From Limnospira fusiformis SAG 85.79 (GTDB taxonomy: Bacteria; Cyanobacteriota; Cyanobacteriia; Cyanobacteriales; Microcoleaceae), in the NCBI RefSeq assembly GCF_012516315.1, contig NZ_CP051185.1, positions 2,655,403-2,719,402 of the forward strand: a stretch of 64,000 nucleotides of DNA. The letters are read 5' to 3'. Positions 1 through 64,000 of the stretch are shown here, piece after piece. Within the stretch, counting starts at the first letter, position 1. Each line of letters starts with the position of its first letter. The notes under the pieces are model-generated. The model was given only the letters and a program-made list of their open reading frames with translations, did not search any database and was not told the origin of the DNA. The position numbers and the translations under genes are program-made.

Positions 1-841
1 CTATTGACCTTTATAAAAATCTACCCACCAGTGATGAACTTCCCGACTCTGATGATACTCCTGTGGATAACGAAGACCAAAACTTTCTCCCCAATTACCT
101 ATTATTTCTTCTAGCAATTATCTGGAAAGACCGCAATGATTGGTATTTCGGTGTAGATATGGGAATTTATCACACCAGCGGGGATAACCCCAGAGTCCCA
201 GTAATTCCTGATGGTTTTCTGACGGTGGGAGTGAACCTGCCGCTGACCAGGTAATAAATCTCGGAAAAGTTATGTGGTCTGGGAAGAAGGGGGAATGGTT
301 CCTCAGTTGGTGTTAGAGGTGGTTTCCTGGACTCCGGGAAATGAGTATGAGTCCAAAATGGCGATTTATGAAAAGTTGGGGGTACTATACTACGTTATTT
401 ATAACCCAGAATATTACCAACGCGATCGCCATCAACCCTTCGAGATTTATCGACAAATTGATGGTAAATACCAGTTACAAACGGGAGAACCCTACTGGCT
501 ACCAGAAATCGGTTTAGGAATTGGGAGAAGTCAAGCTACATTAGGTGGTATTGACCGAGAAATCCTGTCTTGGTTTGACCAAGAGGGGAGACGTTATTTG
601 AGTGCGGCCGAAGAGTTAGCACAGCAACACCGGCTCAATTGGAAGCACAGCAGGCTCAATTAGAAGCACAGCAGCCTCAATTGGAAGCAAGCCGGCTCAA
701 TTGGAAGCACAAAAAGAACGTCAGGCGCGTTGTAGCAGCTATTGCTCAATTAGACAATATAGGATTGACAGTACAGAGCAAATTTCTGTAGCATTGGGCT
801 TATCTATCAATGAGGTACGTCAGCAGCTAGAGGAATTATAG
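1..841 (+). pseudogene. Uma2 family gene, unit 0 (partial, frameshifted)
   Basis: Left-truncated by the window: by comparison with the other units its ATG lies about 7 bases before position 1. The N-terminal part reads to the LTVGVN segment, then an inserted base near 236-248 (AACCTGCCGCTGACC where intact copies have AACCGCCGCCGACC) leads to a TAA. The rest of the domain is open in another frame from about 274. A further insertion near 605 (GTGCGGCCGAAG) and several single-base losses disrupt the heptad region. Probably non-functional, unless the indels are consensus errors in a hard-to-assemble array. Confidence 0.8.
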
Positions 842-899
842 ATTCTAGCGATATAACTGCTATAATTGGGGAGAAACTGTCTTCTACTGGTTTAGACCT

Positions 900-1827
900 A
901 TGGTTTCTATTGACCTTTATAAAAATCTACCCACCAGTGATGAACTTCCCGACTCTGATGATACTCCTGTGGATAACGAAGACCAAAACTTTCTCCCCAA
1001 TTACCTATTATTTCTTCTAGCAATTATCTGGAAAGACCGCAATGATTGGTATTTCGGTGTAGATATGGGAATTTATCACACCAGCGGGGATAACCCCAGA
1101 GTCCCAGTAATTCCTGATGGTTTTCTGACGGTGGGAGTGAACCTGCCGCTGACCAGGTAATAAATCTCGGAAAAGTTATGTGGTCTGGGAAGAAGGGGGA
1201 ATGGTTCCTCAGTTGGTGTTAGAGGTGGTTTCCTGGACTCCGGGAAATGAGTATGAGTCCAAAATGGCGATTTATGAAAAGTTGGGGGTACTATACTACG
1301 TTATTTATAACCCAGAATATTACCAACGCGATCGCCATCAACCCTTCGAGATTTATCGACAAATTGATGGTAAATACCAGTTACAAACGGGAGAACCCTA
1401 CTGGCTACCAGAAATCGGTTTAGGAATTGGGAGAAGTCAAGCTACATTAGGTGGTATTGACCGAGAAATCCTGTCTTGGTTTGACCAAGAGGGGAGACGT
1501 TATTTGAGCTCCGAAGAGTTAGCACAGCAGGCTCAATTGGAAGCACAACAGTCAATTGGAAGTACAGCAGAATTGGAAGCACAGCAGGCCAATTAGAAGC
1601 ACAGCAGGCTCAATTAGAAGCACAGCGGCTCAATTGGAAGCACAGCAGCCAATTGGAAGTCAGCAGCTCAAGTGGAAGCCAGCAGTCAATTGGAAGCACA
1701 AAAAGAACGTCAGGCGCGTTTAGCAGCTATTGCTCAATTAGACAATATAGGATTGACAGCAGAGCAAATTTCTGTAGCATTGGGCTTATCTATCAATGAG
1801 GTACGTCAGCAGCTAGAGGAATCATAG
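900..1827 (+). pseudogene. Uma2 family gene, unit 1 (frameshifted)
   Basis: Carries the same inserted base as unit 0 (near 1142), so the frame ends at a TAA in the middle of the nuclease domain; the shared lesion means the broken copy was itself duplicated. The 3' coiled-coil region (about 1540-1700) contains many single-base losses relative to unit 3, so even the downstream frame stops at 1596. The original order of LEV and VEA heptads is still recognisable and matches units 3 and 10. Confidence 0.8.
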
Positions 1828-1885
1828 ATTCTAGCGATATAACTGCTATAATTGGGGAGAAACTGTCTTCTACTGGTTTAGACCT

Positions 1886-2680
1886 ATGGTTTCTATTGAC
1901 CTTTATAAAAATCTACCCACCAGTGATGAACTTCCCGACTCTGATGATACTCCTGTGGATAACGAAGACCAAAACTTTCTCCCCAATTACCTATTATTTC
2001 TTCTAGCAATTATCTGGAAAGACCGCAATGATTGGTATTTCGGTGTAGATATGGGAATTTATCACACCAGCGGGGATAACCCCAGAGTCCCAGTAATTCC
2101 TGATGGTTTTCTGACGGTGGGAGTGAACCGCCGCCGACCAGGTAATAAATCTCGGAAAAGTTATGTGGTCTGGGAAGAAGGGGGAATGGTTCCTCAGTTG
2201 GTGTTAGAGGTGGTTTCCTGGACTCCGGGAAATGAGTATGAGTCCAAAATGGCGATTTATGAAAAGTTGGGGGTACTATACTACGTTATTTATAACCCAG
2301 AATATTACCAACGCGATCGCCATCAACCCTTCGAGATTTATCGACAAATTGATGGTAAATACCAGTTACAAACGGGAGAACCCTACTGGCTACCAGAAAT
2401 CGGTTTAGGAATTGGGAGAAGTCAAGCTACATTAGGTGGTATTGACCGAGAAATCCTGTCTTGGTTTGACCAAGAGGGGAGACGTTATTTGAGTGCGGAA
2501 GAGTTAGCACAGCAGGCTCAATTGGAAGCACAGCAGGCTCAATTGGAAGCACAAAAAGAACGTCAGGCGCGTTTAGCAGCTATTGCTCAATTAGACAATA
2601 TAGGATTGACAGCAGAGCAAATTTCTGTAGCATTGGGCTTATCTATCAATGAGGTACGTCAGCAGCTAGAGGAATCATAG
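1886..2680 (+). CDS. Uma2 family endonuclease-like protein, unit 2 (2 heptads)
   Basis: A 264-residue protein. Residues 1-190 are a Uma2/DUF820 domain, a PD-(D/E)XK nuclease-fold family abundant in cyanobacteria with few members tested biochemically. Candidate catalytic residues are the Asp of VIPDGF, the Glu of LVLEVVS and the Lys of the following helix (SKMAIYEK). Then come a heptad-repeat helix (AQLEAQ, two copies), a basic KERQARLAAIAQ segment, and a C-terminal helical motif (GLTAEQISVALGLSINEV) that resembles a short helix-turn-helix. ATG start at 1886, 58 bases after the previous stop. The first intact copy of the array. Nuclease activity and target are unknown. Confidence 0.85.
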   Translation: MVSIDLYKNLPTSDELPDSDDTPVDNEDQNFLPNYLLFLLAIIWKDRNDWYFGVDMGIYHTSGDNPRVPVIPDGFLTVGVNRRRPGNKSRKSYVVWEEGGMVPQLVLEVVSWTPGNEYESKMAIYEKLGVLYYVIYNPEYYQRDRHQPFEIYRQIDGKYQLQTGEPYWLPEIGLGIGRSQATLGGIDREILSWFDQEGRRYLSAEELAQQAQLEAQQAQLEAQKERQARLAAIAQLDNIGLTAEQISVALGLSINEVRQQLEES

Positions 2681-2738
2681 ATTCTAGCGATATAACTGCT
2701 ATAATTGGGGAGAAACTGTCTTCTACTGGTTTAGACCT
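2681..2738 (+). promoter_or_regulatory. Conserved 58-bp spacer with extended -10 promoter (representative)
   Basis: The spacer between units 2 and 3 contains TGCTATAAT at 2697-2705, an extended -10 box (TGN-TATAAT). No clear -35 is present at the usual distance. The same spacer precedes every other full unit, with rare substitutions (for example at about 8343 and 10281, ACTATCTT for ACTGTCTT). No strong Shine-Dalgarno lies just before the ATG. Each gene could therefore be transcribed on its own rather than from one operon promoter (inference). Confidence 0.55.
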
Positions 2739-3680
2739 ATGGTTTCTATTGACCTTTATAAAAATCTACCCACCAGTGATGAACTTCCCGACTCTGATGA
2801 TACTCCTGTGGATAACGAAGACCAAAACTTTCTCCCCAATTACCTATTATTTCTTCTAGCAATTATCTGGAAAGACCGCAATGATTGGTATTTCGGTGTA
2901 GATATGGGAATTTATCACACCAGCGGGGATAACCCCAGAGTCCCAGTAATTCCTGATGGTTTTCTGACGGTGGGAGTGAACCGCCGCCGACCAGGTAATA
3001 AATCTCGGAAAAGTTATGTGGTCTGGGAAGAAGGGGGAATGGTTCCTCAGTTGGTGTTAGAGGTGGTTTCCTGGACTCCGGGAAATGAGTATGAGTCCAA
3101 AATGGCGATTTATGAAAAGTTGGGGGTACTATACTACGTTATTTATAACCCAGAATATTACCAACGCGATCGCCATCAACCCTTCGAGATTTATCGACAA
3201 ATTGATGGTAAATACCAGTTACAAACGGGAGAACCCTACTGGCTACCAGAAATCGGTTTAGGAATTGGGAGAAGTCAAGCTACATTAGGTGGTATTGACC
3301 GAGAAATCCTGTCTTGGTTTGACCAAGAGGGGAGACGTTATTTGAGCTCCGAAGAGTTAGCACAGCAGGCTCAATTGGAAGCACAACAGGCTCAATTGGA
3401 AGTACAGCAGGCTCAATTGGAAGCACAGCAGGCTCAATTGGAAGCACAGCAGGCTCAATTAGAAGCACAGCAGGCTCAATTGGAAGCACAGCAGGCTCAA
3501 TTGGAAGTACAGCAGGCTCAAGTGGAAGCACAGCAGGCTCAATTGGAAGCACAAAAAGAACGTCAGGCGCGTTTAGCAGCTATTGCTCAATTAGACAATA
3601 TAGGATTGACAGCAGAGCAAATTTCTGTAGCATTGGGCTTATCTATCAATGAGGTACGTCAGCAGCTAGAGGAATCATAG
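2739..3680 (+). CDS. Uma2 family endonuclease-like protein, unit 3 (9 heptads)
   Basis: 313 residues, same domain order as unit 2. The nuclease-like domain is joined to the C-terminal helical motif by nine seven-residue repeats (AQLEAQQ, with AQLEVQQ and AQVEAQQ variants). This predicts a long continuous coiled coil with Leu every seventh position. The entry to the repeat reads YLSSEELAQQ, a subtype shared with units 1, 6, 7, 10 and 11, whereas units 2, 4, 5, 8 and 9 read YLSAEELAQQ. The two subtypes are interleaved, which suggests block duplications or conversion tracts. Confidence 0.85.
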   Translation: MVSIDLYKNLPTSDELPDSDDTPVDNEDQNFLPNYLLFLLAIIWKDRNDWYFGVDMGIYHTSGDNPRVPVIPDGFLTVGVNRRRPGNKSRKSYVVWEEGGMVPQLVLEVVSWTPGNEYESKMAIYEKLGVLYYVIYNPEYYQRDRHQPFEIYRQIDGKYQLQTGEPYWLPEIGLGIGRSQATLGGIDREILSWFDQEGRRYLSSEELAQQAQLEAQQAQLEVQQAQLEAQQAQLEAQQAQLEAQQAQLEAQQAQLEVQQAQVEAQQAQLEAQKERQARLAAIAQLDNIGLTAEQISVALGLSINEVRQQLEES

Positions 3681-3738
3681 ATTCTAGCGATATAACTGCT
3701 ATAATTGGGGAGAAACTGTCTTCTACTGGTTTAGACCT

Positions 3739-4534
3739 ATGGTTTCTATTGACCTTTATAAAAATCTACCCACCAGTGATGAACTTCCCGACTCTGATGA
3801 TACTCCTGTGGATAACGAAGACCAAAACTTTCTCCCCAATTACCTATTATTTCTTCTAGCAATTATCTGGAAAGACCGCAATGATTGGTATTTCGGTGTA
3901 GATATGGGAATTTATCACACCAGCGGGGATAACCCCAGAGTCCCAGTAATTCCTGATGGTTTTCTGACGGTGGGAGTGAACCGCCGCCGACCAGGTAATA
4001 AATCTCGGAAAAGTTATGTGGTCTGGGAAGAAGGGGGAATGGTTCCTCAGTTGGTGTTAGAGGTGGTTTCCTGGACTCCGGGAAATGAGTATGAGTCCAA
4101 AATGGCGATTTATGAAAAGTTGGGGGTACTATACTACGTTATTTATAACCCAGAATATTACCAAGCGCGATCGCCATCAACCCTTCGAGATTTATCGACA
4201 AATTGATGGTAAATACCAGTTACAAACGGGAGAACCCTACTGGCTACCAGAAATCGGTTTAGGAATTGGGAGAAGTCAAGCTACATTAGGTGGTATTGAC
4301 CGAGAAATCCTGTCTTGGTTTGACCAAGAGGGGAGACGTTATTTGAGTGCGGAAGAGTTAGCACAGCAGGCTCAATTGGAAGCACAGCAGGCTCAATTGG
4401 AAGCACAAAAAGAACGTCAGGCGCGTTTAGCAGCTATTGCTCAATTAGACAATATAGGATTGACAGCAGAGCAAATTTCTGTAGCATTGGGCTTATCTAT
4501 CAATGAGGTACGTCAGCAGCTAGAGGAATCATAG
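3739..4534 (+). pseudogene. Uma2 family gene, unit 4 (single-base insertion)
   Basis: Identical to the intact copies up to about 4164. There CCAAGCGCGATCGCC replaces the CCAACGCGATCGCC of its neighbours, one extra G beside the HIP1 octamer. The upstream frame ends at 4206; the downstream frame (open from 4085) restores the domain end, two heptads and the normal C-terminus. Without the insertion the product would be 264 residues, like unit 2. The lesion splits the candidate nuclease fold after the third catalytic position. Confidence 0.8.
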
Positions 4535-4592
4535 ATTCTAGCGATATAACTGCTATAATTGGGGAGAAACTGTCTTCTACTGGTTTAGACCT

Positions 4593-5474
4593 ATGGTTTC
4601 TATTGACCTTTATAAAAATCTACCCACCAGTGATGAACTTCCCGACTCTGATGATACTCCTGTGGATAACGAAGACCAAAACTTTCTCCCCAATTACCTA
4701 TTATTTCTTCTAGCAATTATCTGGAAAGACCGCAATGATTGGTATTTCGGTGTAGATATGGGAATTTATCACACCAGCGGGGATAACCCCAGAGTCCCAG
4801 TAATTCCTGATGGTTTTCTGACGGTGGGAGGTGAACCGCCATCTCGACCAGGTAATAAATCTCGGAAAAGTTATGTGGTCTGGGAAGAAGGGGGAATGGT
4901 TCCTCAGTTGGTGTTAGAGGTGGTTTCCTGGACTCCGGGAAATGAGTATGAGTCCAAAATGGCGATTTATGAAAAGTTGGGGGTACTATACTACGTTATT
5001 TATAACCCAGAATATTACCAACGCGATCGCCATCAACCCTTCGAGATTTATCGACAAATTGATGGTAAATACCAGTTACAAACGGGAGAACCCTACTGGC
5101 TACCAGAAATCGGTTTAGGAATTGGGAGAAGTCAAGCTACATTAGGTGGTATTGACCGAGAAATCCTGTCTTGGTTTGACCAAGAGGGGAGACGTTATTT
5201 GAGTGCGGAAGAGTTAGCACAGCAGGCTCAATTGGAAGCACAACAGGCTCAATTGGAAGTACAGCAGGCTCAATTGGAAGCACAGCAGGCTCAATTGGAA
5301 GCACAGCAGGCTCAATTGGAAGCACAGCAGGCTCAATTGGAAGCACAAAAAGAACGTCAGGCGCGTTTAGCAGCTATTGCTCAATTAGACAATATAGGAT
5401 TGACAGCAGAGCAAATTTCTGTAGCATTGGGCTTATCTATCAATGAGGTACGTCAGCAGCTAGAGGAATCATAG
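4593..5474 (+). CDS. Uma2 family endonuclease-like protein, unit 5 (6 heptads)
   Basis: 293 residues. It differs from all other units by a local replacement near 4828-4850: LTVGGEPPSRPGNKS instead of LTVGVNRRRPGNKS, a net gain of one codon. The change removes Arg residues from the loop between the two halves of the nuclease-like domain. It is the same spot where units 0 and 1 are frameshifted, so this GC-rich stretch is a mutation hot spot in the array, or GGEPPS is ancestral. Six heptads follow. Confidence 0.85.
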   Translation: MVSIDLYKNLPTSDELPDSDDTPVDNEDQNFLPNYLLFLLAIIWKDRNDWYFGVDMGIYHTSGDNPRVPVIPDGFLTVGGEPPSRPGNKSRKSYVVWEEGGMVPQLVLEVVSWTPGNEYESKMAIYEKLGVLYYVIYNPEYYQRDRHQPFEIYRQIDGKYQLQTGEPYWLPEIGLGIGRSQATLGGIDREILSWFDQEGRRYLSAEELAQQAQLEAQQAQLEVQQAQLEAQQAQLEAQQAQLEAQQAQLEAQKERQARLAAIAQLDNIGLTAEQISVALGLSINEVRQQLEES

Positions 5475-5532
5475 ATTCTAGCGATATAACTGCTATAATT
5501 GGGGAGAAACTGTCTTCTACTGGTTTAGACCT

Positions 5533-6453
5533 ATGGTTTCTATTGACCTTTATAAAAATCTACCCACCAGTGATGAACTTCCCGACTCTGATGATACTCC
5601 TGTGGATAACGAAGACCAAAACTTTCTCCCCAATTACCTATTATTTCTTCTAGCAATTATCTGGAAAGACCGCAATGATTGGTATTTCGGTGTAGATATG
5701 GGAATTTATCACACCAGCGGGGATAACCCCAGAGTCCCAGTAATTCCTGATGGTTTTCTGACGGTGGGAGTGAACCGCCGCCGACCAGGTAATAAATCTC
5801 GGAAAAGTTATGTGGTCTGGGAAGAAGGGGGAATGGTTCCTCAGTTGGTGTTAGAGGTGGTTTCCTGGACTCCGGGAAATGAGTATGAGTCCAAAATGGC
5901 GATTTATGAAAAGTTGGGGGTACTATACTACGTTATTTATAACCCAGAATATTACCAACGCGATCGCCATCAACCCTTCGAGATTTATCGACAAATTGAT
6001 GGTAAATACCAGTTACAAACGGGAGAACCCTACTGGCTACCAGAAATCGGTTTAGGAATTGGGAGAAGTCAAGCTACATTAGGTGGTATTGACCGAGAAA
6101 TCCTGTCTTGGTTTGACCAAGAGGGGAGACGTTATTTGAGCTCCGAAGAGTTAGCACAGCAGGCTCAATTGGAAGCACAACAGGCTCAATTGGAAGTACA
6201 GCAGGCTCAATTGGAAGCACAGCAGGCTCAATTAGAAGCACAGCAGGCTCAATTGGAAGCACAGCAGGCTCAATTGGAAGCACAGCAGGCTCAATTGGAA
6301 GCACAGCAGGCTCAATTGGAAGCACAAAAAGAACGTCAGGCGCGTTTAGCAGCTATTGCTCAATTAGACAATATAGGATTGACAGCAGAGCAAATTTCTG
6401 TAGCATTGGGCTTATCTATCAATGAGGTACGTCAGCAGCTAGAGGAATCATAG
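5533..6453 (+). CDS. Uma2 family endonuclease-like protein, unit 6 (8 heptads)
   Basis: 306 residues, SSEEL subtype with eight heptads. The second heptad is LEV; the fourth is encoded with TTAGAAGC rather than TTGGAAGC, a silent marker also seen in units 3, 7, 8 and 10 that can be used to trace repeat-block exchange. Apart from the coiled coil the protein is the same as unit 3. Confidence 0.85.
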   Translation: MVSIDLYKNLPTSDELPDSDDTPVDNEDQNFLPNYLLFLLAIIWKDRNDWYFGVDMGIYHTSGDNPRVPVIPDGFLTVGVNRRRPGNKSRKSYVVWEEGGMVPQLVLEVVSWTPGNEYESKMAIYEKLGVLYYVIYNPEYYQRDRHQPFEIYRQIDGKYQLQTGEPYWLPEIGLGIGRSQATLGGIDREILSWFDQEGRRYLSSEELAQQAQLEAQQAQLEVQQAQLEAQQAQLEAQQAQLEAQQAQLEAQQAQLEAQQAQLEAQKERQARLAAIAQLDNIGLTAEQISVALGLSINEVRQQLEES

Positions 6454-6511
6454 ATTCTAGCGATATAACTGCTATAATTGGGGAGAAACTGTCTTCTACT
6501 GGTTTAGACCT

Positions 6512-7411
6512 ATGGTTTCTATTGACCTTTATAAAAATCTACCCACCAGTGATGAACTTCCCGACTCTGATGATACTCCTGTGGATAACGAAGACCAAAA
6601 CTTTCTCCCCAATTACCTATTATTTCTTCTAGCAATTATCTGGAAAGACCGCAATGATTGGTATTTCGGTGTAGATATGGGAATTTATCACACCAGCGGG
6701 GATAACCCCAGAGTCCCAGTAATTCCTGATGGTTTTCTGACGGTGGGAGTGAACCGCCGCCGACCAGGTAATAAATCTCGGAAAAGTTATGTGGTCTGGG
6801 AAGAAGGGGGAATGGTTCCTCAGTTGGTGTTAGAGGTGGTTTCCTGGACTCCGGGAAATGAGTATGAGTCCAAAATGGCGATTTATGAAAAGTTGGGGGT
6901 ACTATACTACGTTATTTATAACCCAGAATATTACCAACGCGATCGCCATCAACCCTTCGAGATTTATCGACAAATTGATGGTAAATACCAGTTACAAACG
7001 GGAGAACCCTACTGGCTACCAGAAATCGGTTTAGGAATTGGGAGAAGTCAAGCTACATTAGGTGGTATTGACCGAGAAATCCTGTCTTGGTTTGACCAAG
7101 AGGGGAGACGTTATTTGAGCTCCGAAGAGTTAGCACAGCAGGCTCAATTGGAAGCACAACAGGCTCAATTGGAAGTACAGCAGGCTCAATTGGAAGCACA
7201 ACAGGCTCAATTAGAAGCACAGCAGGCTCAATTGGAAGCACAGCAGGCTCAATTGGAAGCACAGCAGGCTCAATTGGAAGCACAAAAAGAACGTCAGGCG
7301 CGTTTAGCAGCTATTGCTCAATTAGACAATATAGGATTGACAGCAGAGCAAATTTCTGTAGCATTGGGCTTATCTATCAATGAGGTACGTCAGCAGCTAG
7401 AGGAATCATAG
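6512..7411 (+). CDS. Uma2 family endonuclease-like protein, unit 7 (7 heptads)
   Basis: 299 residues, SSEEL subtype. Seven heptads in the order EA, EV, then five EA. It has one heptad fewer than unit 6 and otherwise the same sequence, the pattern expected from one 21-bp slippage or unequal-exchange step between neighbours. Confidence 0.85.
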   Translation: MVSIDLYKNLPTSDELPDSDDTPVDNEDQNFLPNYLLFLLAIIWKDRNDWYFGVDMGIYHTSGDNPRVPVIPDGFLTVGVNRRRPGNKSRKSYVVWEEGGMVPQLVLEVVSWTPGNEYESKMAIYEKLGVLYYVIYNPEYYQRDRHQPFEIYRQIDGKYQLQTGEPYWLPEIGLGIGRSQATLGGIDREILSWFDQEGRRYLSSEELAQQAQLEAQQAQLEVQQAQLEAQQAQLEAQQAQLEAQQAQLEAQQAQLEAQKERQARLAAIAQLDNIGLTAEQISVALGLSINEVRQQLEES

Positions 7412-7469
7412 ATTCTAGCGATATAACTGCTATAATTGGGGAGAAACTGTCTTCTACTGGTTTAGACCT

Positions 7470-8306
7470 ATGGTTTCTATTGACCTTTATAAAAATCTAC
7501 CCACCAGTGATGAACTTCCCGACTCTGATGATACTCCTGTGGATAACGAAGACCAAAACTTTCTCCCCAATTACCTATTATTTCTTCTAGCAATTATCTG
7601 GAAAGACCGCAATGATTGGTATTTCGGTGTAGATATGGGAATTTATCACACCAGCGGGGATAACCCCAGAGTCCCAGTAATTCCTGATGGTTTTCTGACG
7701 GTGGGAGTGAACCGCCGCCGACCAGGTAATAAATCTCGGAAAAGTTATGTGGTCTGGGAAGAAGGGGGAATGGTTCCTCAGTTGGTGTTAGAGGTGGTTT
7801 CCTGGACTCCGGGAAATGAGTATGAGTCCAAAATGGCGATTTATGAAAAGTTGGGGGTACTATACTACGTTATTTATAACCCAGAATATTACCAGCGCGA
7901 TCGCCATCAACCCTTCGAGATTTATCGACAAATTGATGGTAAATACCAGTTACAAACGGGAGAACCCTACTGGCTACCAGAAATCGGTTTAGGAATTGGG
8001 AGAAGTCAAGCTACATTAGGTGGTATTGACCGAGAAATCCTGTCTTGGTTTGACCAAGAGGGGAGACGTTATTTGAGTGCGGAAGAGTTAGCACAGCAGG
8101 CTCAATTAGAAGCACAGCAGGCTCAATTGGAAGCACAGCAGGCTCAATTGGAAGCACAGCAGGCTCAATTGGAAGCACAAAAAGAACGTCAGGCGCGTTT
8201 AGCAGCTATTGCTCAATTAGACAATATAGGATTGACAGCAGAGCAAATTTCTGTAGCATTGGGCTTATCTATCAATGAGGTACGTCAGCAGCTAGAGGAA
8301 TTATAG
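7470..8306 (+). CDS. Uma2 family endonuclease-like protein, unit 8 (4 heptads)
   Basis: 278 residues, SAEEL subtype with four AQLEAQ heptads and a C-terminus ending in EEL instead of EES. Position 7894 reads CCAGCGCGATCGCC, a silent change (CAG for CAA) shared only with unit 9. Units 8 and 9 therefore look like a recent pair. Confidence 0.85.
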   Translation: MVSIDLYKNLPTSDELPDSDDTPVDNEDQNFLPNYLLFLLAIIWKDRNDWYFGVDMGIYHTSGDNPRVPVIPDGFLTVGVNRRRPGNKSRKSYVVWEEGGMVPQLVLEVVSWTPGNEYESKMAIYEKLGVLYYVIYNPEYYQRDRHQPFEIYRQIDGKYQLQTGEPYWLPEIGLGIGRSQATLGGIDREILSWFDQEGRRYLSAEELAQQAQLEAQQAQLEAQQAQLEAQQAQLEAQKERQARLAAIAQLDNIGLTAEQISVALGLSINEVRQQLEEL

Positions 8307-8364
8307 ATTCTAGCGATATAACTGCTATAATTGGGGAGAAACTATCTTCTACTGGTTTAGACCT

Positions 8365-9222
8365 ATGGTTTCTATTGACCTTTATAAAAATCTACCCACC
8401 AGTGATGAACTTCCCGACTCTGATGATACTCCTGTGGATAACGAAGACCAAAACTTTCTCCCCAATTACCTATTATTTCTTCTAGCAATTATCTGGAAAG
8501 ACCGCAATGATTGGTATTTCGGTGTAGATATGGGAATTTATCACACCAGCGGGGATAACCCCAGAGTCCCAGTAATTCCTGATGGTTTTCTGACGGTGGG
8601 AGTGAACCGCCGCCGACCAGGTAATAAATCTCGGAAAAGTTATGTGGTCTGGGAAGAAGGGGGAATGGTTCCTCAGTTGGTGTTAGAGGTGGTTTCCTGG
8701 ACTCCGGGAAATGAGTATGAGTCCAAAATGGCGATTTATGAAAAGTTGGGGGTACTATACTACGTTATTTATAACCCAGAATATTACCAGCGCGATCGCC
8801 ATCAACCCTTCGAGATTTATCGACAAATTGATGGTAAATACCAGTTACAAACGGGAGAACCCTACTGGCTACCAGAAATCGGTTTAGGAATTGGGAGAAG
8901 TCAAGCTACATTAGGTGGTATTGACCGAGAAATCCTGTCTTGGTTTGACCAAGAGGGGAGACGTTATTTGAGTGCGGAAGAGTTAGCACAGCAGGCTCAA
9001 TTGGAAGCACAGCAGGCTCAATTGGAAGCACAGCAGGCTCAATTGGAAGCACAACAGGCTCAATTGGAAGCACAGCAGGCTCAATTGGAAGCACAAAAAG
9101 AACGTCAGGCGCGTTTAGCAGCTATTGCTCAATTAGACAATATAGGATTGACAGTACAGCAAATTTCTGTAGCATTGGGGTTATCTATCAATGAGGTACG
9201 TCAGCAGCTAGAGGAATTATAG
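8365..9222 (+). CDS. Uma2 family endonuclease-like protein, unit 9 (5 heptads)
   Basis: 285 residues, SAEEL subtype, five heptads. The C-terminal helical motif reads GLTVQQISVALGL, where most copies have GLTAEQISVALGL; unit 11 shares the VQQ form and unit 0 has remnants of it. Shared minor alleles among non-adjacent units argue for gene conversion across the array. Confidence 0.85.
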   Translation: MVSIDLYKNLPTSDELPDSDDTPVDNEDQNFLPNYLLFLLAIIWKDRNDWYFGVDMGIYHTSGDNPRVPVIPDGFLTVGVNRRRPGNKSRKSYVVWEEGGMVPQLVLEVVSWTPGNEYESKMAIYEKLGVLYYVIYNPEYYQRDRHQPFEIYRQIDGKYQLQTGEPYWLPEIGLGIGRSQATLGGIDREILSWFDQEGRRYLSAEELAQQAQLEAQQAQLEAQQAQLEAQQAQLEAQQAQLEAQKERQARLAAIAQLDNIGLTVQQISVALGLSINEVRQQLEEL

Positions 9223-9280
9223 ATTCTAGCGATATAACTGCTATAATTGGGGAGAAACTGTCTTCTACTGGTTTAGACCT

Positions 9281-10243
9281 ATGGTTTCTATTGACCTTTA
9301 TAAAAATCTACCCACCAGTGATGAACTTCCCGACTCTGATGATACTCCTGTGGATAACGAAGACCAAAACTTTCTCCCCAATTACCTATTATTTCTTCTA
9401 GCAATTATCTGGAAAGACCGCAATGATTGGTATTTCGGTGTAGATATGGGAATTTATCACACCAGCGGGGATAACCCCAGAGTCCCAGTAATTCCTGATG
9501 GTTTTCTGACGGTGGGAGTGAACCGCCGCCGACCAGGTAATAAATCTCGGAAAAGTTATGTGGTCTGGGAAGAAGGGGGAATGGTTCCTCAGTTGGTGTT
9601 AGAGGTGGTTTCCTGGACTCCGGGAAATGAGTATGAGTCCAAAATGGCGATTTATGAAAAGTTGGGGGTACTATACTACGTTATTTATAACCCAGAATAT
9701 TACCAACGCGATCGCCATCAACCCTTCGAGATTTATCGACAAATTGATGGTAAATACCAGTTACAAACGGGAGAACCCTACTGGCTACCAGAAATCGGTT
9801 TAGGAATTGGGAGAAGTCAAGCTACATTAGGTGGTATTGACCGAGAAATCCTGTCTTGGTTTGACCAAGAGGGGAGACGTTATTTGAGCTCCGAAGAGTT
9901 AGCACAGCAGGCTCAATTGGAAGTACAGCAGGCTCAATTGGAAGCACAGCAGGCTCAATTGGAAGCACAGCAGGCTCAATTAGAAGCACAGCAGGCTCAA
10001 TTAGAAGCACAGCAGGCTCAATTGGAAGTACAGCAGGCTCAATTGGAAGTACAGCAGGCTCAAGTGGAAGCACAGCAGGCTCAATTGGAAGCACAGCAGG
10101 CTCAATTGGAAGCACAAAAAGAACGTCAGGCGCGTTTAGCAGCTATTGCTCAATTAGACAATATAGGATTGACAGCAGAGCAAATTTCTGTAGCATTGGG
10201 CTTATCTATCAATGAGGTACGTCAGCAGCTAGAGGAATTATAG
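9281..10243 (+). CDS. Uma2 family endonuclease-like protein, unit 10 (10 heptads)
   Basis: 320 residues, the longest copy, SSEEL subtype. Ten heptads with EV at the first, seventh and eighth positions and one AQVEAQQ. The coiled coil alone spans about 70 residues. The ending is EEL, as in units 8 and 9. Confidence 0.85.
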   Translation: MVSIDLYKNLPTSDELPDSDDTPVDNEDQNFLPNYLLFLLAIIWKDRNDWYFGVDMGIYHTSGDNPRVPVIPDGFLTVGVNRRRPGNKSRKSYVVWEEGGMVPQLVLEVVSWTPGNEYESKMAIYEKLGVLYYVIYNPEYYQRDRHQPFEIYRQIDGKYQLQTGEPYWLPEIGLGIGRSQATLGGIDREILSWFDQEGRRYLSSEELAQQAQLEVQQAQLEAQQAQLEAQQAQLEAQQAQLEAQQAQLEVQQAQLEVQQAQVEAQQAQLEAQQAQLEAQKERQARLAAIAQLDNIGLTAEQISVALGLSINEVRQQLEEL

Positions 10244-10301
10244 ATTCTAGCGATATAACTGCTATAATTGGGGAGAAACTATCTTCTACTGGTTTAGACC
10301 T

Positions 10302-11075
10302 ATGGTTTCTATTGACCTTTATAAAAATCTACCCACCAGTGATGAACTTCCCGACTCTGATGATACTCCTGTGGATAACGAAGACCAAAACTTTCTCCCC
10401 AATTACCTATTATTTCTTCTAGCAATTATCTGGAAAGACCGCAATGATTGGTATTTCGGTGTAGATATGGGAATTTATCACACCAGCGGGGATAACCCCA
10501 GAGTCCCAGTAATTCCTGATGGTTTTCTGACGGTGGGAGTGAACCGCCGCCGACCAGGTAATAAATCTCGGAAAAGTTATGTGGTCTGGGAAGAAGGGGG
10601 AATGGTTCCTCAGTTGGTGTTAGAGGTGGTTTCCTGGACTCCGGGAAATGAGTATGAGTCCAAAATGGCGATTTATGAAAAGTTGGGGGTACTATACTAC
10701 GTTATTTATAACCCAGAATATTACCAACGCGATCGCCATCAACCCTTCGAGATTTATCGACAAATTGATGGTAAATACCAGTTACAAACGGGAGAACCCT
10801 ACTGGCTACCAGAAATCGGTTTAGGAATTGGGAGAAGTCAAGCTACATTAGGTGGTATTGACCGAGAAATCCTGTCTTGGTTTGACCAAGAGGGGAGACG
10901 TTATTTGAGCTCCGAAGAGTTAGCACAGCAGGCTCAATTGGAAGCACAAAAAGAACGTCAGGCTCGTTTAGCGGCTATTGCTCAATTAGACAATATGGGA
11001 TTAACAGTACAGCAAATTTCTGTAGCATTGGGGTTATCTGTAGAGGTGGTACGTCAGCGGCTAGAGGAATCATAG
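10302..11075 (+). CDS. Uma2 family endonuclease-like protein, unit 11 (1 heptad, array end)
   Basis: 257 residues, the shortest intact copy, with one AQLEAQ heptad. Its 3' end is the most diverged: LDNMGLTVQQISVALGLSVEVVRQRLEES, with extra substitutions around 10965-11070. Terminal units of homogenised arrays usually escape conversion, so this end may be closest to the ancestral gene (inference). The next gene, fumC, converges on it with a 32-bp gap. Confidence 0.85.
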   Translation: MVSIDLYKNLPTSDELPDSDDTPVDNEDQNFLPNYLLFLLAIIWKDRNDWYFGVDMGIYHTSGDNPRVPVIPDGFLTVGVNRRRPGNKSRKSYVVWEEGGMVPQLVLEVVSWTPGNEYESKMAIYEKLGVLYYVIYNPEYYQRDRHQPFEIYRQIDGKYQLQTGEPYWLPEIGLGIGRSQATLGGIDREILSWFDQEGRRYLSSEELAQQAQLEAQKERQARLAAIAQLDNMGLTVQQISVALGLSVEVVRQRLEES

Positions 11076-11107
11076 ATTTGAGAAAGTTAGTTGATGTTAA
11101 CTATCAA

Positions 11108-12514
11108 TTAATGAGGGTGTGCCATTTTGCTCGGAACCACAATTTGGTCAAATTCTTCAGCCGAAATATAGCCTAATTCGACACAAATCTGCTTTAAGGT
11201 GGAATCCTTCTCCAAAGCCAAATGAGCGACTTCTGCGGCTCGGTCATAGCCGATTTTAGGACTTAAAGCAGTTACCAACATTAAAGATTGTTCTAAATAA
11301 CTGTTAATTTTACTGCGATTTACCTGTAAACCAACCAATAGAAAATCAGTGAAGTTATGACAACTATCTGCCAAGATATTAACCGATTGTAGCAGGTTAA
11401 AAATCATCATTGGCTTAAACACATTTAACTCGAAATGACCCTGGGAACCCGCTATACTAATAGCAGTATCATACCCCATTACCTGAGCCGCCACCATAGT
11501 CATAGCCTCGCATTGGGTGGGGTTGACTTTTCCTGGCATAATTGAAGAACCCGGTTCATTTTCGGGTAAAATTAATTCGCCCAAACCACAGCGCGGACCA
11601 CTCCCTAAAAATCTAATATCATTAGCAATTTTCATCAAAGAACAGGCTAAGGTTTTTAAGGCACCACTTGCCATAACTATGGCATCATGAGCCGCCATAG
11701 CGGCAAATTTATTGGGTGCTGAAACAAAGGGTAAATCTGTCATTTCGGCAATGTGTTCCGCCACCCTTTCCGCAAACCCAGGCGGCGCATTTAGGCCGGT
11801 TCCTACAGCGGTTCCACCAATAGCTAATTCATACAAATCAGGTAAAACCATCTCAATGCGTTTTAGGTCGGCATCTAGTTGCGCCACATAGCCGGAAAAC
11901 TCCTGTCCTAAAGTCAGGGGAACAGCATCTTGTAAATGGGTGCGACCAATTTTGACAATATGGTTAAATTCTGCCGATTTCTGAGCCAGAGCATCTCGCA
12001 TTTTTCGGACTTTAGGAATTAGGCGCTGATGAAACGCCAAAGCTGCTGCGATGTGCATAGCCGTCGGAAATGTATCGTTAGACGACTGAGACATATTCAC
12101 ATGGTCATTGGGATGAATAGGGTTTTTACTGCCCATTTTTCCGCCCACAGAAGCGATCGCCCAATTAGCAATCACCTCATTTACATTCATATTACATTGG
12201 GTACCGCTTCCAGTCATCCACACTCGCAGGGGGAAATGTTCCGATAACTTACCCTCAATTACCTGTTGCGCGGCCTGTCTAATCAATTCTGCCAGCTCTG
12301 GGGGCAGTTTTCCCAAGTCTTGATTAGTCAACGCCGCCGCCTTTTTGAGAATACCAAAAGCGGCGATCACCTCTGGGGGGATTAAATCAGTACCAATAGA
12401 AAAATAATGAAGCGATCGCTGAGTTTGCGCTCCCCAATAGCGATCGTCGGGGACCTGAATTTCCCCCATGCTATCGCGTTCAACTCGCATATTGGCATCC
12501 ATGTCCTGATTCAT
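11108..12514 (-). CDS. fumC: Fumarate hydratase class II
   Basis: 468 residues, the full length expected for class II (iron-free) fumarase, a homotetramer that interconverts fumarate and L-malate. The family signature [16 protein letters not shown] (flexible SS loop with catalytic Ser) is present, as are [13 protein letters not shown] and the substrate-binding [13 protein letters not shown]. The start at 12514 gives an N-terminus beginning [14 protein letters not shown]; an internal Met a few codons later is possible. It lies 25 bp downstream of smpB on the same strand and may be cotranscribed with it. mdh, which uses the malate product, is in the same window but not adjacent. Confidence 0.97.
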
Positions 12515-12539
12515 CCCTAAGTTCCCCGTCCATTATCTA

Positions 12540-13007
12540 TTAAAACTGCTTGAGTGCGCGTTGCATAGACCGCGCGTCATCCCGGCGCCGGATCGTCTCT
12601 CGCTTGTCGTGCAACTTCTTACCTCGCGCCAGTCCAATCATCACCTTAACCCGTCCCCGTTTCAGATACATTTTCAGAGGAACCAGAGTCAAGCCCTTTT
12701 GTTCTACCTGTCCAATCAGCTTATTAATTTCCTTGCGATGTAGCAACAACTTCCGGGTACGGCGCGGATCATGATTAAAGAAATTACCCGTATTCTCATA
12801 GGGGGAGATATGAACATTAATCAGCCACACCTCTCCATCCCGCAGCAAGGCATAACCATCCTGCAAATTAGAGCGACCCGCCCGGATCGACTTAACCTCC
12901 GTGCCTTTCAGTTCAATTCCGGCTTCGTAGGTATCTAGGATCTCGTACAGATAGCGAGCTTTACGGTTATCGGTGAGGATTTTGTATCCGTTAGTGTCTT
13001 TACTCAT
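12540..13007 (-). CDS. smpB: SsrA-binding protein SmpB
   Basis: 155 residues, the standard length. SmpB binds the tRNA-like domain of tmRNA and places it on stalled ribosomes. Recognisable blocks are [22 protein letters not shown] near the N-terminus, [14 protein letters not shown], and the basic C-terminal tail ([26 protein letters not shown]) that threads into the empty mRNA channel. Its RNA partner ssrA lies about 17 kb away at 30047-30438. Divergent from the Tab2-like gene across a 113-bp spacer. Confidence 0.97.
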
Positions 13008-13120
13008 GACTTATCATTGTACCATGAACCAGGGTTAATTCAACAACCTTGTTGTTACCATCATTTTAATGGGACAATAAAAAATTGAGTTTAGTATACA
13101 TAGCGAGTTTTTAGCATCCA

Positions 13121-13984
13121 ATGAAGGGAACGATTTGGGAACTGGATTTTTATAGTCGTCCGCTGCGGGACGAAGACGGGAAAAAAGTGTGGGAGGTGAT
13201 TATCTGTGAAACCCCCCTAGATGTGCGATCGCGCCCCGAGTCTCTATTCCGCTATACACAATTTTGTCCCAGTACCCAGGTTAACTCTATCTGGTTGCAG
13301 GGAGCTATTCAAGAGGCGATCGCCCAAGCACCATTACCACCATCAAAAATTCGTTTTTTCCGCCGTCCCATGGCGAATATGATCTCTAAAGCTGCTGAAG
13401 GATTAGATATCCCCGCATCAGCTAGTCGTCGCACCTATACCCTGTTTCAGTGGCTACAAGAACGCATCGACAAAGTTTATCCCACTTATCCTAATTATCA
13501 GGAAGGAACTAACCCATCAGTCCAGTTTGTCTCCGGCGAACCTCAACCGCTACCAGATGCACTTCAGGGGGAACAGTGGGCGATCGTTTCCTTAGAAGCC
13601 GCCGCCTTTGAAGATATGCCAGAATGGGATATCGGCTTTGGCGAAGCCTTCAGTTTACCCATGATGGGCTTATCCCCAGAAACACCAGTTCCGGGTCTGA
13701 TTATTTTCACGACACGCGCCATACCCCTAGCCGCTTGGATGTCCGGGTTGGAGTTAGCCTTTCTGCGACTCGTGGAAACTCCCCGCCCTAACCTGATTTT
13801 GGAAACAGGGGAAAATGAGAGTTGGATTTTGGCTAACCTCACCGACCCCAAAACCCAGACCGAAGCCAAGAATTTTGAACAAGCCAAACTCTCGGCTAAG
13901 AATGTGCATTTTTTGGCTATTCAGTCTGACCCTAATTCCGAGTCCTTTGCTGGCTTCTGGATGCTTCAGCAGTTAGACTTCTAA
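13121..13984 (+). CDS. Tab2/Atab2-type RNA-binding protein (DUF1092)
   Basis: 287 residues. It matches the Tab2/Atab2 family by its opening GTIWELDFYSRPL, the central IRFFRRPMANMI and the ending FAGFWMLQQLDF. Plant and algal members bind the psaB 5' leader and are needed for photosystem I translation; the cyanobacterial role is less settled. The stand-alone gene is divergent from smpB. The first ATG (13121) fits the conserved N-terminus. Confidence 0.85.
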   Translation: MKGTIWELDFYSRPLRDEDGKKVWEVIICETPLDVRSRPESLFRYTQFCPSTQVNSIWLQGAIQEAIAQAPLPPSKIRFFRRPMANMISKAAEGLDIPASASRRTYTLFQWLQERIDKVYPTYPNYQEGTNPSVQFVSGEPQPLPDALQGEQWAIVSLEAAAFEDMPEWDIGFGEAFSLPMMGLSPETPVPGLIIFTTRAIPLAAWMSGLELAFLRLVETPRPNLILETGENESWILANLTDPKTQTEAKNFEQAKLSAKNVHFLAIQSDPNSESFAGFWMLQQLDF

Positions 13985-14542
13985 TCCCATTACACCGGAG
14001 GGGGGTCATACGATTATTGATTATCCCCTCTCCCACTCACCCGGAAAACATCCCACCTCTATACATACAATCTTATTTTTGTCAATATGCCCATTTTAGG
14101 CGATCGCATTTTCTCCGGGGGTCGGTGCGGCAGTCCTCTCGTTTTTCCCGTGGCTGACCTAGCACCCGACCCTACAGTTAGCCATAAAACCTTATTAATT
14201 CTTAACAATCTTTGGAAAATCAAAACTATTGGCAGCCATACATTAGCTACACTTAACTAATTTGCCGGGGCCAGACCTAGGTTGCTAACTAATTGAGAAT
14301 CATTAGCGTGAAAAATCAACTTTCATGATATAAACATTTTAAAGAGAGTTATTTGCAATTGGTGTCCAGAGCCATACCCAGAGCCCTATCCTGGATTTAA
14401 AGGGTTCAAATGTTTACTGGAAAAGGTTTCTAAGTAATTAGACAACCCAAATCATGAGAAAAAACTCTCAATTAATGGTGGTTCCAGGAACTAGAGCCAT
14501 TAACCGATTTTCAGATGTTTTAGCGTTGGTGTGAGATTAGAA
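13985..14542. other. Intergenic region upstream of the porin
   Basis: About 560 bp with no credible gene. It holds a Fur-box-like site (listed separately) about 235 bp before the porin ATG and one HIP1-related GGCGATCGC at about 14099. The long leader could contain a distal, iron-controlled promoter for the porin. Confidence 0.5.
14294..14308 (+). promoter_or_regulatory. Candidate Fur box upstream of the iron porin
   Basis: TGAGAAT-C-ATTAGCG matches the 7-1-7 Fur palindrome TGATAAT-N-ATTATCA at 11 of 14 arm positions. It lies about 235 bp before the ATG of the SLH/OprB porin and would fit iron-dependent repression of an iron-uptake porin. Sequence match only. Confidence 0.4.
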
Positions 14543-16333
14543 ATGACAAACAAAATTCTTTGGAAGACCCTCCACAGTCCCAGCTTGGTGGGTGCAGCCC
14601 TGCTGCTAAGTGCAGGTTCCGCCTTAGCCACAGAAAAAATAGCCACTAAATTTGACATGACATCTCAAGTAGACCCGGTAACTACTGAAGAGATAGAAGA
14701 GTCTATCAGCCCAGAGTCTAATGTGGCGATCGCCCTCATGTCCGAACCCCCAAGCCAACCTTTAGAATTAGCTCAAATACAGCCCGAAACCGAGCCAGAA
14801 ATCAGCATCTTAGGTATCGAGCAAATCAACCAATACAGTGGCTTAGAAGACTCCATGGAACAGGTAACTTCTGTTTCCCAGTTGTCAGACGTGCAACCCA
14901 CAGACTGGGCATTCCAAGCCCTACAGTCCCTAGTTGAGCGCTATGGCTGTATCGCAGGTTATCCCGACGGAACCTTTAGGGGAAACCGAGCCATGACTCG
15001 TTTTGAGTTTGCGGCTGGTTTAAATGCCTGTTTAGAGCGAGTTAACGAACTAATTGCCGCTTCTGTAGCTAATCTGGTCACTCGTGATGACCTAGCAGTT
15101 ATCCAACGGCTTCAGGAAGAATTTGCAGCAGAACTAGCCACTTTAAGAGGTCGCGTATATGCCCTAGAAGCCAGAACCGCCGAATTAGAAGCTAACCAAT
15201 TCTCCACTACTACCAAACTTAGTGGGGAAGTAGTATTTTGGGCAGGAGATAGCTTTGGCGATCGCTCTCGTCATAATGTAGCAGGGGGACCCTTTGGCCG
15301 AGCCAGTGATGACCCCACCGAAACCTATCTCGGCTACCGGGCCCGTCTCAACTTTGATAGCAGCTTTAGCGGTCGAGACAGGCTGAGAATTCGTTTAGAA
15401 GCCGTAGACATTCCCAACCTGAGAGCTTTTGGTCTCAATAATACATTAATGGCTCGCACTTCCATTGATGGCAGGAGTAATGGTTTCCGACTAGATGATC
15501 TAAACTACCGTTTCCCGGCTTTTGATGGTAAAGCTCGCTTCTGGGTAGGCGCTAATGCTCTGGGAATAGACAATATTCTTGATGTCCTTTCACCCCTTGA
15601 AAGTGCCTCCACCGGATCAATTTCTCGGTTTGGACGACGGAACCCCGCCGTATTTCGAGGACCCGGTGGTGCAGGTGCTGGCGCTAACTTTACCTTTGGT
15701 AGTCGATCTCCCTTGAAACTTAATCTAGCTTATTTAGCCGGTAATGCTTCTGATGCTACCGAAGGCAATGGCCTATTCAATGGCAGTAATAGCGCTGGCG
15801 CTCAATTAGTTTATCAACCCAATCGAAACCTCGCTTTTGCCGTCGAGTACGCCCGCAAGTATTTTAGCACTGAAGACGTGAATATTGCTGGCGGCACCGG
15901 AAGCTGGATTTCTGAGCGTCCCTTTGGAAACAATGCCACCACCAGCGATAACTTAGGTTTACAATTTAACTGGCGCGTCCTTGACAAATTCCAGTTAGGC
16001 GGTTGGTTTGGTGCTACCTGGGCTCATCAACAAAGAAATGGCAGTGATAGTGCTACAATTCTTAACTGGGCTGTCACTATGGGCTTCCCCGATGCCTTTA
16101 GCGAAGGGGATTTGGGTGGTATTATTATCGGAATGCCTCCGAAAGTTACCTCCCACGACCGGGGAGCTTTGGAAGATCGCGATACTTCCTTCCATATTGA
16201 AGCCTTCTATCGCTATGCCTTCAATGACTACATTTCCATCACTCCCGGCTTCTTTGTCGTCACTAACCCTGATCACAATAGCCGCAATGCTAATATTTTC
16301 GTAGGAACTCTGCGAACGACTTTCCGTTTCTAA
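14543..16333 (+). CDS. Iron uptake porin (SLH + OprB domains)
   Basis: 596 residues from ATG 14543; a GTG four codons upstream (14531) also keeps the frame but is less likely. Signal peptide with the hydrophobic core LVGAALLLSAGSALA. One SLH domain at about residues 115-170 (QPTDWAFQALQSLVERYGCIAGYPDGTF and MTRFEFAAGLNACL) should hold the protein to the peptidoglycan. A short helical linker (LATLRGRVYALEARTAELE) precedes a C-terminal OprB-type beta-barrel ending in TLRTTFRF, the usual aromatic outer-membrane ending. Related cyanobacterial porins are linked to inorganic iron uptake. The neighbouring futA/futB genes and the Fur-like site agree with that role. Confidence 0.88.
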   Translation: MTNKILWKTLHSPSLVGAALLLSAGSALATEKIATKFDMTSQVDPVTTEEIEESISPESNVAIALMSEPPSQPLELAQIQPETEPEISILGIEQINQYSGLEDSMEQVTSVSQLSDVQPTDWAFQALQSLVERYGCIAGYPDGTFRGNRAMTRFEFAAGLNACLERVNELIAASVANLVTRDDLAVIQRLQEEFAAELATLRGRVYALEARTAELEANQFSTTTKLSGEVVFWAGDSFGDRSRHNVAGGPFGRASDDPTETYLGYRARLNFDSSFSGRDRLRIRLEAVDIPNLRAFGLNNTLMARTSIDGRSNGFRLDDLNYRFPAFDGKARFWVGANALGIDNILDVLSPLESASTGSISRFGRRNPAVFRGPGGAGAGANFTFGSRSPLKLNLAYLAGNASDATEGNGLFNGSNSAGAQLVYQPNRNLAFAVEYARKYFSTEDVNIAGGTGSWISERPFGNNATTSDNLGLQFNWRVLDKFQLGGWFGATWAHQQRNGSDSATILNWAVTMGFPDAFSEGDLGGIIIGMPPKVTSHDRGALEDRDTSFHIEAFYRYAFNDYISITPGFFVVTNPDHNSRNANIFVGTLRTTFRF

Positions 16334-16524
16334 TAACAGTTTCCCGCTCATTTTCTCAGCCTGGGGGGACGGACTATTCTATTAATTCATTGCGCCGCCC
16401 CCCATCTCTTCTTGATTAATTTAGGGCGTTGACAAATCTACCCGATCGCCTATTATGGTTTTATCGGTTTACTGCGCCTATGAACTTGACTAATTATTCA
16501 ATAATGCCCACCAACCACCATAGT

Positions 16525-16565
16525 AAATGGCTCTAACCATTGTCTAATAACGGATAGAGCCATTT
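16525..16565. terminator. Hairpin between convergent porin and cruF
   Basis: An 11-bp perfect stem (AAATGGCTCTA at 16525-16535 with TAGAGCCATTT at 16555-16565) and a 19-base loop lie between the 3' ends of two convergent genes. There is no long T-tract on either side, so it may be a bidirectional, weak terminator or an RNA-stabilising hairpin. Confidence 0.45.
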
Positions 16566-16673
16566 AGGGGATATTTAGGGGTAAATCACCAAATGGGTCG
16601 GGGGTTAATCCTAAATTTTGGGGATAAAATCAAATTCACCTCCAGGGGAATGCCACCGACCACAATCATCATC

Positions 16674-17594
16674 TTATTTGGCGATCGCATTCATTGGAGA
16701 ATCAGCCACCTCTGGCGAGTTAGAATTGGGTTCTAACGTAGGCATATCTGGTCTGAGTGCAGTCCACCATAAGGCGATCGCCGGAACCACACCAAATAAT
16801 ACACTTAATAGAGTCGGTAGTAGAAACTTAGGATCTAAAGCCACCACTGTAATTACCGCCCCAAAGCCAAAGTTAGTCAAATACACCAGTAAAGGTAGAG
16901 TCAACAGAGGTCGAGATAAAACAATCGGCTTACCTCTCCATAAAACCGCGGCCACCGTCATAAACACCAAACCTGTCCCCATCCATCCCGTAAGATTACG
17001 ATAGGGCATTCCGAAAAATTCCCCTACCTCTTGGAATTGCCAAAACGGAAAAGGTGCTTGACTCATAGCCGGGTCTAGGACTAAATCCCAAGCCGTTAAT
17101 AAAATCGCGGCCACCGCTAAAGCTGCTACATGACGCACCCAACTCGAAGCCAGCGTTACTTTTAAGCCACCCCTCGCTAGTAGGTAGCAGGTTAAACCCA
17201 TATAAAACCAGGATAGGGGAATCGTAAACGGAACTAGATCCGCGATTTTATAGCCTAAACCGTTTAGATATTGGTAATGACCGAAAGGAAAACCTGTGCT
17301 AGTCCCCAGGAGTTCACTACTCAGCGATAGGACAATAGATGGCACCATAAATCCTAGGGTTGTAACCAGCCCTAGGGTGCGATAGGCGTATAAGCTAACT
17401 GCGATCGCTCCAAACACAATATAAGCTACTCCTCCCCCTGCCATACTCAGTTGAAAGAAACTTTGTCCTATGGGGGGTAGGTTAATAATTAGTTCTGGAT
17501 TAGGTAGAACTATTAGCAGTCCCGCTAGACCAAACAGGGTGGACAGGATATGGATGGTCAAAAAAAATCGCTCTTGCATCAGAAGTTGCTTCAT
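16674..17594 (-). CDS. cruF: CruF, carotenoid 1',2'-hydratase
   Basis: About 306 residues from ATG 17594 (a TTG 12 bases upstream also keeps the frame). A polytopic membrane protein of the CruF/DUF422 family. CruF hydrates the psi-end of gamma-carotene type carotenoids to give the 1'-hydroxyl that CruG glycosylates in myxol glycoside synthesis. Several hydrophobic helices are visible, with the conserved GTSTGFPFGHYQY and AWDLVLDPAMS motifs carrying acidic and His residues. cruG is not adjacent. Divergent from futA. Confidence 0.85.
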   Translation of the reverse strand: MKQLLMQERFFLTIHILSTLFGLAGLLIVLPNPELIINLPPIGQSFFQLSMAGGGVAYIVFGAIAVSLYAYRTLGLVTTLGFMVPSIVLSLSSELLGTSTGFPFGHYQYLNGLGYKIADLVPFTIPLSWFYMGLTCYLLARGGLKVTLASSWVRHVAALAVAAILLTAWDLVLDPAMSQAPFPFWQFQEVGEFFGMPYRNLTGWMGTGLVFMTVAAVLWRGKPIVLSRPLLTLPLLVYLTNFGFGAVITVVALDPKFLLPTLLSVLFGVVPAIALWWTALRPDMPTLEPNSNSPEVADSPMNAIAK

Positions 17595-17795
17595 GGGACT
17601 CCTCAAACAGATATGAAACGCAGACCGCGTTTCCGAAAACTTTATAAATCTTTATACAACAATAGACTCATTTGCTGTTAAACGCGACCCCCCTGTTTAA
17701 CTATATCCCTAGCCTCACCCTAAACCAAAATCCTATATCTGCCATATTGACAGACAGACCATTGACAACTATTCTTATTAAAGTCCAGACTAATC

Positions 17796-17885
17796 TATAA
17801 TAATTTTGAATTAGCTGGTGGGACTAAAGCCAGAATGGTAGCCCATGTCTAGGAAAGTCCCAGGTTGTGTCCTGGTTATAACAGA
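17796..17885 (+). ncRNA. Possible structured RNA after a -10 box
   Basis: A TATAAT at 17796-17801 is followed by a stretch (about 17812-17880) able to form nested hairpins: GGGACT (about 17821) with AGTCCC (about 17857) around ATGG-TAGC-CCAT, then CCAGG-TTGTGT-CCTGG. It lies in the 0.4-kb divergent spacer between cruF and futA, read toward futA. It matches no RNA family I recognise and could be a leader element of futA or chance pairing. Confidence 0.25.
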
Positions 17886-17974
17886 CTATCAACCAACCAT
17901 TGCACCAATATCCATATCATACCCTGCCTGCGGTTGCAAAAATCGATTACTAGGGCTATTCATATCTCAGCAAT

Positions 17975-17989
17975 TGAGAAATATTATGA
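17975..17989 (+). promoter_or_regulatory. Candidate Fur box upstream of futA
   Basis: TGAGAAA-T-ATTATGA resembles the 7-1-7 Fur motif and ends 33 bp before the futA ATG. It is better placed for repression than the porin site. Together with the site at 14294-14308 it suggests one iron regulon for this block. Confidence 0.4.
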
Positions 17990-18022
17990 ATATCAGCTCA
18001 CCTTGAAACTTGAGAAAATGAC

Positions 18023-19063
18023 ATGAAACGAAGAAAAGTTATCTCTTTAATTGGGTTAGCAATAGCCACCAGCGCCATCTCCATCGCTTGTGGTCAACAA
18101 CAACCAACCACCGATACAACCGCCACCAATGGTACAACAGGTGCAACCTTAGTCGTTTATTCTGGTCGCGGAGAAGACCTAATTAGTCCAATGTTTGAGC
18201 GATTTCAAGCTGAAACTGGCATTCAAGTCAATGTCCGTTATGGGGATACAGCCGAATTAGCCGCCACCATCTTAGAAGAAGGTCAAAATTCCCCAGCCGA
18301 TATTTATTTTGCTCAAGATGCAGGAGCTTTAGGCGCCCTGCAAAGAGAAGGGCGCACCCGTACTATTCCAGAAACCTTACTCAATCAAGTAGACCCTAGG
18401 TTCCGCTCTCGCGAAGGACAATGGATTGGTATTACCGGACGCGCGCGCGTATTTAACTACAATACAAATCTACTCAGCAGCGATCAAGTTCCTAACTCCA
18501 TTTGGGAACTTACACAACCCGAATGGTCGGGACGCATTGGCTGGGCTCCAACTAACGGCTCCTTCCAATCCTTTGTGACCGCTCTGCGAAAGCATGAAGG
18601 CGAAGAACGCGCTAGAGAATGGGTAGAAGCTATGCAAGCCAATAACCCCCAGGTCTATCGCAATAATACAACCCTTGTCGAAGGCTTGGGGCGCGGTGAA
18701 GTAGCCCTGGGATTGACAAATAACTATTACTTGTTCCGCTTTATAGCCGAAGATCCCAATTTCCCCGTATCCTATCACTATGCCACCGGTGATGTAGGTT
18801 CCATGATCAATATAGCCGGAGTCGCTATTATCGATAGCACAGACCAACCCGAAGTAGCAGAAGTCTTTATCGAGTTTCTGCTTACTCCAGAAGCACAGCA
18901 ACACTTCGCCCAAGGGAATAGTGAATATCCCTTAATTGATGGAATAGAACCACCAAATGGACAGATTCCTATTGATCAGATTAATCCCCCAGATATCGAT
19001 CTCAGTAACTTAGAAGACTTGGAAGGAACACTAGAGTTGCTGCGAGCAGCGGGAGTTTTATAA
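18023..19063 (+). CDS. futA: Iron(III) ABC transporter substrate-binding protein, FutA-like
   Basis: 346 residues. The N-terminus has a basic start (MKRRK), a hydrophobic stretch and a lipobox-like SIAC, so it is probably a lipoprotein or a Tat/Sec-exported periplasmic protein. The family fold (periplasmic binding protein type II) is supported by LVVYSGRGEDLISPMFERF and by the paired Tyr residues in LTNNYYLFRF (Tyr235/Tyr236), which bind ferric iron in FutA and FbpA proteins. A 183-bp gap with a hairpin separates it from the permease. No ATPase (FutC) gene is in the window. Confidence 0.9.
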   Translation: MKRRKVISLIGLAIATSAISIACGQQQPTTDTTATNGTTGATLVVYSGRGEDLISPMFERFQAETGIQVNVRYGDTAELAATILEEGQNSPADIYFAQDAGALGALQREGRTRTIPETLLNQVDPRFRSREGQWIGITGRARVFNYNTNLLSSDQVPNSIWELTQPEWSGRIGWAPTNGSFQSFVTALRKHEGEERAREWVEAMQANNPQVYRNNTTLVEGLGRGEVALGLTNNYYLFRFIAEDPNFPVSYHYATGDVGSMINIAGVAIIDSTDQPEVAEVFIEFLLTPEAQQHFAQGNSEYPLIDGIEPPNGQIPIDQINPPDIDLSNLEDLEGTLELLRAAGVL

Positions 19064-19083
19064 CCAGGGAACCCCATCCTATC

Positions 19084-19113
19084 AATCAGGAAGCACTAGA
19101 CCTCTTCCTGATT
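19084..19113 (+). terminator. Hairpin after futA
   Basis: A perfect 10-bp stem (AATCAGGAAG with CTTCCTGATT) and a 10-base loop, 21 bases after the futA stop, followed by TGTT. It could cause partial termination, giving more binding protein than permease, as is common for such transporters. A TATAAT at about 19160 may restart transcription before futB. Confidence 0.5.
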
Positions 19114-19246
19114 TGTTCAGAAAACTTGCTCCTTAAACAGACGTTTATTACCATTTATGGTATAATTGCTTCTGATTTTTGCCTGACTTATTCAGGTACT
19201 TCCGTTTATAATATCCCCCTAATTTTTCCTATTATCCCTTCATTAA

Positions 19247-20920
19247 ATGACTATTAACCTAAAGAAAACATTATCCTTAAATAGCTATTTCTCCACCAAG
19301 CGATCGCATCCTCCCATTTTTTTAGTCATCATGGCTGCCATAGTCGCTTTAGGCATGGCATTACCCCTGGTTTACCTAGTAATTAGGGCCATGGGCATTG
19401 GATTAGTCCCCTTCATCGCCCTTATATCCCGACCCCGCACCATTCAGGTATTTTTCAACAGTATAGGTATGGCCTTATCTGTCACACTCCTATCTGCTTT
19501 GATTGCCATTCCCCTAGCATTTCTAATAGTACGCACCAATTTACCCGGGCGGCGTTTTTGGTCAGTAGTCACCACCTTACCCCTAGCTATCCCCACCTAT
19601 GTGGGCAGTTTTGCCCTATTAGCCTTCGTCGGACCCCGTGGCAGTATGCTCCAAATTCTCCTCGAGCCCTTGGGAGTCCAGCGGCTACCCTCTATTTATG
19701 GCTGGTCTGGAGTAATTATCGCCACCACACTATTTTCCTACCCTTACATATTGCTCACAGTGCGATCGAGTTTACAAGGTATGGACCCAGCCATGGAAGA
19801 AGTCTCACGGGTTCTCGGATATACTCCCTATCAAACCTTCTGGCGAGTCACCTTACCACAACTGCGGCCAGCGATCGCCGCCGGGTCTCTACTTGTCTCA
19901 CTCTATGCGCTCCAAGACTTTGGCACTCCCGCACTCATGCGGTTTGAGTCCTTTACCTACGTCATTTTTTTGCAATATCGCACCAGTTTTGACCGTAGTA
20001 TGGCCGCCGCCTTATCCCTAGTATTAATCGCCTTAGTCGGGTTGATTTTATTGCTAGAATATCGAGCGCGATCGCGAGCAGCCTATTATAGTAGAGGTTC
20101 AGCTAGTCAACATCAACAACCCTTGATTCCCCTAGGTCGCTGGACTTGGTTAGCCCTCGGTTTTTGTATCCTGATTACACTATTTTCCCTAGTAATGCCC
20201 CTCGGAGTTTTATTCTTCTGGTTAGGGCGTGGTCTGCGAGTAGGTCAAAACCCCATAGAATTGATCACAATGATGTTACCCGCCGCCTACAACTCCATCT
20301 ATAGCTCAGGTCTAGCTGCCATCATTTCCACCCTGTTTGCACTCCCCATCGCCATTCTCGCCGTCCGCTTTCCTAGTCGCCTCACAGCCATCTTAGAGCG
20401 CACATCCTACATCGGTTTTGGAATGCCGGGAATTGTCGTATCACTCTCCCTCGTCTTCTTTGGAGCCAATTATGTACCCTGGCTTTATCAACAACTACCC
20501 ATGTTGCTGTTTGCTTATCTAGTCTTATTCATTCCTCAAGCCGTCGGAACATTGCGCGGCTCACTACTTCAAGTATCCCCAAACCTAGAAGAATCTGCCC
20601 GTATTTTGGGACGCACACCCTGGGAAACTCTACGCCATGTCACCTTACCACTCGTTCGTCCTGGCGTGATTAGTGGCGCTATGTTAATCTTCCTCACCTC
20701 CATTAAGGAATTACCAGCCACTCTATTACTCTCTCCCATTGGCTTTCGTACTTTAGCCACCCAAATTTGGCAAGCCACAGCAGAAAGTGTCGCCTTTACC
20801 CAAGCCTCAGTTGCTGCTCTCATGATGTTGTTCGTGTCAACCTTAGCTACACTGATTATTCTCTCCCAAGAACGTCGCATCAAAAACGCCCAGCCTAGCC
20901 TTACCCAGTCAGAAGACTAG
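19247..20920 (+). CDS. futB: Iron(III) ABC transporter permease, FutB-like
   Basis: 557 residues with about twelve hydrophobic helices. It is a fused permease with two binding-protein-dependent transport domains, each with an EAA loop: EEVSRVLGYTPYQTFWRVTLP in the first half and EESARILGRTPWETLRHVTLP in the second. These loops dock the ATPase. The fusion is normal for the FbpB/FutB family. ATG at 19247; no strong Shine-Dalgarno. The partner ATPase must be encoded elsewhere. Confidence 0.9.
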   Translation: MTINLKKTLSLNSYFSTKRSHPPIFLVIMAAIVALGMALPLVYLVIRAMGIGLVPFIALISRPRTIQVFFNSIGMALSVTLLSALIAIPLAFLIVRTNLPGRRFWSVVTTLPLAIPTYVGSFALLAFVGPRGSMLQILLEPLGVQRLPSIYGWSGVIIATTLFSYPYILLTVRSSLQGMDPAMEEVSRVLGYTPYQTFWRVTLPQLRPAIAAGSLLVSLYALQDFGTPALMRFESFTYVIFLQYRTSFDRSMAAALSLVLIALVGLILLLEYRARSRAAYYSRGSASQHQQPLIPLGRWTWLALGFCILITLFSLVMPLGVLFFWLGRGLRVGQNPIELITMMLPAAYNSIYSSGLAAIISTLFALPIAILAVRFPSRLTAILERTSYIGFGMPGIVVSLSLVFFGANYVPWLYQQLPMLLFAYLVLFIPQAVGTLRGSLLQVSPNLEESARILGRTPWETLRHVTLPLVRPGVISGAMLIFLTSIKELPATLLLSPIGFRTLATQIWQATAESVAFTQASVAALMMLFVSTLATLIILSQERRIKNAQPSLTQSED

Positions 20921-21199
20921 GACCATCTGATGATTATGTTAACTTTTGTAAAGAAAAGTTAAGAAATGTTAAAAAAAAATTCCTTCCGCTGGGGGGTTGA
21001 TTTAGGAGGGTTACTTGTGTTATTATTTTAGATAATGGGAATATTGACAATTTTATTTTTTGCGTCAAGATTAAAATTATAAGTTAGTCTCTAACATAGC
21101 ACCATCTGCCACCCCTTGTCAATCTTTTGAGAAATTAAGCCCAACCGGGAACAGGAAAATTAATAATTAATTATCCCGGCTCCCTTAACCAATTTCTGC

Positions 21200-22798
21200 T
21201 CAAAGTCTAACCCTGACCGGACTACGATTTTCTGTCAGGGATAACTCAGATTTAACAATCATGGAAGTTCCGGTCATTTCTGGAGGTTGTGGTAACTGGA
21301 GTATTTCCAAAATAGTCGGAGCTATATCCGCCAAACAGCCATCACTTCTCAAAGGTACATCAGTCCCGTGACCAGGAATTTTACGGACTTCCCCTTCAAC
21401 CAGAATAAAAGGAACTGGGTTAGTAGTGTGAGCAGTCCAGGGATTACCCTGTTCATCGGACATATATTCAGCATTACCATGATCAGCAATAATAATGGCT
21501 GTTCCCCCGGCTTTAGAGATACCTGCTAACAATTCTCCCAAACAGCGATCGACGGTTTCAATAGCCTTAACCGCAGCATCTATTATCCCGGTGTGACCGA
21601 CCATATCGGGGTTAGCATAATTGATCACAATCAGAGAATAAATCCCTTTAGCGATACCCTCAAGAGCCACTTCTGTGACTTCCTCCGCAGACATTTCGGG
21701 TTTTTGGTCATAGGTAGCCACGGCGGGACTGGGAATGAGTTCTCGATCTTCCCCCTCAAAAGGATGTTCTAAACCACCATTAAAGAAATAAGTCACATGG
21801 GCATATTTTTCGGTTTCGGCGGTCCGCAGTTGTTTCAAGCCATGATCAGCAATTACTTGTCCTAAGATATTATCGAGTCCTTGGGGTTCAAAAGCGACAT
21901 CGACGGGATAGTTGGGGTCATACTGGGTAAAAGTCGCAAAACTCAGGGGTTGGATCAGTTCCCGTTCAAACCCATCAAAATCCTCCATAACCAAGGCTTG
22001 CGTAAGCTGTCTAGCGCGATCGGGTCGGAAATTAAAGAAAATCACCCCATCTCCGGGTTCGATCGCCCCTGGCGCTACTCTCATGGGGTTAATGAACTCA
22101 TCGGTGATACCCTCTCCGTAGGATTCCCTCATGATCTCAGCTATAGTGCGATCGCTCTGTGGTCCATCGGTAGTCAGAATCGAATAGGCTTTTTTTACCC
22201 TTTCCCATCGATTATCGCGATCCATAGCATAGTAACGGCCGCTAATAGTCGCAATATGGCCCACTCCGATTTTTTCAGTGTAGTCTTGGATTTGTTGAAG
22301 AACCTTAATTCCATCATTAGGGTTAGTATCGCGGCCATCAGTAATGCCATGAATACAGACATTAGACAACCCCTTAGCCTTAGCCATATCCAGCAATCCC
22401 AGGAGATGGTCAACATGGGAATGCACACCCCCATCAGAGCATAAACCTATCAAATGTAACTTAGCCTCTCGCTGACGAACTTCCTCACAAACTTTACTCA
22501 AAGCGGGATTATTCTGAATAGTGCCATCAGAAACCGCATCAGAAATCCTCACCAACTCTTGGGGAACCACTCGTCCCGCCCCTAAATTCAAGTGACCGAC
22601 TTCTGAGTTGCCCATCTGACCATCGGGCAAACCGACAGCGCGACCAGAAGCCTGAATTAATGTTCGAGGATAAGCAGTCCAAAGGCTATCCATTACAGGG
22701 GTATTGCCAACAGCAATGGCATTTCCGTCCGTTTGTTCACGATAGCCCCAACCGTCTAATATGATGAGTACAACGGGAGATACAGACACTGATGCCAT
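21200..22798 (-). CDS. gpmI: 2,3-bisphosphoglycerate-independent phosphoglycerate mutase
   Basis: 532 residues, the expected length. It interconverts 3- and 2-phosphoglycerate in glycolysis and uses two manganese ions. Key motifs: N-terminal ILDGWGYRE, the phosphoserine loop GNSEVGHLNLGAGR, ITDGRDTNP, and metal ligands in NYANPDMVGHTG and IIADHGNAEYM. Convergent with futB across about 280 bp. Confidence 0.97.
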   Translation of the reverse strand: MASVSVSPVVLIILDGWGYREQTDGNAIAVGNTPVMDSLWTAYPRTLIQASGRAVGLPDGQMGNSEVGHLNLGAGRVVPQELVRISDAVSDGTIQNNPALSKVCEEVRQREAKLHLIGLCSDGGVHSHVDHLLGLLDMAKAKGLSNVCIHGITDGRDTNPNDGIKVLQQIQDYTEKIGVGHIATISGRYYAMDRDNRWERVKKAYSILTTDGPQSDRTIAEIMRESYGEGITDEFINPMRVAPGAIEPGDGVIFFNFRPDRARQLTQALVMEDFDGFERELIQPLSFATFTQYDPNYPVDVAFEPQGLDNILGQVIADHGLKQLRTAETEKYAHVTYFFNGGLEHPFEGEDRELIPSPAVATYDQKPEMSAEEVTEVALEGIAKGIYSLIVINYANPDMVGHTGIIDAAVKAIETVDRCLGELLAGISKAGGTAIIIADHGNAEYMSDEQGNPWTAHTTNPVPFILVEGEVRKIPGHGTDVPLRSDGCLADIAPTILEILQLPQPPEMTGTSMIVKSELSLTENRSPVRVRL

Positions 22799-23100
22799 GC
22801 CAACTTACCTTTTAGCGACGAGTGAATTCCATCGACATGATATCACCCCTTGACGAAACTGTTAACTCTTTGCTAGGTGAAAAGGCAACAGCAAGCTAAT
22901 CTAGGCTTGACACTCCCCGCCCTTTAAGTCCCAAAAACCCTCGTAAATTTGTTAACCTGGGGTTATTACCAACCAGCCGATAATTTTAAACAGATGGCAG
23001 CTAGAAATGATGATTGTGGTTCGTTTCAAGCTACCCTTGACATGAGAGCATGATTTAATCACAAATTCGGTTAATATTTTAGGGCAATACGGTATAATAA
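22799..23100. other. Spacer between gpmI and the IS607 element
   Basis: About 300 bp without a gene. At 22913-22933 it holds CTTGACACTCCCCGCCCTTT, which resembles the GC-rich end sequences of IS200/IS605-type elements, but the second arm of the usual hairpin is missing. It may be a solo remnant end. Near the right side GGTATAAT (about 23091) could be a -10 for the transposon genes. Confidence 0.35.
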
Positions 23101-23124
23101 GCGAGAAGGGTTGAGGATAAACCT

Positions 23125-23790
23125 ATTGCCAGATATGTCAAACCCAAGGAAGCCGCCCAAATCCTTGGAGTCCATGAAAGAACACTCCGCAGATGGGACG
23201 ACAATGGCTCAATCGAGACCATCAGAACCCCCGCTGGGCAACGACGATACAACGTTGAGTGATATACTGCCAAATCAGGCAGTGACAAACGCAAAGTCGT
23301 TATCTATGCCAGAGTTAGTAGCCGCGCCCAGCAGTCCGACCTCAACCGACAGGTGGCCGCACTGTCCAACCTCTACCCCGAAGCAGAAGTCGTCTCAGAA
23401 ATCGGAGGCGGGCTCAACTTCAAGGGAAAGAAAATGCTGGCCTTACTGGGACATCATTTGTCAGGAGATGTCGGCATGGTTGTCGTTGCCCACAAAGACT
23501 GATTGGCAATATGGGGATTTGACTTGTTTCGATGGCTCTGTGAGCAAAACAGGTGTTCACTCATGGTTCTCAACCAGACAAGTCTCAGTCCAGAACCAGA
23601 AATGGTTGAGGACATCCTCGCCATCCTCCACTGCTTCAGTTCCCGATTATACGGACGGAGTAAATACAAAACTCAGGTCAAAGAAGATCCGGATTTACCC
23701 CAGCCCCGAGCTAAATCAAGTCTGGCGCAAATGGTTGGCCGCTTGTCGGTATTGCTACAACCAAGCAATTGCATTATCCCGGAGTGGTAA
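23125..23790 (+). pseudogene. tnpA: IS607 TnpA serine recombinase (two nonsense codons)
   Basis: Read from about 23125, the frame gives a MerR-like helix-turn-helix (YVKPKEAAQILGVHERTLRR), then the resolvase core VIYARVSSRAQQSDLNRQ with the catalytic Ser, and EMVEDILAILHCFSSRLYG. Two in-frame TGA codons interrupt it: 23260-23262 after the DNA-binding domain and 23500-23502 in HKD-stop-LA, where relatives have HKDRLA. Both are consistent with CGA to TGA transitions. No ATG begins the frame; the expected start position reads ATT. An open frame on another register (from 23111) runs through this region and is probably fortuitous. Confidence 0.8.
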
Positions 23791-24802
23791 ACGACTAAGC
23801 AAACTGAAATTACGCAACGAAGTGATGCAGAGCGACTTGCCTGCATGGGTCAAAGAAACACCCGGCCATATTCGGCAGAATGCTATCTTTGATGCCTATC
23901 TCGCCTTTTCAGCCAGTCCTGGCGCAAGGTTTAGGAGCTGTCGGGCTAGTTCTCAAGCCATCAAGTTTAACGATGCTAATTTCTCTTCAGGGAGTTGGTA
24001 TCCAAGACTAACGAAAGGATTAATTTTCATGGTTTCCGAACCCATCCCTAAAGCTTGCGGGCAAGGGACTCAGTTGGTGTTTACCAAAGGTCGATGGTTT
24101 GCGATTTTCCCTGAACCAGTTGCCGTTACCCCAACTGACGCTACTGGCGTGATTGCATTAGACCCGGGCGTCCGAACTTTCATAACTGGGTTTGATGGTT
24201 CACGATTTCTGGAATTGGGCTCCGGAGATATAGGACGCATCACTCGGTTATGTCAACATTTGGATGATTTGATGAGCCGAATCGCCAAGGAACCCTGTCG
24301 TTCAAGGAGGCGACGGATGAGGCAAGCGGCTCAACGAATGAGAACCAAAATCCGCAATCTAGTTGATGAAGCCCACAAACAAATTGCTCACTACTTGACT
24401 CACAACTGCAGCCTAATTTTTTTGCCCACCTTCGAGACTTCCGATATGGCCAGTCAGGTGAAGCGTCTAATCAGGTCTAAGACTGCCCGCGCCATGCTGA
24501 CATGGGCGCATTATCGATTCAAACTAACCCTGAGACATCAAGCCGAGATAACTGGAACCACAGTTGTAGATGTGACGGAAGAATACACCAGCAAAACCTG
24601 TACTCACTGTGGTCATGTGCATTCCCAGCTAGGTGGCTCAAAAGTGTTCCGATGTCCTGAGTGCGGGTTCACTCTACCCAGGGACTGGAACGGTGCTTTT
24701 GGAATCTTTCTAAAAGCTTTGCGGGATACCGCCTCTGTTACCTTAACGGGTAATAGTGCTATCGTCGCATTGTCAGGCAATAGCCGGAAAAATGTCGCGT
24801 AA
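23639..24802 (+). CDS. tnpB: TnpB, RNA-guided nuclease of the IS607 element
   Basis: About 387 residues; the exact start is uncertain because no ATG lies near the conserved beginning (TKLRSKKIRIYPSPELN, about 23665). The RuvC-like active site looks complete: Asp in IALDPGVRTF, Glu in LPTFETSDM and the last Asp in RDWNGAFGI. A four-Cys zinc ribbon (CTHCG and CPECG) is present. TnpB proteins are omega-RNA-guided DNA nucleases that help the transposon persist. The guide RNA usually comes from the 3' end of the gene and the element's right end, i.e. near 24700-24830 (family knowledge). No stop codon interrupts the protein. Confidence 0.8.
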   Translation, partial: VPDYTDGVNTKLRSKKIRIYPSPELNQVWRKWLAACRYCYNQAIALSRSGKRLSKLKLRNEVMQSDLPAWVKETPGHIRQNAIFDAYLAFSASPGARFRSCRASSQAIKFNDANFSSGSWYPRLTKGLIFMVSEPIPKACGQGTQLVFTKGRWFAIFPEPVAVTPTDATGVIALDPGVRTFITGFDGSRFLELGSGDIGRITRLCQHLDDLMSRIAKEPCRSRRRRMRQAAQRMRTKIRNLVDEAHKQIAHYLTHNCSLIFLPTFETSDMASQVKRLIRSKTARAMLTWAHYRFKLTLRHQAEITGTTVVDVTEEYTSKTCTHCGHVHSQLGGSKVFRCPECGFTLPRDWNGAFGIFLKALRDTASVTLTGNSAIVALSGNSRKNVA

Positions 24803-24829
24803 ATGTATCAGCATCATTGGGGATAGGCA

Positions 24830-25972
24830 ATGCGTAAAGTTCTATTTGTGATTGTAGCGGGGGTTTTATCACTCTGGCTAGGGGGTTGTGCTTCGGAGCC
24901 ACCGGAGGAGGAAATTACATTGACTCCAACTCCCACAGAAGAAACAACCCCAGTTGACCCATCGGAAGAGGAAACTACAGCAGAAACACCATTTGAAGAT
25001 CCTCTAGTTACTGAAACTCCTCCGCCAGAAGCAGGTTTGATTCAGTCTACCAAATCAGAGGAACGATTGAGACAGCTTCTGCCCGGCAGAAATGGAGTAC
25101 CTGCTGCACCGGCAACTATTCCGATTCCTGGTCAACAACTTGACCCCTTTGGACCGGTTCCACCGGTTATTGCAGATAGACCCCCAGACGTGCAAGCAGA
25201 CAGTGAATCGATCGCCTTACCCACTAGACAAGTGCCGGACCTACCGAGTCTTCCGGTGGCTATGCAACCACCCCAATGGAGAACTCCTGTTGCTAGTGAA
25301 TCGATCGCCTTACCCAGTAAACAAGTGCCCGACCTACCGAGTCTTCCGGTGGCTATGCAACCACCCCAATGGAGAACTCCTGTTGCTAGTGAATCGATCG
25401 CCTTACCCAGTAAACAAGTGCCCGACCTACCGAGTCTTCCGGTGGCTATGCAACCACCCCAATGGAGAACTCCTGTTGCTGTTACTACGGTACCAGGACA
25501 ACCAGGAGCCCCCACCGCACAGCCAGGGGTAGCCAACGGACAGCCAGGGGTAGCCAACGGACAGCCAGGGGTAGCCAACGGACAGCCAGGGGTAGCCAAC
25601 GGACGACCCGGAACCCCCACCGCACAGCCACCCGTCGCCCCAGCCGCGCCGCCACCACCCCCTTCGACTGATTTAGCTCGTGGAATAGAGGTAACCGGAG
25701 TGCTGAGAACGGGAGATGATACGAGAATTATTCTTAAGGCTCCTAATGAACCCACGAGTCGTTATGTGAGTGTTGGTCAGCGCATAGCAGGGGGAGAAGT
25801 TCTAATCAAGCGGGTGAAGTTGAGCGGAGACGGCGTTCCGATTGTCATCTTTGAGCAGAACGGCATTGAAGTTGCTAGAATGGTAGGTGAGGTTAGCGGA
25901 CCCTTTGGGGATGAGGCTAACACGATTGTAATGCCACAAACTATCAACAATTTTGTTCGTAATCAGTCCTAA
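24830..25972 (+). CDS. Repeat-rich proline/glutamate lipoprotein
   Basis: 380 residues. Lipoprotein signal MRKVLFVIVAGVLSLWLGGC with lipobox LGGC (Cys20). An acidic Thr/Glu/Pro-rich stretch (residues 22-70) and a Pro-rich middle with exact repeats follow: three 31-residue units (SESIALPSKQVPDLPSLPVA and continuation) and four GVANGQP-type units. The C-terminal about 85 residues (GIEVTGVLRTGDDTRIILKA through YVSVGQRIAGGEVLIKRVKL to VARMVGE) form a compact beta-rich domain faintly like the C-terminal domain of pilus protein PilP. Probably an envelope protein with an extended spacer. Function unknown. It begins 27 bp after the IS607 element, which may have displaced its promoter. Confidence 0.7.
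   Translation: MRKVLFVIVAGVLSLWLGGCASEPPEEEITLTPTPTEETTPVDPSEEETTAETPFEDPLVTETPPPEAGLIQSTKSEERLRQLLPGRNGVPAAPATIPIPGQQLDPFGPVPPVIADRPPDVQADSESIALPTRQVPDLPSLPVAMQPPQWRTPVASESIALPSKQVPDLPSLPVAMQPPQWRTPVASESIALPSKQVPDLPSLPVAMQPPQWRTPVAVTTVPGQPGAPTAQPGVANGQPGVANGQPGVANGQPGVANGRPGTPTAQPPVAPAAPPPPPSTDLARGIEVTGVLRTGDDTRIILKAPNEPTSRYVSVGQRIAGGEVLIKRVKLSGDGVPIVIFEQNGIEVARMVGEVSGPFGDEANTIVMPQTINNFVRNQS
25202..25480 (+). repeat. Three tandem 93-bp coding repeats
   Basis: 93-bp units start at 25202, 25295 and 25388. Units two and three look identical; unit one differs by a few bases (ACTAGAC for AGTAAAC). Each encodes 31 residues, so unit number can change without loss of frame. Each unit carries the HIP1-like ATCGATCGCC. 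Confidence 0.9.
25526..25606 (+). repeat. 21-bp coding minisatellite (GVANGQP)
   Basis: Four tandem 21-bp units encoding GVANGQP, the last degenerating to GVANGRP. It lies in the same gene as the 93-bp repeats and likewise keeps the frame. Confidence 0.85.
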
Positions 25973-26103
25973 CTAATTGGGGGTTTTAGGCGACTACTCT
26001 GCCTGGCTTGGATCTATATCCCCGGTGGTTGAGGTCAGTCGTTGATCTAAAACTCCCTTGGGTTTGATAACCCAGAAATTATCAATGTCATGGGTTGAGT
26101 ATT

Positions 26104-26856
26104 ATGTTGAATTTAGTTGAAAAATTTGGCTTTGTTACCCTAGGACGGTTCACGCAGTCTCTGGTCAGCAGAATGGCGCTTGGTGGCTCTGTGGCTTTGT
26201 TAGTTGCACTGCCAGCTAATGCCCAAACAGAAGGCGGTCGCCCCCCCATCTGTGAAGGACAACTACCTACTGGTCAGGTGACGTGCAACTACGAAGGGGG
26301 AGATAATTTTACGGGTAGTTTTGTCAACGGTCGCCCAGAAGGACGCGGTATCTTTGTCTATGCTAACCGCGATCGCTTTGAGGGAGAATTTCGCAATGGT
26401 CTCCCTAATGGTCAAGGTGTGTTTATCTTTGCTGATGATTCCCGTGTAGTGGGAGTGTTTAGAGATGGCCAGATTACCAACGGAACGGTGATTTTTGCCA
26501 ATGGCGATCGCTATATTGGTGAGTTTCAACTGGTCACGGAAGTGGGTAGCGGTAACACCAGCAGCCAACCCCACGGTAGCGGACAGTTTGTTTATAGCAA
26601 TGGCGATCGCTTTGAGGGAAGATTTTTTGCCGGGGGACCCTTTGGACAGGGAACCTTAACCCGCACAGATGGGACTACCTGCCAAGGAGAATTTTTTAAT
26701 CAGGCCCTCGACGGAAGCGGGAATTGTACCTTCCCTAACGGTTTTCGCTATGAAGGGGAACTGCGCGGCGGTATCCCCCACGGCCAAGGTGTTCTCATTA
26801 ACACCGCCGGACAACGTTTCCCCGGTACTTTCCGCGATGGTAGACGGCAAGAGTGA
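26104..26856 (+). CDS. Exported MORN-repeat protein
   Basis: 250 residues from ATG 26104; a TTG three codons upstream (26095) also keeps the frame. Signal peptide ending LLVALPANAQ. The rest is a run of six to eight MORN-type repeats (GDNFTGSFVNGRPEGRG, RDRFEGEFRNGLPNGQG, GDRFEGRFFAGGPFGQG and others), a beta-hairpin repeat usually involved in binding or scaffolding. Most repeat cores (GDRYIGEF, GDRFEGRF) are encoded across GGCGATCGC octamers, so HIP1 sites recur in register. Substrate unknown. Confidence 0.85.
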   Translation: MLNLVEKFGFVTLGRFTQSLVSRMALGGSVALLVALPANAQTEGGRPPICEGQLPTGQVTCNYEGGDNFTGSFVNGRPEGRGIFVYANRDRFEGEFRNGLPNGQGVFIFADDSRVVGVFRDGQITNGTVIFANGDRYIGEFQLVTEVGSGNTSSQPHGSGQFVYSNGDRFEGRFFAGGPFGQGTLTRTDGTTCQGEFFNQALDGSGNCTFPNGFRYEGELRGGIPHGQGVLINTAGQRFPGTFRDGRRQE

Positions 26857-27024
26857 ACGGTCGAAGTCACCACAAATCAGCAGTTTTGGGGAAATCTCCC
26901 TCACGGAAGCCCCAGTCCTGTGGGTAGGTTAGCAATAAAACTTAAAAAAGTGAAGTGAATAAGATGGCTGATCCAGTAGTAGGCTGAAGATTAACGCATT
27001 TTAGACATAGAGGAAAATAAACCA

Positions 27025-27258
27025 ATGGTTCAACGTGGTTCTAAAGTTCGCATTCTTCGTAAAGAGTCCTATTGGTTCCAAGAAGTGGGAACAGTTGTTT
27101 CCGTGGATAAAAGCGGGATTCGCTATCCTGTGATTGTTCGTTTTGATAAGGTCAACTACAACGCCTACTGCGGTGTTGATGGCGGCGTTAACACTAACAA
27201 CTTTGCTGAAGCTGAGTTGGTGGAAGTAGAAGCACCAGCTAAAGCAGCTAAGAAGTAA
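27025..27258 (+). CDS. psaE: Photosystem I subunit IV
   Basis: 77 residues. PsaE is a stromal-side SH3-like subunit of photosystem I that supports ferredoxin docking and cyclic electron flow. Diagnostic sequence: [20 protein letters not shown] at the start and [25 protein letters not shown]. The short Ala/Lys-rich tail is normal. Monocistronic by context. Confidence 0.98.
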
Positions 27259-27356
27259 ACTAGGCTCTCGGCTAATCCCCCTGGCGGCAGTGCCATAGAG
27301 TGCCTGCCGCCTGTTAATGTTTTAATCGCAGTCACTTTATATCTGCTTGTTTTGCT

Positions 27357-28271
27357 GTGCCAGAGTTACCTGAAGTTGAAACCGTTAGAAAGGGTCTAAA
27401 TCAGATGACCCTCAATCAGCCTATAGTGGGTGCGGATGTCCTGTTAGATAGTGCGATCGCTCACCCCACTGCTGTGGAATTTATCGCCCAACTTACCAAC
27501 ACTACCATCAACCATTGGTATAGGCGGGGAAAATATCTGTTAGCGCAACTACAAGCGCCATCACAGCCATCAAATCCTATTTTCACATCAAAAGACCCAA
27601 TCGAGACTAAGACAAGCGACGGGGGCTGGCTGGGTGTGCATTTGCGGATGACCGGACAACTTTTGTGGCTGACTTCTGATCAACCTTTACATAAACATAC
27701 CAGGGTGAGATTGTTTTTGCAGGGGGAACGAGAATTGAGATTTGTTGACCAGCGGACTTTTGGTAAAATCTGGTGGGTTCCCCCTGGTATGGCGGTGATG
27801 GATGTGATTTCTGGTTTACGGGAATTGGGACCAGAACCCCTTAGCGATGAATTTTCCCCTGAGTATTTAGCCAACAAACTGCGACTCCGCCAAAGACCGA
27901 TTAAAACGGCTTTACTAGACCAAGCTATATTGGCTGGTTTGGGTAATATTTACGCGGACGAGGCATTATTTTTAGCGGGAATTCAACCCACAACTCCTAG
28001 CCGTCGTCTCAGTGAAGACCAAGTTAATCGCCTGTGTACCCACATTGTCGAGGTTTTGCAAGAGGCGATCGCTTCCGGTGGCACAACTATTCGTAATTTC
28101 CTCAACGTCCAAGGCGTTAACGGGAACTACGGTAGCCACGCCTGGGTTTATCAACGCGGCGGGAAACCTTGTCGAGTTTGTCAAACCCCCATCGCTAAAA
28201 TTAAACTATCGGGACGCGGCACCCATTTCTGCCCTAGGTGTCAACCTTCACTCGATTCTGATCTCTCCTGA
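27357..28271 (+). CDS. mutM: Formamidopyrimidine-DNA glycosylase
   Basis: 304 residues with a GTG start at 27357, needed because the mature enzyme must begin PELPEVE (Pro2 nucleophile, Glu3). It removes 8-oxoguanine and FaPy lesions and cleaves the DNA backbone. Other features: RRGKYLL with the conserved Lys, HLRMTGQL, the helix-two-turn-helix around LLDQAILAGLGNIYADE, and a C-terminal four-Cys zinc finger (CRVCQ and CPRCQ). Near psaE and ndhO, as is often seen in cyanobacteria. Confidence 0.97.
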   Translation: MPELPEVETVRKGLNQMTLNQPIVGADVLLDSAIAHPTAVEFIAQLTNTTINHWYRRGKYLLAQLQAPSQPSNPIFTSKDPIETKTSDGGWLGVHLRMTGQLLWLTSDQPLHKHTRVRLFLQGERELRFVDQRTFGKIWWVPPGMAVMDVISGLRELGPEPLSDEFSPEYLANKLRLRQRPIKTALLDQAILAGLGNIYADEALFLAGIQPTTPSRRLSEDQVNRLCTHIVEVLQEAIASGGTTIRNFLNVQGVNGNYGSHAWVYQRGGKPCRVCQTPIAKIKLSGRGTHFCPRCQPSLDSDLS

Positions 28272-28490
28272 TCTCGATTGTTAAGATAGATGTTCATAAA
28301 GCTACGTCTACCATCAGTAACGGTAAAATATAATTTGCAGTGCTCAGTTAGGGAAGCCAGAATCAGTAGAGGCAATGAATGCCTTGTCTGTTATGATTCG
28401 CCCACGATCGCAGAATCCTTGACATCAAATTAACTCACAAGCCCTTAAAATTTGGGATAGATTCATTTATCATTTGCTATCCTACTCGCT

Positions 28491-28706
28491 ATGACTATTA
28501 AACGCGGAGATTTTGTTCACGCCGTTCGGGAAAAATTAGAAAATAGCCTAGAAGTGACCGCCAGCGACTCCCGCTTACCTCCCTATTTGTTTGAAACTAA
28601 AGGGGAAGTCATGGAAACCAAGGGAGATTATGCCTTTGTCAAATTTGGTCGAGTCCCTACACCAGCTATATGGTTGCGGATTGATCAATTGGAACCCGCT
28701 AAATAG
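28491..28706 (+). CDS. ndhO: NAD(P)H-quinone oxidoreductase subunit O
   Basis: 71 residues, matching the small cyanobacterial/chloroplast-specific subunit NdhO of the NDH-1 complex at the thylakoid membrane ([47 protein letters not shown]). It modulates cyclic electron flow. Single gene with an ATG at 28491. Confidence 0.95.
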
Positions 28707-28792
28707 CCATGTGCGACTCGAGGCGCGATCGGACTACGCAGTTAACCCTAATATCCGTACATAACTAGGCTAGGGTACTAACACCCGCAGGG

Positions 28793-28821
28793 TAGGGTAT
28801 GATTCCCATAATCCTACGGGT
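28793..28821. terminator. Weak hairpin after ndhO
   Basis: ACCCGCAGG (28793-28801) and CCTACGGGT (28813-28821) can pair with one mismatch. There is no T-tract. It lies between ndhO and mdh, so it may separate the two transcripts. Confidence 0.3.
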
Positions 28822-28913
28822 GGTGGGGTGGCTTCAAATTAGGGCTACCCCTGCTTAACCCGCCATGACTTCCCATATTGCAGAGACACCGTTAATAAAA
28901 ATATAATTGGTAT

Positions 28914-29903
28914 ATGCAGATGGCTTCTAGTATGTTTTTTCCTCCTTCATGTCACCCTACCCAGGTTTCCATAATTGGGGCAGGTAAAGTAGGTGGTACT
29001 CTAGCCCAGCGCATAGCAGAGAGTAATGTCGCCCATGTCGTATTACTTGATGTGGTGGAGGGTTTACCCCAAGGGGTCGCCCTGGACTTGATGCAAGCTG
29101 GATCAGTGGAAGGTCACGATCGCAAAATTCTCGGAACTAATGATTATGCAGATACTGCCGGATCAGATATTGTCGTAATTACAGCCGGTCGCCCTAGGAC
29201 TCCGGGCATGAATCGTAATGATTTAATCGAAACTAATGCCCCTATTGTCGCTCGTGCTGTTACTAATGTGATCGCCAGTTCCCCTAATGCAGTCATTATC
29301 ATAGTTACCAATCCTTTGGATGTAATGACTTATATAGCTTGGCAGGTCAGCCAAATCGAACCTTTTAGGATTATGGGAATGGCAGGAGTGTTAGACTCAG
29401 CCCGCTTCCAAGCGTTTATCGCCACAGAATTAAACGTTTCCGTTGTCGATGTTAATGCAACCGTTATGGGAAGTCATGGCGATTTAATGGTTCCCCTTCC
29501 CCGTTATTCTACAGTTAATGGCATTCCCATTACAGAGTTAATGGATGCTGAAACCATTAATCGTCTCATTGCTCGCACTCGTAATGGGGGGGCGGAAATA
29601 GTCGGACTTCTGAAAACTGGCGGCGCTTATTATGCTCCCGCTTCCTCCGTGCGGACTATGGTAGAATCTATTTTACTCAACCGTCGTCGTCTATTGCCAA
29701 CTTCTGCCTATCTCAAGGGAGAATATGGCATGAAGGATATTTTCCTAGGGGTTCCCTGTTGGTTGGGATGTCGAGGCGTAGAGGGCGTTCTGGAATTAAA
29801 CCTCACAGACAATGAACGCGAAGCACTCAACAGTTGCGCTCAATCGGTTCGCGAAGGTATTGAAAAAGCCGATGCGGTTTTAGCGGCCACTGCTGCTGTT
29901 TAG
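28914..29903 (+). CDS. mdh: Malate dehydrogenase (LDH-like type)
   Basis: 329 residues. Rossmann fold with VSIIGAGKVGGTLAQR (NAD-binding Gly-rich loop), TAGRPRTPGMNRNDL (substrate loop with Arg), TNPLDVMTY and the catalytic His in VMGSHGDLMVPL. It oxidises malate to oxaloacetate with NAD. Start at 28914 (MQMASSM); the second or third Met may be the true start, as the first 15 residues are outside the family core. Functionally linked to fumC in this window. Confidence 0.93.
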   Translation: MQMASSMFFPPSCHPTQVSIIGAGKVGGTLAQRIAESNVAHVVLLDVVEGLPQGVALDLMQAGSVEGHDRKILGTNDYADTAGSDIVVITAGRPRTPGMNRNDLIETNAPIVARAVTNVIASSPNAVIIIVTNPLDVMTYIAWQVSQIEPFRIMGMAGVLDSARFQAFIATELNVSVVDVNATVMGSHGDLMVPLPRYSTVNGIPITELMDAETINRLIARTRNGGAEIVGLLKTGGAYYAPASSVRTMVESILLNRRRLLPTSAYLKGEYGMKDIFLGVPCWLGCRGVEGVLELNLTDNEREALNSCAQSVREGIEKADAVLAATAAV

Positions 29904-29909
29904 CCGCCG

Positions 29910-29946
29910 GGGGCGGGTCTTAGTAGTGCCATGACGTACCCGCCCC
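29910..29946. terminator. GC-rich hairpin after mdh
   Basis: A nine-base perfect stem (GGGGCGGGT at 29910-29918 with ACCCGCCCC at 29938-29946), seven bases after the mdh stop. No T-run follows; cyanobacterial terminators often lack one. Confidence 0.55.
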
Positions 29947-30004
29947 GACAAAACCCCTCCCCTTCCTTAACTCTTGCGGACCACAGACAGTTTCACCAAA
30001 GCCC

Positions 30005-30033
30005 TTGACAGTCTGGGATTTATCATCTATCAT
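30005..30033 (+). promoter_or_regulatory. Promoter of ssrA
   Basis: TTGACA (30005-30010), a 17-base spacer and TATCAT (30028-30033): a near-consensus sigma-70 promoter. The expected transcription start is about 30040, a few bases before the mature tmRNA 5' end at 30047. Confidence 0.75.
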
Positions 30034-30046
30034 TATTTGTATACAC

Positions 30047-30438
30047 GGGGCATTACTGGTTTCGACAGGACGATCAAACCGACCTTGTGATTCAGGCCGA
30101 GAGTGAGCCTCCTCTCGAAAATCAAAGGTTCAAAAAAAATGTAAGTGCGAACAACGTCGTACCTTTCGCTCGCGTTAAAGCCGCTGTTGCTTAATAACGA
30201 ATACCTCCTATAGGTTCGAGCACTCACGGTTTGACTCCGTTAAGGACTGTGGGTTAAACCCCAACGGATGCTTCGGTTAAGCGTTCTCTGGTAGCTTAAC
30301 TGAAAAAGACTCTACTAGAGAATCCTACCGTCAGGGATAAGTGACGGTTCCCGCCCTAAGGATTAGAGGGGCTATGTCTGTGAACGAGCAGGGCGTAAAT
30401 AGTCGTTTTGGACATGGGTTCGATTCCCATATGCTCCA
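30047..30438 (+). ncRNA. ssrA: tmRNA (10Sa RNA), one-piece
   Basis: The 5' GGGGCAT pairs with the 3' ATGCTCC to close the acceptor stem; the discriminator A is at 30438 and CCA is not encoded. The T-arm reads GGGTTCGATTCCC. The tag frame runs 30147-30194 with the resume codon GCG and gives ANNVVPFARVKAAVA, close to the cyanobacterial ANN-I/V-VPFARK type. With SmpB it rescues stalled ribosomes and tags proteins for proteolysis. Its 3' end is the attachment site of the integrative element to its right; the element's copy restores the gene, so ssrA stays intact. Confidence 0.96.
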
Positions 30439-30449
30439 TTTTCAGTAAA
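30417..30449 (+). repeat. attL core (in ssrA)
   Basis: 33-bp core covering the T-arm and acceptor end of ssrA plus 11 bases beyond. Identical to 48414-48446 in the same orientation and to 46702-46734 in inverted orientation. Confidence 0.9.
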
Positions 30450-31138
30450 CCCTAGTCTAGTAGCTATCGCGCGACATTACTCGATACGATAGCTACACCC
30501 AATTACTCAAATATTACTCACAATCCATTCCTAGCACAGGATAATAATTCTGTCAACAGGATGATTACTCAGTCAACAAGCACAACTTAGTCAATCTGTC
30601 AAATATCCATACCTCCCCCCAACCAGACACCGATAGGTTAACTCCCTTGTGATACCCGTCAATGGCAAGCCTATCGGTTCGTACCTCACCATTGACTGCT
30701 ATCACGTCGGTCGTTTCCCCAAAGAGTGTTTGTTCCGGTTGGGGGGAGGATATGTTTCAAAATCAACCACGACAACAGCAGAAGATAATTCCCCAAGCTA
30801 TCAATGTACAAAGATATCAGACCGCCTTTCCGTGGACTAGACCTATAGGTAAACCTATGTGCGATCGCAAAATCTAAATCATCTCCTACCGGATCCAACC
30901 CGATACCCCTAAACAACTTTTCAACTGGTGACAATTACCGAGATGGGAATCGATACCCACATAATCCTTAGCAAGTCTCTAGTCTTTGGTGGTAATCACC
31001 CCGTGCGGAAACCGATACCAACATAATCAGTTCACCCCCAAAATCTTAGCCGTAGGTTGTAGGTAAAGCTATCTGTTGGGGGTAACTTAGTTCTGGGTAA
31101 TATCTGGACATGATAGGGTAGGCATTCATATAAATCAT

Positions 31139-31220
31139 TTACACTCCTGTACTGCAGGAGTGTAACGGGGTAGGCTCAATGATTTTTTAACATTCTACAC
31201 TCCTGTAATACAGGAGTGTA
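31139..31220. repeat. Two tandem long-stem palindromes, left arm
   Basis: TTACACTCCTG-TACTG-CAGGAGTGTAA (31139-31165) and TACACTCCTGT-AAT-ACAGGAGTGTA (31196-31220), both with perfect 11-bp stems and nearly the same arm sequence. They occupy the same place as the unrelated palindrome pair in the right arm (45941-45970). Confidence 0.8.
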
Positions 31221-31238
31221 TTCAAAAAATACATAGAC

Positions 31239-31267
31239 ACCCCCTACAGTCAGAAACCATAGGGGGT
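31239..31267 (-). terminator. Shared hairpin ending the leftward operon
   Basis: ACCCCCTA (31239-31246) and TAGGGGGT (31260-31267) with a 13-base loop, just beyond the stop of the last leftward gene. The same hairpin with the same loop follows the last rightward gene at 45896-45924, so both operons end in the same structure. Confidence 0.6.
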
Positions 31268-31303
31268 CATTAAGTTATTGGGGTAGCTGTTAGGCGTTAG
31301 GGC

Positions 31304-31633
31304 TTACGCCAACTTGGGGTTGCACCGATAAAACATAGCTATAGCAGCCTGTTGAATCTTCTCATTGGTAGTCTGGTCAGATTTTCCGATATAGATATGG
31401 TGGTTGATTTTACCGTCCCAACCTTTCAGATTCCAGTATGCAAAGCCATTGATTGACGTTTTTTTGCAAGCTGTAAACCTTTTGCCGTTTAACTCAACCG
31501 AAAATGACTTGTTTTTTCTCAGGTAGTTAAACCACTCAGGCGTATCTAGTTCTACACAAGTTCCACCATAACCCAGCAGAAAATTGCTGAAATTTCCAGT
31601 ATGTAGGCTGATTACTGGCAATAACTTAGGCAT
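31304..31633 (-). CDS. Small protein of unknown function, last gene of leftward operon
   Basis: About 109 residues from ATG 31633 (MPKLLPVISLHTGNF); the frame is open farther upstream but there overlaps the preceding gene, whose stop (AATGCCTAA) contains this ATG, suggesting translational coupling. Middle part: VELDTPEWFNYLRKNKSFSV and WNLKGWDGKINHHIYIGKS. The YIGKS segment recalls a small module found in various cyanobacterial mobile-element proteins, but I cannot name a family. Confidence 0.55.
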   Translation of the reverse strand: MPKLLPVISLHTGNFSNFLLGYGGTCVELDTPEWFNYLRKNKSFSVELNGKRFTACKKTSINGFAYWNLKGWDGKINHHIYIGKSDQTTNEKIQQAAIAMFYRCNPKLA

Positions 31634-31898
31634 TGAAGTCACCCCCCATAAAGATATCGCTACTGTAACCATTGCCACTAAAGTCGGGCATAAATGATGC
31701 TGGCTGAATAACTGTCTCTTGAGACGATACCCACTTTTCTTGTACCGCCATAAAATCAACAGCGGCGTTATGGGCGATTTCGGCTAATTTCACCCTGGTA
31801 TCTTGGTTAGCGTAGGGGATATCTCGTGACATCATTTGGGCGTAAATATCACGTGCTAATTCCGCGACAACCATCAACCTTGCTTGTTCTTCGTTCAT
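31626..31898 (-). CDS. Hypothetical 90-residue protein
   Basis: Mostly alpha-helical N-terminal half (EEQARLMVVAELARDIYAQM), flexible Gly/Ser/Asp-rich C-terminus. Unknown function. Its stop overlaps the start of the next gene by a few bases. Conservation cannot be judged from one sequence. Confidence 0.5.
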   Translation of the reverse strand: MNEEQARLMVVAELARDIYAQMMSRDIPYANQDTRVKLAEIAHNAAVDFMAVQEKWVSSQETVIQPASFMPDFSGNGYSSDIFMGGDFNA

Positions 31899-31960
31899 GA
31901 TATGGTTTTATCCTCTTAGTGTGTTGTTTGCCGTAGTTTACCGTCATTGCGGACGAATAT

Positions 31961-32170
31961 TTATTGAACTTTATCCATTAAGTGTTTCGTGTAATTCAGC
32001 TCCTTAATCAGCAATTGCTTTTTAAGTTCAGTAATGGTTAATTCTGTTTCACAGTCGTCTAGTATTGACTTTAATGTTGCCAAACCCTCTTCTTTGTTGC
32101 TGTTGTAAACTAGACTATCTACCATAGTCTTAAACTTTACAAACATTTGATTATTGATATCTGTCATCAT
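31961..32170 (-). CDS. Hypothetical 69-residue helical protein
   Basis: Leu/Lys/Glu-rich with a probable coiled coil across about residues 25-65 (LATLKSILDDCETELTITEL). ATG at 32170; upstream TAGGAGAACAAAA supplies a Shine-Dalgarno. Between the ATPase gene and the small 3' genes of the operon. Unknown role. Confidence 0.5.
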   Translation of the reverse strand: MMTDINNQMFVKFKTMVDSLVYNSNKEEGLATLKSILDDCETELTITELKKQLLIKELNYTKHLMDKVQ

Positions 32171-32204
32171 TTTTGTTCTCCTAGGTCAATGAACTAATTG
32201 GAAG

Positions 32205-33404
32205 TTAAATGATTTGCTTCCACAGGTTTTTACCGTTAACATTCATCATGTTATAACCTCTGTTTTTCATTAAATTGGTTAATTCATTTACAGTAACCCG
32301 TGAATCTAAATAACCATCATTTTTAGCGGTTTCTATGGCTATTTTTAGCATTTTAGGGTCAATATCTGTCACCGCTTCAATTAACTCAGGACAACCTGCC
32401 TTTATCGCTTGCTCATTTTGTTTAGTTTTATTCTCAATACTTTGAGTGATAAAGCTATCTAAAAATTGTTCTGTACCGCTAGATACTGTAAATATTTTAT
32501 CTTCTGCTAACTCCCAGTAATGGTTAAATACTTTGATTGAATTATCCATTGATGATTTATATATCATTGAATGTGTAGCGATTACATCAATGGATAATCT
32601 GTAGTTAGCTATATCTTGTTTCCTTTTTTGTAGTCCTCTTTTGGTTTGAGCATAATTAGTGCAATTATTCATATCTCTCCAAAACATTTCTAAGCGAGAT
32701 GATATCTTACCAAGATTTATATCCTCAATATCCGAAAGTTCTGACAATTCAAATTGATTACCTGCATATTCTTCACTTGTCATTGATTGTCTATTTTTAA
32801 ACCACATAGGAAACATACGGCGTTTTAATTCATTAAGTTCCCAAAACGTCCATAAAGGATGTATTGAATTAATTACTTTTAAAGCGAAAGCATTAAAAAT
32901 CATGTTTTGACCGGGTGTTTGACTACTAATTGTTATTCGGCTATTTTTCCTGTTGAAGACTTTAAACAGTGAAAGCATATTTTCATTTTCAATTAATAAA
33001 TTGGGGGTGATATCTTCCCAGACCAATAAAAAATTACGTTCAAACTCACTCCGTAATGGGTCGTAATATCTTTCTTGTTGTATCTTGTTTCTCAGTGATG
33101 CAAATGTACTGTTAGCTAACACTGTGTCGGCGTTATATAGTGAAGCCGCAATAGTAGCTATCTGGCTTTTACCCGTTCCACTAGACCCCCAAAGAAACAG
33201 GCACCCAGCGGTTGACATTAGCGTGACAGGTGAGCAAATAAAGCTAGTAATAATTGGGAATTGAACATCCGGATAGGGTAGGATAGCACAAGCTCTACAT
33301 ATTGACTCTATTTGTTCACCCAATGCACCATCAACGATTATTTCCTCTAATTCATCTGCCAATGAGTCGCGTATTAGCCTATAATCTAAATAGTCCTCAG
33401 ACAT
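32205..33404 (-). CDS. AAA+/P-loop ATPase, possible replication helicase
   Basis: 399 residues. Walker A GSSGTGKS at 73-80, Walker B-like LLVWED at 126-131, and a sensor-like NSRITISS near 154-161. The arrangement fits an AAA+ or superfamily-3-like ATPase as used by small phages and plasmids to load or act as the replicative helicase. The C-terminal about 70 residues (NDGYLDSRVTVNELTNLMKNRG) look like a winged-helix end. A DNA-packaging ATPase is the main alternative. The position amid nuclease and unknown early-type genes favours replication. No primase or polymerase is visible in the element. Confidence 0.6.
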   Translation of the reverse strand: MSEDYLDYRLIRDSLADELEEIIVDGALGEQIESICRACAILPYPDVQFPIITSFICSPVTLMSTAGCLFLWGSSGTGKSQIATIAASLYNADTVLANSTFASLRNKIQQERYYDPLRSEFERNFLLVWEDITPNLLIENENMLSLFKVFNRKNSRITISSQTPGQNMIFNAFALKVINSIHPLWTFWELNELKRRMFPMWFKNRQSMTSEEYAGNQFELSELSDIEDINLGKISSRLEMFWRDMNNCTNYAQTKRGLQKRKQDIANYRLSIDVIATHSMIYKSSMDNSIKVFNHYWELAEDKIFTVSSGTEQFLDSFITQSIENKTKQNEQAIKAGCPELIEAVTDIDPKMLKIAIETAKNDGYLDSRVTVNELTNLMKNRGYNMMNVNGKNLWKQII

Positions 33405-33448
33405 GGTAGTGACCTCTTAATATGTTGGCTTGCTGTATGGTAGTCATC

Positions 33449-33466
33449 CCCCCCAATATTGGGGGG
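33449..33466. promoter_or_regulatory. Perfect 18-bp palindrome before the ATPase gene
   Basis: CCCCCCAATATTGGGGGG, about 45 bp upstream of the ATPase start, in the 76-bp gap after the preceding gene. On the + strand it is followed by AATTTTTG. It could be an operator, an intergenic attenuator or a terminator for antisense transcription. Confidence 0.4.
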
Positions 33467-33480
33467 AATTTTTGTGGTAA

Positions 33481-34218
33481 TTAGCTGAGTTTCATTAACT
33501 CAAGTAACGCGATTAGGGTATCAGCGTCCAATTTTTTAACCTTGCTGTATAGGCTATCAAAATCAGGCTCACAATCAAGAATTTTTGCTGTAGACTCAAC
33601 CCGTTCTTCCCAGGTTTTATATTTAGCCTTACCGCCAAAGCTACCATTTTTTTTACTAGTTTTTGATTCAACAAAATCAATAGCTTCTTGTACAGTGTAC
33701 CCGGCAACAGTGGACTCAAAGGTATCTAATCCTGTGCTGTATTCGAGGATAAATCGTGCTAAATCATGCTTATTCTTGGCTGATTCAAAATCATTTGAAT
33801 CAGTGGTATTATCTAATTCAAGGAGTCGCTCGGCTACCCGTGTGGCTGATTGTCCTAGATTTACAGTTCCGGTAAACATCATTTTACCGTTTGTCAGCAT
33901 AGCGTCACTTTCGACTAAATGCAGTAACGCTAATTCAACCGAAGTAGGCTTGTATTCCCGTTTTTTCCCTTGATATTCACTAGAGTACTCAGCAATACAA
34001 AAGCGTACTGCGATTAATTGCTCTTCAAATTTCCACGACCTATCATTGAAGTTCTGGAAATCACCACTTAATCCATAGCCAATAAGCCACAGGTGAGGCG
34101 ATTGTACAACAAACATAGCGCTAGTGATTTCCAAATATATTCCAGATTCTCCCGGTTTAACCGCGCTACAGAATGCGAATTTATCGTCATCTTTTTTACC
34201 GTAATATCCAATACTCAT
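33481..34218 (-). CDS. Hypothetical 245-residue protein
   Basis: The N-terminal part (MSIGYYGKKDDDKFAFCSAV) looks like a compact beta-rich domain with repeated aromatic residues; the C-terminal half is charged and helical. No family recognised. It follows its upstream neighbour with a 2-bp gap, so it is cotranscribed with the nuclease-like gene. A single-strand-binding or replication-accessory role is possible by position only. Confidence 0.55.
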   Translation of the reverse strand: MSIGYYGKKDDDKFAFCSAVKPGESGIYLEITSAMFVVQSPHLWLIGYGLSGDFQNFNDRSWKFEEQLIAVRFCIAEYSSEYQGKKREYKPTSVELALLHLVESDAMLTNGKMMFTGTVNLGQSATRVAERLLELDNTTDSNDFESAKNKHDLARFILEYSTGLDTFESTVAGYTVQEAIDFVESKTSKKNGSFGGKAKYKTWEERVESTAKILDCEPDFDSLYSKVKKLDADTLIALLELMKLS

Positions 34219-34220
34219 GA

Positions 34221-34598
34221 TTACTCTTCCTCAGTTAATTGTTGATTGTTGATTGTGTTAGGTGATTCGATTCTGGCTGCAATTTGGCGACAAGCAGCCC
34301 AAAACAGTGGATTGCCAGATAAATAGACTCGAAGTCTTGACTCCTTAACAAGTTTAACTAAGTGAGTTTGCTTGATAAGTCTAATAATTGCAGAGCCTTG
34401 ATAATCACCACGTGGTCTGTAACTACCCATTACCTGATAGGTAATATTCTTTACTTCAGGTGTTTTGTGTTCCTCAATATGTGTCAGAATTTGATAAGCC
34501 ACAATGATTGCAGTTTTATCAAATTCATGCGGATTGTAGTGAGTTTGCACAAGTTCACCATTGAGGCTAAATATGCCTTTATAGTGTAGATTTCTCAC
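34221..34598 (-). CDS. Hypothetical 125-residue protein
   Basis: Basic protein with a likely helical DNA-binding-like centre (AIIVAYQILTHIEEHKTPEV, YQGSAIIRLIKQTHLVKLVK) that could be a winged helix. Start overlaps the stop of the upstream nuclease gene by four bases (ATGA type), so translation is coupled. Function not recognised. Confidence 0.5.
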   Translation of the reverse strand: MRNLHYKGIFSLNGELVQTHYNPHEFDKTAIIVAYQILTHIEEHKTPEVKNITYQVMGSYRPRGDYQGSAIIRLIKQTHLVKLVKESRLRVYLSGNPLFWAACRQIAARIESPNTINNQQLTEEE

Positions 34599-35008
34599 GG
34601 TTGATGTTCTCCTATTAACTTAAATTCTTGTGCTTTCAGATGTCGTTGGAACTCATCGATATTCATTAAATAAATACCTTGCCAGCGATAAGACCTGTTC
34701 CGAGTGACAAACCAAATATCTTCAATCATTCCGGGATTAAGGTAATGAAGCAATTGCATCTTGAGTTTAAAATCAGGTGTTAGCGTTCCCTTTACTTCGA
34801 TGTATTGGTTGAAAACTGGACTATAAAAGTCAGGTTTCCAAGTAATTGGTCGCCAAGGTTTCTTACCATCAACCAAAGTTAATCGGGGGTGTATTGATAG
34901 GTTGTCATCATACTTTTTGAGTAGGTGATAAACCTTGCTCTCTAATGTTGACCCAAAGTAATACCCGTCGTAGTATTGTCCTTTGGCATGATACTTGTTA
35001 ATCATCAT
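34595..35008 (-). CDS. PD-(D/E)XK nuclease, DUF1064-like
   Basis: 137 residues. Layout of a small phage-type nuclease: NKYHAKG near the start, Glu23 in STLESKVYHLL, Asp60 in WKPDFYSP, and the Glu71-x-Lys73 pair in YIEVKG. This is the PD-(D/E)XK core, and the order resembles DUF1064 proteins of phages, thought to act as Holliday-junction or recombination endonucleases. Overlaps its neighbours at both ends, typical of a compact phage operon. Activity is inferred from motifs. Confidence 0.7.
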   Translation of the reverse strand: MMINKYHAKGQYYDGYYFGSTLESKVYHLLKKYDDNLSIHPRLTLVDGKKPWRPITWKPDFYSPVFNQYIEVKGTLTPDFKLKMQLLHYLNPGMIEDIWFVTRNRSYRWQGIYLMNIDEFQRHLKAQEFKLIGEHQP

Positions 35009-35342
35009 TTATCTCCCCAAAATAAGTTTCATTATCTGGCTCTCTATCGCCGCCAGATTCAGCTTGATAAATGTTCCATTCCGCTCGATAATATTCGAGT
35101 GCCTCGTTGAGAATTTCCTCAATTTTATCTGGGTGTAATGGAATTAATTTTTTAATCATTTCTCCCAGACAATAAGCCAGAAATTCTTTATCAAACTTAA
35201 CGGCTGTTAATTGCCATTGAAGTCGTCCTCTTCCTGCATAGTTAGGAACCTTTATAGCAAACGACGTTCCCACATACATCAACGGGTCAAGTTTAATATT
35301 CCTGAGATTTAACCGCACTTCTTTCCAGTGCTTTGATATCAT
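34998..35342 (-). CDS. Hypothetical 114-residue protein
   Basis: Helical protein with an acidic C-terminus (EPDNETYFGEINDD). No recognisable domain. Its 3' end overlaps the nuclease gene by 11 bp. ATG at 35342; the region between it and 35406 holds a hairpin. Confidence 0.5.
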   Translation of the reverse strand: MISKHWKEVRLNLRNIKLDPLMYVGTSFAIKVPNYAGRGRLQWQLTAVKFDKEFLAYCLGEMIKKLIPLHPDKIEEILNEALEYYRAEWNIYQAESGGDREPDNETYFGEINDD

Positions 35343-35370
35343 GGTGATAGTCCTCGATGTTTGGTGTATT

Positions 35371-35400
35371 GGCTACCTTTTCACGGGTAGCCTTTTTTTT
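35371..35400 (+). terminator. Strong hairpin with T-run, opposite to the operon
   Basis: GGCTACC (35371-35377) pairs with GGTAGCC (35386-35392) and is followed by eight T on the + strand. It is a good intrinsic terminator for rightward transcripts, yet all nearby genes are leftward. It may stop antisense transcription; on the minus strand it lies between two genes as a plain hairpin. Confidence 0.5.
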
Positions 35401-35405
35401 GCTAA

Positions 35406-35897
35406 TTAGGCGTTAGTCTGAAGCCAATCTGAAAACGGGTCAGGGTCAGGCAATGATTCGGGCATATCAGGGTCAACATGATTATCGGAGAGATTCAAAA
35501 AGTGACCCTCCAAGGCAGCGATATCGTCAGCAATAGCACCAGAAACTTTACGTGGTATCTTGACACCACCACCAAGTTTAATCAGAGTTAGAATAGCTTT
35601 AATGCTATTCTTTAACGCGATAATCTCAGAGTAGGTTAATTCCAGATTAAAGTCCTTTTCGTCCGTTACAGATGCAAACACCAACTTTTCTTTTAATGTG
35701 TAGATAGGTGATGTTTTGGGATATGGCAGATAAGGAACTACCTGGTCAAGAAATCCGGCAAAGTTGCTGAACCTTTTTAAGATTGCCAGATATTCACTAG
35801 GTGAGAGTCCATGTGTATCCTTGGTTTTTACGCTGTCTTTGTCAAGCTGGTAAATAGCGGTATTTTGGTCTACTAATGTATTTTGGTTTTTACGCAT
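35406..35897 (-). CDS. Hypothetical 163-residue protein, first gene of leftward operon
   Basis: Basic N-terminus, a helical middle (LSPSEYLAILKRFSNFAGFL, YSEIIALKNSIKAILTLIKLG) and an Asp/Pro-rich acidic tail. Unknown. A 17-bp inverted repeat lies directly upstream of the ATG, so it might encode a regulator acting on its own operator (inference). Confidence 0.5.
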   Translation of the reverse strand: MRKNQNTLVDQNTAIYQLDKDSVKTKDTHGLSPSEYLAILKRFSNFAGFLDQVVPYLPYPKTSPIYTLKEKLVFASVTDEKDFNLELTYSEIIALKNSIKAILTLIKLGGGVKIPRKVSGAIADDIAALEGHFLNLSDNHVDPDMPESLPDPDPFSDWLQTNA

Positions 35898-35901
35898 CTG
35901 T

Positions 35902-35972
35902 CAGTGATTTTCAACTCATGGACAAAATCATTTTTCCAAAATACGATTGAGTTATTGAGTTGGAAATCACTG
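35902..35972. promoter_or_regulatory. 17-bp inverted repeat upstream of the leftward operon
   Basis: CAGTGATTTTCAACTCA (35902-35918) and TGAGTTGGAAATCACTG (35956-35972) are reverse complements with one mismatch, separated by 37 bp, immediately before the first gene of the operon. The spacing of the arms suggests a two-site operator or a leader hairpin. Confidence 0.55.
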
Positions 35973-36130
35973 TTTTTGATATTTTTTGTTGTTGATGATG
36001 ATTATTTTTAATCTAATTAATACTTATAAATACATAAGAAACATATAAGCCCAAAAAAATAAAAGAATTATTGACTTTATACCATAATTGTGAAATGTTT
36101 AAATTATCGCCACATACAACTCAAACAAAA

Positions 36131-36156
36131 GACCACTATTTTTTTATATAGTGGTC
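36131..36156 (-). terminator. Intrinsic terminator of the second leftward operon
   Basis: On the minus strand GACCACTAT and ATAGTGGTC form a 9-bp stem with an 8-base loop, followed by TTTTGTTT. It lies 30 bp after the stop at 36187 and separates the two leftward operons. Confidence 0.75.
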
Positions 36157-36186
36157 AATTCTCTTTGTCTACTTTTTGATGCTGAT

Positions 36187-36835
36187 TTATTTTTTCACAC
36201 TCTTATTGCCTTCGCTGCTAACAGGAGCATCAGCGAAAAGTTCACCCTGTACTTGGTTTGGTGCTTCACTTCTCTCAACAGTTAATTCACCCAGGTTAGC
36301 TAGGGCAAGCCCATCGCTGCTAGGAATTCTGAACATACTGTTATAGGTTCTTAATGATGCTGGCTTGATAGTAAAATAGTGAGCAAATACATATAACAAG
36401 CCACTAACAGAAACGATAGGAGGTGCTTTAATACTGATAAATCTCAGTATTTTTTCGCCTACCCGTGTTTGGGTGTATTTACGCCACTAGCCAGGATTAA
36501 CCGGAGCCTCAACAAAGAAGCGGGTGTATTCAGACTTCTTGTATGCTCTTACTCGAGTTCCTCTTAGGATATTACGTCTGTTAGCATTAGGCGTGGAAGT
36601 ATTGCTAACAGGTGGTCTCCAAATGGTTAATTCCCTAACATTGGCTGGCTCATTAGTTACTGAACTTCCACTTAAAATGTGGAGTAAAAGCATAGGCATA
36701 GGTACGCCTATTTTTGAAGTTGCATCCACTGGAACTTCAACTACTAAACTTCTGCCTAGGTGTGGACCCTTTGGCTGTTGCTAAGTTTGCTATCCAATCA
36801 TCTTTGTATTTGTTCCATGCGTCAGCTAAAGGCAT
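36187..36835 (-). pseudogene. Unknown element protein split by a frameshift and an amber codon
   Basis: ATG at 36835 with a Shine-Dalgarno (AAGGAAA) begins MPLADAWNKYKDDWIANLAT. That frame stops at 36737. One extra A in the run at 36770-36772 would explain it: removing one base joins it to GPHLGRSLVVEVPVDATSKI and on to RFFVEAPVNPG, which ends at an amber codon (36487-36489). The same frame then stays open for about 100 codons to 36187. The part after the amber repeats the pattern of the part before it (TRV, K, RF, AP), so this may be a duplicated beta-rich domain. Mutation, recoding or sequencing error all remain possible. Confidence 0.5.
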
Positions 36836-36912
36836 GATATCAGTTTCCTTTTTTCTAAATTGTCTAAATCAGGGTAGGTAAAACGATGATATTAGCGCCT
36901 ACCCGATATCCA

Positions 36913-37158
36913 TTAATCAACAAATAGCTCTGTAGCTATTACATCAATACTGCCGTCAGTAGGGTCTAAAACATCGTCTGTTGGAATTGACAATGAAACA
37001 GTTACGAGACCTGTAGCCATATTTCGGGTATAAGCAGTGACTACGGTTGCACCATCAGGATTATTACTTGCAGTAGATTGCATTCGTTGGGTTGGCTCAA
37101 TAATTTCAAGTAATTGGTTTTCCAGTGTCGCAGCGCCTAGCGTTTTCTTAGTAGCCAT
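36913..37158 (-). CDS. Hypothetical 81-residue protein
   Basis: Starts MATKKTLGAATLENQ; Thr/Ala/Asp-rich, with predicted beta strands in ATVVTAYTRNMATGLVTVSLSI. Such small beta proteins are frequent among virion decoration or core-fibre subunits, but there is no direct evidence here. ATG at 37158 with a GAGATT upstream as weak Shine-Dalgarno. Confidence 0.5.
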   Translation of the reverse strand: MATKKTLGAATLENQLLEIIEPTQRMQSTASNNPDGATVVTAYTRNMATGLVTVSLSIPTDDVLDPTDGSIDVIATELFVD

Positions 37159-37419
37159 AATCTCACCTTGATTTTATTCAATACCTAGACTATAGCAGTG
37201 TATTTGCTGATTGTGGCTGCTATGGTTCTTTCAACAGAAGCTACATATATGTAGCAGCTTTTGAGTTAAACGCGACGGTACGCTACCAATACCAACATTA
37301 CGCTAACTACCAGTTTAACCATGTCTAAGTATGTTGGTAATCTCTTTCATCGTGGATGATAGTTAGTGACTGATATGACTCAATGATTAGGTTGTAGTTG
37401 GGGGTTGATTTCCAGTTTT

Positions 37420-37800
37420 TCACTCTAACGATGTCCTCGTAGCTTTCCGTATGACATTATCAACCCAACTAGGTTTTCTCTGGAAATGTAGAGGAATTTT
37501 GACTTTGGTTTTTCTAGGGTCCTGATACATCGCCAAGACACTACCTTCACCTAAGTCGATTTTAGCTTGTTCAAATTTATCAATTAATTCCCAGTTAAGT
37601 ATTTTCACTTCACTGATATACATTTTGCTCTCTTTAATTCTTTTCGCATTTTCCCTACCGCCAAAACCTTTTCTTTCCTCGAAGGTAATAGGATACACGA
37701 TTTTAGCGTCAGTTAAATCAACTAATTGTTTACAGATATTTTCTGCCTCATTTTGACTAGATTCATTCATAAAAAACGCAAATCTTCTGCCATTACTCAT
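37420..37800 (-). CDS. Hypothetical 126-residue basic protein
   Basis: Basic, mixed alpha/beta, reads MSNGRRFAFFMNESSQNEAE. No known domain. Lies between the large 37867-39084 gene and the 81-residue protein in the same leftward operon. Confidence 0.5.
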   Translation of the reverse strand: MSNGRRFAFFMNESSQNEAENICKQLVDLTDAKIVYPITFEERKGFGGRENAKRIKESKMYISEVKILNWELIDKFEQAKIDLGEGSVLAMYQDPRKTKVKIPLHFQRKPSWVDNVIRKATRTSLE

Positions 37801-37866
37801 AGTACAAGTAACCTTAATATTCCCTTTAGTAAATGCTGATTTACTGGGTTGAGTAAATATCCTTTG

Positions 37867-39084
37867 TCACCTATCCCATGTAATTTTATCCCTACTAACC
37901 GACGGTAACTCTATTTGAGTTTTTGGCAGTGTTGACCGCCTATCTTTAGTCCAGTACGGTGGTTTTTCGTAGTTGTACAAAACAAAGGTTAACTGTATTT
38001 TAAGATTAGCTGATGTACTGATTTCCTGAAAATCACCTGACCCTACAAATTGACCTATATCCCTATTCCCTAGTATTTCAGTTTGAGCTAATGTACTCGC
38101 AACATTTTCCTGTAAATTTCTCAAAGATGACACAAGTCTGAATCTTTCTCCACCAGTCTCTACCACAGCGTTAACTAATTGTTGTTGTCTATTTTGTTCT
38201 ATTCTTTGTAGTGCAATATACTCATCCAAACCTTGAGCGACTAACACAATAGCCTCTTTACAGTTATCGCTAAACTCATCCCAGAACTCCTCGGAACTGT
38301 CTTGGTTCCAAATAGTGTTTATATTACCATCATATTTTTCTGGTAATTTCTCTCTAGCTTCCCTTCTTTGTTTCCCAAAACTCCATTCTTCACCTTTCTC
38401 ATCACCCCATTTTTCGATTGTTGATTGACCACCGGGAATCATTCCAGTAATAGACCTTGCTAGTGTTGTTGGGCTTTTTGTTAAAAACATTTTAACAACC
38501 CGTCTACCGTGTTTAAATAACGTCCATGCTATTGCTTTCATAGCCATATTAAATGACTGTTTAACGTATGAGCCGAATGCTGTAGATACCTCCATAAGCA
38601 TTTCAGGTCCCTTGCTTAATGCTACGTGCATAGCAGCCGCTTTATTGATAAAAGCGAGACCTGCTACTGGTAAAACACCGCATACTAATTTCCCAGCCAT
38701 ATTACCTAAGAACCCAGCCGTGGTGGTTATAAATTGTCCGGCAATATTTTGGATGTTTTTATCAATATCGCTATCGCTAATATTCCAATTAAAATTCCAG
38801 AAAGAATCCCAATTAGAGGTAATAAATCTCGCTACTTTCTCAAAGCTAAAGTTAGATAAAAACTTAGTAATTCCTTCCCATAGCCAACCTCCAAAACTTT
38901 TGCCCCATTCAACAACTTTACCAGTAACTTTAGCCCATAATTTGCCAAACCAACCTACTTCTTGGGTAGATGTTCTTTGGGCTAAATTAACTTGTCTAAC
39001 GCCATTTCTACCTATACTGCTACGGGTTTGACGACTAGACAAGCTACGAGTACTCCTTAGCATTCTTGCACTTCTGGCAACCAT
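37867..39084 (-). CDS. Large element protein with basic N-terminus and membrane-active middle
   Basis: 405 residues. The first 35 residues are Arg/Ser-rich (SARMLRSTRSLSSRQTRSS), then a Trp-rich amphipathic stretch (WFGKLWAKVTGKVVEWGKSF) and hydrophobic segments around residues 105-150 (AGFLGNMAGKLVCGVLPVAG). The C-terminal region is soluble and beta-rich. The composition fits a structural or membrane-penetration protein of a virus-like particle, but no family is recognised. Its start overlaps the stop of the 63-residue upstream gene. Confidence 0.55.
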   Translation of the reverse strand: MVARSARMLRSTRSLSSRQTRSSIGRNGVRQVNLAQRTSTQEVGWFGKLWAKVTGKVVEWGKSFGGWLWEGITKFLSNFSFEKVARFITSNWDSFWNFNWNISDSDIDKNIQNIAGQFITTTAGFLGNMAGKLVCGVLPVAGLAFINKAAAMHVALSKGPEMLMEVSTAFGSYVKQSFNMAMKAIAWTLFKHGRRVVKMFLTKSPTTLARSITGMIPGGQSTIEKWGDEKGEEWSFGKQRREAREKLPEKYDGNINTIWNQDSSEEFWDEFSDNCKEAIVLVAQGLDEYIALQRIEQNRQQQLVNAVVETGGERFRLVSSLRNLQENVASTLAQTEILGNRDIGQFVGSGDFQEISTSANLKIQLTFVLYNYEKPPYWTKDRRSTLPKTQIELPSVSRDKITWDR

Positions 39085-39275
39085 TACAAAGTCCCTCTTA
39101 GTGGGTTATCGCCATCAATCAATTCGGTTTCTATCTTGATATCAGGAAAGTCTTTTTTCAGTAATTCTTGTACTTTCTTGGTTTCTTGTTCTCTAATATC
39201 ATCCGGTTTTTTCATTGAATCATATAACCGCGTTAAATCGGCTAATATGTCTTTTGCTGGGTCATTACTGTTCAC
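39084..39275 (-). CDS. Hypothetical 63-residue protein
   Basis: Acidic/basic helical protein (AKDILADLTRLYDSMKKPDD). Its last base overlaps the start codon of the downstream 405-residue gene, a coupling pattern that supports reality. Unknown role. Confidence 0.45.
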   Translation of the reverse strand: MNSNDPAKDILADLTRLYDSMKKPDDIREQETKKVQELLKKDFPDIKIETELIDGDNPLRGTL

Positions 39276-39307
39276 CTGTAAAGTACCTTGAGCGCGTAAG
39301 CAAATAT

Positions 39308-41070
39308 TTATTGAATTTGATTTAATGTTGTTTGTAATGTTTCTTTTGCATCCTTCTGGTTGGTAATCTTAATTTTGCTTTCATTGGGTTCCAGTAGCTC
39401 CTCAAAATTATCAGCCTCCGGGGTAAATGCTGTTTTAATTGTTTCATATTTTTCCTCGGTAGCAAAGCCCAAATAGTCGATTATCTCCGACACTTCCCTA
39501 CCTGCTTTAAACGCCGCCGCGTGAGCTAAACCTGCTTCGTGTAATGCTGTTAAAACAGCATTTTGGGTAACTTGGTGACTAATAGCAATTTCCATTACCA
39601 TACCAAATATTTCAGCAATTGATTCAGCTAAGTTAGGTAATTTGATTTCGGCTTTTTCTTCGGCTTTGGTCATGAGATTGACATCATCAATCTCTACTTT
39701 AACTTCAAATTCACCCCATCTTTCGTCATCGATGTCAAACCTGTACATCAGCCATTCTGGTAATGTGTTTATTCGTTTAATTCTATTTTCTGTATTCTCG
39801 GCATTAACTGTTATTTTTTCTGGCATTTCAGCAGGAAAGGATTCAGGGTCTAAAAACTCATAAATCCTTCTAATCATTCCGCAACATTCTTCATTCATGT
39901 CTGGTATCCAAATTCTTCTAATCTTACGCGGAATAATCTCTTCCCAATTGCAGGTTTCAGTAGGATTCCGGTAGATATATCTATCGGAGGACGTACTCGT
40001 ATCTATTGATATTGGATGGATTCCTAGATTTTTGAATATATACCTATACCCTAATGGATAGCCATGCAAATAATGCGTAGCTGCCCAACTTCTACCATAA
40101 CTCTGTATTACATCAGATGCAAACCTGGCTGGACCTGTCCTTCTTATTGGGTTAGACCAATTACCGGAGTATCGTTGTTCATAATATACGGTACGGTTTC
40201 TAAGATTTTTAACTATACCGACAAACGATTTTATGTTATTCCCCATAGCTTGAATCCCATAGATTTGCCCCCTCCTCGCGCCAACTTGGCTAAGAACAAA
40301 TTTATTAAATGAACAAATGTGTTCCCCCCCTTCTGATTCATAAATCGAGATAGTATATTCAGACCACCAGCTTCTTGGAAATAATCGTGTTGTCCCTTCT
40401 GTGATGTTTCCATTTCTGTTGACAATATATTCTAAATTTCTGCGACTAGGAAATTCATCCGGTGTTACTAAGTCAAAACTGTGATTATATGTAACAGGAT
40501 TACTTGTCCCCATATCCCACGTCCCGTCCGGGTAGTGCATATACACCATAAATAGCCTGCAATCCCACGAATATTCTCTAAACTCAAGAGCCCTCTCAAG
40601 TTCTTCGAGCCATTCACCACTACTATCGTCTGGTCGCCTTCCTTTATCATCATCTATTTTATCGCCTGAATTAGGACCCCCAAAGCTGCGACCACTACCG
40701 CCTCCACCACTACTACCTCCCTTAGGTTTTTTGCCTCCCTTTGGTTCATCTCTATTTGGCGGTTCCTTAACGGTTGCCTCTTTTTTGACATCACGCCGCC
40801 GATATTCCTCATCTATTCGCTGTTCGTCATCCTCTCGTTTCCACCTGCCATGGTCTTCTGGCTTAATTCCACGTCACTAGTAATTGGGTCCCAAGGATTT
40901 ACCAATCCTGGAATACCCGCTCTATCTCTTTCTCTTGCATACGGCAAACCCCTACCAAAGTCCATTGCTGAAGATGTCTGGTCGCCTAAATCTCCCGCTA
41001 AACCTGAACTTACGCCACCAGACCTACCAACATTTTTAGGCGTACTTGACCTGATACTATCTTTCACCAT
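39308..41070 (-). pseudogene. Largest leftward element protein, split by one missing base
   Basis: Two overlapping frames. The first (41070-40813) gives MVKDSIRSSTPKNVGRSGGV and ends shortly after NPWDPITSDVEL. The second has no start codon until an internal Met at 40549 but is open from about 40873 with KPEDHGRWKREDDEQRIDEE, a Gly/Lys-rich linker and then the long domain ending at 39308. One added A in GAATTAAGCC (about 40858-40867) would join them into about 586 residues. The long part contains YIVNRNGNITEGTTRLFPRS and a C-terminal helical region. No family recognised; possibly a major structural protein. Single-base deletion or -1 recoding. Confidence 0.55.
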
Positions 41071-41144
41071 ATCAAACGACTACATGAGACCAATCAATAA
41101 CTTAGAAATATTATATAATATTACAAGATAATTGAGGACTATTC
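41071..41144. promoter_or_regulatory. Divergent promoter region between the two late operons
   Basis: Only 74 bp separate the leftward gene (start 41070) from the rightward gene (start 41145). It is AT-rich with ATTATATAATATTA at about 41107-41120, able to act as a -10 in either direction, and GAGG before the rightward ATG. Probable shared control point of the two structural-type operons. Confidence 0.5.
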
Positions 41145-41939
41145 ATGCGGGGAATTAGAAATATTGCTACGGAAATTAACGCTAGTAACTGGAATAACGC
41201 TGTAGAGTTATTTAATGGCGCAATCTTAGAAGGCTTGATAACTGATAGATTTCGTTATGATATTACTGCTTATGCCTATGTTTCTAGTTTGAACGCTAGG
41301 TGTTATATCCCTAGTATCAATCAATCACAAATACCTAAAATTTACCCAGAAGATAGTTATTACCAAAGGTGGGAAAAGAAACAAGATGTGTTACAAGGTT
41401 CTATAGACTTACAGATATTTTATTGGAACCTAGCCACAGAAAGCGGGTTAAATCTAGGTGTTATAAAACTCCCTTATTACGGGGGAATTCATACCGAAAA
41501 TTTATTAATCGAATTGATTACCAATCAAACAGAAGGGTTAGCCATAGATTCACATTCTGTATTAAAAGCTAGGTGTCTGACTCAATTACACAACAATGAT
41601 TCAATTAATATTTTTGGTATGGCAGAATACCAACTAGACACATTGCCAAAAACCCCATCACTGACCCAACCCGAAAATTTTGGGATTTCCGTAGGTAACA
41701 CACCCACCCTAATTCGTGCTGCTAATACTCACAGATATCGCTTACACCTACAGAACACGGGTAGCGTTGGGGTTTGGTTTAGTCATGGACACATCAGCAA
41801 TTGCATACCAGGTCAATGTTTATGGCTACCGCCTAACACTGCATGGGATGACGAGTTAAAATCTACTGCTAGTATCTACGGGATAACAGAGGATAGTGTT
41901 TCGCAGATTGTCGGGTTAGAGCAGACAATCACTTACTAA
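41145..41939 (+). CDS. Unknown element protein, first gene of rightward operon
   Basis: 264 residues. The C-terminal about 90 residues (HRYRLHLQNTGSVGVWFSHG to IVGLEQTI) follow the same pattern as the end of the next gene product (RNVFIKNRSNVPVHLILDP to VVEFVTVD): beta strand, N-x-S/G-x-V, PGQ/PGD and a final hydrophobic strand. Both may share a small beta-barrel domain of the kind seen in phage structural proteins. Shine-Dalgarno TTGAGG. Function unknown. Confidence 0.55.
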   Translation: MRGIRNIATEINASNWNNAVELFNGAILEGLITDRFRYDITAYAYVSSLNARCYIPSINQSQIPKIYPEDSYYQRWEKKQDVLQGSIDLQIFYWNLATESGLNLGVIKLPYYGGIHTENLLIELITNQTEGLAIDSHSVLKARCLTQLHNNDSINIFGMAEYQLDTLPKTPSLTQPENFGISVGNTPTLIRAANTHRYRLHLQNTGSVGVWFSHGHISNCIPGQCLWLPPNTAWDDELKSTASIYGITEDSVSQIVGLEQTITY

Positions 41940-41975
41940 CCGGCTACAATGGAATTATTTAGGAGGTAGGTGATT

Positions 41976-42326
41976 ATGAGTTTTTCAGTTTATAGTAGCG
42001 CTCTAAATTTAGACACTCTCAATATTACTGCTAAGATACCGGGTACTCCCGTTACAACCGCTATTAGTTTAACGGCTAATACAGTTGCCGAATTAGTGGC
42101 AGTAAAAGCTAACACAAACGGGCGTAATGTATTTATCAAAAATCGGTCTAATGTACCCGTTCATTTAATCTTAGACCCCACAAAAAATACCGTAGCTAAT
42201 GCCGCATTTTCTGTGAAGCCGGGTGATACTGTTATGCTCACTATTGGCGCTAGTAAACTACAAGCTATTGCCGAGTCTGTTGCAGATATTTCGGTAACTG
42301 TAGTTGAGTTTGTAACTGTTGATTAA
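41976..42326 (+). CDS. Small beta-rich element protein
   Basis: 116 residues from ATG 41976, nine bases after a perfect AGGAGG; a GTG at 41970 is too close to that Shine-Dalgarno. Sequence SVYSSALNLDTLNITAKIPG followed by a domain related in pattern to the end of the preceding protein. Possibly a decoration or fibre-adaptor subunit. Confidence 0.55.
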   Translation: MSFSVYSSALNLDTLNITAKIPGTPVTTAISLTANTVAELVAVKANTNGRNVFIKNRSNVPVHLILDPTKNTVANAAFSVKPGDTVMLTIGASKLQAIAESVADISVTVVEFVTVD

Positions 42327-42332
42327 ATAGTT

Positions 42333-42352
42333 GGGGGATTATCCCCCTTTTT
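42333..42352 (+). terminator. Intra-operon hairpin with T-run
   Basis: GGGGGA-TTA-TCCCCC followed by TTTTT, between the small beta protein and the fibre gene. It probably reduces transcription of the fibre relative to the upstream genes. Confidence 0.6.
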
Positions 42353-42366
42353 GAGGAATCTTTATT

Positions 42367-45229
42367 ATGACTAATTTTAATATTTACTCTAGTAGATTTG
42401 GGCAGTCAACCGATGACTTGCCAGAAGGTGAAGTCAATCTGTATTTAACCAATGAAAGGGTACAGGCAGTTATTGACTCAAATACTAATTTATTCAAATT
42501 AACTGATTTATCCTGGAATAATATTACTAATAAACCTAGCACTTTCCCCCCATCTACTCATTCCCATAGCTGGACTGAAATAACGAACAAACCGACTATC
42601 TTTGCAAGTGACTGGGCAAACGTGGCGGATAAACCAGCTACGGCAACCCGTTGGCCTACGTGGTCTGAAGTTACAAGCAAACCGACAACGTTCACGCCTT
42701 CAGCGCATACTCATGCTTGGGCTGACATTACGTCAGGTGTTCCAGCTACCGCTTCACGCTCGGCCGTCTTGGGCTGAAGTGACTTCTAAACCTACTACGT
42801 TTACTCCTAGTGCTCACAACCATGCTTGGAGTGAGATAACATCTATCCCAGCGACTGCCACTAGGTGGCCTACGTGGAATGAGGTGACAGGCTCACCAAC
42901 TACGTTCCCCCCAACACCGCATAATCATGATGCTTCTAATATTACATCTGGTATTATCGATGTTGCTAGACTCCCTGCTGCTGCGTTGATAGGGGATACC
43001 ACATACTCAGCGGGTAGTGGTTTAACTCTTAGTGGTACTACTTTCAGTTTACCAGTAGCTACCTCTGGTAGCGGTACATTTGTAACCAGTATCACCCAAA
43101 CCGCTAATGGTATCACCGCTAATCTGGGGACTCCCCCGAATACAACATATAGCGCAGGTACAGGTATATCGTTATCAGGTACAACCATTATTAACTCTGC
43201 GCCTCATCAATCCACTAACCTTTCTATTTCTGGTACAGGTGACACTCGAACAATTACAAGTTCTACTGGTACTGACGTAACTATACCTGTTGCTACAACT
43301 TCCACCGCTGGTTTAATGTCTTTGGGAGACAAGACTAAGTTAAATGGAATTGCTGCAAGCGCAAATAATTACGTTCACCCAACTACAGATGGTAATTTAC
43401 ACGTACCTGCCACTGGTACCACAAACAACGGTAAAGTACTAACTGCGGGTGCAACTGCTGGTAGTTTGAATTGGACAACATTGCCTACTGCTCCAGTCAC
43501 TTCAGTTGCTGGTAAGACAGGCGCTGTAACTTTAATTAAGGGAGATGTTGGTCTAGGTAACGTAGATAATACTGCTGACTCAGTTAAAAGTGTATCAAGT
43601 TCAGCTACATTAACTACAGCTAGAACAATTGCATTATCTGGTGCGGCTACAGGTACAGCAACCAGTTTTAATGGCAGTGCTAATATTACTATTCCTGTTA
43701 CCAGTTTAAATGCAGCTAATCTATCTGGTACTGTACCAAATGCCAGTATATCTGGTAGCTATAGTGGTATGACTAATTTAACTGGGTCAGGTACAGTAGA
43801 CTTTGCTAAATTTTTAGGTAATGCTTCGGATACTGTTAATTTACCTAGCTTTAGTTGGACTGGCGATTTAGATACAGGTATTTATCGACCTGTTGCTGAC
43901 CAGTTAGCAATCACAACTGGTGGTGTACAACGAGCTTTATTTAGTAGCGCTGGTATAACTGGTAATTTAGTAGGTAACGCTTCAACTTCAACTACACTTC
44001 AAACAGCTAGAACTATTAATGGGACCTCATTTAATGGCAGCGCTAATATAACGATAACTGCAAATACTCCAAATACATTAACAAATGGTACAGGATTAAC
44101 TGGAAATAATTTTAATGGTAGTGCTGCTACTACATGGGCTGTAGCGTATGGGACTACAGCGGGAACAGCTTGTCAAGGTAATGATAGTAGATTATCTGAT
44201 GCTAGAACACCTACAACTCATACTCATTCAAACATTACATTAACCGCAGGAGATGGTTTAAGTGGTGGGGGAACATTAGCAGCTAATAGAACAATTAATG
44301 TAGATTCAACTGTATTAAGAACCTCTGGAAATCAAACAATAACCGGAATTAAAACATTTAACATAACAAATAATCCAGTAACTTTTACGACTGATGAAAG
44401 TTTCCCCGATGGAAATATGCTTATTAATTTTAATGTTTGGAGGGGGTTTGACATACGCCGAATAGGGTCTATTGCTAGTACGGCAAGTTTAGTACTAAAT
44501 AGTAGAGTTGGAGGGAATAGCTGGGCGTTTTCTCATCAGGGAAGTTATTCTATGCGACTTGAAGCAGAGGCTAATCCTAGAGTATTTATATATCATGGTA
44601 TTAATTTTCTTGAAAGTAATGTTTGGCGAGGTGCTCCTAGCGATAGATATCCAATAGACGTATATAACAATCAAATGTATCTCATAAAAGACAACGGTCT
44701 AAGTTCGTCAAACATACATACTAGATTTCGACTAGGTGGCACAAATATTGCGTACATTAATGACAGCGGGGATTATGTCAAAGGGTCTTCGGATATCAGG
44801 TTTAAAACTGTTTTAAATGAGAATGTTAATAGCTTAGATTTAATCAAAAAATTGAATGTAATTAAATTCAAATACAATAAATTAGCAGAGTTGCATGGCT
44901 TTTGTGACAAAGAAGCCAAAATAGGATTAATCGCACAAGAAGTTCAAGAATATTATCCAGAAGCGGTTGAAGTAGTTAAAAATGACCACACAGATAGCCC
45001 TGAAGTTGACGACAAAAAAATAGATTATCTGACGATTCTTTATGAAAAATTAGTTCCTTTATTAGTGGCAGGGATTCAAGAATTGTCAGCGAAAGTAGAG
45101 TCACTAGGTAAACCCACAGCATCTACAAATGGTAATATCAGTAATTTACCGACAAGCCCTATCGGTTTAAGTGTAGGTGATTTATGGTGTGACACGGATA
45201 ACGATAATGTAATCAAGCAGGTGAGATAA
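42367..45229 (+). pseudogene. Phage fibre-like protein with S74-type chaperone end (one-base insertion)
   Basis: Starts MTNFNIYSSRFGQSTDDLPE. The N-terminal quarter has repeated fibre motifs (SHSWTEITNKPTIF, HTHAWADITSG, HNHDASNITSG); the middle is long and Gly/Thr/Ser-rich. The last about 150 residues (SSDIRFKTVLNENVNSLDLI, AKIGLIAQEVQEYYPEAV) are an S74-type intramolecular chaperone/peptidase domain, which trimerises and cleaves itself off phage fibres. One extra C at about 42761 (TCACGCTCGGCCG, where the repeat pattern expects CGCTGGCCG) splits it into 42367-42777 and a frame open to 45229. Likely receptor-binding protein of the element. Confidence 0.75.
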
Positions 45230-45585
45230 TGTCTAACAAATATGATATATCTGAAACTAATTGGTTTTTAGCTTACAACCAATATTTTATCAAAGAGGAT
45301 GATACCTCACACGGAGGTAAACGATTGCCAGATATATCAGGTAGCAAATTTGTAAGGATATTATTTGATGCAGACCAAGTTTCTACTTACTGGAAAATGG
45401 CGGGTTGGTTGAAATTTTACACATACAATGATATGAAGCAGAATATGATGGTTAAACGTGAAACTATTTGGCTAAATGAATATCAAATAATTGAATCACC
45501 ACCATATAGTAATTTTTATGCGGTATTTGACCCGTTAGAACGGATAAAATGGTTTACCCTTTATTTTTGGAGATTAATGCAATGA
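45229..45585 (+). CDS. Hypothetical 118-residue protein after the fibre gene
   Basis: Its ATG overlaps the fibre stop (TAATG). Aromatic-rich (Trp, Tyr, Phe), e.g. ISETNWFLAYNQYFIKED and VFDPLERIKWFTLYFWRLMQ. The position suggests a fibre-assembly or baseplate-like accessory protein. No known domain. Confidence 0.5.
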   Translation: MSNKYDISETNWFLAYNQYFIKEDDTSHGGKRLPDISGSKFVRILFDADQVSTYWKMAGWLKFYTYNDMKQNMMVKRETIWLNEYQIIESPPYSNFYAVFDPLERIKWFTLYFWRLMQ

Positions 45586-45845
45586 ATACAATATCAATCT
45601 GTCAAAGATTCATAATTATTGAATTAGCTTTGATAATAATTGTGGTCTTGTGTTCAGCGTATGCGATAGTCAAGGAGAATAAAATTATCGAATCAAAACT
45701 AGATTTAAACAATCAAAAGTTAGACATATTATTTGAGTTTTTTAAAAAATCGTTAGAACAAATAGCCTGTAAACAACAGTTAGGGGGCAAAAAGCAATCA
45801 CCCCATCTCCCAATCAACAGAGATGATATTGATGATGATGGTTAG
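45582..45845 (+). CDS. Small membrane protein with coiled coil
   Basis: About 87 residues from ATG 45582, which overlaps the previous stop (ATGA); the frame is open upstream but this start fits coupling. One transmembrane helix (IIIELALIIIVVLCSAYAIV) is followed by a helix KIIESKLDLNNQKLDILFEF and an acidic end. The layout (one helix, short coiled coil) resembles phage spanin/holin-type or adhesion-anchoring proteins; not assignable. Last gene before the right inverted arm. Confidence 0.5.
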   Translation: MNTISICQRFIIIELALIIIVVLCSAYAIVKENKIIESKLDLNNQKLDILFEFFKKSLEQIACKQQLGGKKQSPHLPINRDDIDDDG

Positions 45846-45895
45846 CGTAAGCCCTAACAGCCTAACAGCTAACAGATAACCCCAATAACTTAATG

Positions 45896-45924
45896 ACCCC
45901 CTATGGTTTCTGACTGTAGGGGGT
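45896..45924 (+). terminator. Shared hairpin ending the rightward operon
   Basis: ACCCCCTA and TAGGGGGT with a 13-base loop, about 50 bp after the last rightward stop. Mirror copy of 31239-31267. Confidence 0.6.
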
Positions 45925-45940
45925 GTCTATGTATTTTCCC

Positions 45941-45970
45941 AACACAGGCCTGTGTTCTCAGGCCTGAGAA
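45941..45970. repeat. Two overlapping 16-bp palindromes, right arm
   Basis: AACACAGGCCTGTGTT (45941-45956) and TTCTCAGGCCTGAGAA (45955-45970) share the core CAGGCCTG. They sit where the left arm has two other palindromes, although the flanking sequence of both arms is homologous. Confidence 0.8.
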
Positions 45971-46701
45971 CGGTTTATATGAATGCTCACCCTATCATGT
46001 CCAGATAATACCCAGAACTAAGTTACCCCTAACAGATAGCTTTACCTACAACCTACGACTAAGATTTTGGGGGTGAACTGATTATGTTGGTATCGGCTTC
46101 CGCACGAGATGATTACCATCAAAGATTGGAGACTTGCTGAGGATTATGACACCACCATTTTGTTGACGCTACCAAAGTGGTATCTGTTTAATGGGTATCG
46201 ATTCCCATCCCGGTAATTACCTCCAGTTGAAAAGCTGTTTAGGGGTATCGGGTTGGTTCTGGTAGGAGATGATTTAGATTTTGCGATCGCACATAGGTTT
46301 ACCTATAGGTCTAGTCCACGGAAAGGCGGTCTGATATCTTTGTACATTGATAGCTTGGGGAATTATCTTCTGCTGTTGTCGTGGTTGATTTTGAAACATA
46401 TCCTCCCCCCAACCGGAACAAACACTCTTTGGGGAAACGACCGACGTGATAGCAGTCAATGGTGAGGTACGAACCGATAGGCTTGCCATTGACGGGTATC
46501 ACAAGGGAGTTAACCTATCGGTGTCTGGTTGGGGGGAGGTATGGATATTTGACAGATTGACTAAGTTGTGCTTGTTGACTGAGTAATCATCCTGTTGACA
46601 GAATTATTATCCTGTGCTAGGAATGGATTGTGAGTAATATTTGAGTAATTGGGTGTAGCTATCGTATCGAGTAATGTCGCGCGATAGCTACTAGACTAGG
46701 G

Positions 46702-46795
46702 TTTACTGAAAATGGAGCATATGGGAATCGAACCTGATACATAGCCTATAACCCCTATTCTACCGTTACTTAGGTGTTACTCAAAACCGTAGTAG
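46702..46795 (-). repeat. 94-bp inverted attachment arm, left of the recombinase gene
   Basis: Exact reverse complement of 48353-48446 by eye. It contains an inverted att core (46702-46734) plus about 61 bp of recombinase-side arm sequence. Because the core is followed inward by the same sequence as the attL side (CCCTAGTCTAG), this region equals an intact, unrecombined attP in inverted orientation. Confidence 0.85.
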
Positions 46796-46822
46796 GATCT
46801 ATCAATTTGTAGCCATAAAATA

Positions 46823-46847
46823 ACCCCTAGGAGTTTAATCTAGGGGT
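46823..46847 (-). terminator. Terminator of the recombinase gene
   Basis: ACCCCTAG and CTAGGGGT form an 8-bp stem; on the minus strand TATTTTATGG follows. Lies 29 bp after the recombinase stop. Confidence 0.6.
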
Positions 46848-46875
46848 ATTAACTTATGAGATTGTAGTGGGTAAA

Positions 46876-48333
46876 TTAATCTATCTGATAAATTACCCTA
46901 AGGAATAATTTAGCTTCAGGGCTGTCAATGTCAACCCCCAAGGCAGTTAACCTTTCCAGTGCTACATTTAACGGCACGGGTAATTTAGCTACTCCTTTTA
47001 AGACTTCTAAGGTAGCGTCAATCCCCTCCGTTTTGTATTTACTCTCATTGACGATTGCGCTATGCCCCATCATTCTAGCGCGTAACTCTACTGGTACTCC
47101 ATATTTTTCACCCAACAGGTTGTACAGCCTACGAAAAGCATATTTTTGAGTTACCGGACATCCCATAGCTTTAATATGTTTACTGAATGCTACATTAAAA
47201 CCCGCAGCTACAGTCCTAGGCTGGCTTCCCTCCTTCGGGGTATATTCTGGTAATATTGGTCGCTTTAATTCCAGAAAATTAAACATTTCGGGACTAGGGA
47301 TTGGCGCTATAACCCGTCCCCCAGTCTTAATACTTACTTTCCTTCCCTCTGTATCAGTAAAGTAAGTATAATCACCCAATACTAAGTAATTATCCTGATT
47401 ATCCGGGTCTGATAGCGCTTTGATGGTTACACCATCTTCTGTTGTATAGGGTTTGGTTAAGTTAACTGCAGCCGCTATCTCGGTAGGTCTTAATCCATAC
47501 ATTACCGCCATACCGGCAACCCATAGCCAACTGTGACGGACTTCGCTTATTCTATGGCTTTTAATGGTGTAGGCTTCCTGTTTGGCACTATACCACCAAT
47601 CTTTAAAGGCATCGATACCTATACGCTGCTTAACCGTAAATCGTGTTTGTTTGGGGTTAATAGGCTCTAATTGCTTTAGTAGGTGGTCCTTATTGGGTGA
47701 TTTTTTGGCAATGGCTTTCAGGATGTAGTAACGTTCTTTGAATGTTTTGGACCCTATCAGCTCCTCTCCATTCTGTAAGGGAGTGTACAGCATAACCTTG
47801 AAACTCTCCCAAGTAGGATAATCATCCCAATTGGGGAACTGTTCAAAAAATATCTGTTTGGTCCGATGGTATGACGATAAATCACTAACAATGTCGCGAG
47901 AACGTTTCCGTCCTGTATTGCGGTTGTACCCGGCAAAATACTCATCTTCCAGTTGTTGGAATATCTCTCGGTAGGTTATCAGATTATCCTCAATCTGATT
48001 TTTTCCTAGGATAGTCGTATCATACCAGTCCCAAAATTCACTAGCGTTACTGATAGTTCCCAGAGCCTCCGCCACTAACTTAGCTTTTTTAACTCCGTCT
48101 ATCACCCCTTGGGGAGTACACTCAAGATTGGCTGTTTTGGGTAGCCGTTTTCCGGTAGGTGGCTGCTTAAACTGCAATAGCAAATTATACCTAGTCCCGG
48201 ACTTTTGCAACTTGAGTGTCACCCCTTTGGGACACTCCCCCTTAAAGTCTTGATAGGCTTTCAGGAATCTATCGTAACTCTCGTCATAGTTGCCCTTTCC
48301 CCCTACGGTAGGGATGTTAGTGGCGTTACTCAT
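46876..48333 (-). CDS. Tyrosine recombinase (integrase) of the ssrA element, XisA/XisC-like
   Basis: 485 residues. The C-terminal catalytic part shows Arg282 in GLRPTEIAA, Tyr398-x-x-Arg401 in KYAFRRLYN, His424 in MMGHS and the nucleophile Tyr433 in ESKYK. The usual HxxR box is YxxR, as I recall for the Anabaena excision recombinases XisA and XisC. The N-terminal arm-binding part begins PKGVTLKLQKSGTRYNLLLQ. It should catalyse insertion at the ssrA 3' end and excision. ATG at 48333, next to attR. Intact, and flanked by inverted att arms. Confidence 0.85.
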   Translation of the reverse strand: MSNATNIPTVGGKGNYDESYDRFLKAYQDFKGECPKGVTLKLQKSGTRYNLLLQFKQPPTGKRLPKTANLECTPQGVIDGVKKAKLVAEALGTISNASEFWDWYDTTILGKNQIEDNLITYREIFQQLEDEYFAGYNRNTGRKRSRDIVSDLSSYHRTKQIFFEQFPNWDDYPTWESFKVMLYTPLQNGEELIGSKTFKERYYILKAIAKKSPNKDHLLKQLEPINPKQTRFTVKQRIGIDAFKDWWYSAKQEAYTIKSHRISEVRHSWLWVAGMAVMYGLRPTEIAAAVNLTKPYTTEDGVTIKALSDPDNQDNYLVLGDYTYFTDTEGRKVSIKTGGRVIAPIPSPEMFNFLELKRPILPEYTPKEGSQPRTVAAGFNVAFSKHIKAMGCPVTQKYAFRRLYNLLGEKYGVPVELRARMMGHSAIVNESKYKTEGIDATLEVLKGVAKLPVPLNVALERLTALGVDIDSPEAKLFLRVIYQID

Positions 48334-48352
48334 TTTTTACTCACTTGTTACT

Positions 48353-48446
48353 CTACTACGGTTTTGAGTAACACCTAAGTAACGGTAGAATAGGGGTTAT
48401 AGGCTATGTATCAGGTTCGATTCCCATATGCTCCATTTTCAGTAAA
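48353..48446 (+). repeat. 94-bp inverted attachment arm, right of the recombinase gene
   Basis: Includes the recombinase promoter-side arm and the attR core. Together with 46702-46795 it encloses only the recombinase gene, so the 1.56-kb centre is a candidate invertible segment. Confidence 0.85.
48414..48446 (+). repeat. attR core
   Basis: Exact copy of the attL core. After it the sequence (ATTTTATCCTGACTGCG) differs from the internal copies and presumably is the original chromosome downstream of ssrA. Confidence 0.9.
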
Positions 48447-48583
48447 ATTTTATCCTGACTGCGATAACCGGGAAAAACTTAACCCGGTTATCGCATTTTT
48501 AAAAACTATTTCACTATTTCCGGTTAACCTTAGCCAGAAGAGGCTTTTAGTGGAGAATAGGGGGGTCGAACCCACCATAAAAG

Positions 48584-48648
48584 CTATAACCCTTACTCTA
48601 CCGTCACACTGATGCACTCGAAAGCGATCGCATTATTAGGAGTGAGTG
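48584..48648 (+). repeat. Inverted arm repeat left of the second recombinase
   Basis: About 65 bp that pairs, with around ten mismatches, with the reverse complement of 50131-50195. Both contain CTATAACCC, CTACCGTCA, ATGCACTC and GCGATCGCA. To its left (48550-48573) lies TGGAGAATAGGGGGGTCGAA, whose reverse complement looks like the T-arm and acceptor end of a tRNA or tmRNA, i.e. a different att core. Confidence 0.7.
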
Positions 48649-48652
48649 TAAA

Positions 48653-50070
48653 ATGAGTACAAGTACAAACAGTACGCACAGCGGTATATATCAAGGTTTT
48701 CAAGATATCCTTGAGTTTTTCAACTTATCCCGCCAACAATGTCCCAAGGGTGTCAGGATTAAGCGCAATCGGGGGACAATCCAACTAGACATCACAAACG
48801 ACCCAGAAACTGGGGGACGTAAGCAACGGGGCTGTAATTGCCAATTTACTCCAGAGGGTATCCGCAAGGCTGTAGACAAGGCTTGGTTAGTCCATAAATC
48901 CCTTGATGGACAATTTCAGTCAGTATCTGAATGGCTGGACTGGTACAAGGCTACTATCCTTGATGAATCCAAAGTTCCCATGGAAAACGACTTAATCACC
49001 TATCGTCAAGTGTTTAAAGAAATGGAGGATGATTACTTTAATGGGGTACACAAGAACACTAAGCGGAAACGACTAAGCGGAAACGTTCCCGTGATCTGGC
49101 TAGTGACCAAAGTTCATTTAAACGCTGTTTTCTTACTGTGTTTAACAAAGTCACAGACTGGGATGTTTATGTGAGCTGGGAGGGTATAAAAGAAGCGTTA
49201 TATAGCCCGTTACAAGATGGCAGTAGTCCGGTAGGTCATAAAATATTCAAAGACAGATACTACCGACTCAGACAGGTAGCGGAACGTGCTCGATGCAAGA
49301 AAGCACTAGAGAAGATGGAAAAGATTGACCCTACCCAGACAGTATTTGCTGAATCCCAAAGTATAGACTTGGATACCTTGCTAGGCTTGCTAGACAAGGA
49401 ACGTAACACTGATTATGGACGGTTGACAGACAATAATGCTCGTGATGGTTGGTGTTGGGTGTCAGCAATGTGTGCTTTATATGGATTGAGACCATCAGAG
49501 ATTGCAGCAGGACAAAACTTAACCAAGGATATCACGGTTGACGGCATAACGTTCCCCGCGATAAGTGACTCCAATAACATTGAGTTAGTGTTAGTGATTG
49601 GTGAGTTTACTTGCTTTGGTAGTAGCACCAAAACAGGTCAAAGGTTAGCAATACCAATGTCAAAAGACAAGGCTTTGATTAACCGTCTAGGGATTCATAA
49701 CGTCTGTTTACCTATTACTGAACCTAAGAACCCAGCGGGCTTTAATCGTAACCACAGACAATGGTTAACTAACCATAATTGGGGATTCACCCAAGCATTA
49801 GCTTTCCGATATCTAGCCAACCAACTGGGAGAGATGAACGGGATACCACAGGAAATCAGGGCGCGTTCGTTTGGTCACTCGGTAACGGTTAATGACAGCA
49901 AGTACAAAAAACGTCGCCACCTTGCCACAGAGTTAGGTATCCTGACACGACATCAAAAGCAGCCATTACCGCTAGATATGGCAAAGCAAGCACTAACCAA
50001 TCATGGTATCAATCCAGACTTGCCAGAGATTAAGGCAATTCTTAGGGTAATATATCAGCTTGATGATTAA
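48653..50070 (+). pseudogene. Second XisA/XisC-like tyrosine recombinase, broken by a 14-bp duplication
   Basis: Homologous along its length to the recombinase at 46876-48333 (PKGVRIKRNRGTIQLDI, GLRPSEIAAG, RSFGHSVTVNDSKYK). The catalytic Arg, His and Tyr are still encoded; the HxxR/YxxR position reads LAFR. A direct duplication of ACTAAGCGGAAACG (49058-49071 and 49072-49085) adds 14 bp, so the frame leaves the protein after KNTKRKR and stops at 49174. The downstream frame continues the homology to 50070. Removing one copy restores about 467 residues. Confidence 0.85.
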
Positions 50071-50130
50071 CCCTCAATAAATCGACAACACAATACCCTC
50101 TAGGCTAAATACTTAGGTGCCTTCATTTGG

Positions 50131-50195
50131 CACTCACTCCTAAATGTGCGATCGCTTTTGAGTGCATTAGAATGACGGTAGAATAGGGGTTATAG
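50131..50195 (-). repeat. Inverted arm repeat right of the second recombinase
   Basis: Partner of 48584-48648. It ends in GGTAGAATAGGGGTTATAG, the same arm motif found beside the first recombinase, and is cut by the group II intron, which begins at the next base. Confidence 0.7.
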
Positions 50196-52731
50196 GTGCG
50201 AGACGTTTAGGAGTGAAATAGGGATGCAATGCCCGAAATAGCCTCCTAGTGGGACTTCCATCCCTTGGTGGAATATAAGGGATTCACATCCCTGACCATC
50301 CCATAACTGTTTATATGTCCCGATGCTTGGAGAAATCTGAGCAAGGCAGGGGACTCAAGGTCATAAACAAACTGAGAAATCAGGGAGTAGAGAGTAAAGG
50401 TGATAGCCACCCCCAGTTTCAGGATACACAACCTTGGGATTGAAGCGGGGAACGGAAGGCGTGAAGTAGAACCTACTACCAAATGCGACCACTGCCAACC
50501 ATCCATGACTAGGGAAACCGAATGTCTGGCTTGAACCATCGTAATTATACAGTAGCGAAATAGGTTGATACGCTGCGCTCAAAAGAGCAAGGGGAAAAGT
50601 AGAGTCTTCTATATGACATCTACACAGACCTTTAAAGTACCCCGGTGGAGAGGACAAGTCTAAAGATGGAATGCCCATATAAACGGAACGTTTTAAGTCC
50701 TCCTAGACTCTAATTATCTGGTCGAGATATTAGTAGGAATAAGTGTAACCGCAAGTCTTAGAGGATGTGAGATGTGACCAGAAGCCAACGCCTTATTGTA
50801 ATGATAAGGATATGCAGACGGGTCACGGTTTGATTGTAAAGAATAGAGTCTAGTAGGAGTTACTATGACGAAAGCGAGTTCAAAGAAAGGTTTTGAGAAA
50901 TCAAAGCCAATCAAGACGTGCGTTTGTATGGAAACAAATTCCCTGGGCAAAAGTTCAGAGAAAAGTTTTCAAGCTCCAAAAGAGGATATTTCAAGCAGCT
51001 AAGTCGGGACAAAATGCAAAGGTTAGAAGGTGGCAACGTCTATTGGTGAAATCATATTATGCCCGGCTCCTAGCAGTGCGGCGAGTAACCCAAGACAATC
51101 AAGGCAAGAAAACAGCCGGTGTTGATGGAATGAGAGCAATCTCACCAAGGCAAAGGTTTGAAATTGTTGAGAGCATTAAGGGAAATTTCAAAGCAAAACC
51201 ACTGCGACGGGTGTGGATTCCAAAACCTGGTAGGGATGAAAAACGCCCTCTAGGAATACCCACAATCCAAGATAGAGCCAGGCAAGCCTTGGTTAAGTCG
51301 GCACTCGAACCTGAATGGGAATCGAGATTTGAAAGCACAAGCTACGGGTTTAGACCGGGCAGGTCAGCCCACGACGCAATAACACGAATTTACCAGGGTA
51401 TCAACAAAAGTGAATATTACGTGTTAGATGCAGACATAGCAAAATGCTCTTACCGTGAACCATGAATACCTACTGACCCAAATTCATTGTCCAAGCAGTC
51501 TAAAGAGAGACCTGAAACAATGGCTCAAAGCGGGCGTGCTAGATAACGGTGTATTCGAGGATACAGAAGCAGGGACACCCCAAGGAGGGGTCATAAGTCC
51601 ACTCCTAGCCAACATCGCACTGGATGGCATGGTTAGGTTAATTGAAACAATGTATCCTAAAAAGAAAAACGTGGCTCAAGCCACAATAATCAGATACGCC
51701 GATGATTTTGTAGTAAGATCTCCATCACTAGAAATCATTGAACAGTGCAAAACTGCAATCTCCGAATGGTTAAAACCTGTAGGATTAGAGATTAAACCTG
51801 AAAAGACTCGAATCTGCCATACGCTCAAGCCTATTGAGTATGATGGTAAAACAGAAGAGCCCGGGTTCGATTTTCTGTGATTCAATATCAGGCAATATCC
51901 GGCAGGAAGATATAAATCTGGAAAAACAGGTGGGGCAGCAAGCCGATTAATCGGTCATAAAACCCACATTAAACCCAGCAGCAAAGCAGTTAAAGCCCAT
52001 ACAGAAGTGATTAAGGGTGTAATCAAACAACATAAAACCGCACCCCAATCAGCCCTGATTAGCAAACTAAACCCAATCATAAGGGGATGGTCGAACTACT
52101 ATTCAAGGGTAGTCTCAACAGAGACATTCGTTAAACTAGATAAGACAATCTGGTTAATGTTACGGGCATGGACAGTTTCAAGATGCGGAAAGGCAAGTCA
52201 TGAAAAGTTAAGAAACTACTTCCACAAGGGAACGGTTAAACTTAGCAATGGGAAAGAACGGCATGAAACTTGGCTATTCAAAGCAAAAGATGGATTTCAA
52301 CTATGGAAACATAGCTGGACCCTGATTGTCAGACACACCCTAGTGCGCCCCGACGCGACACCATACGACGGAAACTGGACTTACTGGGCAACCAGGAAAG
52401 GACAAGCAATCGACACGCCAACAAGGGTAGCTAAACTACTCAAAAAACAAAAAGGCAAATGCGCCTGGTGTGGACAATACTTTACCCCATCAGACTTAGT
52501 TGAAGTAGACCACATTATACCTCGAAACCACGGTGGAAAGGATGAATATAAGAATCTTCAACTACTGCACCGCCACTGTCACGATGATAAGACGGCGTTA
52601 GACAACGCCAACGCTGTATCCCTAACAATGGAGCAATCAGACTAGGAGCCGTATGATGGGAAACTATCACGTACGGTTTTGAATGGGAGGGGATGGAGGT
52701 GACTTCATTCTCGACCCCTAATCTATCCTGA
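50196..52731 (+). mobile_element. Group II intron with degenerate maturase ORF
   Basis: The 5' end GTGCGAGACG (50196) fits the group II GUGYG consensus. The 0.67-kb leader (50196-50864) should hold RNA domains I-III. Domain V is recognisable at about 52646-52680 (GAGCCGTATGATGGGAAACT onward), then a domain VI-like stem (GGGG...CCCC) before about 52730. The exact 3' splice point is uncertain by a few bases. The upstream exon sequence is the arm repeat of the second recombinase module. Transposition and splicing proteins would have to come from elsewhere. Confidence 0.8.
50865..52645 (+). pseudogene. Group II intron reverse transcriptase/maturase with HNH domain (three lesions)
   Basis: ATG at 50865 with Shine-Dalgarno TAGGAG starts MTKASSKKGFEKSKP, then the frame must shift to reach WKQIPWAKVQRKVFKLQ (first lesion, about 50905-50935). 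Reverse transcriptase blocks follow: VRRVTQDNQGKKTAGVDG, YGFRPGRSAHDA, AGTPQGGVISPLLANIALDG and the catalytic RYADDFVV. A second frameshift at about 51448-51462 follows DADIAKC (about two bases missing), and a TGA at 51878-51880 replaces Gly in DFL-G-FNIR. The maturase region (PIIRGWSNYYS) and a C-terminal HNH nuclease (CAWCGQYF, VEVDHIIPRNHGG, HRHCHD) complete it. Not functional as it stands. Confidence 0.85.
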
Positions 52732-52739
52732 TGACTTCA

Positions 52740-52859
52740 AGTCCCGGGTTCCGCATTGGGAAAGAAACCCGGTTTGGCTGGGGGAAGTTGGGTTACGCTG
52801 CGCTTCACCCAACCTACATACTGGGGGAAGTTGGGTTGCGCTGCGCTTCACCCAACCTA
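52740..52859. repeat. Dispersed hairpin repeats after the intron
   Basis: Two copies of a short imperfect palindromic repeat, core GAAGTTGGGTT..CGCTGCGC and TTCACCCAACCTAC, abut the 3' end of the first kinase gene. The same family recurs at 54720-55310, 57370-57415, 59300-59640 and 61495-61720. Confidence 0.8.
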
Positions 52860-54645
52860 CTAAAGCGCACAGGCAACCCGAAAACCGCAGCTGAAGTAGA
52901 GGAGGTCTGAGCCGCCCCTGTCGCGGTTGGCACAACGGCAGACTACTGGATTGAAGAGCCACGAACCGCCACGCAGCACCCTTCTTTCTTGGCTTTCCAA
53001 AAAGTTGACTAAATATTCAATAGGTTTTTGATAACGAATATCGTTGTCATAATCCCACACACCACCATCCGAAGGCGCACCATTGTAGCTATCATGCCAG
53101 GGGTCAGCGCACCATTCCGAAACATTTCCGTGGATATCATACAAGCCAAAGGCGTTGGCGTTTTGAAACTGACCGACGGGGGTGGTTTGTCCGCGGTAGG
53201 CTCCCAGGGGTCCTGAGCTATAGGTGTGGTTGCCATCGTAGTTGGCGAGGTCCGTCGTCAGGGTATCACCGACGTGAAAGGGGCTAGTGGTTCCGGCGCG
53301 GGCTGCATATTCCCACTCCGCTTCACTGGGTAATCGGTAGGGTTTGCCGATTCTCTTCGAGAGGCGATCGCACCACTCCATTACATCATACCATGCAACC
53401 GATTCAACGGGAAGATTTAATCCTTTAAAAGCTGAGGGGTCTGGGTTCAGGTCCCGTTGGAGTTTGGGGAAACTAGCCACTTGTCGCCATTGTGCTTGGG
53501 TAACGGGATATTTCCCCATGAGGAAGGGTTTAATCGTGACTTGGTGTTGGGGTCTTTCCTTATTTAGTGAACTTCCAGCTTCACCACTCGGCGCACCCAT
53601 TTTAAAGGTTCCCCCCGGAATTTTTACCATCTCCAGAGTCACCCCATTTCCCAGGTCTTCGATAATACATTCAGCCTGACCGCGACTGCGGTTAATTTCT
53701 TGTCCCTTTGAATTGACCGTAACGATGTCAAATTCAAACTTCTGGGTTGGGGGTTTTTGACCATCAGAAGATGGCTGTAAATCTTCCAAAACTTCGGCTA
53801 CAGATTGATAGCGTTTTTTAAAGACTGTCTCAACCAAACGGTCTAAGATTTTACCTAATTTATCACTCACCTGATTGCCATTTAAATGCTCACGCCACAC
53901 CCATTGTGCTTCTAAGGGGTCATATAAATTCGACGGACTCACTTGGGTTAGCAGGTATAAACAAGTCACCCCTAAACTATATAAATCACTCCCATATTGA
54001 GCTTTTCCCATAGCTTGTTCCGGGGCGCAATATGCCGCCGAACCGATAACCGTTCCGGTGACGCTAAGAGATGTGCGCTGCACCTGTTTAGATGCTCCAA
54101 AATCCACTAGGACTAACTTGTTATCACTGGCGCGTCTAATGATGTTTTCGGGTTTAATATCCCGGTAAATTACTTGATTTTGGTGAACGAAATCCACAAC
54201 TGGCAATAAATCCTCTAGCAGCGAAATGATTAGATTTTCGGTAAAAGCGCCTTGATTATCTAACTCCTGTTTTAGGGTGTTTCCGGCGATAAATTCCTGA
54301 ACTAAATATTGACGGCTATCAGCGGTAAAATAAGCCAAAAGTCCCGGGATTTGGGAATGTTTGCCGAGGAGTTCTAAACGTTGGGCTTCTTGGTCGAATA
54401 ATTGGGCGGCTTTTTCTAGGGTAGCGGTTCCTTGCGCCTGGGGAAGGAATTGCTTAATCACACAGGGAGGTTTTAGAAGGTTTGAAGTCATCGACGGCGA
54501 TAAATGTGCGTCCTAAGCCACCTTGTCCAAGGATGCTTTTAGCATAGTAGCGTTCTACCAGTCGGAGTTTACTACCACATTTTTGGCAAAACTGGCAACC
54601 TTTGGGGTTGCTGTGGAGGCAGTCTGGGTTCAGACATTGGCTCAT
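52860..54645 (-). pseudogene. Kinase-FGE fusion gene, copy 1 (frameshifted, degenerate kinase)
   Basis: Same architecture as copy 2. The zinc-ribbon start (MSQCLNPDC, ATG at 54645) and the glycine loop are in one frame; one extra T in GGAGGTTTTAGAAGG (about 54470-54475; copy 2 has GGTTTAG) shifts out before the ATP-binding Lys. The downstream frame is open from 54491 to the end. The catalytic motif reads YRDIKPEN where the other copies have HRDIKPEN, a second sign of decay of the kinase half. The FGE-like domain (GNVSEWCADPWH, VLRGGSW) and the variable end are intact. Confidence 0.85.
52887..52958 (-). other. DGR-type variable region, copy 1
   Basis: The 24 codons between RGGSW and GFRVAC. 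Protein LFNPVVCRCANRDRGG then SDLLYFSC. See copies 2-4: differences fall in the first two bases of NNC codons. Confidence 0.75.
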
Positions 54646-55502
54646 AATCAGGATGGTTATTGATACCTGATTCTACATTACCATAAATGCGGAAAATTAA
54701 CCGGCTTTTTCACAGAAACCCGGTTTCGCCGGGGGAAGTTTGGTTTCGCTGCGCTTCACCCAACCTACATACTACATTACCATAAATGCCGAAAATTAAC
54801 CCGCTTTTTCACAGAAACCTGATTGATCACGGCTGGGGAAGTTTGGTTTCGCTGCGCTTCACCCAACCTACATACTTCACCCAACCTACATACTACATTA
54901 CCATAAATGCCGAAAATTAACCCGCTTTTTCACAGAAACCTGATTGATCACGGCTGGGGAAGTTTGGTTTCGCTGCGCTTCACCCAACCTACATACTTCA
55001 CCCAACCTACATACTACATTACTATAAATGCCGAAAATTAACCCGCTTTTTCACAGAAACCCGGTTTCGCCGGGGGAAGTTTGGTTTCGCTGCGCTTCAC
55101 CCAACCTACATACTACATTACTATAAATGCCGAAAATTAACCCGCTTTTTCACAGAAACCCGGTTTCGCCGGGGGAAGTTTGGTTTCGCTGCGCTTCACC
55201 CAACCTACATACTACATTACTATAAATGACGAAAATTAACCCGCTTTTTCACAGAAACCCGGTTTCGCCGGGGGAAGTTTGGTTTCGCTGCGCTTCACCC
55301 AACCTACATTCTGAATAATCGGTAATTCGGGGCTGGACATCGTTGTTGTTTACACTCGGGCAATTTAAATTTAACATTTCTTTACACACAAATCCAGATT
55401 TATGGTGTAAAATTGGGGCAATATAAAAAATGGCTCGCTGCGATCGCTTAAAAGGCTAAATGGCTAGCAGGGTAAAGGGCAAAACCGCAAAAGCGCTAAG
55501 AG
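54646..55502. repeat. Tandem 100-120-bp noncoding repeats
   Basis: Six units from about 54672, 54773, 54893, 55013, 55113 and 55213. Each has CATTACCATAAATGC, GAAAATTAACC, GCTTTTTCACAGAAACC and the dispersed hairpin TTTCGCTGCGCTTCACCC. The first unit is the normal upstream region of a kinase gene; the same leader occurs once upstream of copies 2, 3 and 4. The array thus seems to be an amplified promoter/leader segment. 55320-55502 shows only AT-rich sequence and a GCGATCGC site, no gene. Confidence 0.8.
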
Positions 55503-57290
55503 CTAAGAGTCTGGGGGGGCACAAGCCACCCGAAAACCGTAGTTGCTGCCGAGGAAGTCCGGGACGAGCCAGTGGCGGAAGGCACAACGGCAGTTTCCGG
55601 GATGGCTGCTCCACGAACCGCCGCGCAGCACGCGCCTTTCTTCGTTTTTCAAAAGATTGACTAAACGTTCAACAGGGTTTTGAGAAGGATTATCGTTACC
55701 ATCCCACACACCACCATCCGAGGGCGCACCAGTGTAGCTGTCGTGCCAGGGGTCAGCACACCACTCCCAAACATTCCCGTGGATACCATACAAGCCAAAG
55801 GCGTTGGCGTGTCGAAATTTGCCGACGGGGGTGGTTTGTTCGCGGTAGGCTCCCTTCGGTCCCGAGCTATAGGTGTAGTTGCCATTGTAGTTGGCGAGAC
55901 CCGTCGTCAGCGTATCACCGACGTGAAAGGGGCTAGTGGTTCCGGCGCGGGCTGCATATTCCCACTCGGCTTCACTGGGCAATCGGTAGGGTTTGCCGAT
56001 TCTTTTCGAGAGGCGGGCGCACCACTCGATTACATAATACCATGAAACTCTTTCAACGGGAAGATTTAATCCTTTAAATCTTGAGGGGTCTAGGCTCAGG
56101 TCCCGTTGGAGTTTGGGGAAACTAGCCACTTGTCGCCATTGTTCTTGGGTAACCGGATATTTCCCCATGAGGAAGGGTTTAATCGTGACTCGATGTTGGG
56201 GTCTTTCAGTATTAGAACTTCCAGCTTCACCACTCGGCGCACCCATGATAAAGGTTCCCCCCGGAATTAGCACCATCTCCAGGGTTACACCGTTTCCCAG
56301 GTCTTCGATAATACATTCAGCCTGACCGCGACTGCGGTTAATTTTTCGGCCATTTGAGTTGACGGTAACGATGTCAAATTCAAACTTCTGGGTTGGGTTT
56401 TTTTGACCATCAGAAGATGGCTGTAAATCTGCCCAAACTTCGGCTACAGATTGATAGCGTTTTTTAAAGACTGTCTCAACCAAACGGTCTAAGATTTTGC
56501 CTAATTTATCACTCACCTGATTGTCATTTAAATGCTCACGCCACACCCATTGTGCTTCTAAGGGGTCATATAAATCTGACGGACTCACTTGGGTTAGCAG
56601 GTATAAACAAGTCACCCCTAAACTATATAAATCACTCCCATATTGAGCTTTTCCCATAGCTTGTTCCGGGGCGCAATATGCCGCCGAACCGATAACCGTT
56701 CCGGTGACGCTAAGAGATGTGCGCTGCACCTGTTTAGATGCTCCAAAATCCACTAGGACTAACTTGTTATCACTGGCGCGTCTAATGATGTTTTCGGGTT
56801 TAATATCCCGGTGAATTACTTGATTTTGGTGGACGAAATCCAAAACTGGCAATAAATCCTCTAGCAGCGAAATGATTTGATTTTCGGTAAAAGCGCCTTG
56901 ATTATCTAACTCCTGTTGTAGGGTGTTTCCGGCGATAAATTCCTGAACTAAATATTGACGGCTATCAGCGGTAAAATAAGCCAAAAGTTCCGGGATTTGC
57001 GGATGTTTGCCGAGGAGTTCTAAACGTTGGGCTTCTTGGTCGAATAATTGGGCGGCTTTTTGTAGGGTAGCGGTTCCTTGCGCCTGGGGAAGGAATTGCT
57101 TAATCACACAGGGAGGTTTAGAAGGTTTGAAGTCATCGACGGCGAGAAATGTGCGTCCTAAGCCACCTTGTCCAAGGATGCTTTTAGCATAGTAGCGTTC
57201 TACCAGTCGGAGTTTACTACCACATTTTTGGCAAAACTGGCAACCTTTGGGGTTGCTGTGGAGGCAGTCTGGGTTCAGACATTGGCTCAT
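55503..57290 (-). CDS. Ser/Thr kinase - FGE-sulfatase-like fusion, copy 2
   Basis: 595 residues from ATG 57290 (MSQCLNPDC); 13 upstream codons are also open but not shared with the other copies. Domains: zinc ribbon (Cys4, Cys9, Cys20, Cys23); Hanks-type kinase with GQGGLG (about 40), Lys in CVIKQFLP, HRDIKPENI and DFGASKQ; linker with TQKFEFDIVTVNS; C-terminal FGE-sulfatase/C-type-lectin-like domain (VLIPGGTFIMGAPSGEAGSS, YRLPSEAEWEYAARAG, GNVWEWCADPW, RVLRGGSW). Such kinase-FGE fusions in cyanobacteria can be targets of DGRs. The variable end likely binds ligands, and the kinase may signal (inference). Cytoplasmic; no signal peptide. Confidence 0.88.
   Translation of the reverse strand: MSQCLNPDCLHSNPKGCQFCQKCGSKLRLVERYYAKSILGQGGLGRTFLAVDDFKPSKPPCVIKQFLPQAQGTATLQKAAQLFDQEAQRLELLGKHPQIPELLAYFTADSRQYLVQEFIAGNTLQQELDNQGAFTENQIISLLEDLLPVLDFVHQNQVIHRDIKPENIIRRASDNKLVLVDFGASKQVQRTSLSVTGTVIGSAAYCAPEQAMGKAQYGSDLYSLGVTCLYLLTQVSPSDLYDPLEAQWVWREHLNDNQVSDKLGKILDRLVETVFKKRYQSVAEVWADLQPSSDGQKNPTQKFEFDIVTVNSNGRKINRSRGQAECIIEDLGNGVTLEMVLIPGGTFIMGAPSGEAGSSNTERPQHRVTIKPFLMGKYPVTQEQWRQVASFPKLQRDLSLDPSRFKGLNLPVERVSWYYVIEWCARLSKRIGKPYRLPSEAEWEYAARAGTTSPFHVGDTLTTGLANYNGNYTYSSGPKGAYREQTTPVGKFRHANAFGLYGIHGNVWEWCADPWHDSYTGAPSDGGVWDGNDNPSQNPVERLVNLLKNEERRVLRGGSWSSHPGNCRCAFRHWLVPDFLGSNYGFRVACAPPDS
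55539..55610 (-). other. DGR-type variable region, copy 2
   Basis: 24 codons after RGGSW: SSHPGNCRCAFRHWLV then PDFLGSNY. Invariant codons with the other copies are TGC CGT (Cys-Arg), CGC (Arg) and CTC (Leu), all without A; the flanking GGTTTTCGGGT is A-free as well. Confidence 0.8.
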
Positions 57291-57416
57291 AATCAGGATG
57301 GTTATTGATACCTGATTGTACGTTACCATAAATGCCGAAAATTAACCGGCTTTTCCACAGAAACCCGGTTTCGCCGGGGGAAGTTGGGTTTCGCTGCGCT
57401 CCACCCAACCTACATA

Positions 57417-59207
57417 CTACATACTAAGCGCACAGGCTACCCGGAAACCGTAGCTGACGTTGAGATCGCCCGAACCGCCACTGAAGCGGTAGCCAGAACG
57501 GCAGTAGTCAGGATTACCATACCACGAACCGCCGCGCAGCACCTTGGTGTCTTTGCTTATCAAAACGTTTACTAAATCACCAACATATATATGCTGACCA
57601 TCCCACACTCGCCCGTCCGAGGGAGCGCCACCATAGCCTTCGTGCCAGGGGTCAGCGCACCATTCCCAAATATTCCCGTGGATATCATACAAGCCAAAGG
57701 CGTTGGCGTGTTGAAACTGACCGACGGGGGTGGTTTTTTGGTGGTAGACTCCCTTCGGTTCTGAGCTATATGTGCAGTTGCCATTGTAGTTGGCGATGTC
57801 CGTCGTTAGGGTATCACCGACATGAAAGGGGCTATTGGTTCCGGCGCGGGCTGCATATTCCCACTCGGCTTCACTGGGCAATCGGTAGGGTTTGCCCATT
57901 CTTTTCGAGAGTCGGGCACACCACTCGATCGCATCATACCATGAAACTCTTTCAACCGGAAGATTTAATCCTTTAAAATTTGATGGCTCTGGGTAAAGGT
58001 TCCATTTGAGTTTGGGGAAACTAGCCACTTGTCGCCATTGTGCTTGGGTAGCCGGATATTTCCCCATTAGGAAGGGTTCAATAGTGACTCGGTGTAGGGG
58101 TCTTTGATTATTATTACTTCCCGCTTCACTACTCGGCGCACCCATAATAAAGGTTCCCCCCGGAATTTTTACCATCTCCAGAATCACACCATTTCCCAGG
58201 TCTTCGATAATACATTCAGCCTGACCGGGACGGCGGTTGATTTTTTGTCCATTTGAATTGACGGTAACGATGTCAAATTTAAACTTCTGGGTTACCGGTT
58301 GGGGAGTTTGGCGGGTGGGCGGTTTCCCATAATATCGCCGTAAATCTTCCCAAACTTCCTCTACAGATTGATAGCGTTTTTTAAAGACTGTCTCAACCAA
58401 ATGGTCTAATATTTTGCCTAATTTATCACTCACCTGATTGCCATTTAAATGCTCCCGCCACACCCATTTTGATTCTAAGGGGTCATATAAATCTGACGGA
58501 CTGGCTTGGGTTAGCAGATATAAACAAGTCACCCCTAAACTATATAAATCACTCCCATATTGAGGTTTTCCCATAGCCTGTTCTGGGGCGCAATATTCCG
58601 CCGAACCGATAACGGTTCCGGTGACGCTAAGAGATGTGCGCTGCACCTGTTTAGATGCTCCAAAATCCACTAGGACTAACTTGTTATCACTGGCTCGTCT
58701 AATGATGTTTTCGGGTTTAATATCCCGGTGAATCACTTGATGTTTGTGGACAAAATACAAAACTTTCAATAAATCCTTGAGCAGGGAACTGATTTGATTT
58801 TCGGTAAAAGCGCCTTGATTATCTAACTGCTGTTGTAGGGTGTCTCCTTCGATAAATTCCTGAACTAAATATTGACGGTTATCAGCGGTAAAATAAGCCA
58901 AAAGTTCCGGGATTTGGGAATGTTTGCCGAGGAGTTCTAAACGTTGGGCTTCTTGGTCGAATAATTGGGCGGCTTTTTCTAGGGTAGCGGTTCCTTGCGC
59001 CTGGGGAAGGAATTGTTTAATCACACAGGGAGGTTTAGAAGGTTTGAAGTCATCCAGTGCCAGAAATGTGCGTCCGAACCCGCCTTGTCCGAGGATGCTT
59101 TTAGCATAGTAGCGTTCTGCCAGTCGGAGTTTACTGCCACATTTTTGGCAAAACTGGCAATCTTCGGGGTTGCTGTGGAGGCAGTCTGGGTTCAGACATT
59201 GGCTCAT
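57417..59207 (-). CDS. Ser/Thr kinase - FGE-sulfatase-like fusion, copy 3
   Basis: 596 residues, complete. Differs from copy 2 in the linker (RRYYGKPPTRQTPQPVTQKF) and in parts of the kinase (SLLKDLLKVLYFVHKHQVIH). All kinase motifs are kept (GQGGFG, HRDIKPENI, DFGASKQ). The FGE-like half reads MVKIPGGTFIMGAPSSEAGS and GNIWEWCADPWHEG. The end is ALSM instead of AL, adding three codons. It lies between copies 2 and 4 in the same direction, each with its own leader, so they are probably separate transcription units. Confidence 0.9.
   Translation of the reverse strand: MSQCLNPDCLHSNPEDCQFCQKCGSKLRLAERYYAKSILGQGGFGRTFLALDDFKPSKPPCVIKQFLPQAQGTATLEKAAQLFDQEAQRLELLGKHSQIPELLAYFTADNRQYLVQEFIEGDTLQQQLDNQGAFTENQISSLLKDLLKVLYFVHKHQVIHRDIKPENIIRRASDNKLVLVDFGASKQVQRTSLSVTGTVIGSAEYCAPEQAMGKPQYGSDLYSLGVTCLYLLTQASPSDLYDPLESKWVWREHLNGNQVSDKLGKILDHLVETVFKKRYQSVEEVWEDLRRYYGKPPTRQTPQPVTQKFKFDIVTVNSNGQKINRRPGQAECIIEDLGNGVILEMVKIPGGTFIMGAPSSEAGSNNNQRPLHRVTIEPFLMGKYPATQAQWRQVASFPKLKWNLYPEPSNFKGLNLPVERVSWYDAIEWCARLSKRMGKPYRLPSEAEWEYAARAGTNSPFHVGDTLTTDIANYNGNCTYSSEPKGVYHQKTTPVGQFQHANAFGLYDIHGNIWEWCADPWHEGYGGAPSDGRVWDGQHIYVGDLVNVLISKDTKVLRGGSWYGNPDYCRSGYRFSGGSGDLNVSYGFRVACALSM
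57450..57521 (-). other. DGR-type variable region, copy 3
   Basis: 24 codons after RGGSW: YGNPDYCRSGYRFSGG then SGDLNVSY. This is the only copy with TCT GGC instead of TGT GCC after the Cys-Arg, closer to the CRSANR form I recall for published DGR templates. Confidence 0.8.
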
Positions 59208-59637
59208 AATCAGGATGGTTATTGATACCTGATTCTACATTACCATAAATGCGGAAAATTAACCGGCTTTTTCACAGAAACCCGGTGGCTCACGGCTGGC
59301 TGGGAAGTTGCGTTTCGCTGCGCTTCACCCAACCTACTAAAGCGCACTGCCACATTTTTGGCAAAACTGGCAATCTTCGGGGTTGCTGTGGAGGCAGTCT
59401 GGGTTCAGACATTGGCTCATAATCAGGGTGGTTATTGATACCTGATTTTACATTACCATAAATGCCGAAAATTAACCCGCTTTTTCACAGAAACCCGGTG
59501 GCTCACGGCTGGCTGGGAAGTTGGGTTTCGCTGCGCTTCACCCAACCTACAATGGGGAAGTTGGGTTTCCCTGCGCTTCACCCAACCTACAATGGGAAAG
59601 TTGGGTTTCCCTGCGCTTCACCCAACCTACTAAAGCG
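59208..59637. other. Leader region with a truncated fifth kinase copy
   Basis: Contains the leader and hairpin repeats and, at 59346-59421, a fragment whose minus strand encodes MSQCLNPDCLHSNPEDCQFC and ends after the zinc ribbon, followed by another leader (59422-59520). This is the N-terminal stub of a further kinase-FGE copy, cut at a hairpin repeat. Three more hairpin repeats follow before copy 4. Confidence 0.75.
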
Positions 59638-61404
59638 CTAAAGCGCACAGGCTACCCGAAAACCGAAGTTGTGGAGGAGGTTGCCCGGGTAGGCACTGTT
59701 GCGGCTGGCACAACGGCAGAATACAGGAAGGTTAGACCATGAACCGCCACGCAGCACTCTCCGGTCTTTGCTTTCCAAAAGTTTGACTAAATTGTCAACA
59801 TCTATATCCTGACTATCCCACACCGTACCATCCGAAGGCGCACCATTGTAGTTGTCGCGCCAGGGGTCAGCGCACCACTCCCAAACGTTCCCGTGGATAT
59901 CATACAAGCCAAAGGCGTTGGCGCTTTGAAACCGACCGACGGGGGTGGTTTTTTTGCGGAAGACTCCCTTGAGTCCTGAGCTATAGCTGTAGTTGCCATC
60001 GTAGTTGGCGAGGTCTGTCGTCAGGGTATCACCGACATGAAAGGGGCTAGTTCTTCCGGCGCGGGCTGCATATTCCCACTCGGCTTCACTCGGTAATCGG
60101 CAGGGTTTGCTGATTACTTTTGAGAGGCGATCGCACCATTCCACCACATCATACCATGAAACTTTTTCAACGGGAAGATTGAATCCTTTAAATCTTGAGG
60201 GGTCTAGGCTCAGGTTTCGTTGGAGTTTGGGGAAACTAGCCACTTGTCGCCATTGTGCTTGGGTAACCGGATATTTCCCCATTAGGAAGGGTTTAATCGT
60301 GACTTGGTGTTGGGGTCTTTCAGCATTAGAACTTCTAGGTTCACCACTCGACGCACCCATAATAAAGGTTCCTCCCGGAATTAGCACCATCTCCAGAGTT
60401 ACACTATTTCCCAGGTCTTCGATAATACATTCAGCCTGACCGGGACGACGGTTAATTTCTCGACCCATTGAATTGACCGTAACGATGTCAAATTTAAACT
60501 TCTGGGTTGGGGGTTTTGGACTATCATCAGATGGCTGTAAATCTGCCCAAACTTGGGCTACAGATTGATAGCGTTTGTTAAACACTGTCTCAACCAAACG
60601 GTCTAAGATTTTGCCTAGTTTCTCACTCAACTGATTGTCATTTAAATGCTCACGCCACACCCATTGTAATTCTAAGGGGTCATATAAATTCGACGGACTC
60701 ACTTGGGTTAGCAGGTATAAACAAGTCACCCCTAAACTATATAAATCACTCCCATATTGAGGTTTTCCCATAGCTTGTTCCGGGGCGCAATATGCCGCCG
60801 AACCGATAACCGTTCCCGTGACGCTAAGAGATGTGCTATGCACCTGTTTAGCCGCTCCAAAATCCACTAGGACTAACTTGTTATCACTGGCGCGTCTAAT
60901 GATGTTTTCGGGTTTAATATCCCGGTGAATTACTTGATTTTGGTGGACGAAATCCAAAACTGGCAATAAATCCTCTAGCAGCGAAATGATTTGATTCTCG
61001 GTAAAAATTCCTTGATTGTCTAACTCCTGTTCTAGGGTGTCTCCTTCGATAAATTCCTGAACTAAATATTGACGGTTATCAGCGGTAAAATAAGCCAAAA
61101 GTTCCGGGATTTGGGAATGTTTGCCGAGGAGTTCTAAACGTTGGGCTTCTTGGTCGAATAATTGGGCGGCTTTTTCTAGGGTAGCGGTTCCTTGCGCCTG
61201 GGGAAGGAATTGTTTAATCACACAGGGAGGTTGAGAAGGTTTGAAGTCATCCACTGCCAGAAATGTGCGTCCGAACCCGCCTTGTCCGAGGATGCTTTTA
61301 GCATAGTAGCGTTCTGCCAGTCGGAGTTTACTGCCACATTTTTGGCAAAACTGGGAACCTTCGGGGTTGCTGTGGAGGCAGTCTGGGTTCAGACATTGGC
61401 TCAT
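59638..61404 (-). CDS. Ser/Thr kinase - FGE-sulfatase-like fusion, copy 4
   Basis: 588 residues, complete, with HRDIKPENI and DFGAAKQ (Ala for Ser after DFGA). The zinc ribbon lacks the third Cys-like position seen in copy 2 (EGSQFC). FGE-like motifs are MVLIPGGTFIMGASSGEPRS, CRLPSEAEWEYAARAG and GNVWEWCADPWRDN. The upstream gene boundary is the leader repeat at 61405-61490. Most likely the same function as copies 2 and 3 with a different ligand-binding surface. Confidence 0.9.
   Translation of the reverse strand: MSQCLNPDCLHSNPEGSQFCQKCGSKLRLAERYYAKSILGQGGFGRTFLAVDDFKPSQPPCVIKQFLPQAQGTATLEKAAQLFDQEAQRLELLGKHSQIPELLAYFTADNRQYLVQEFIEGDTLEQELDNQGIFTENQIISLLEDLLPVLDFVHQNQVIHRDIKPENIIRRASDNKLVLVDFGAAKQVHSTSLSVTGTVIGSAAYCAPEQAMGKPQYGSDLYSLGVTCLYLLTQVSPSNLYDPLELQWVWREHLNDNQLSEKLGKILDRLVETVFNKRYQSVAQVWADLQPSDDSPKPPTQKFKFDIVTVNSMGREINRRPGQAECIIEDLGNSVTLEMVLIPGGTFIMGASSGEPRSSNAERPQHQVTIKPFLMGKYPVTQAQWRQVASFPKLQRNLSLDPSRFKGFNLPVEKVSWYDVVEWCDRLSKVISKPCRLPSEAEWEYAARAGRTSPFHVGDTLTTDLANYDGNYSYSSGLKGVFRKKTTPVGRFQSANAFGLYDIHGNVWEWCADPWRDNYNGAPSDGTVWDSQDIDVDNLVKLLESKDRRVLRGGSWSNLPVFCRCASRNSAYPGNLLHNFGFRVACAL
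59665..59736 (-). other. DGR-type variable region, copy 4
   Basis: 24 codons after RGGSW: SNLPVFCRCASRNSAY then PGNLLHNF. Retains the most AAC codons (four), so it may be the copy closest to the template. Confidence 0.8.
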
Positions 61405-61806
61405 AATCAGGATGGTTATTGATACCTGATTCTACATTACCATAAATGCGGAAAATTAACCGGCTTTTTCACAGAAACCTGATTTATCACGGCTGGGGAA
61501 GTTGGGCCCGGCTGCGCTTCACCCAACCTACAATGGGAAAGTTGGGTTTCCCTGCGCTTCACCCAACCTACAATGGTACACTGGAGAAGTTGGGCCCGGC
61601 TGCGCTTCACCCAACCTACAATGGTACACTGGAGAAGTTGGGCCCGGCTGCGCTTCACCCAACCTACAATGGTAGGGGAAGTTGGGCCCGGCTGCGCTTC
61701 ACCCAACCTACATATTCGCCTAACCTACAATGGGAATGGACAATTGACGACTAATTGGCGATAATCTAGTGGTGAACATTAATCCTCTGCTGGGAAAAGG
61801 CTTTTT
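61405..61806. repeat. Leader plus cluster of dispersed hairpin repeats
   Basis: After one kinase-type leader come five copies of GGAAGTTGGGCCCGGCTGCG or its GGGTTTCCCTGCG variant with TTCACCCAACCTACAATGG, at about 61497-61715. Two units are separated by the same TACACTGGAGAAG link. No gene. The sequence before 61807 supplies a weak Shine-Dalgarno (GGGAAAAGG). Confidence 0.7.
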
Positions 61807-62709
61807 ATGCTTACCCTTGAAACTTTATTTGATGAAGGGTTTTATTTGGCACAAAATCAGGACGTTAAAGATGCGATCGCTAACGGGGTTTTTGAGACCG
61901 CCTTTGAGCATTTTTCTCGCTATGGACAATTTGAAGGACGAACACCTAACCCGATTTTTGATGGGGAATTTTATCTGGCACAAAATCCCGATATTCAGTC
62001 GGAAGTAGAGGCGGGAATTACCACTGCAGCGGCTCATTTTGTTAATATTGGACAAACGGACAACCTCAGCCCTAATCCCTTTTTTGACCCGGTTTTTTAT
62101 CTACAACAAAATCCTTCAGTCGCTCAGGGAGTAGCTAACGGGGAATTTACGGCATTTGAGCATTTTTTCAAAATCGGACAATTTCAGGGGTTGAACCCTA
62201 GCGAGTCCTTTGATACGGAGTTTTATCGCGATCGCAATTTTGATGCTGTTCAGGGTATAGAAGAAGAGATAATTGGCAGCCTTTTTGAGCATTTTTTTCG
62301 GTTTGGTTCGCCGTTGGGGAGGTTGGGCGCACCCCCACAGTTCGGCGATGACCTCAGTAATGCGATCGCTTTAGATACTCTCTTGGGAAGTCGGACTATA
62401 GTTAACTCGGTTACGGATGATAACCCGGTCAATATTTATGAATTTATCATTCCCAATAATGGCAGTGAGTTTAGCCTATTTCTGCACGGTTTAAAAGCGG
62501 ATGCTAATGTGGATTTAATCCAAGATTTTAATCAAAATCAAGCGGTTCAACCTGATGATATTATCGCCTCTTCAAATAACCCGGCTTTGGCTACAGAATC
62601 TATTGAGATTGACCTATTGCCACGGGGAACCTACTTTGTGCGGGTTTCTCAGTTTCAGGGGGAAACTATTTATGCCTTGGAATTGTCAGCCATTCCCCTG
62701 GATATTTGA
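61807..62709 (+). CDS. Repeat protein with C-terminal PPC-like domain
   Basis: 300 residues. Four about 45-residue repeats: LFDEGFYLAQNQDVKDAIAN, IFDGEFYLAQNPDIQSEVEA, FFDPVFYLQQNPSVAQGVAN and SFDTEFYRDRNFDAVQGIEE, each followed by A.EHF...GQFEGR-type sequence. This motif (FDxxFYLxQNPDV ... HFxxxGxxEGRxP) is common in cyanobacterial surface or secreted repeat proteins. The last about 110 residues (DDLSNAIALDTLLGSRTIVN to GTYFVRVSQFQGETIYALEL) look like a pre-peptidase C-terminal (PPC) domain. No N-terminal signal peptide. Its 3' end is duplicated many times downstream. Confidence 0.75.
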   Translation: MLTLETLFDEGFYLAQNQDVKDAIANGVFETAFEHFSRYGQFEGRTPNPIFDGEFYLAQNPDIQSEVEAGITTAAAHFVNIGQTDNLSPNPFFDPVFYLQQNPSVAQGVANGEFTAFEHFFKIGQFQGLNPSESFDTEFYRDRNFDAVQGIEEEIIGSLFEHFFRFGSPLGRLGAPPQFGDDLSNAIALDTLLGSRTIVNSVTDDNPVNIYEFIIPNNGSEFSLFLHGLKADANVDLIQDFNQNQAVQPDDIIASSNNPALATESIEIDLLPRGTYFVRVSQFQGETIYALELSAIPLDI

Positions 62710-64000
62710 ACCCAAGGGGTAACTGATAATTATTAATTATTAATTATTAATTATTAATTATTAATTATTAACGGGGAACCTACTTTGTGCGAGTTTCTCA
62801 GTTTCAGGGGGAAACTATTTATGCCTTGGAATTGTCAGCCATTCCCCTGGATATTTGAACCCAAGGGGTAACTGATAATTGTTAATTATTAATTATTAAT
62901 TATTAATTATTAACGGGGAACCTACTTTGTGCGAGTTTCTCAGTTTCAGGGGGAAACTATTTATGCCTTGGAATTGTCAGCCATTCCCCTGGATATTTGA
63001 ACCCAAGGGGTAACTGATAATTATTAATTATTAATTATTAATTATTAATTATTAATTATTAACGGGGAACCTACTTTGTGGGTTCGGGTTTCTCAGGGGT
63101 TTCAGGGGAAACTATTTATGCCTTGGAATTGTCAGCCATTCCCCTGGATATTTGAACCCAAAAACTGTTAATTATTAATTATTAATTATTAATTATTAAT
63201 TATTAACGGGGAACCTACTTTGTGCGAGTTTCTCAGTTTCAGGGGGAAACTATTTATGCCTTGGAATTGTCAGCCATTCCCCTGGATATTTGAACCCAAG
63301 GGGTAACTGTTAATTATTAATTATTAATTATTAATTATTAATTATTAACGGGGAACCTACTTTGTGCGAGTTTCTCAGTTTCAGGGGGAAACTATTTATG
63401 CCTTGGAATTGTCAGCCATTCCCCTGGATATTTGAACCCAAGGGGTAACTGTTAATTATTAATTATTAATTATTAATTATTAATTATTAACGGGGAACCT
63501 ACTTTGTGCGAGTTTCTCAGTTTCAGGGGGAAACTATTTATGCCTTGAAATTGTCAGCCATTCCCCTGGATATTTGAACCCAAGGGGTAACTGTTAATTA
63601 TTAATTATTAATTATTAATTATTAATTATTAACGGGGAACCTACTTTGTGCGAGTTTCTCAGTTTCAGGGGGAAACTATTTATGCCTTGGAATTGTCAGC
63701 CATTCCCCTGGATATTTGAACCCAAGGGGTAACTGATAATTATTAATTATTAATTATTAATTATTAATTATTAACGGGGAACCTACTTTGTGCGAGTTTC
63801 TCAGTTTCAGGGGGAAACTATTTATGCCTTGGAATTGTCAGCCATTCCCCTGGATATTTGAACCCAAGGGGTAACTGTTAATTATTAATTATTAATTATT
63901 AATTATTAATTATTAATTATTAATTATTAATTATTAATTATTAACGGGGAACCTACTTTGTGCGGGTTTCTCAGTTTCAGGGGGAAACTATTTATGCCTT
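62622..64000 (+). repeat. Minisatellite made of the amplified gene 3' end plus heptanucleotide runs
   Basis: The last about 85 coding bases and stop of the preceding gene (from ACGGGGAACCTACTTTGTGC at 62622), with about 20 following bases, are repeated about ten times with a period of roughly 140-170 bp, to the window end. Units are joined by runs of the heptamer AATTATT (4-10 copies). Each unit keeps the frame GTYFVRVSQFQGETIYALEL to a TGA but has no start codon. One unit (about 63062-63160) is rearranged. No gene is visible in this stretch. Confidence 0.9.

Follow-up and report, generated by a model that had tools for sequence, protein, structure and literature searches.

Why would an integrative element keep, between its integrase gene and its cargo, a second copy of its own attachment site, uncut and in mirror image? 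Integrative elements are usually pictured with one attP and one direction of integration. Here we analyse such an element, E1, inserted at the ssrA gene of Limnospira fusiformis SAG 85.79, together with its relatives; coordinates are those of the window, the whole stretch of 64,000 nucleotides that was analysed.

Results

E1 occupies 30417-48446, bounded by attL and attR. Its target, the ssrA (tmRNA) gene, lies at 30047..30438 on the plus strand (ARAGORN; Rfam RF00023), and the attL core (30417..30449, plus strand) begins in the 3' end of that gene. The first-pass annotation had counted this 33-bp core three times, and so do we: it recurs as an exact direct repeat at attR (48414..48446, plus strand), and inverted at 46702..46734 (minus strand) as the core of an uncut internal att site. 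Adjoining attL is the left armA (30450..31313, plus strand), with four TTACTC repeats within its first 200 nt; then come the cargo (31304..45845, no strand given), between the two armA copies, and the right armA (45843..46701, minus strand), which is the left arm inverted, the first half-kilobase of the left arm being 99% identical with it. Beyond the internal core follow a shortened integrase-side arm (46735..46795, minus strand) with one TTACTC repeat, the gene of a type I tyrosine recombinase of 485 aa (46876..48333, minus strand) with its 5' end toward attR, and the full armB, or P arm (48330..48413, plus strand), which runs from the integrase start to the attR core and holds four TTACTC repeats; of these, one overlaps the start codon of the integrase gene. 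Integrated at ssrA, E1 has a second att site that is inverted and uncut. We write P5' for the attP at the integrase 5' end and P3' for the mirror-image copy at its 3' end.

Chance is excluded as the origin of these repeats. On the integrase side, 46702-46795 and 48353-48446 match inversely over 94 nt at 100%, and on the cargo side 30417-30959 and 46192-46734 do so over 543 nt at 99%, with extra blocks of 190 nt and 78 nt (91%) inward of the longer repeat. Aligned with gaps, the cargo-side arms run over 761 nt at 91.9% plus 116 nt at 85.3%; the arm of about 0.9 kb proposed earlier is right as to length, but near-identity is limited to the core-proximal half-kilobase. Between the internal site and an attP rebuilt from the left side of attR and the right side of attL there are 7 differences in about 604 positions. 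That site had been called a full attP, which is too generous, since its integrase-side arm has one TTACTC repeat against the four upstream of the integrase. The same holds in every type I element checked (15/15), with 3-4 armB repeats at P5' and one at P3', and the type I elements share one breakpoint. Because in type I P5' alone has the complete integrase-side arm, we infer that it is the working site.

Judged by its catalytic residues and by its modelled fold, the integrase of E1 is a tyrosine recombinase. R282, K336, R401, H424 and Y433 are invariant in alignments of 8 and of 14 sequences, and Y398 is invariant among the 8 and nearly so among the 14; we take these residues to have the catalytic roles of the motif order R, K, H/YxxR, H, Y, with Y398 presumably at the position where H is usual. 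The family assignment rests on the fold search, in which Foldseek with the predicted model (pLDDT 79.6, pTM 0.51) returned lambda Int (E 1.1e-5) and Tn1549 Int (2e-4), and also XerA and Cre. The integrase had no Pfam match at 0.1, and the sole match of its profile to PDB sequences was taken as spurious.

An empty ssrA site, for which the first-pass annotation had asked, is present with one core copy in Arthrospira sp. PCC 9108 (L162). The insertion of E1 at ssrA is precise, with P5' cut and P3' left uncut, and E1 has the marks of integrative elements of tRNA and tmRNA genes, namely direct core repeats, one in the 3' end of the RNA gene, and an empty site in a relative. Next to attR lies a second, frameshifted integrase cassette of type II (48583..50195, plus strand; ORFs 48653-49174 and 49138-50070), with inverted armB copies on both flanks; the same cassette adjoins ssrA also at the E1-free site of PCC 9108. 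Such a neighbour, and inverted repeats of about 1 kb that may confuse short-read assembly, could prompt the suspicion of an assembly artefact, or of two nested elements taken for one. That suspicion, of which the artefact had been named as a possible refutation when the element was first described, is for practical purposes refuted: the empty site is clean, the window genome is one contig of 6.42 Mb with 99.94% completeness, the arms are imperfect copies, the plan recurs in the independent assemblies of PCC 9108 (a complete genome) and SU2, and eight further PCC 9108 elements have both flanks contiguous in the window genome. This flank search covered 13 of the 17 PCC 9108 elements, those fetched with both ends; for e13 the flanks are contiguous in the window genome and the bases between them diverged, the flanks of the e19/e22 pair cross-matched, and for e04, e06 and e18 the flanks have no match of their own there.

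The build had been thought to have no counterpart among standard elements. The mirrored att copy is real, but E1 is no single oddity: its plan is that of a multi-copy family, with dozens of related copies, and one genome has 26 integrase matches. Among 35 integrase cassettes examined, armA continues beyond the core at the 3' end only in 29, at the 5' end only in none, at both ends in two (E1 and L082) and at neither in four; E1 scores on both sides through a resemblance of the ssrA terminator region to armA, yet that region is host DNA according to the empty site. The cyanobacterium SU2 has the same twin-att plan with arms at 100%, and the plan occurs in three lineages of the integrase and in two genera, where the tree fits one or three origins; relatives with a single attP exist too. 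T-loop-like sites outside tRNA genes also serve as targets, and att cores change with the target, overlap mismatches being tolerated (e02, e08, e11).

Does the second copy have any role? It might be a neutral by-product, a duplicated attP whose likeness to the first is maintained solely through gene conversion between repeats. The single-attP relatives work without it, and the common type I breakpoint suggests a single old event; but a plan found in three lineages, two genera and most of the 35 cassettes is hard to square with a copy of no use, as are the split products described below, which suggest a recombining site, and we think such neutrality unlikely. Inverted repeats are near-perfect in small elements (99.6-100%), and the core of the reconstructed P1 equals that of P2 in 8/17 PCC 9108 elements, as in E1 and SU2. 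Homogenisation of the att regions is not universal, however, since P1 differs from P2 in the other 9/17 and since e05, with equal cores, has arms alike at only about 88-92%.

Recombination between the inverted sites had been expected to flip either the integrase segment or the cargo. Cargo orientation relative to the integrase is indeed 9:9 among 18 elements (a count without e04, too short after arm trimming, SU2, which has no E1 cargo match, and the L081, L083 and L084 elements, not fetched whole), but no reversed integrase segment was seen, given the absence of cassettes with armA at the 5' end only. Oppositely oriented cargo pairs are 99.61, 99.03, 98.98 and 98.65% identical, the last figure being that of the E1 cargo, inverted in E2 on the same chromosome, over 13,966 bp; despite this common cargo the E1 and E2 integrases are about 40% identical. 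Int/att modules and cargo have recombined with one another in the past. In close copies of opposite orientation the exchange points lie about 400-600 bp inside armA, as expected from homologous recombination, but homogenised arms would hide exchange at the core. From the position of these points, homologous recombination appears to be no less likely than the integrase to have flipped the cargo, and we dropped integrase-driven inversion as a proven event.

These observations bear on a further reading. In the yeast 2-micron plasmid (FLP/FRT), recombinase sites inside inverted repeats divide the circle, and both isomers occur. By analogy, the integrase would recombine inverted att sites in a replicating circle, so that theta replication changes to double rolling-circle replication. 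The circle, inverting between its twin attP, would multiply and seed many tRNA-like sites by re-integration, the uncut attP of each inserted copy acting as a standing chromosome-inversion engine in spirulina-type cyanobacteria. In the E1 family, too, the recombinase sites lie within inverted repeats, which separate the integrase from the cargo on the circle, and the equal isomers, the near-perfect repeats of small elements and the many integrase matches within one genome are in keeping with this. However, the exchange points lie in the arms rather than at the core, the type I internal site is without distal arm repeats, 9 of the 17 PCC 9108 elements have unlike cores, and no replication initiator was recognised among the cargo proteins. 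Unlike the plasmid, moreover, the E1 family is chromosomally integrated and has a lambda-like integrase with arm repeats, and amplification is here only hypothetical. We consider a self-amplifying counterpart of this kind quite improbable.

Split products comprise cargo with two attL (E3, E4, L030, L125), integrase with two attR (L076, L089) and attR_Ala joined to the 3' side of the integrase. In addition, e19 and e22 have swapped flanks relative to G000. The split products suggest an internal attP that is able to recombine with targets in the chromosome; alternatively, they could stem from homologous recombination between elements. A search for an unbroken native tRNA-Ala attB found none, and the same downstream, attR-side DNA lies in other genera near tRNA-Gly(gcc) or no tRNA, so that former contiguity of the tRNA-Ala(ggc) site, which we dropped as a proven point, is only presumed. 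When attR partners for the L125 pair were sought with the exact pattern, only the two attL came up, and the flanks of the L130 integrase cassette had weak or partial matches only in the window genome.

The cargo of E1 encodes a P-loop/AAA-like protein (399 aa; 32205..33404, minus strand; weak family matches only), a DUF1064 or Holliday-junction-resolvase-like nuclease (137 aa; 34595..35008, minus strand; Pfam PF06356 above cut-off, PHROG 190 at E 2e-13) and a tail-fibre-like protein with a Peptidase_S74 chaperone domain (42602..45229, plus strand). No conjugation genes were found among the cargo proteins searched, and the SU2 cargo holds small proteins only, without known function. A phage or plasmid origin was considered and dropped: no relative emerged when two cargo proteins were compared with phages and the integrase with plasmids (both by tblastn), when the cargo DNA was compared with plasmids, or when viral contigs were scanned with the P-loop protein and with the integrase profile.

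Discussion

As the best explanation of the family we propose an integrase gene bracketed by its own attP (P5') and a mirror copy (P3'), an account that we hold to be probable, with appreciable room for doubt. Integration and excision would proceed via P5', and gene conversion would maintain the likeness of the two att regions. Through the inverted arms, the cargo and the int/att block would each have homologous DNA at either end, allowing cargo inversion and block exchange in either orientation, and through block exchange a cargo would gain a new integrase and with it new targets. P3' would still be able, on occasion, to recombine with a second target in the chromosome, splitting the element and rearranging the chromosome. 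Excision, the excised circle and ongoing inversion are what we would expect of such an element from its sequence.

CTX-type Xer-dependent phages have no integrase of their own and use dif. E1 has its own integrase and targets ssrA. In CTX phage, attP1 and attP2, two inversely oriented attP in one circular genome, pair in single-stranded DNA to form attP(+) and depend on host XerC/XerD (PMC4246890). The inverted att copies of E1 could likewise pair over the whole attP, giving one double-stranded attP from a single-stranded form. But they lie, unlike the phage pair as described there, on either side of the element's own lambda-like integrase with its arm repeats, at a distance of about 1.6 kb; the element has no recognised gene for single-strand replication or packaging, and pairing is unneeded given a double-stranded P5'. 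A fold-back of this kind seems to us highly improbable.

E1 is close to the tyrosine-recombinase elements targeted to tRNA and tmRNA genes, with which it shares the 3'-end target, direct core repeats, an integrase beside attR with its 5' end outward, and arm-type repeats flanking the core; it differs in the inverted uncut att between integrase and cargo and in the family's use of sites outside tRNA genes. With Tn916/Tn1549 it shares tolerance of overlap mismatches and att cores that vary with the target; in contrast to them, it showed no recognisable conjugation genes among the cargo proteins searched, and it prefers GGTTNNNNNCC T-loop-like sites. The pTN3 integrase of Thermococcus is tied to chromosome inversions between att sites and was tested in vitro (PMC5495485), a comparable link between a mobile-element integrase and inversion; the inverted att sites tested there were tRNA gene copies, whereas E1-family elements each carry their own, and the E1 integrase is known here from sequence and model. 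Among the papers listed in literature searches, which covered open-licence PMC articles, none dealt with twin inverted attP in a natural element.

More generally, the E1 family is one with a mirrored att, whose fossils record inverted cargo, integrase modules swapped from one cargo to another, and rearranged chromosomes. From these follows an account, open to test, of target change in such elements and of the way in which Arthrospira chromosomes may come to be rearranged. The family also supplies a naturally occurring recombinase that accepts T-loop-like targets and comes with matched att pairs for assay.

Results

The first-pass annotation had described three copies of the 33-bp core in the ssrA element of the window (E1, 30417-48446), and we indeed find two in direct orientation, at 30417 and 48414, and one inverted, at 46702, the first copy forming the 3' end of the tmRNA gene (ssrA, 30047-30438). 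An empty ssrA site, which the annotation proposed to look for, exists in Arthrospira sp. PCC 9108 (CP066886.1), where ssrA and a single core run directly into the DNA that follows window position 48446. Given this unoccupied site, E1 is a precise insertion of 17,997 bp, core to core. At the internal site, the integrase-side arm (armB) with the core is inversely repeated over 94 nt at 100%. The alignment suggested for the cargo-side arm (armA) likewise bore out the inverted repeat, which with the core covers 543 nt at 99% and drops to about 91% further inward. Compared with the attP rebuilt from both element ends, the internal site has 7 differences in about 604 positions.

Hairpin-like DNA 3' of ssrA (window 48450-48500), also present in the empty site, is similar to the first 50 bp of armA in elements at many tRNA genes (armA starts in L024-L041). 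Judging by this likeness, it is as if the family had once taken up the ssrA terminator. Immediately after attR lies a second integrase cassette, of type II and frameshifted (48583-50195), flanked by inverted armB copies (85%); because PCC 9108 also has it next to ssrA, this cassette was probably at the site before E1. Downstream of it is a group II intron motif (RF00029, 52644-52722). Five PCC 9108 integrase copies (L082-L086) are interrupted at one common codon (about 322), each by an insert of about 2.6 kb, which in L082 contains the same motif (L082:10489-10567), antisense to the integrase.

The E1 integrase (type I, 485 aa) has no Pfam match at 0.1. Its conserved residues stand in tyrosine recombinase order, and its structure model (pLDDT 79.6, pTM 0.51) matches lambda Int, Tn1549 Int, XerA and Cre in a fold search. 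Type I arms carry 7 to 8 copies of TTACTC per 325 nt, where shuffled sequence has 0.23, while arms of the other integrase type have CACTC in its place and almost no TTACTC. In the type I cargo-side arms there are 3-4 copies at both att sites (15 elements), whereas on the integrase side there are 3-4 at the site at the integrase 5' end (P5') and one at the internal copy, in 15/15 elements. The inverted repeat extends to the integrase start in SU2, a cyanobacterium outside Arthrospira, and in E2, another element of the window's chromosome, but stops short of it in type I. For these two reasons the earlier description of a full attP inside E1 is too strong. Both arms do continue beside the inverted core.

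The window genome has 31 arm matches, and integrase matches occur in 13 of the 59 genomes searched (the window's own counted), with 26 in PCC 9108. In 35 integrase cassettes, gathered together with flanking DNA, we scored the presence of armA beyond the core: 29 have it at the integrase 3' end alone, none at the 5' end alone, two at both ends and four at neither. One of the two "both" scores is E1 itself, whose ssrA terminator region resembles armA and is host DNA according to the empty site. Hence an inverted, uncut internal site is the rule in the family, and insertion cuts the att site at the 5' end of the integrase. Neutral duplication, the strongest of the dull rivals as an account of the mirrored copy, we regard as improbable. 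The twin plan is also present in SU2, in an element at tRNA-Val whose two arms, 528 and 106 nt long, are each 100% identical. A single attP is found in seven relatives whose ends are delimited by tRNA genes. By the integrase phylogeny, three changes are needed to account for the twin plan, but it may have had a single origin. A mini-element of about 1.6 kb in Lyngbya aestuarii (L159:9876-11549), at tRNA-Leu, consists of the integrase alone between inverted arms, with direct cores of 30 bp.

Cores lie in GGTTNNNNNCC-like contexts, namely the T-loops of tRNA and tmRNA and look-alike sites elsewhere. Both flanks are adjacent in the window genome for 8 of the 13 PCC 9108 elements (numbered e01-e22) whose flanks were searched. 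Element core and empty site agree exactly or nearly so in e03, e12 and e20; because they differ in e02, e08 and e11, integration tolerates overlap mismatches. In 8 of 17 PCC 9108 elements (counting e04, which has one mismatch in attL) the internal core matches the one reconstructed from the ends, and in 9 the two are unlike. Arms of the equal-core elements are mostly 100% alike, over the first 300-500 bp in e06, e12 and e20 and throughout in e01 and e03, with e05 as the exception over the first 300-500 bp.

With the integrase held fixed, the cargo lies as in E1 in 9 of 18 elements and is inverted in 9 (8:8 within PCC 9108, 1:1 for E1/E2). Opposite pairs are closely similar in cargo: 99.61% over 10.9 kb for e02/e11, 99.03% for e20/e22 and 98.98% for e05/e11. 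E1 and E2 cargos, mutually inverted, are 98.65% identical over 13,966 bp and their integrases only about 40%; here one cargo is carried by two recombinase modules. As to the cargo flip that the annotation proposed, both orientations are found among copies (9:9). In pairs of this kind the exchange points lie about 400-600 bp inside armA, as would be expected if arms recombine by homology. Site-specific exchange by the integrase at the core may also be a source of flips, since homogenised arms would mask it. The E1/E2 exchange point (window 30859-30868) overlaps, perhaps by coincidence, a GCGATCGC octamer, the HIP1 palindrome.

Elements e19 and e22 (PCC 9108, 6.43-6.60 Mb) have opposite orientation and crossed ends: in the window genome, at 5.35 and 5.55 Mb, the e19 left flank is contiguous with the e22 right flank, and the e22 left flank with the e19 right flank. 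Here the chromosome was rearranged by exchange between the two elements.

Cargo lies between two RNA genes, each with an armA of its own, in E3 (Leu-caa/Ala-ggc), E4 (Leu-gag/Arg-tct) and L030 (Val-tac/Ala-cgc). L125 of PCC 9108 has cargo between two tRNA-like genes with a common T-loop core and unlike anticodons, which we read by eye as tRNA-Pro. Conversely, L076 and L089 are integrase cassettes with attR at both sides, and in L089 both attR have one core, which recurs at an attL 25 kb off. In the window genome the integrase 3' side is joined to attR_Ala (L035) and the 5' side to attR_Leu (L036), the counterparts of E3's two ends; a search for an undisturbed tRNA-Ala site found none. These arrangements could have been produced by homologous recombination between elements, yet the internal site has probably been functional in past recombination.

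Discussion

Our comparisons establish precise insertion via the 5' site, an uncut mirror copy, two cargo orientations, module exchange and rearrangement. As to mechanism, we propose that the element would be excised as a circle, that its mirror att copies would undergo gene conversion, that the arms would mediate cargo inversion and block exchange, and that the internal site would serve now and then as a second attP. The boldest remaining reading, amplification like that of the 2-micron plasmid, seems to us very unlikely.

Among the open-licence PMC papers searched, none was seen to describe twin inverted attP sites in a natural element. The nearest precedents are inversion of DNA between att sites by the pTN3 integrase of Thermococcus (PMC5495485) and the CTX phage, whose paired attP copies serve single-stranded integration (PMC4246890). 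In its workings E1 resembles a tRNA-type integrative element, and its layout is FLP-plasmid-like.

Follow-up and report, generated by a model that had tools for sequence, protein, structure and literature searches.

Adenine-specific variable regions in a kinase-FGE gene family of Limnospira fusiformis: a DGR target repertoire that has probably been orphaned

Results

Kinase-FGE genes and their variable regions

The window, a 64,000-bp stretch of the closed genome of Limnospira fusiformis SAG 85.79 (6,423,694 bp), contained four loci of a kinase-FGE gene family, all on the − strand. The family had 12 members in this genome, the four in the window and eight at a distance of 1.7 Mb, plus one remnant. 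A few codons upstream of the stop, near the 3′ end of the FGE/C-type-lectin (CLec)-encoding gene, lies a variable region (VR) of 72 bp, that is, the 24 codons that separate RGGSW from GFRV. The initial annotation had listed four kinase-FGE genes; four loci were indeed present, but copy A is frameshifted and is not an intact kinase. The features, with changes in copy B counted against the inferred template sequence (CGCGGCGGTTCGTGGAACAACAATCCAGAAAACTGCCGTTGTGCCAACCGCAACAGGAACAACCCGGACAACCTCAACAACAACAACGGTTTTCGGGTAGC), were:

52860..54491, − strand: copy A, kinase-FGE gene, open only in its 3′ part; a 1-bp insertion cuts off the N-terminus with its 4-Cys prefix and the glycine loop of the kinase
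52887..52958, − strand: VR of copy A, same sequence as the VR of gene 1006816-1008693 in the other cluster
55502..55511, − strand: motif GACTCTTAGC of copy B, of the homing-site (IMH) type, retained, at the 3′ end of the homology between VR and template repeat (TR)
55503..57329, − strand: copy B, 608 aa, intact; 4-Cys prefix, Ser/Thr kinase and FGE/CLec domain
55539..55610, − strand: VR of copy B, 19/31 A sites altered, 0 non-A changes
57417..59207, − strand: copy C, kinase-FGE gene without the IMH motif
57450..57521, − strand: VR of copy C, the oldest in appearance, with nine non-A changes across the aligned region
59638..61404, − strand: copy D, kinase-FGE gene without the IMH motif
59665..59736, − strand: VR of copy D, with four non-A changes across the aligned region

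The FGE domain was assigned by a sequence profile match (PF03781, E = 1.3e-54). Homologues of the FGE/CLec domain included the Treponema denticola variable protein 1 (PDB 2y3c, E = 5.6e-19), a variable protein of a diversity-generating retroelement (DGR), and the FGE-like PvdO (5hha, E = 6.2e-33), which upholds the earlier statement that this is a DGR target fold. Unlike the Limnospira proteins, the 2y3c and 5hha chains are without a kinase domain. The AlphaFold model of copy B was unusable (mean pLDDT 28.8), and the fold call is based on sequence. The domain content suggests that the proteins are ligand-sensing kinases. The gene bodies are still under purifying selection, with dN/dS values of 0.44 and 0.49. 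No DGR part was present in the window, as had been stated before. The ORF pieces at 50893-52645, adjoining copy A, were rejected as a DGR reverse transcriptase (RT); they are fragments of a group II intron ORF.

Adenine-specific variation in two genomes

Pairwise, the window copies differed at 35-43% of bases in the VR versus 8-12% in the gene bodies (p <= 3e-7 for each pair). At codons 6, 11, 13, 15, 18 and 21-24, the third base had been described as a constant C with bases 1 and 2 varying; each codon was checked and this was true for all four copies, and codon 10 (GCC/GGC) was a tenth such column. Among the columns varying at bases 1 and 2, all four copies had C as the third base at 10/19 in the VR versus 19/122 elsewhere in these genes (Fisher p = 8e-4). 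Codons at AAC sites ended in C in 43/48 cases, compared with 15.2 expected from the protein sequence and the codon usage of these genes (p = 9e-17). The signature was thus present in four copies as reported, copy C with its non-A changes being the least clean.

The adenine sites were defined with real DGR templates from five relatives, none of which had been used in defining the pattern and among which the cognate template is not included. The window copies were variable at 23/27 template-A sites versus 11/40 non-A sites (p = 4e-6), and all 12 L. fusiformis copies at 26/27 versus 14/40 (p = 2e-7), which bears out adenine-directed mutagenesis by a DGR as the proposed source of the VRs. The sister species Arthrospira sp. 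PCC 9108, also with a closed genome, carried six VR copies of the kinase family, variable at 23/27 template-A versus 1/40 non-A sites (p = 7e-13). Third bases were C in 136/144 cases in L. fusiformis and in 72/72 in PCC 9108. The bodies of the PCC 9108 paralogues were 97-99% identical, while most of their VR pairs differed at 14-19 of the 27 A sites and at 0-1 other sites, which indicates recent DGR activity in that lineage. Judged from these alignments, the VR pattern is that of adenine-specific mutagenic retrohoming by a DGR.

Homing-site motif and gene conversion

GACTCTTAGC is the VR form of the IMH-type motif; the templates of relatives mostly have CACTCTTC or similar. The motif was missing in 9/12 L. 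fusiformis copies and retained in copy B and two others, and all six PCC 9108 copies kept it. Non-A changes numbered 0 in motif-keeping copies versus 0-9 in motif-less ones (p = 0.018). The loss of the motif, which is presumed to be the IMH, appears to have occurred by small deletions between short repeats. A hairpin like that of BPP-1 on the 3′ side of the VR was dropped as a candidate, since the inverted repeats there belong to a dispersed palindromic repeat of Limnospira.

The identical VRs of copy A and gene 1006816-1008693 lie within a 928-bp gene-conversion tract of 98% identity. Conversion or duplication across the VR was seen in two cases, this pair and two PCC 9108 copies.

Search for the DGR machinery

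The genus sample for the machinery searches consisted of the two closed genomes. The predicted-template search of the L. fusiformis genome matched the 12 VRs and one remnant alone (next match E = 1.08), and no template repeat was found in PCC 9108 either. The remnant, a 70-bp match at 5451900, was rejected as a template: it is a VR remnant inside a pseudogene, with a divergence of about that of its flanks. The same remnant is found in PCC 9108, at 6514125. The best-matching template among 391 genomes of the order differed from the inferred one at 8 non-A positions.

Neither closed genome contained a DGR-type RT (IGxxxSQ). Of the 57 RT-domain matches in L. fusiformis and 132 DGR-RT query matches in PCC 9108, those alignable to DGR RTs were rejected (<= 33% identity, like group II intron or RT-Cas1 proteins), as were the remaining RVT_1 matches, short fragments without the DGR motif or a DGR match. 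Avd was not found in either genome but was found in 7/8 other genomes tested (truncated in one, G012). A covariance model (R1) of a template-linked structured RNA, which in relatives comes after the template and for which Rfam has no family, was positive in 14/52 family genomes and negative in L. fusiformis and PCC 9108. In the positive controls (G022, G065, G066 and G045), the searches returned E = 1e-172 to 1e-244 for the RT, 1e-48 to 1e-54 for Avd and 1e-32 to 1e-35 for the RNA. The two Limnospira clusters showed no deletion scar, and nothing in viral contigs and phage records matched VR or TR. The initial annotation had proposed a genome-wide check for an AAC-rich template beside an RT and had named their absence beforehand as refuting its reading; neither was found, and its view that diversification acts now in trans is unsupported in a genome without template and DGR RT.

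DGR cassettes in relatives

Full cassettes were present in relatives, arranged as target-Avd-RT-TR in G022 and on several plasmids, and TR, Avd and RT adjoin the VR in relatives sharing the VR layout. The distribution of the DGR RT was sporadic (11/52 family species). Plasmids from Anabaena sp. 90, Nostoc UHCC 0926, Microcystis FD4 and NIES-2481, and Acaryochloris carried DGRs with RTs of the same clade (65-72% identity), and their templates matched the inferred one at 80-84% identity; a same-clade RT was also found on a Fischerella plasmid. Among 72,556 plasmid records, no template exceeded 84% identity to the inferred template. In the complete genome of another relative (G012), one VR had a single non-A change relative to the G022 template and a second VR adjoined the truncated Avd (aa 1-56 of 117); RT, TR and template-linked RNA were all not found there. 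These remains mark G012 as an independent DGR loss that left a scar.

Discussion

The most probable explanation, in our judgement, is that the L. fusiformis family is an orphaned, largely frozen repertoire of DGR targets whose DGR later disappeared from the genome. The substitution pattern shows that a cyanobacterial DGR (Avd, RT and TR) rewrote the sensor tips of this family, whose 12 members are Ser/Thr kinases ending in an FGE/CLec sensor domain: reverse transcription of an AAC-rich template, error-prone at its A positions, gave the cDNA that was written into each VR as far as an IMH at the stop codon. Template, RT, Avd and template-linked RNA would then have been lost; their absence is observed, their loss we infer. 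Most L. fusiformis copies have also lost the presumed IMH and could therefore probably no longer take up cDNA. With the DGR and most presumed IMHs gone, the repertoire would now be largely frozen, its VRs spreading mainly via gene duplication and gene conversion.

PCC 9108 is a counterpoint: since its VRs are clean at non-A sites, this reading requires that the loss there was only recent, and separate from that in L. fusiformis. Fewer chromosomal losses would be needed for the two species if the DGR were mobile and present only intermittently. We consider it unlikely, though worth weighing, that a plasmid or another mobile element carries the DGR, or did so until not long ago, with action in trans on targets in the chromosome, and that this element was either missing from the sequenced cultures or lost there. 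The same-clade plasmid DGRs, the sporadic presence of the RT and the recent activity in PCC 9108 despite a chromosome without the machine all speak for it. Against it, plasmids were sought in SAG 85.79 with two programs and none was found (PMC8085491), the closest plasmid template was no better than 84%, and the nine motif-less copies are most probably not rewritable now. It is very improbable that these genomes do contain template and RT in masked or misassembled form: both genomes are highly repetitive, as the numbers of RT matches attest, but the same four components were absent from both closed genomes, which were sequenced independently, and relatives yielded all four in the same searches.

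Origins without a DGR deserve almost no credence. An exposed loop of the FGE-like domain under positive selection would be in keeping with VR substitution rates (pN 0.353 vs pS 0.171) and with ligand binding by the C-terminal loop in known CLec-fold variable proteins, but selection on amino acids cannot set third bases to C across unrelated codons, nor limit change to positions that are A in the templates of relatives, where the machinery adjoins VRs of the same layout. Gene conversion or shuffling between paralogues, of which the two VR-spanning cases are examples, is just as implausible as the source of the diversity, since it merely moves existing variants and would yield no novelty confined to A sites with non-A positions conserved; here it is a secondary process.

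Cyanobacterial DGR proteins with a Ser/Thr kinase and a C-terminal CLec domain are known (Vallota-Eastman et al. 2020, PMC7517822), and the Limnospira family shares with them the domain architecture, the C-terminal VR, the paralogue families and targets remote from a cassette; the RT, Avd and TR of the Limnospira relatives look to be of the same clade. The genomes surveyed in that study have DGR components and remote targets were assigned to a DGR of the same genome, whereas the 12- and 6-member VR families of Limnospira stand in genomes without one. Removal of the machinery after a good variant is found was suggested earlier, with one paralogue as the example (PMC7517822). Thiohalocapsa PB-PSB1 likewise has incomplete or remote DGR loci, targets whose local machinery is absent or disrupted and for which trans action or past activity was considered, but its nine loci come with RTs still present and Limnospira has none (Dore et al. 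2024, PMC10907252). The DGR of Bordetella phage BPP-1, which requires an IMH and a hairpin (Guo et al. 2011, PMC3240598), shares the A-specific mutagenesis of a C-terminal CLec domain and, provided that the motif is the IMH it is presumed to be, a 3′ IMH ending the VR/TR homology; it differs in having a phage target and an intact cassette, while Limnospira has no machinery and L. fusiformis mostly lacks the IMH motif.

Two closed genomes without machinery, one with 12 VRs and the other with 6, bear on what becomes of DGR targets once they have been diversified; one of them is also without most of its presumed cis-acting homing sites, and the organisms are commercially grown in bulk (food spirulina). 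The pair of PCC 9108 and SAG 85.79 allows the loss to be dated relative to the rewriting, and DGR-shaped genes such as this kinase-FGE family are overlooked by RT-first surveys. We tentatively suggest that DGRs visit these cyanobacteria only transiently, for instance on plasmids, write a sensor repertoire and leave; the hosts would keep the repertoire, loss of the IMH would block rewriting and gene conversion would pass the VRs on, so that diversification is followed by fixation, in several lineages. In Limnospira, a scrambled sensor-kinase repertoire appears to have outlasted its retroelement.

Kinase-FGE genes and their variable regions

On re-reading the window, the four kinase-FGE genes and their 72-bp variable regions (VRs) were confirmed at the positions given in the initial annotation. 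The features of the window are:

1886–11075 (+): about ten ORFs arranged in tandem; six were tested, and all belong to the Uma2 family (PF05685)
50893–52645 (+): maturase ORF of a group II intron, split into three pieces and adjoining copy A
52860–54491 (−): kinase-FGE gene, copy A, frameshifted
55503–57329 (−): kinase-FGE gene, copy B
57417–59207 (−): kinase-FGE gene, copy C
59638–61404 (−): kinase-FGE gene, copy D
62622–63916: 142-bp tandem repeat, nine copies, 95% match, beginning within the 3′ end of ORF 61807–62709

The spacing between successive ORFs of the Uma2-family row is exactly 58 bp in most cases, suggesting that a single unit, variable in its C-terminal part, was amplified in tandem.

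In the proteins of intact kinase-FGE copies, a four-cysteine prefix precedes a Ser/Thr kinase domain, and a CLec-like FGE-sulfatase domain forms the C-terminus. The latter shares homology (E = 5.6e-19) with Treponema denticola variable protein 1 (PDB 2y3c), a variable protein of a diversity-generating retroelement (DGR). A DNA search of the L. fusiformis genome (one contig, 6,423,694 bases) detected eight additional copies at 1006829–1023054 and a remnant at 5451900. Arthrospira sp. PCC 9108 (CP066886.1; 6,763,964 bases), the sole other species of the genus compared, had five tandem copies, one copy at 5162456 and the orthologous remnant. The L. fusiformis copy at 1017634–1019421 had a different N-terminal kinase part and a C-terminus of the same kind as the others; its body was only ~65% identical to other copies, and the non-A sites of its VR matched the inferred template perfectly. 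It is a domain swap upstream of the shared VR module.

Adenine-directed variation

The adenines of six templates adjoining DGR reverse transcriptases (RTs) in five relatives served as an outside standard for A sites. Two of these templates are:

relative G022: RGGSWINNPDNCRSANRDRNTPDNFNNNNGFRV
relative G032: RGGSWINNPRNCRSAYRNNNNPRNDNNNNGFRL

By this standard, the 12 L. fusiformis VRs varied at 26 of 27 A sites versus 14 of 40 non-A sites (p = 2e-7), and the PCC 9108 VRs at 23 of 27 versus 1 of 40 (p = 7e-13). The third base at inferred AAC codons was C in 136/144 (L. fusiformis) and 72/72 (PCC 9108) cases, compared with 47 and 22 expected from the amino acids and each species' own codon usage. 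Four L. fusiformis copies, among them copy B, and the six of PCC 9108 agreed with the inferred template at all non-A positions. The pattern is that of DGR mutagenesis; the A-site counts and third-base C bear out the adenine-directed origin proposed initially for the VR diversity.

Search for the DGR machinery

In cyanobacteria, a structured, covarying and conserved RNA element was found directly 3′ of the DGR template, for which no Rfam family reached its threshold. Examples from the aligned set (A1) are:

L089: 6275–6424
L091: 6266–6415
L092: 9815–9964

In its first helix, GAAGAGT pairs with the template side of the presumed homing motif (IMH*; CACTCTTC), and therefore bases at the template/VR boundary help to fold the RNA. 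A covariance model of the element matched 14 of 52 genomes of the family, with no match in L. fusiformis or PCC 9108.

Searches with the inferred template returned the 12 VRs and the remnant in L. fusiformis, with nothing else better than E = 1.08, and only the six VRs and the remnant in PCC 9108. Among the 57 RVT_1 matches in L. fusiformis, each inspected at its locus, no DGR RT was found: DGR RTs of relatives aligned, where at all, with at most 33% identity, a level as for group II intron or RT-Cas1 proteins, and the remaining short RVT_1 fragments had neither a DGR motif nor a DGR match. The top-scoring locus (3761983–3762693; 27–31% identity) belongs to a protein of 687 aa that has an RT at its N-terminus and, at its C-terminus, a domain that looks like Cas1. 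The G022 RT as query gave 9e-244 in its own genome and only distant matches of the group II intron/RT-Cas1 kind in L. fusiformis and PCC 9108. RTs of this clade occurred in 11 of 52 species of the family, some interrupted by stops. Avd was found in the RT-bearing relatives tested, and in neither L. fusiformis nor PCC 9108.

Template, RT, RNA and Avd were thus absent from both genomes. Any withheld stretch of sequence would appear as N in these searches, but the absence extends to four parts in two genomes. The initial annotation had proposed present-day diversification in trans, which is not supported in the L. fusiformis genome: a genome-wide search yielded neither a template nor a DGR RT, nor the other two parts. 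We classify the family as DGR-written targets without a DGR.

A DGR acting in trans from a plasmid or other mobile element is a live alternative, because DGRs of the same clade are borne by plasmids of five cyanobacterial genera (Anabaena, Fischerella, Nostoc, Microcystis and Acaryochloris). The closed SAG 85.79 genome (GCA_012516315.1) consists, according to its authors, of a single chromosome without plasmids (PMC8085491). Targets without a complete DGR also occurred in relatives. In G012, a near-complete genome from the genus of G022, one VR departed from the G022 template at 14 of 26 A sites, with a single difference at a non-A site. Beside a second VR lay an Avd cut to its first 56 residues (G012:C1:3367314–3367481); no DGR RT, template RNA or template was found in this genome. 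The truncated Avd beside a VR is the scar of a deleted DGR cassette. Another relative, G011, had a template, its RNA and a VR (L100, 9764–10567) and no DGR RT at the threshold used; a template may outlive its RT.

Putative homing motif and gene conversion

In most relatives the VR/template homology ended in AGGACTCTT or a close variant in the VR versus AG[C/T]ACTCTT in the template, which looks like the usual IMH/IMH* difference. The putative IMH motif GACTCTTAGC was present in 6/6 PCC 9108 copies and only 3/12 L. fusiformis copies. Most of the nine that lack it have lost it to short deletions, bounded by a repeated GC (TGTGC...GC) or AGC (GTAGC...AGC). Motif-bearing copies had no non-A changes and motif-less copies 0–9 (p = 0.018, in a small sample), which fits a scenario where motif loss froze a copy early and other copies were refreshed until the end. 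A dispersed palindromic repeat (GTAGGTTGGGTGAAGCGCAGCGAAACCCAACTT) often directly followed VRs (window 52778–52860, 54754–55309, 59515–59630 and 61552–61712), and several deletions of the putative IMH stopped beside it.

The VR of copy A is identical to that of the gene at 1006816 and lies inside a 928-bp tract of 98% identity, versus 92% in the upstream part; gene conversion therefore took place across 1.7 Mb.

Timing and function

The PCC 9108 copies formed one clade with bodies 97–99% identical. Their VR pairs differed at 14–19 of 27 A sites and 0–1 other sites, except for one pair with identical VRs (VR versus body divergence in two pairs, p about 1e-16). Rewriting in that lineage therefore continued past the expansion of its copies, or past the homogenization of their bodies by conversion. 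Either the machinery was later lost in PCC 9108 and separately in L. fusiformis, or it was never a fixed chromosomal element. In the remnant common to both species, divergence inside the VR was about equal to that of the flanks, as it should be for a frozen VR.

The kinase-FGE genes are still constrained, since the dN/dS of their bodies was 0.44 and 0.49. Their domain content, together with published work on DGR targets of cyanobacteria (PMC7517822, PMC10907252), leads us to infer that the kinases are ligand-responsive regulators.
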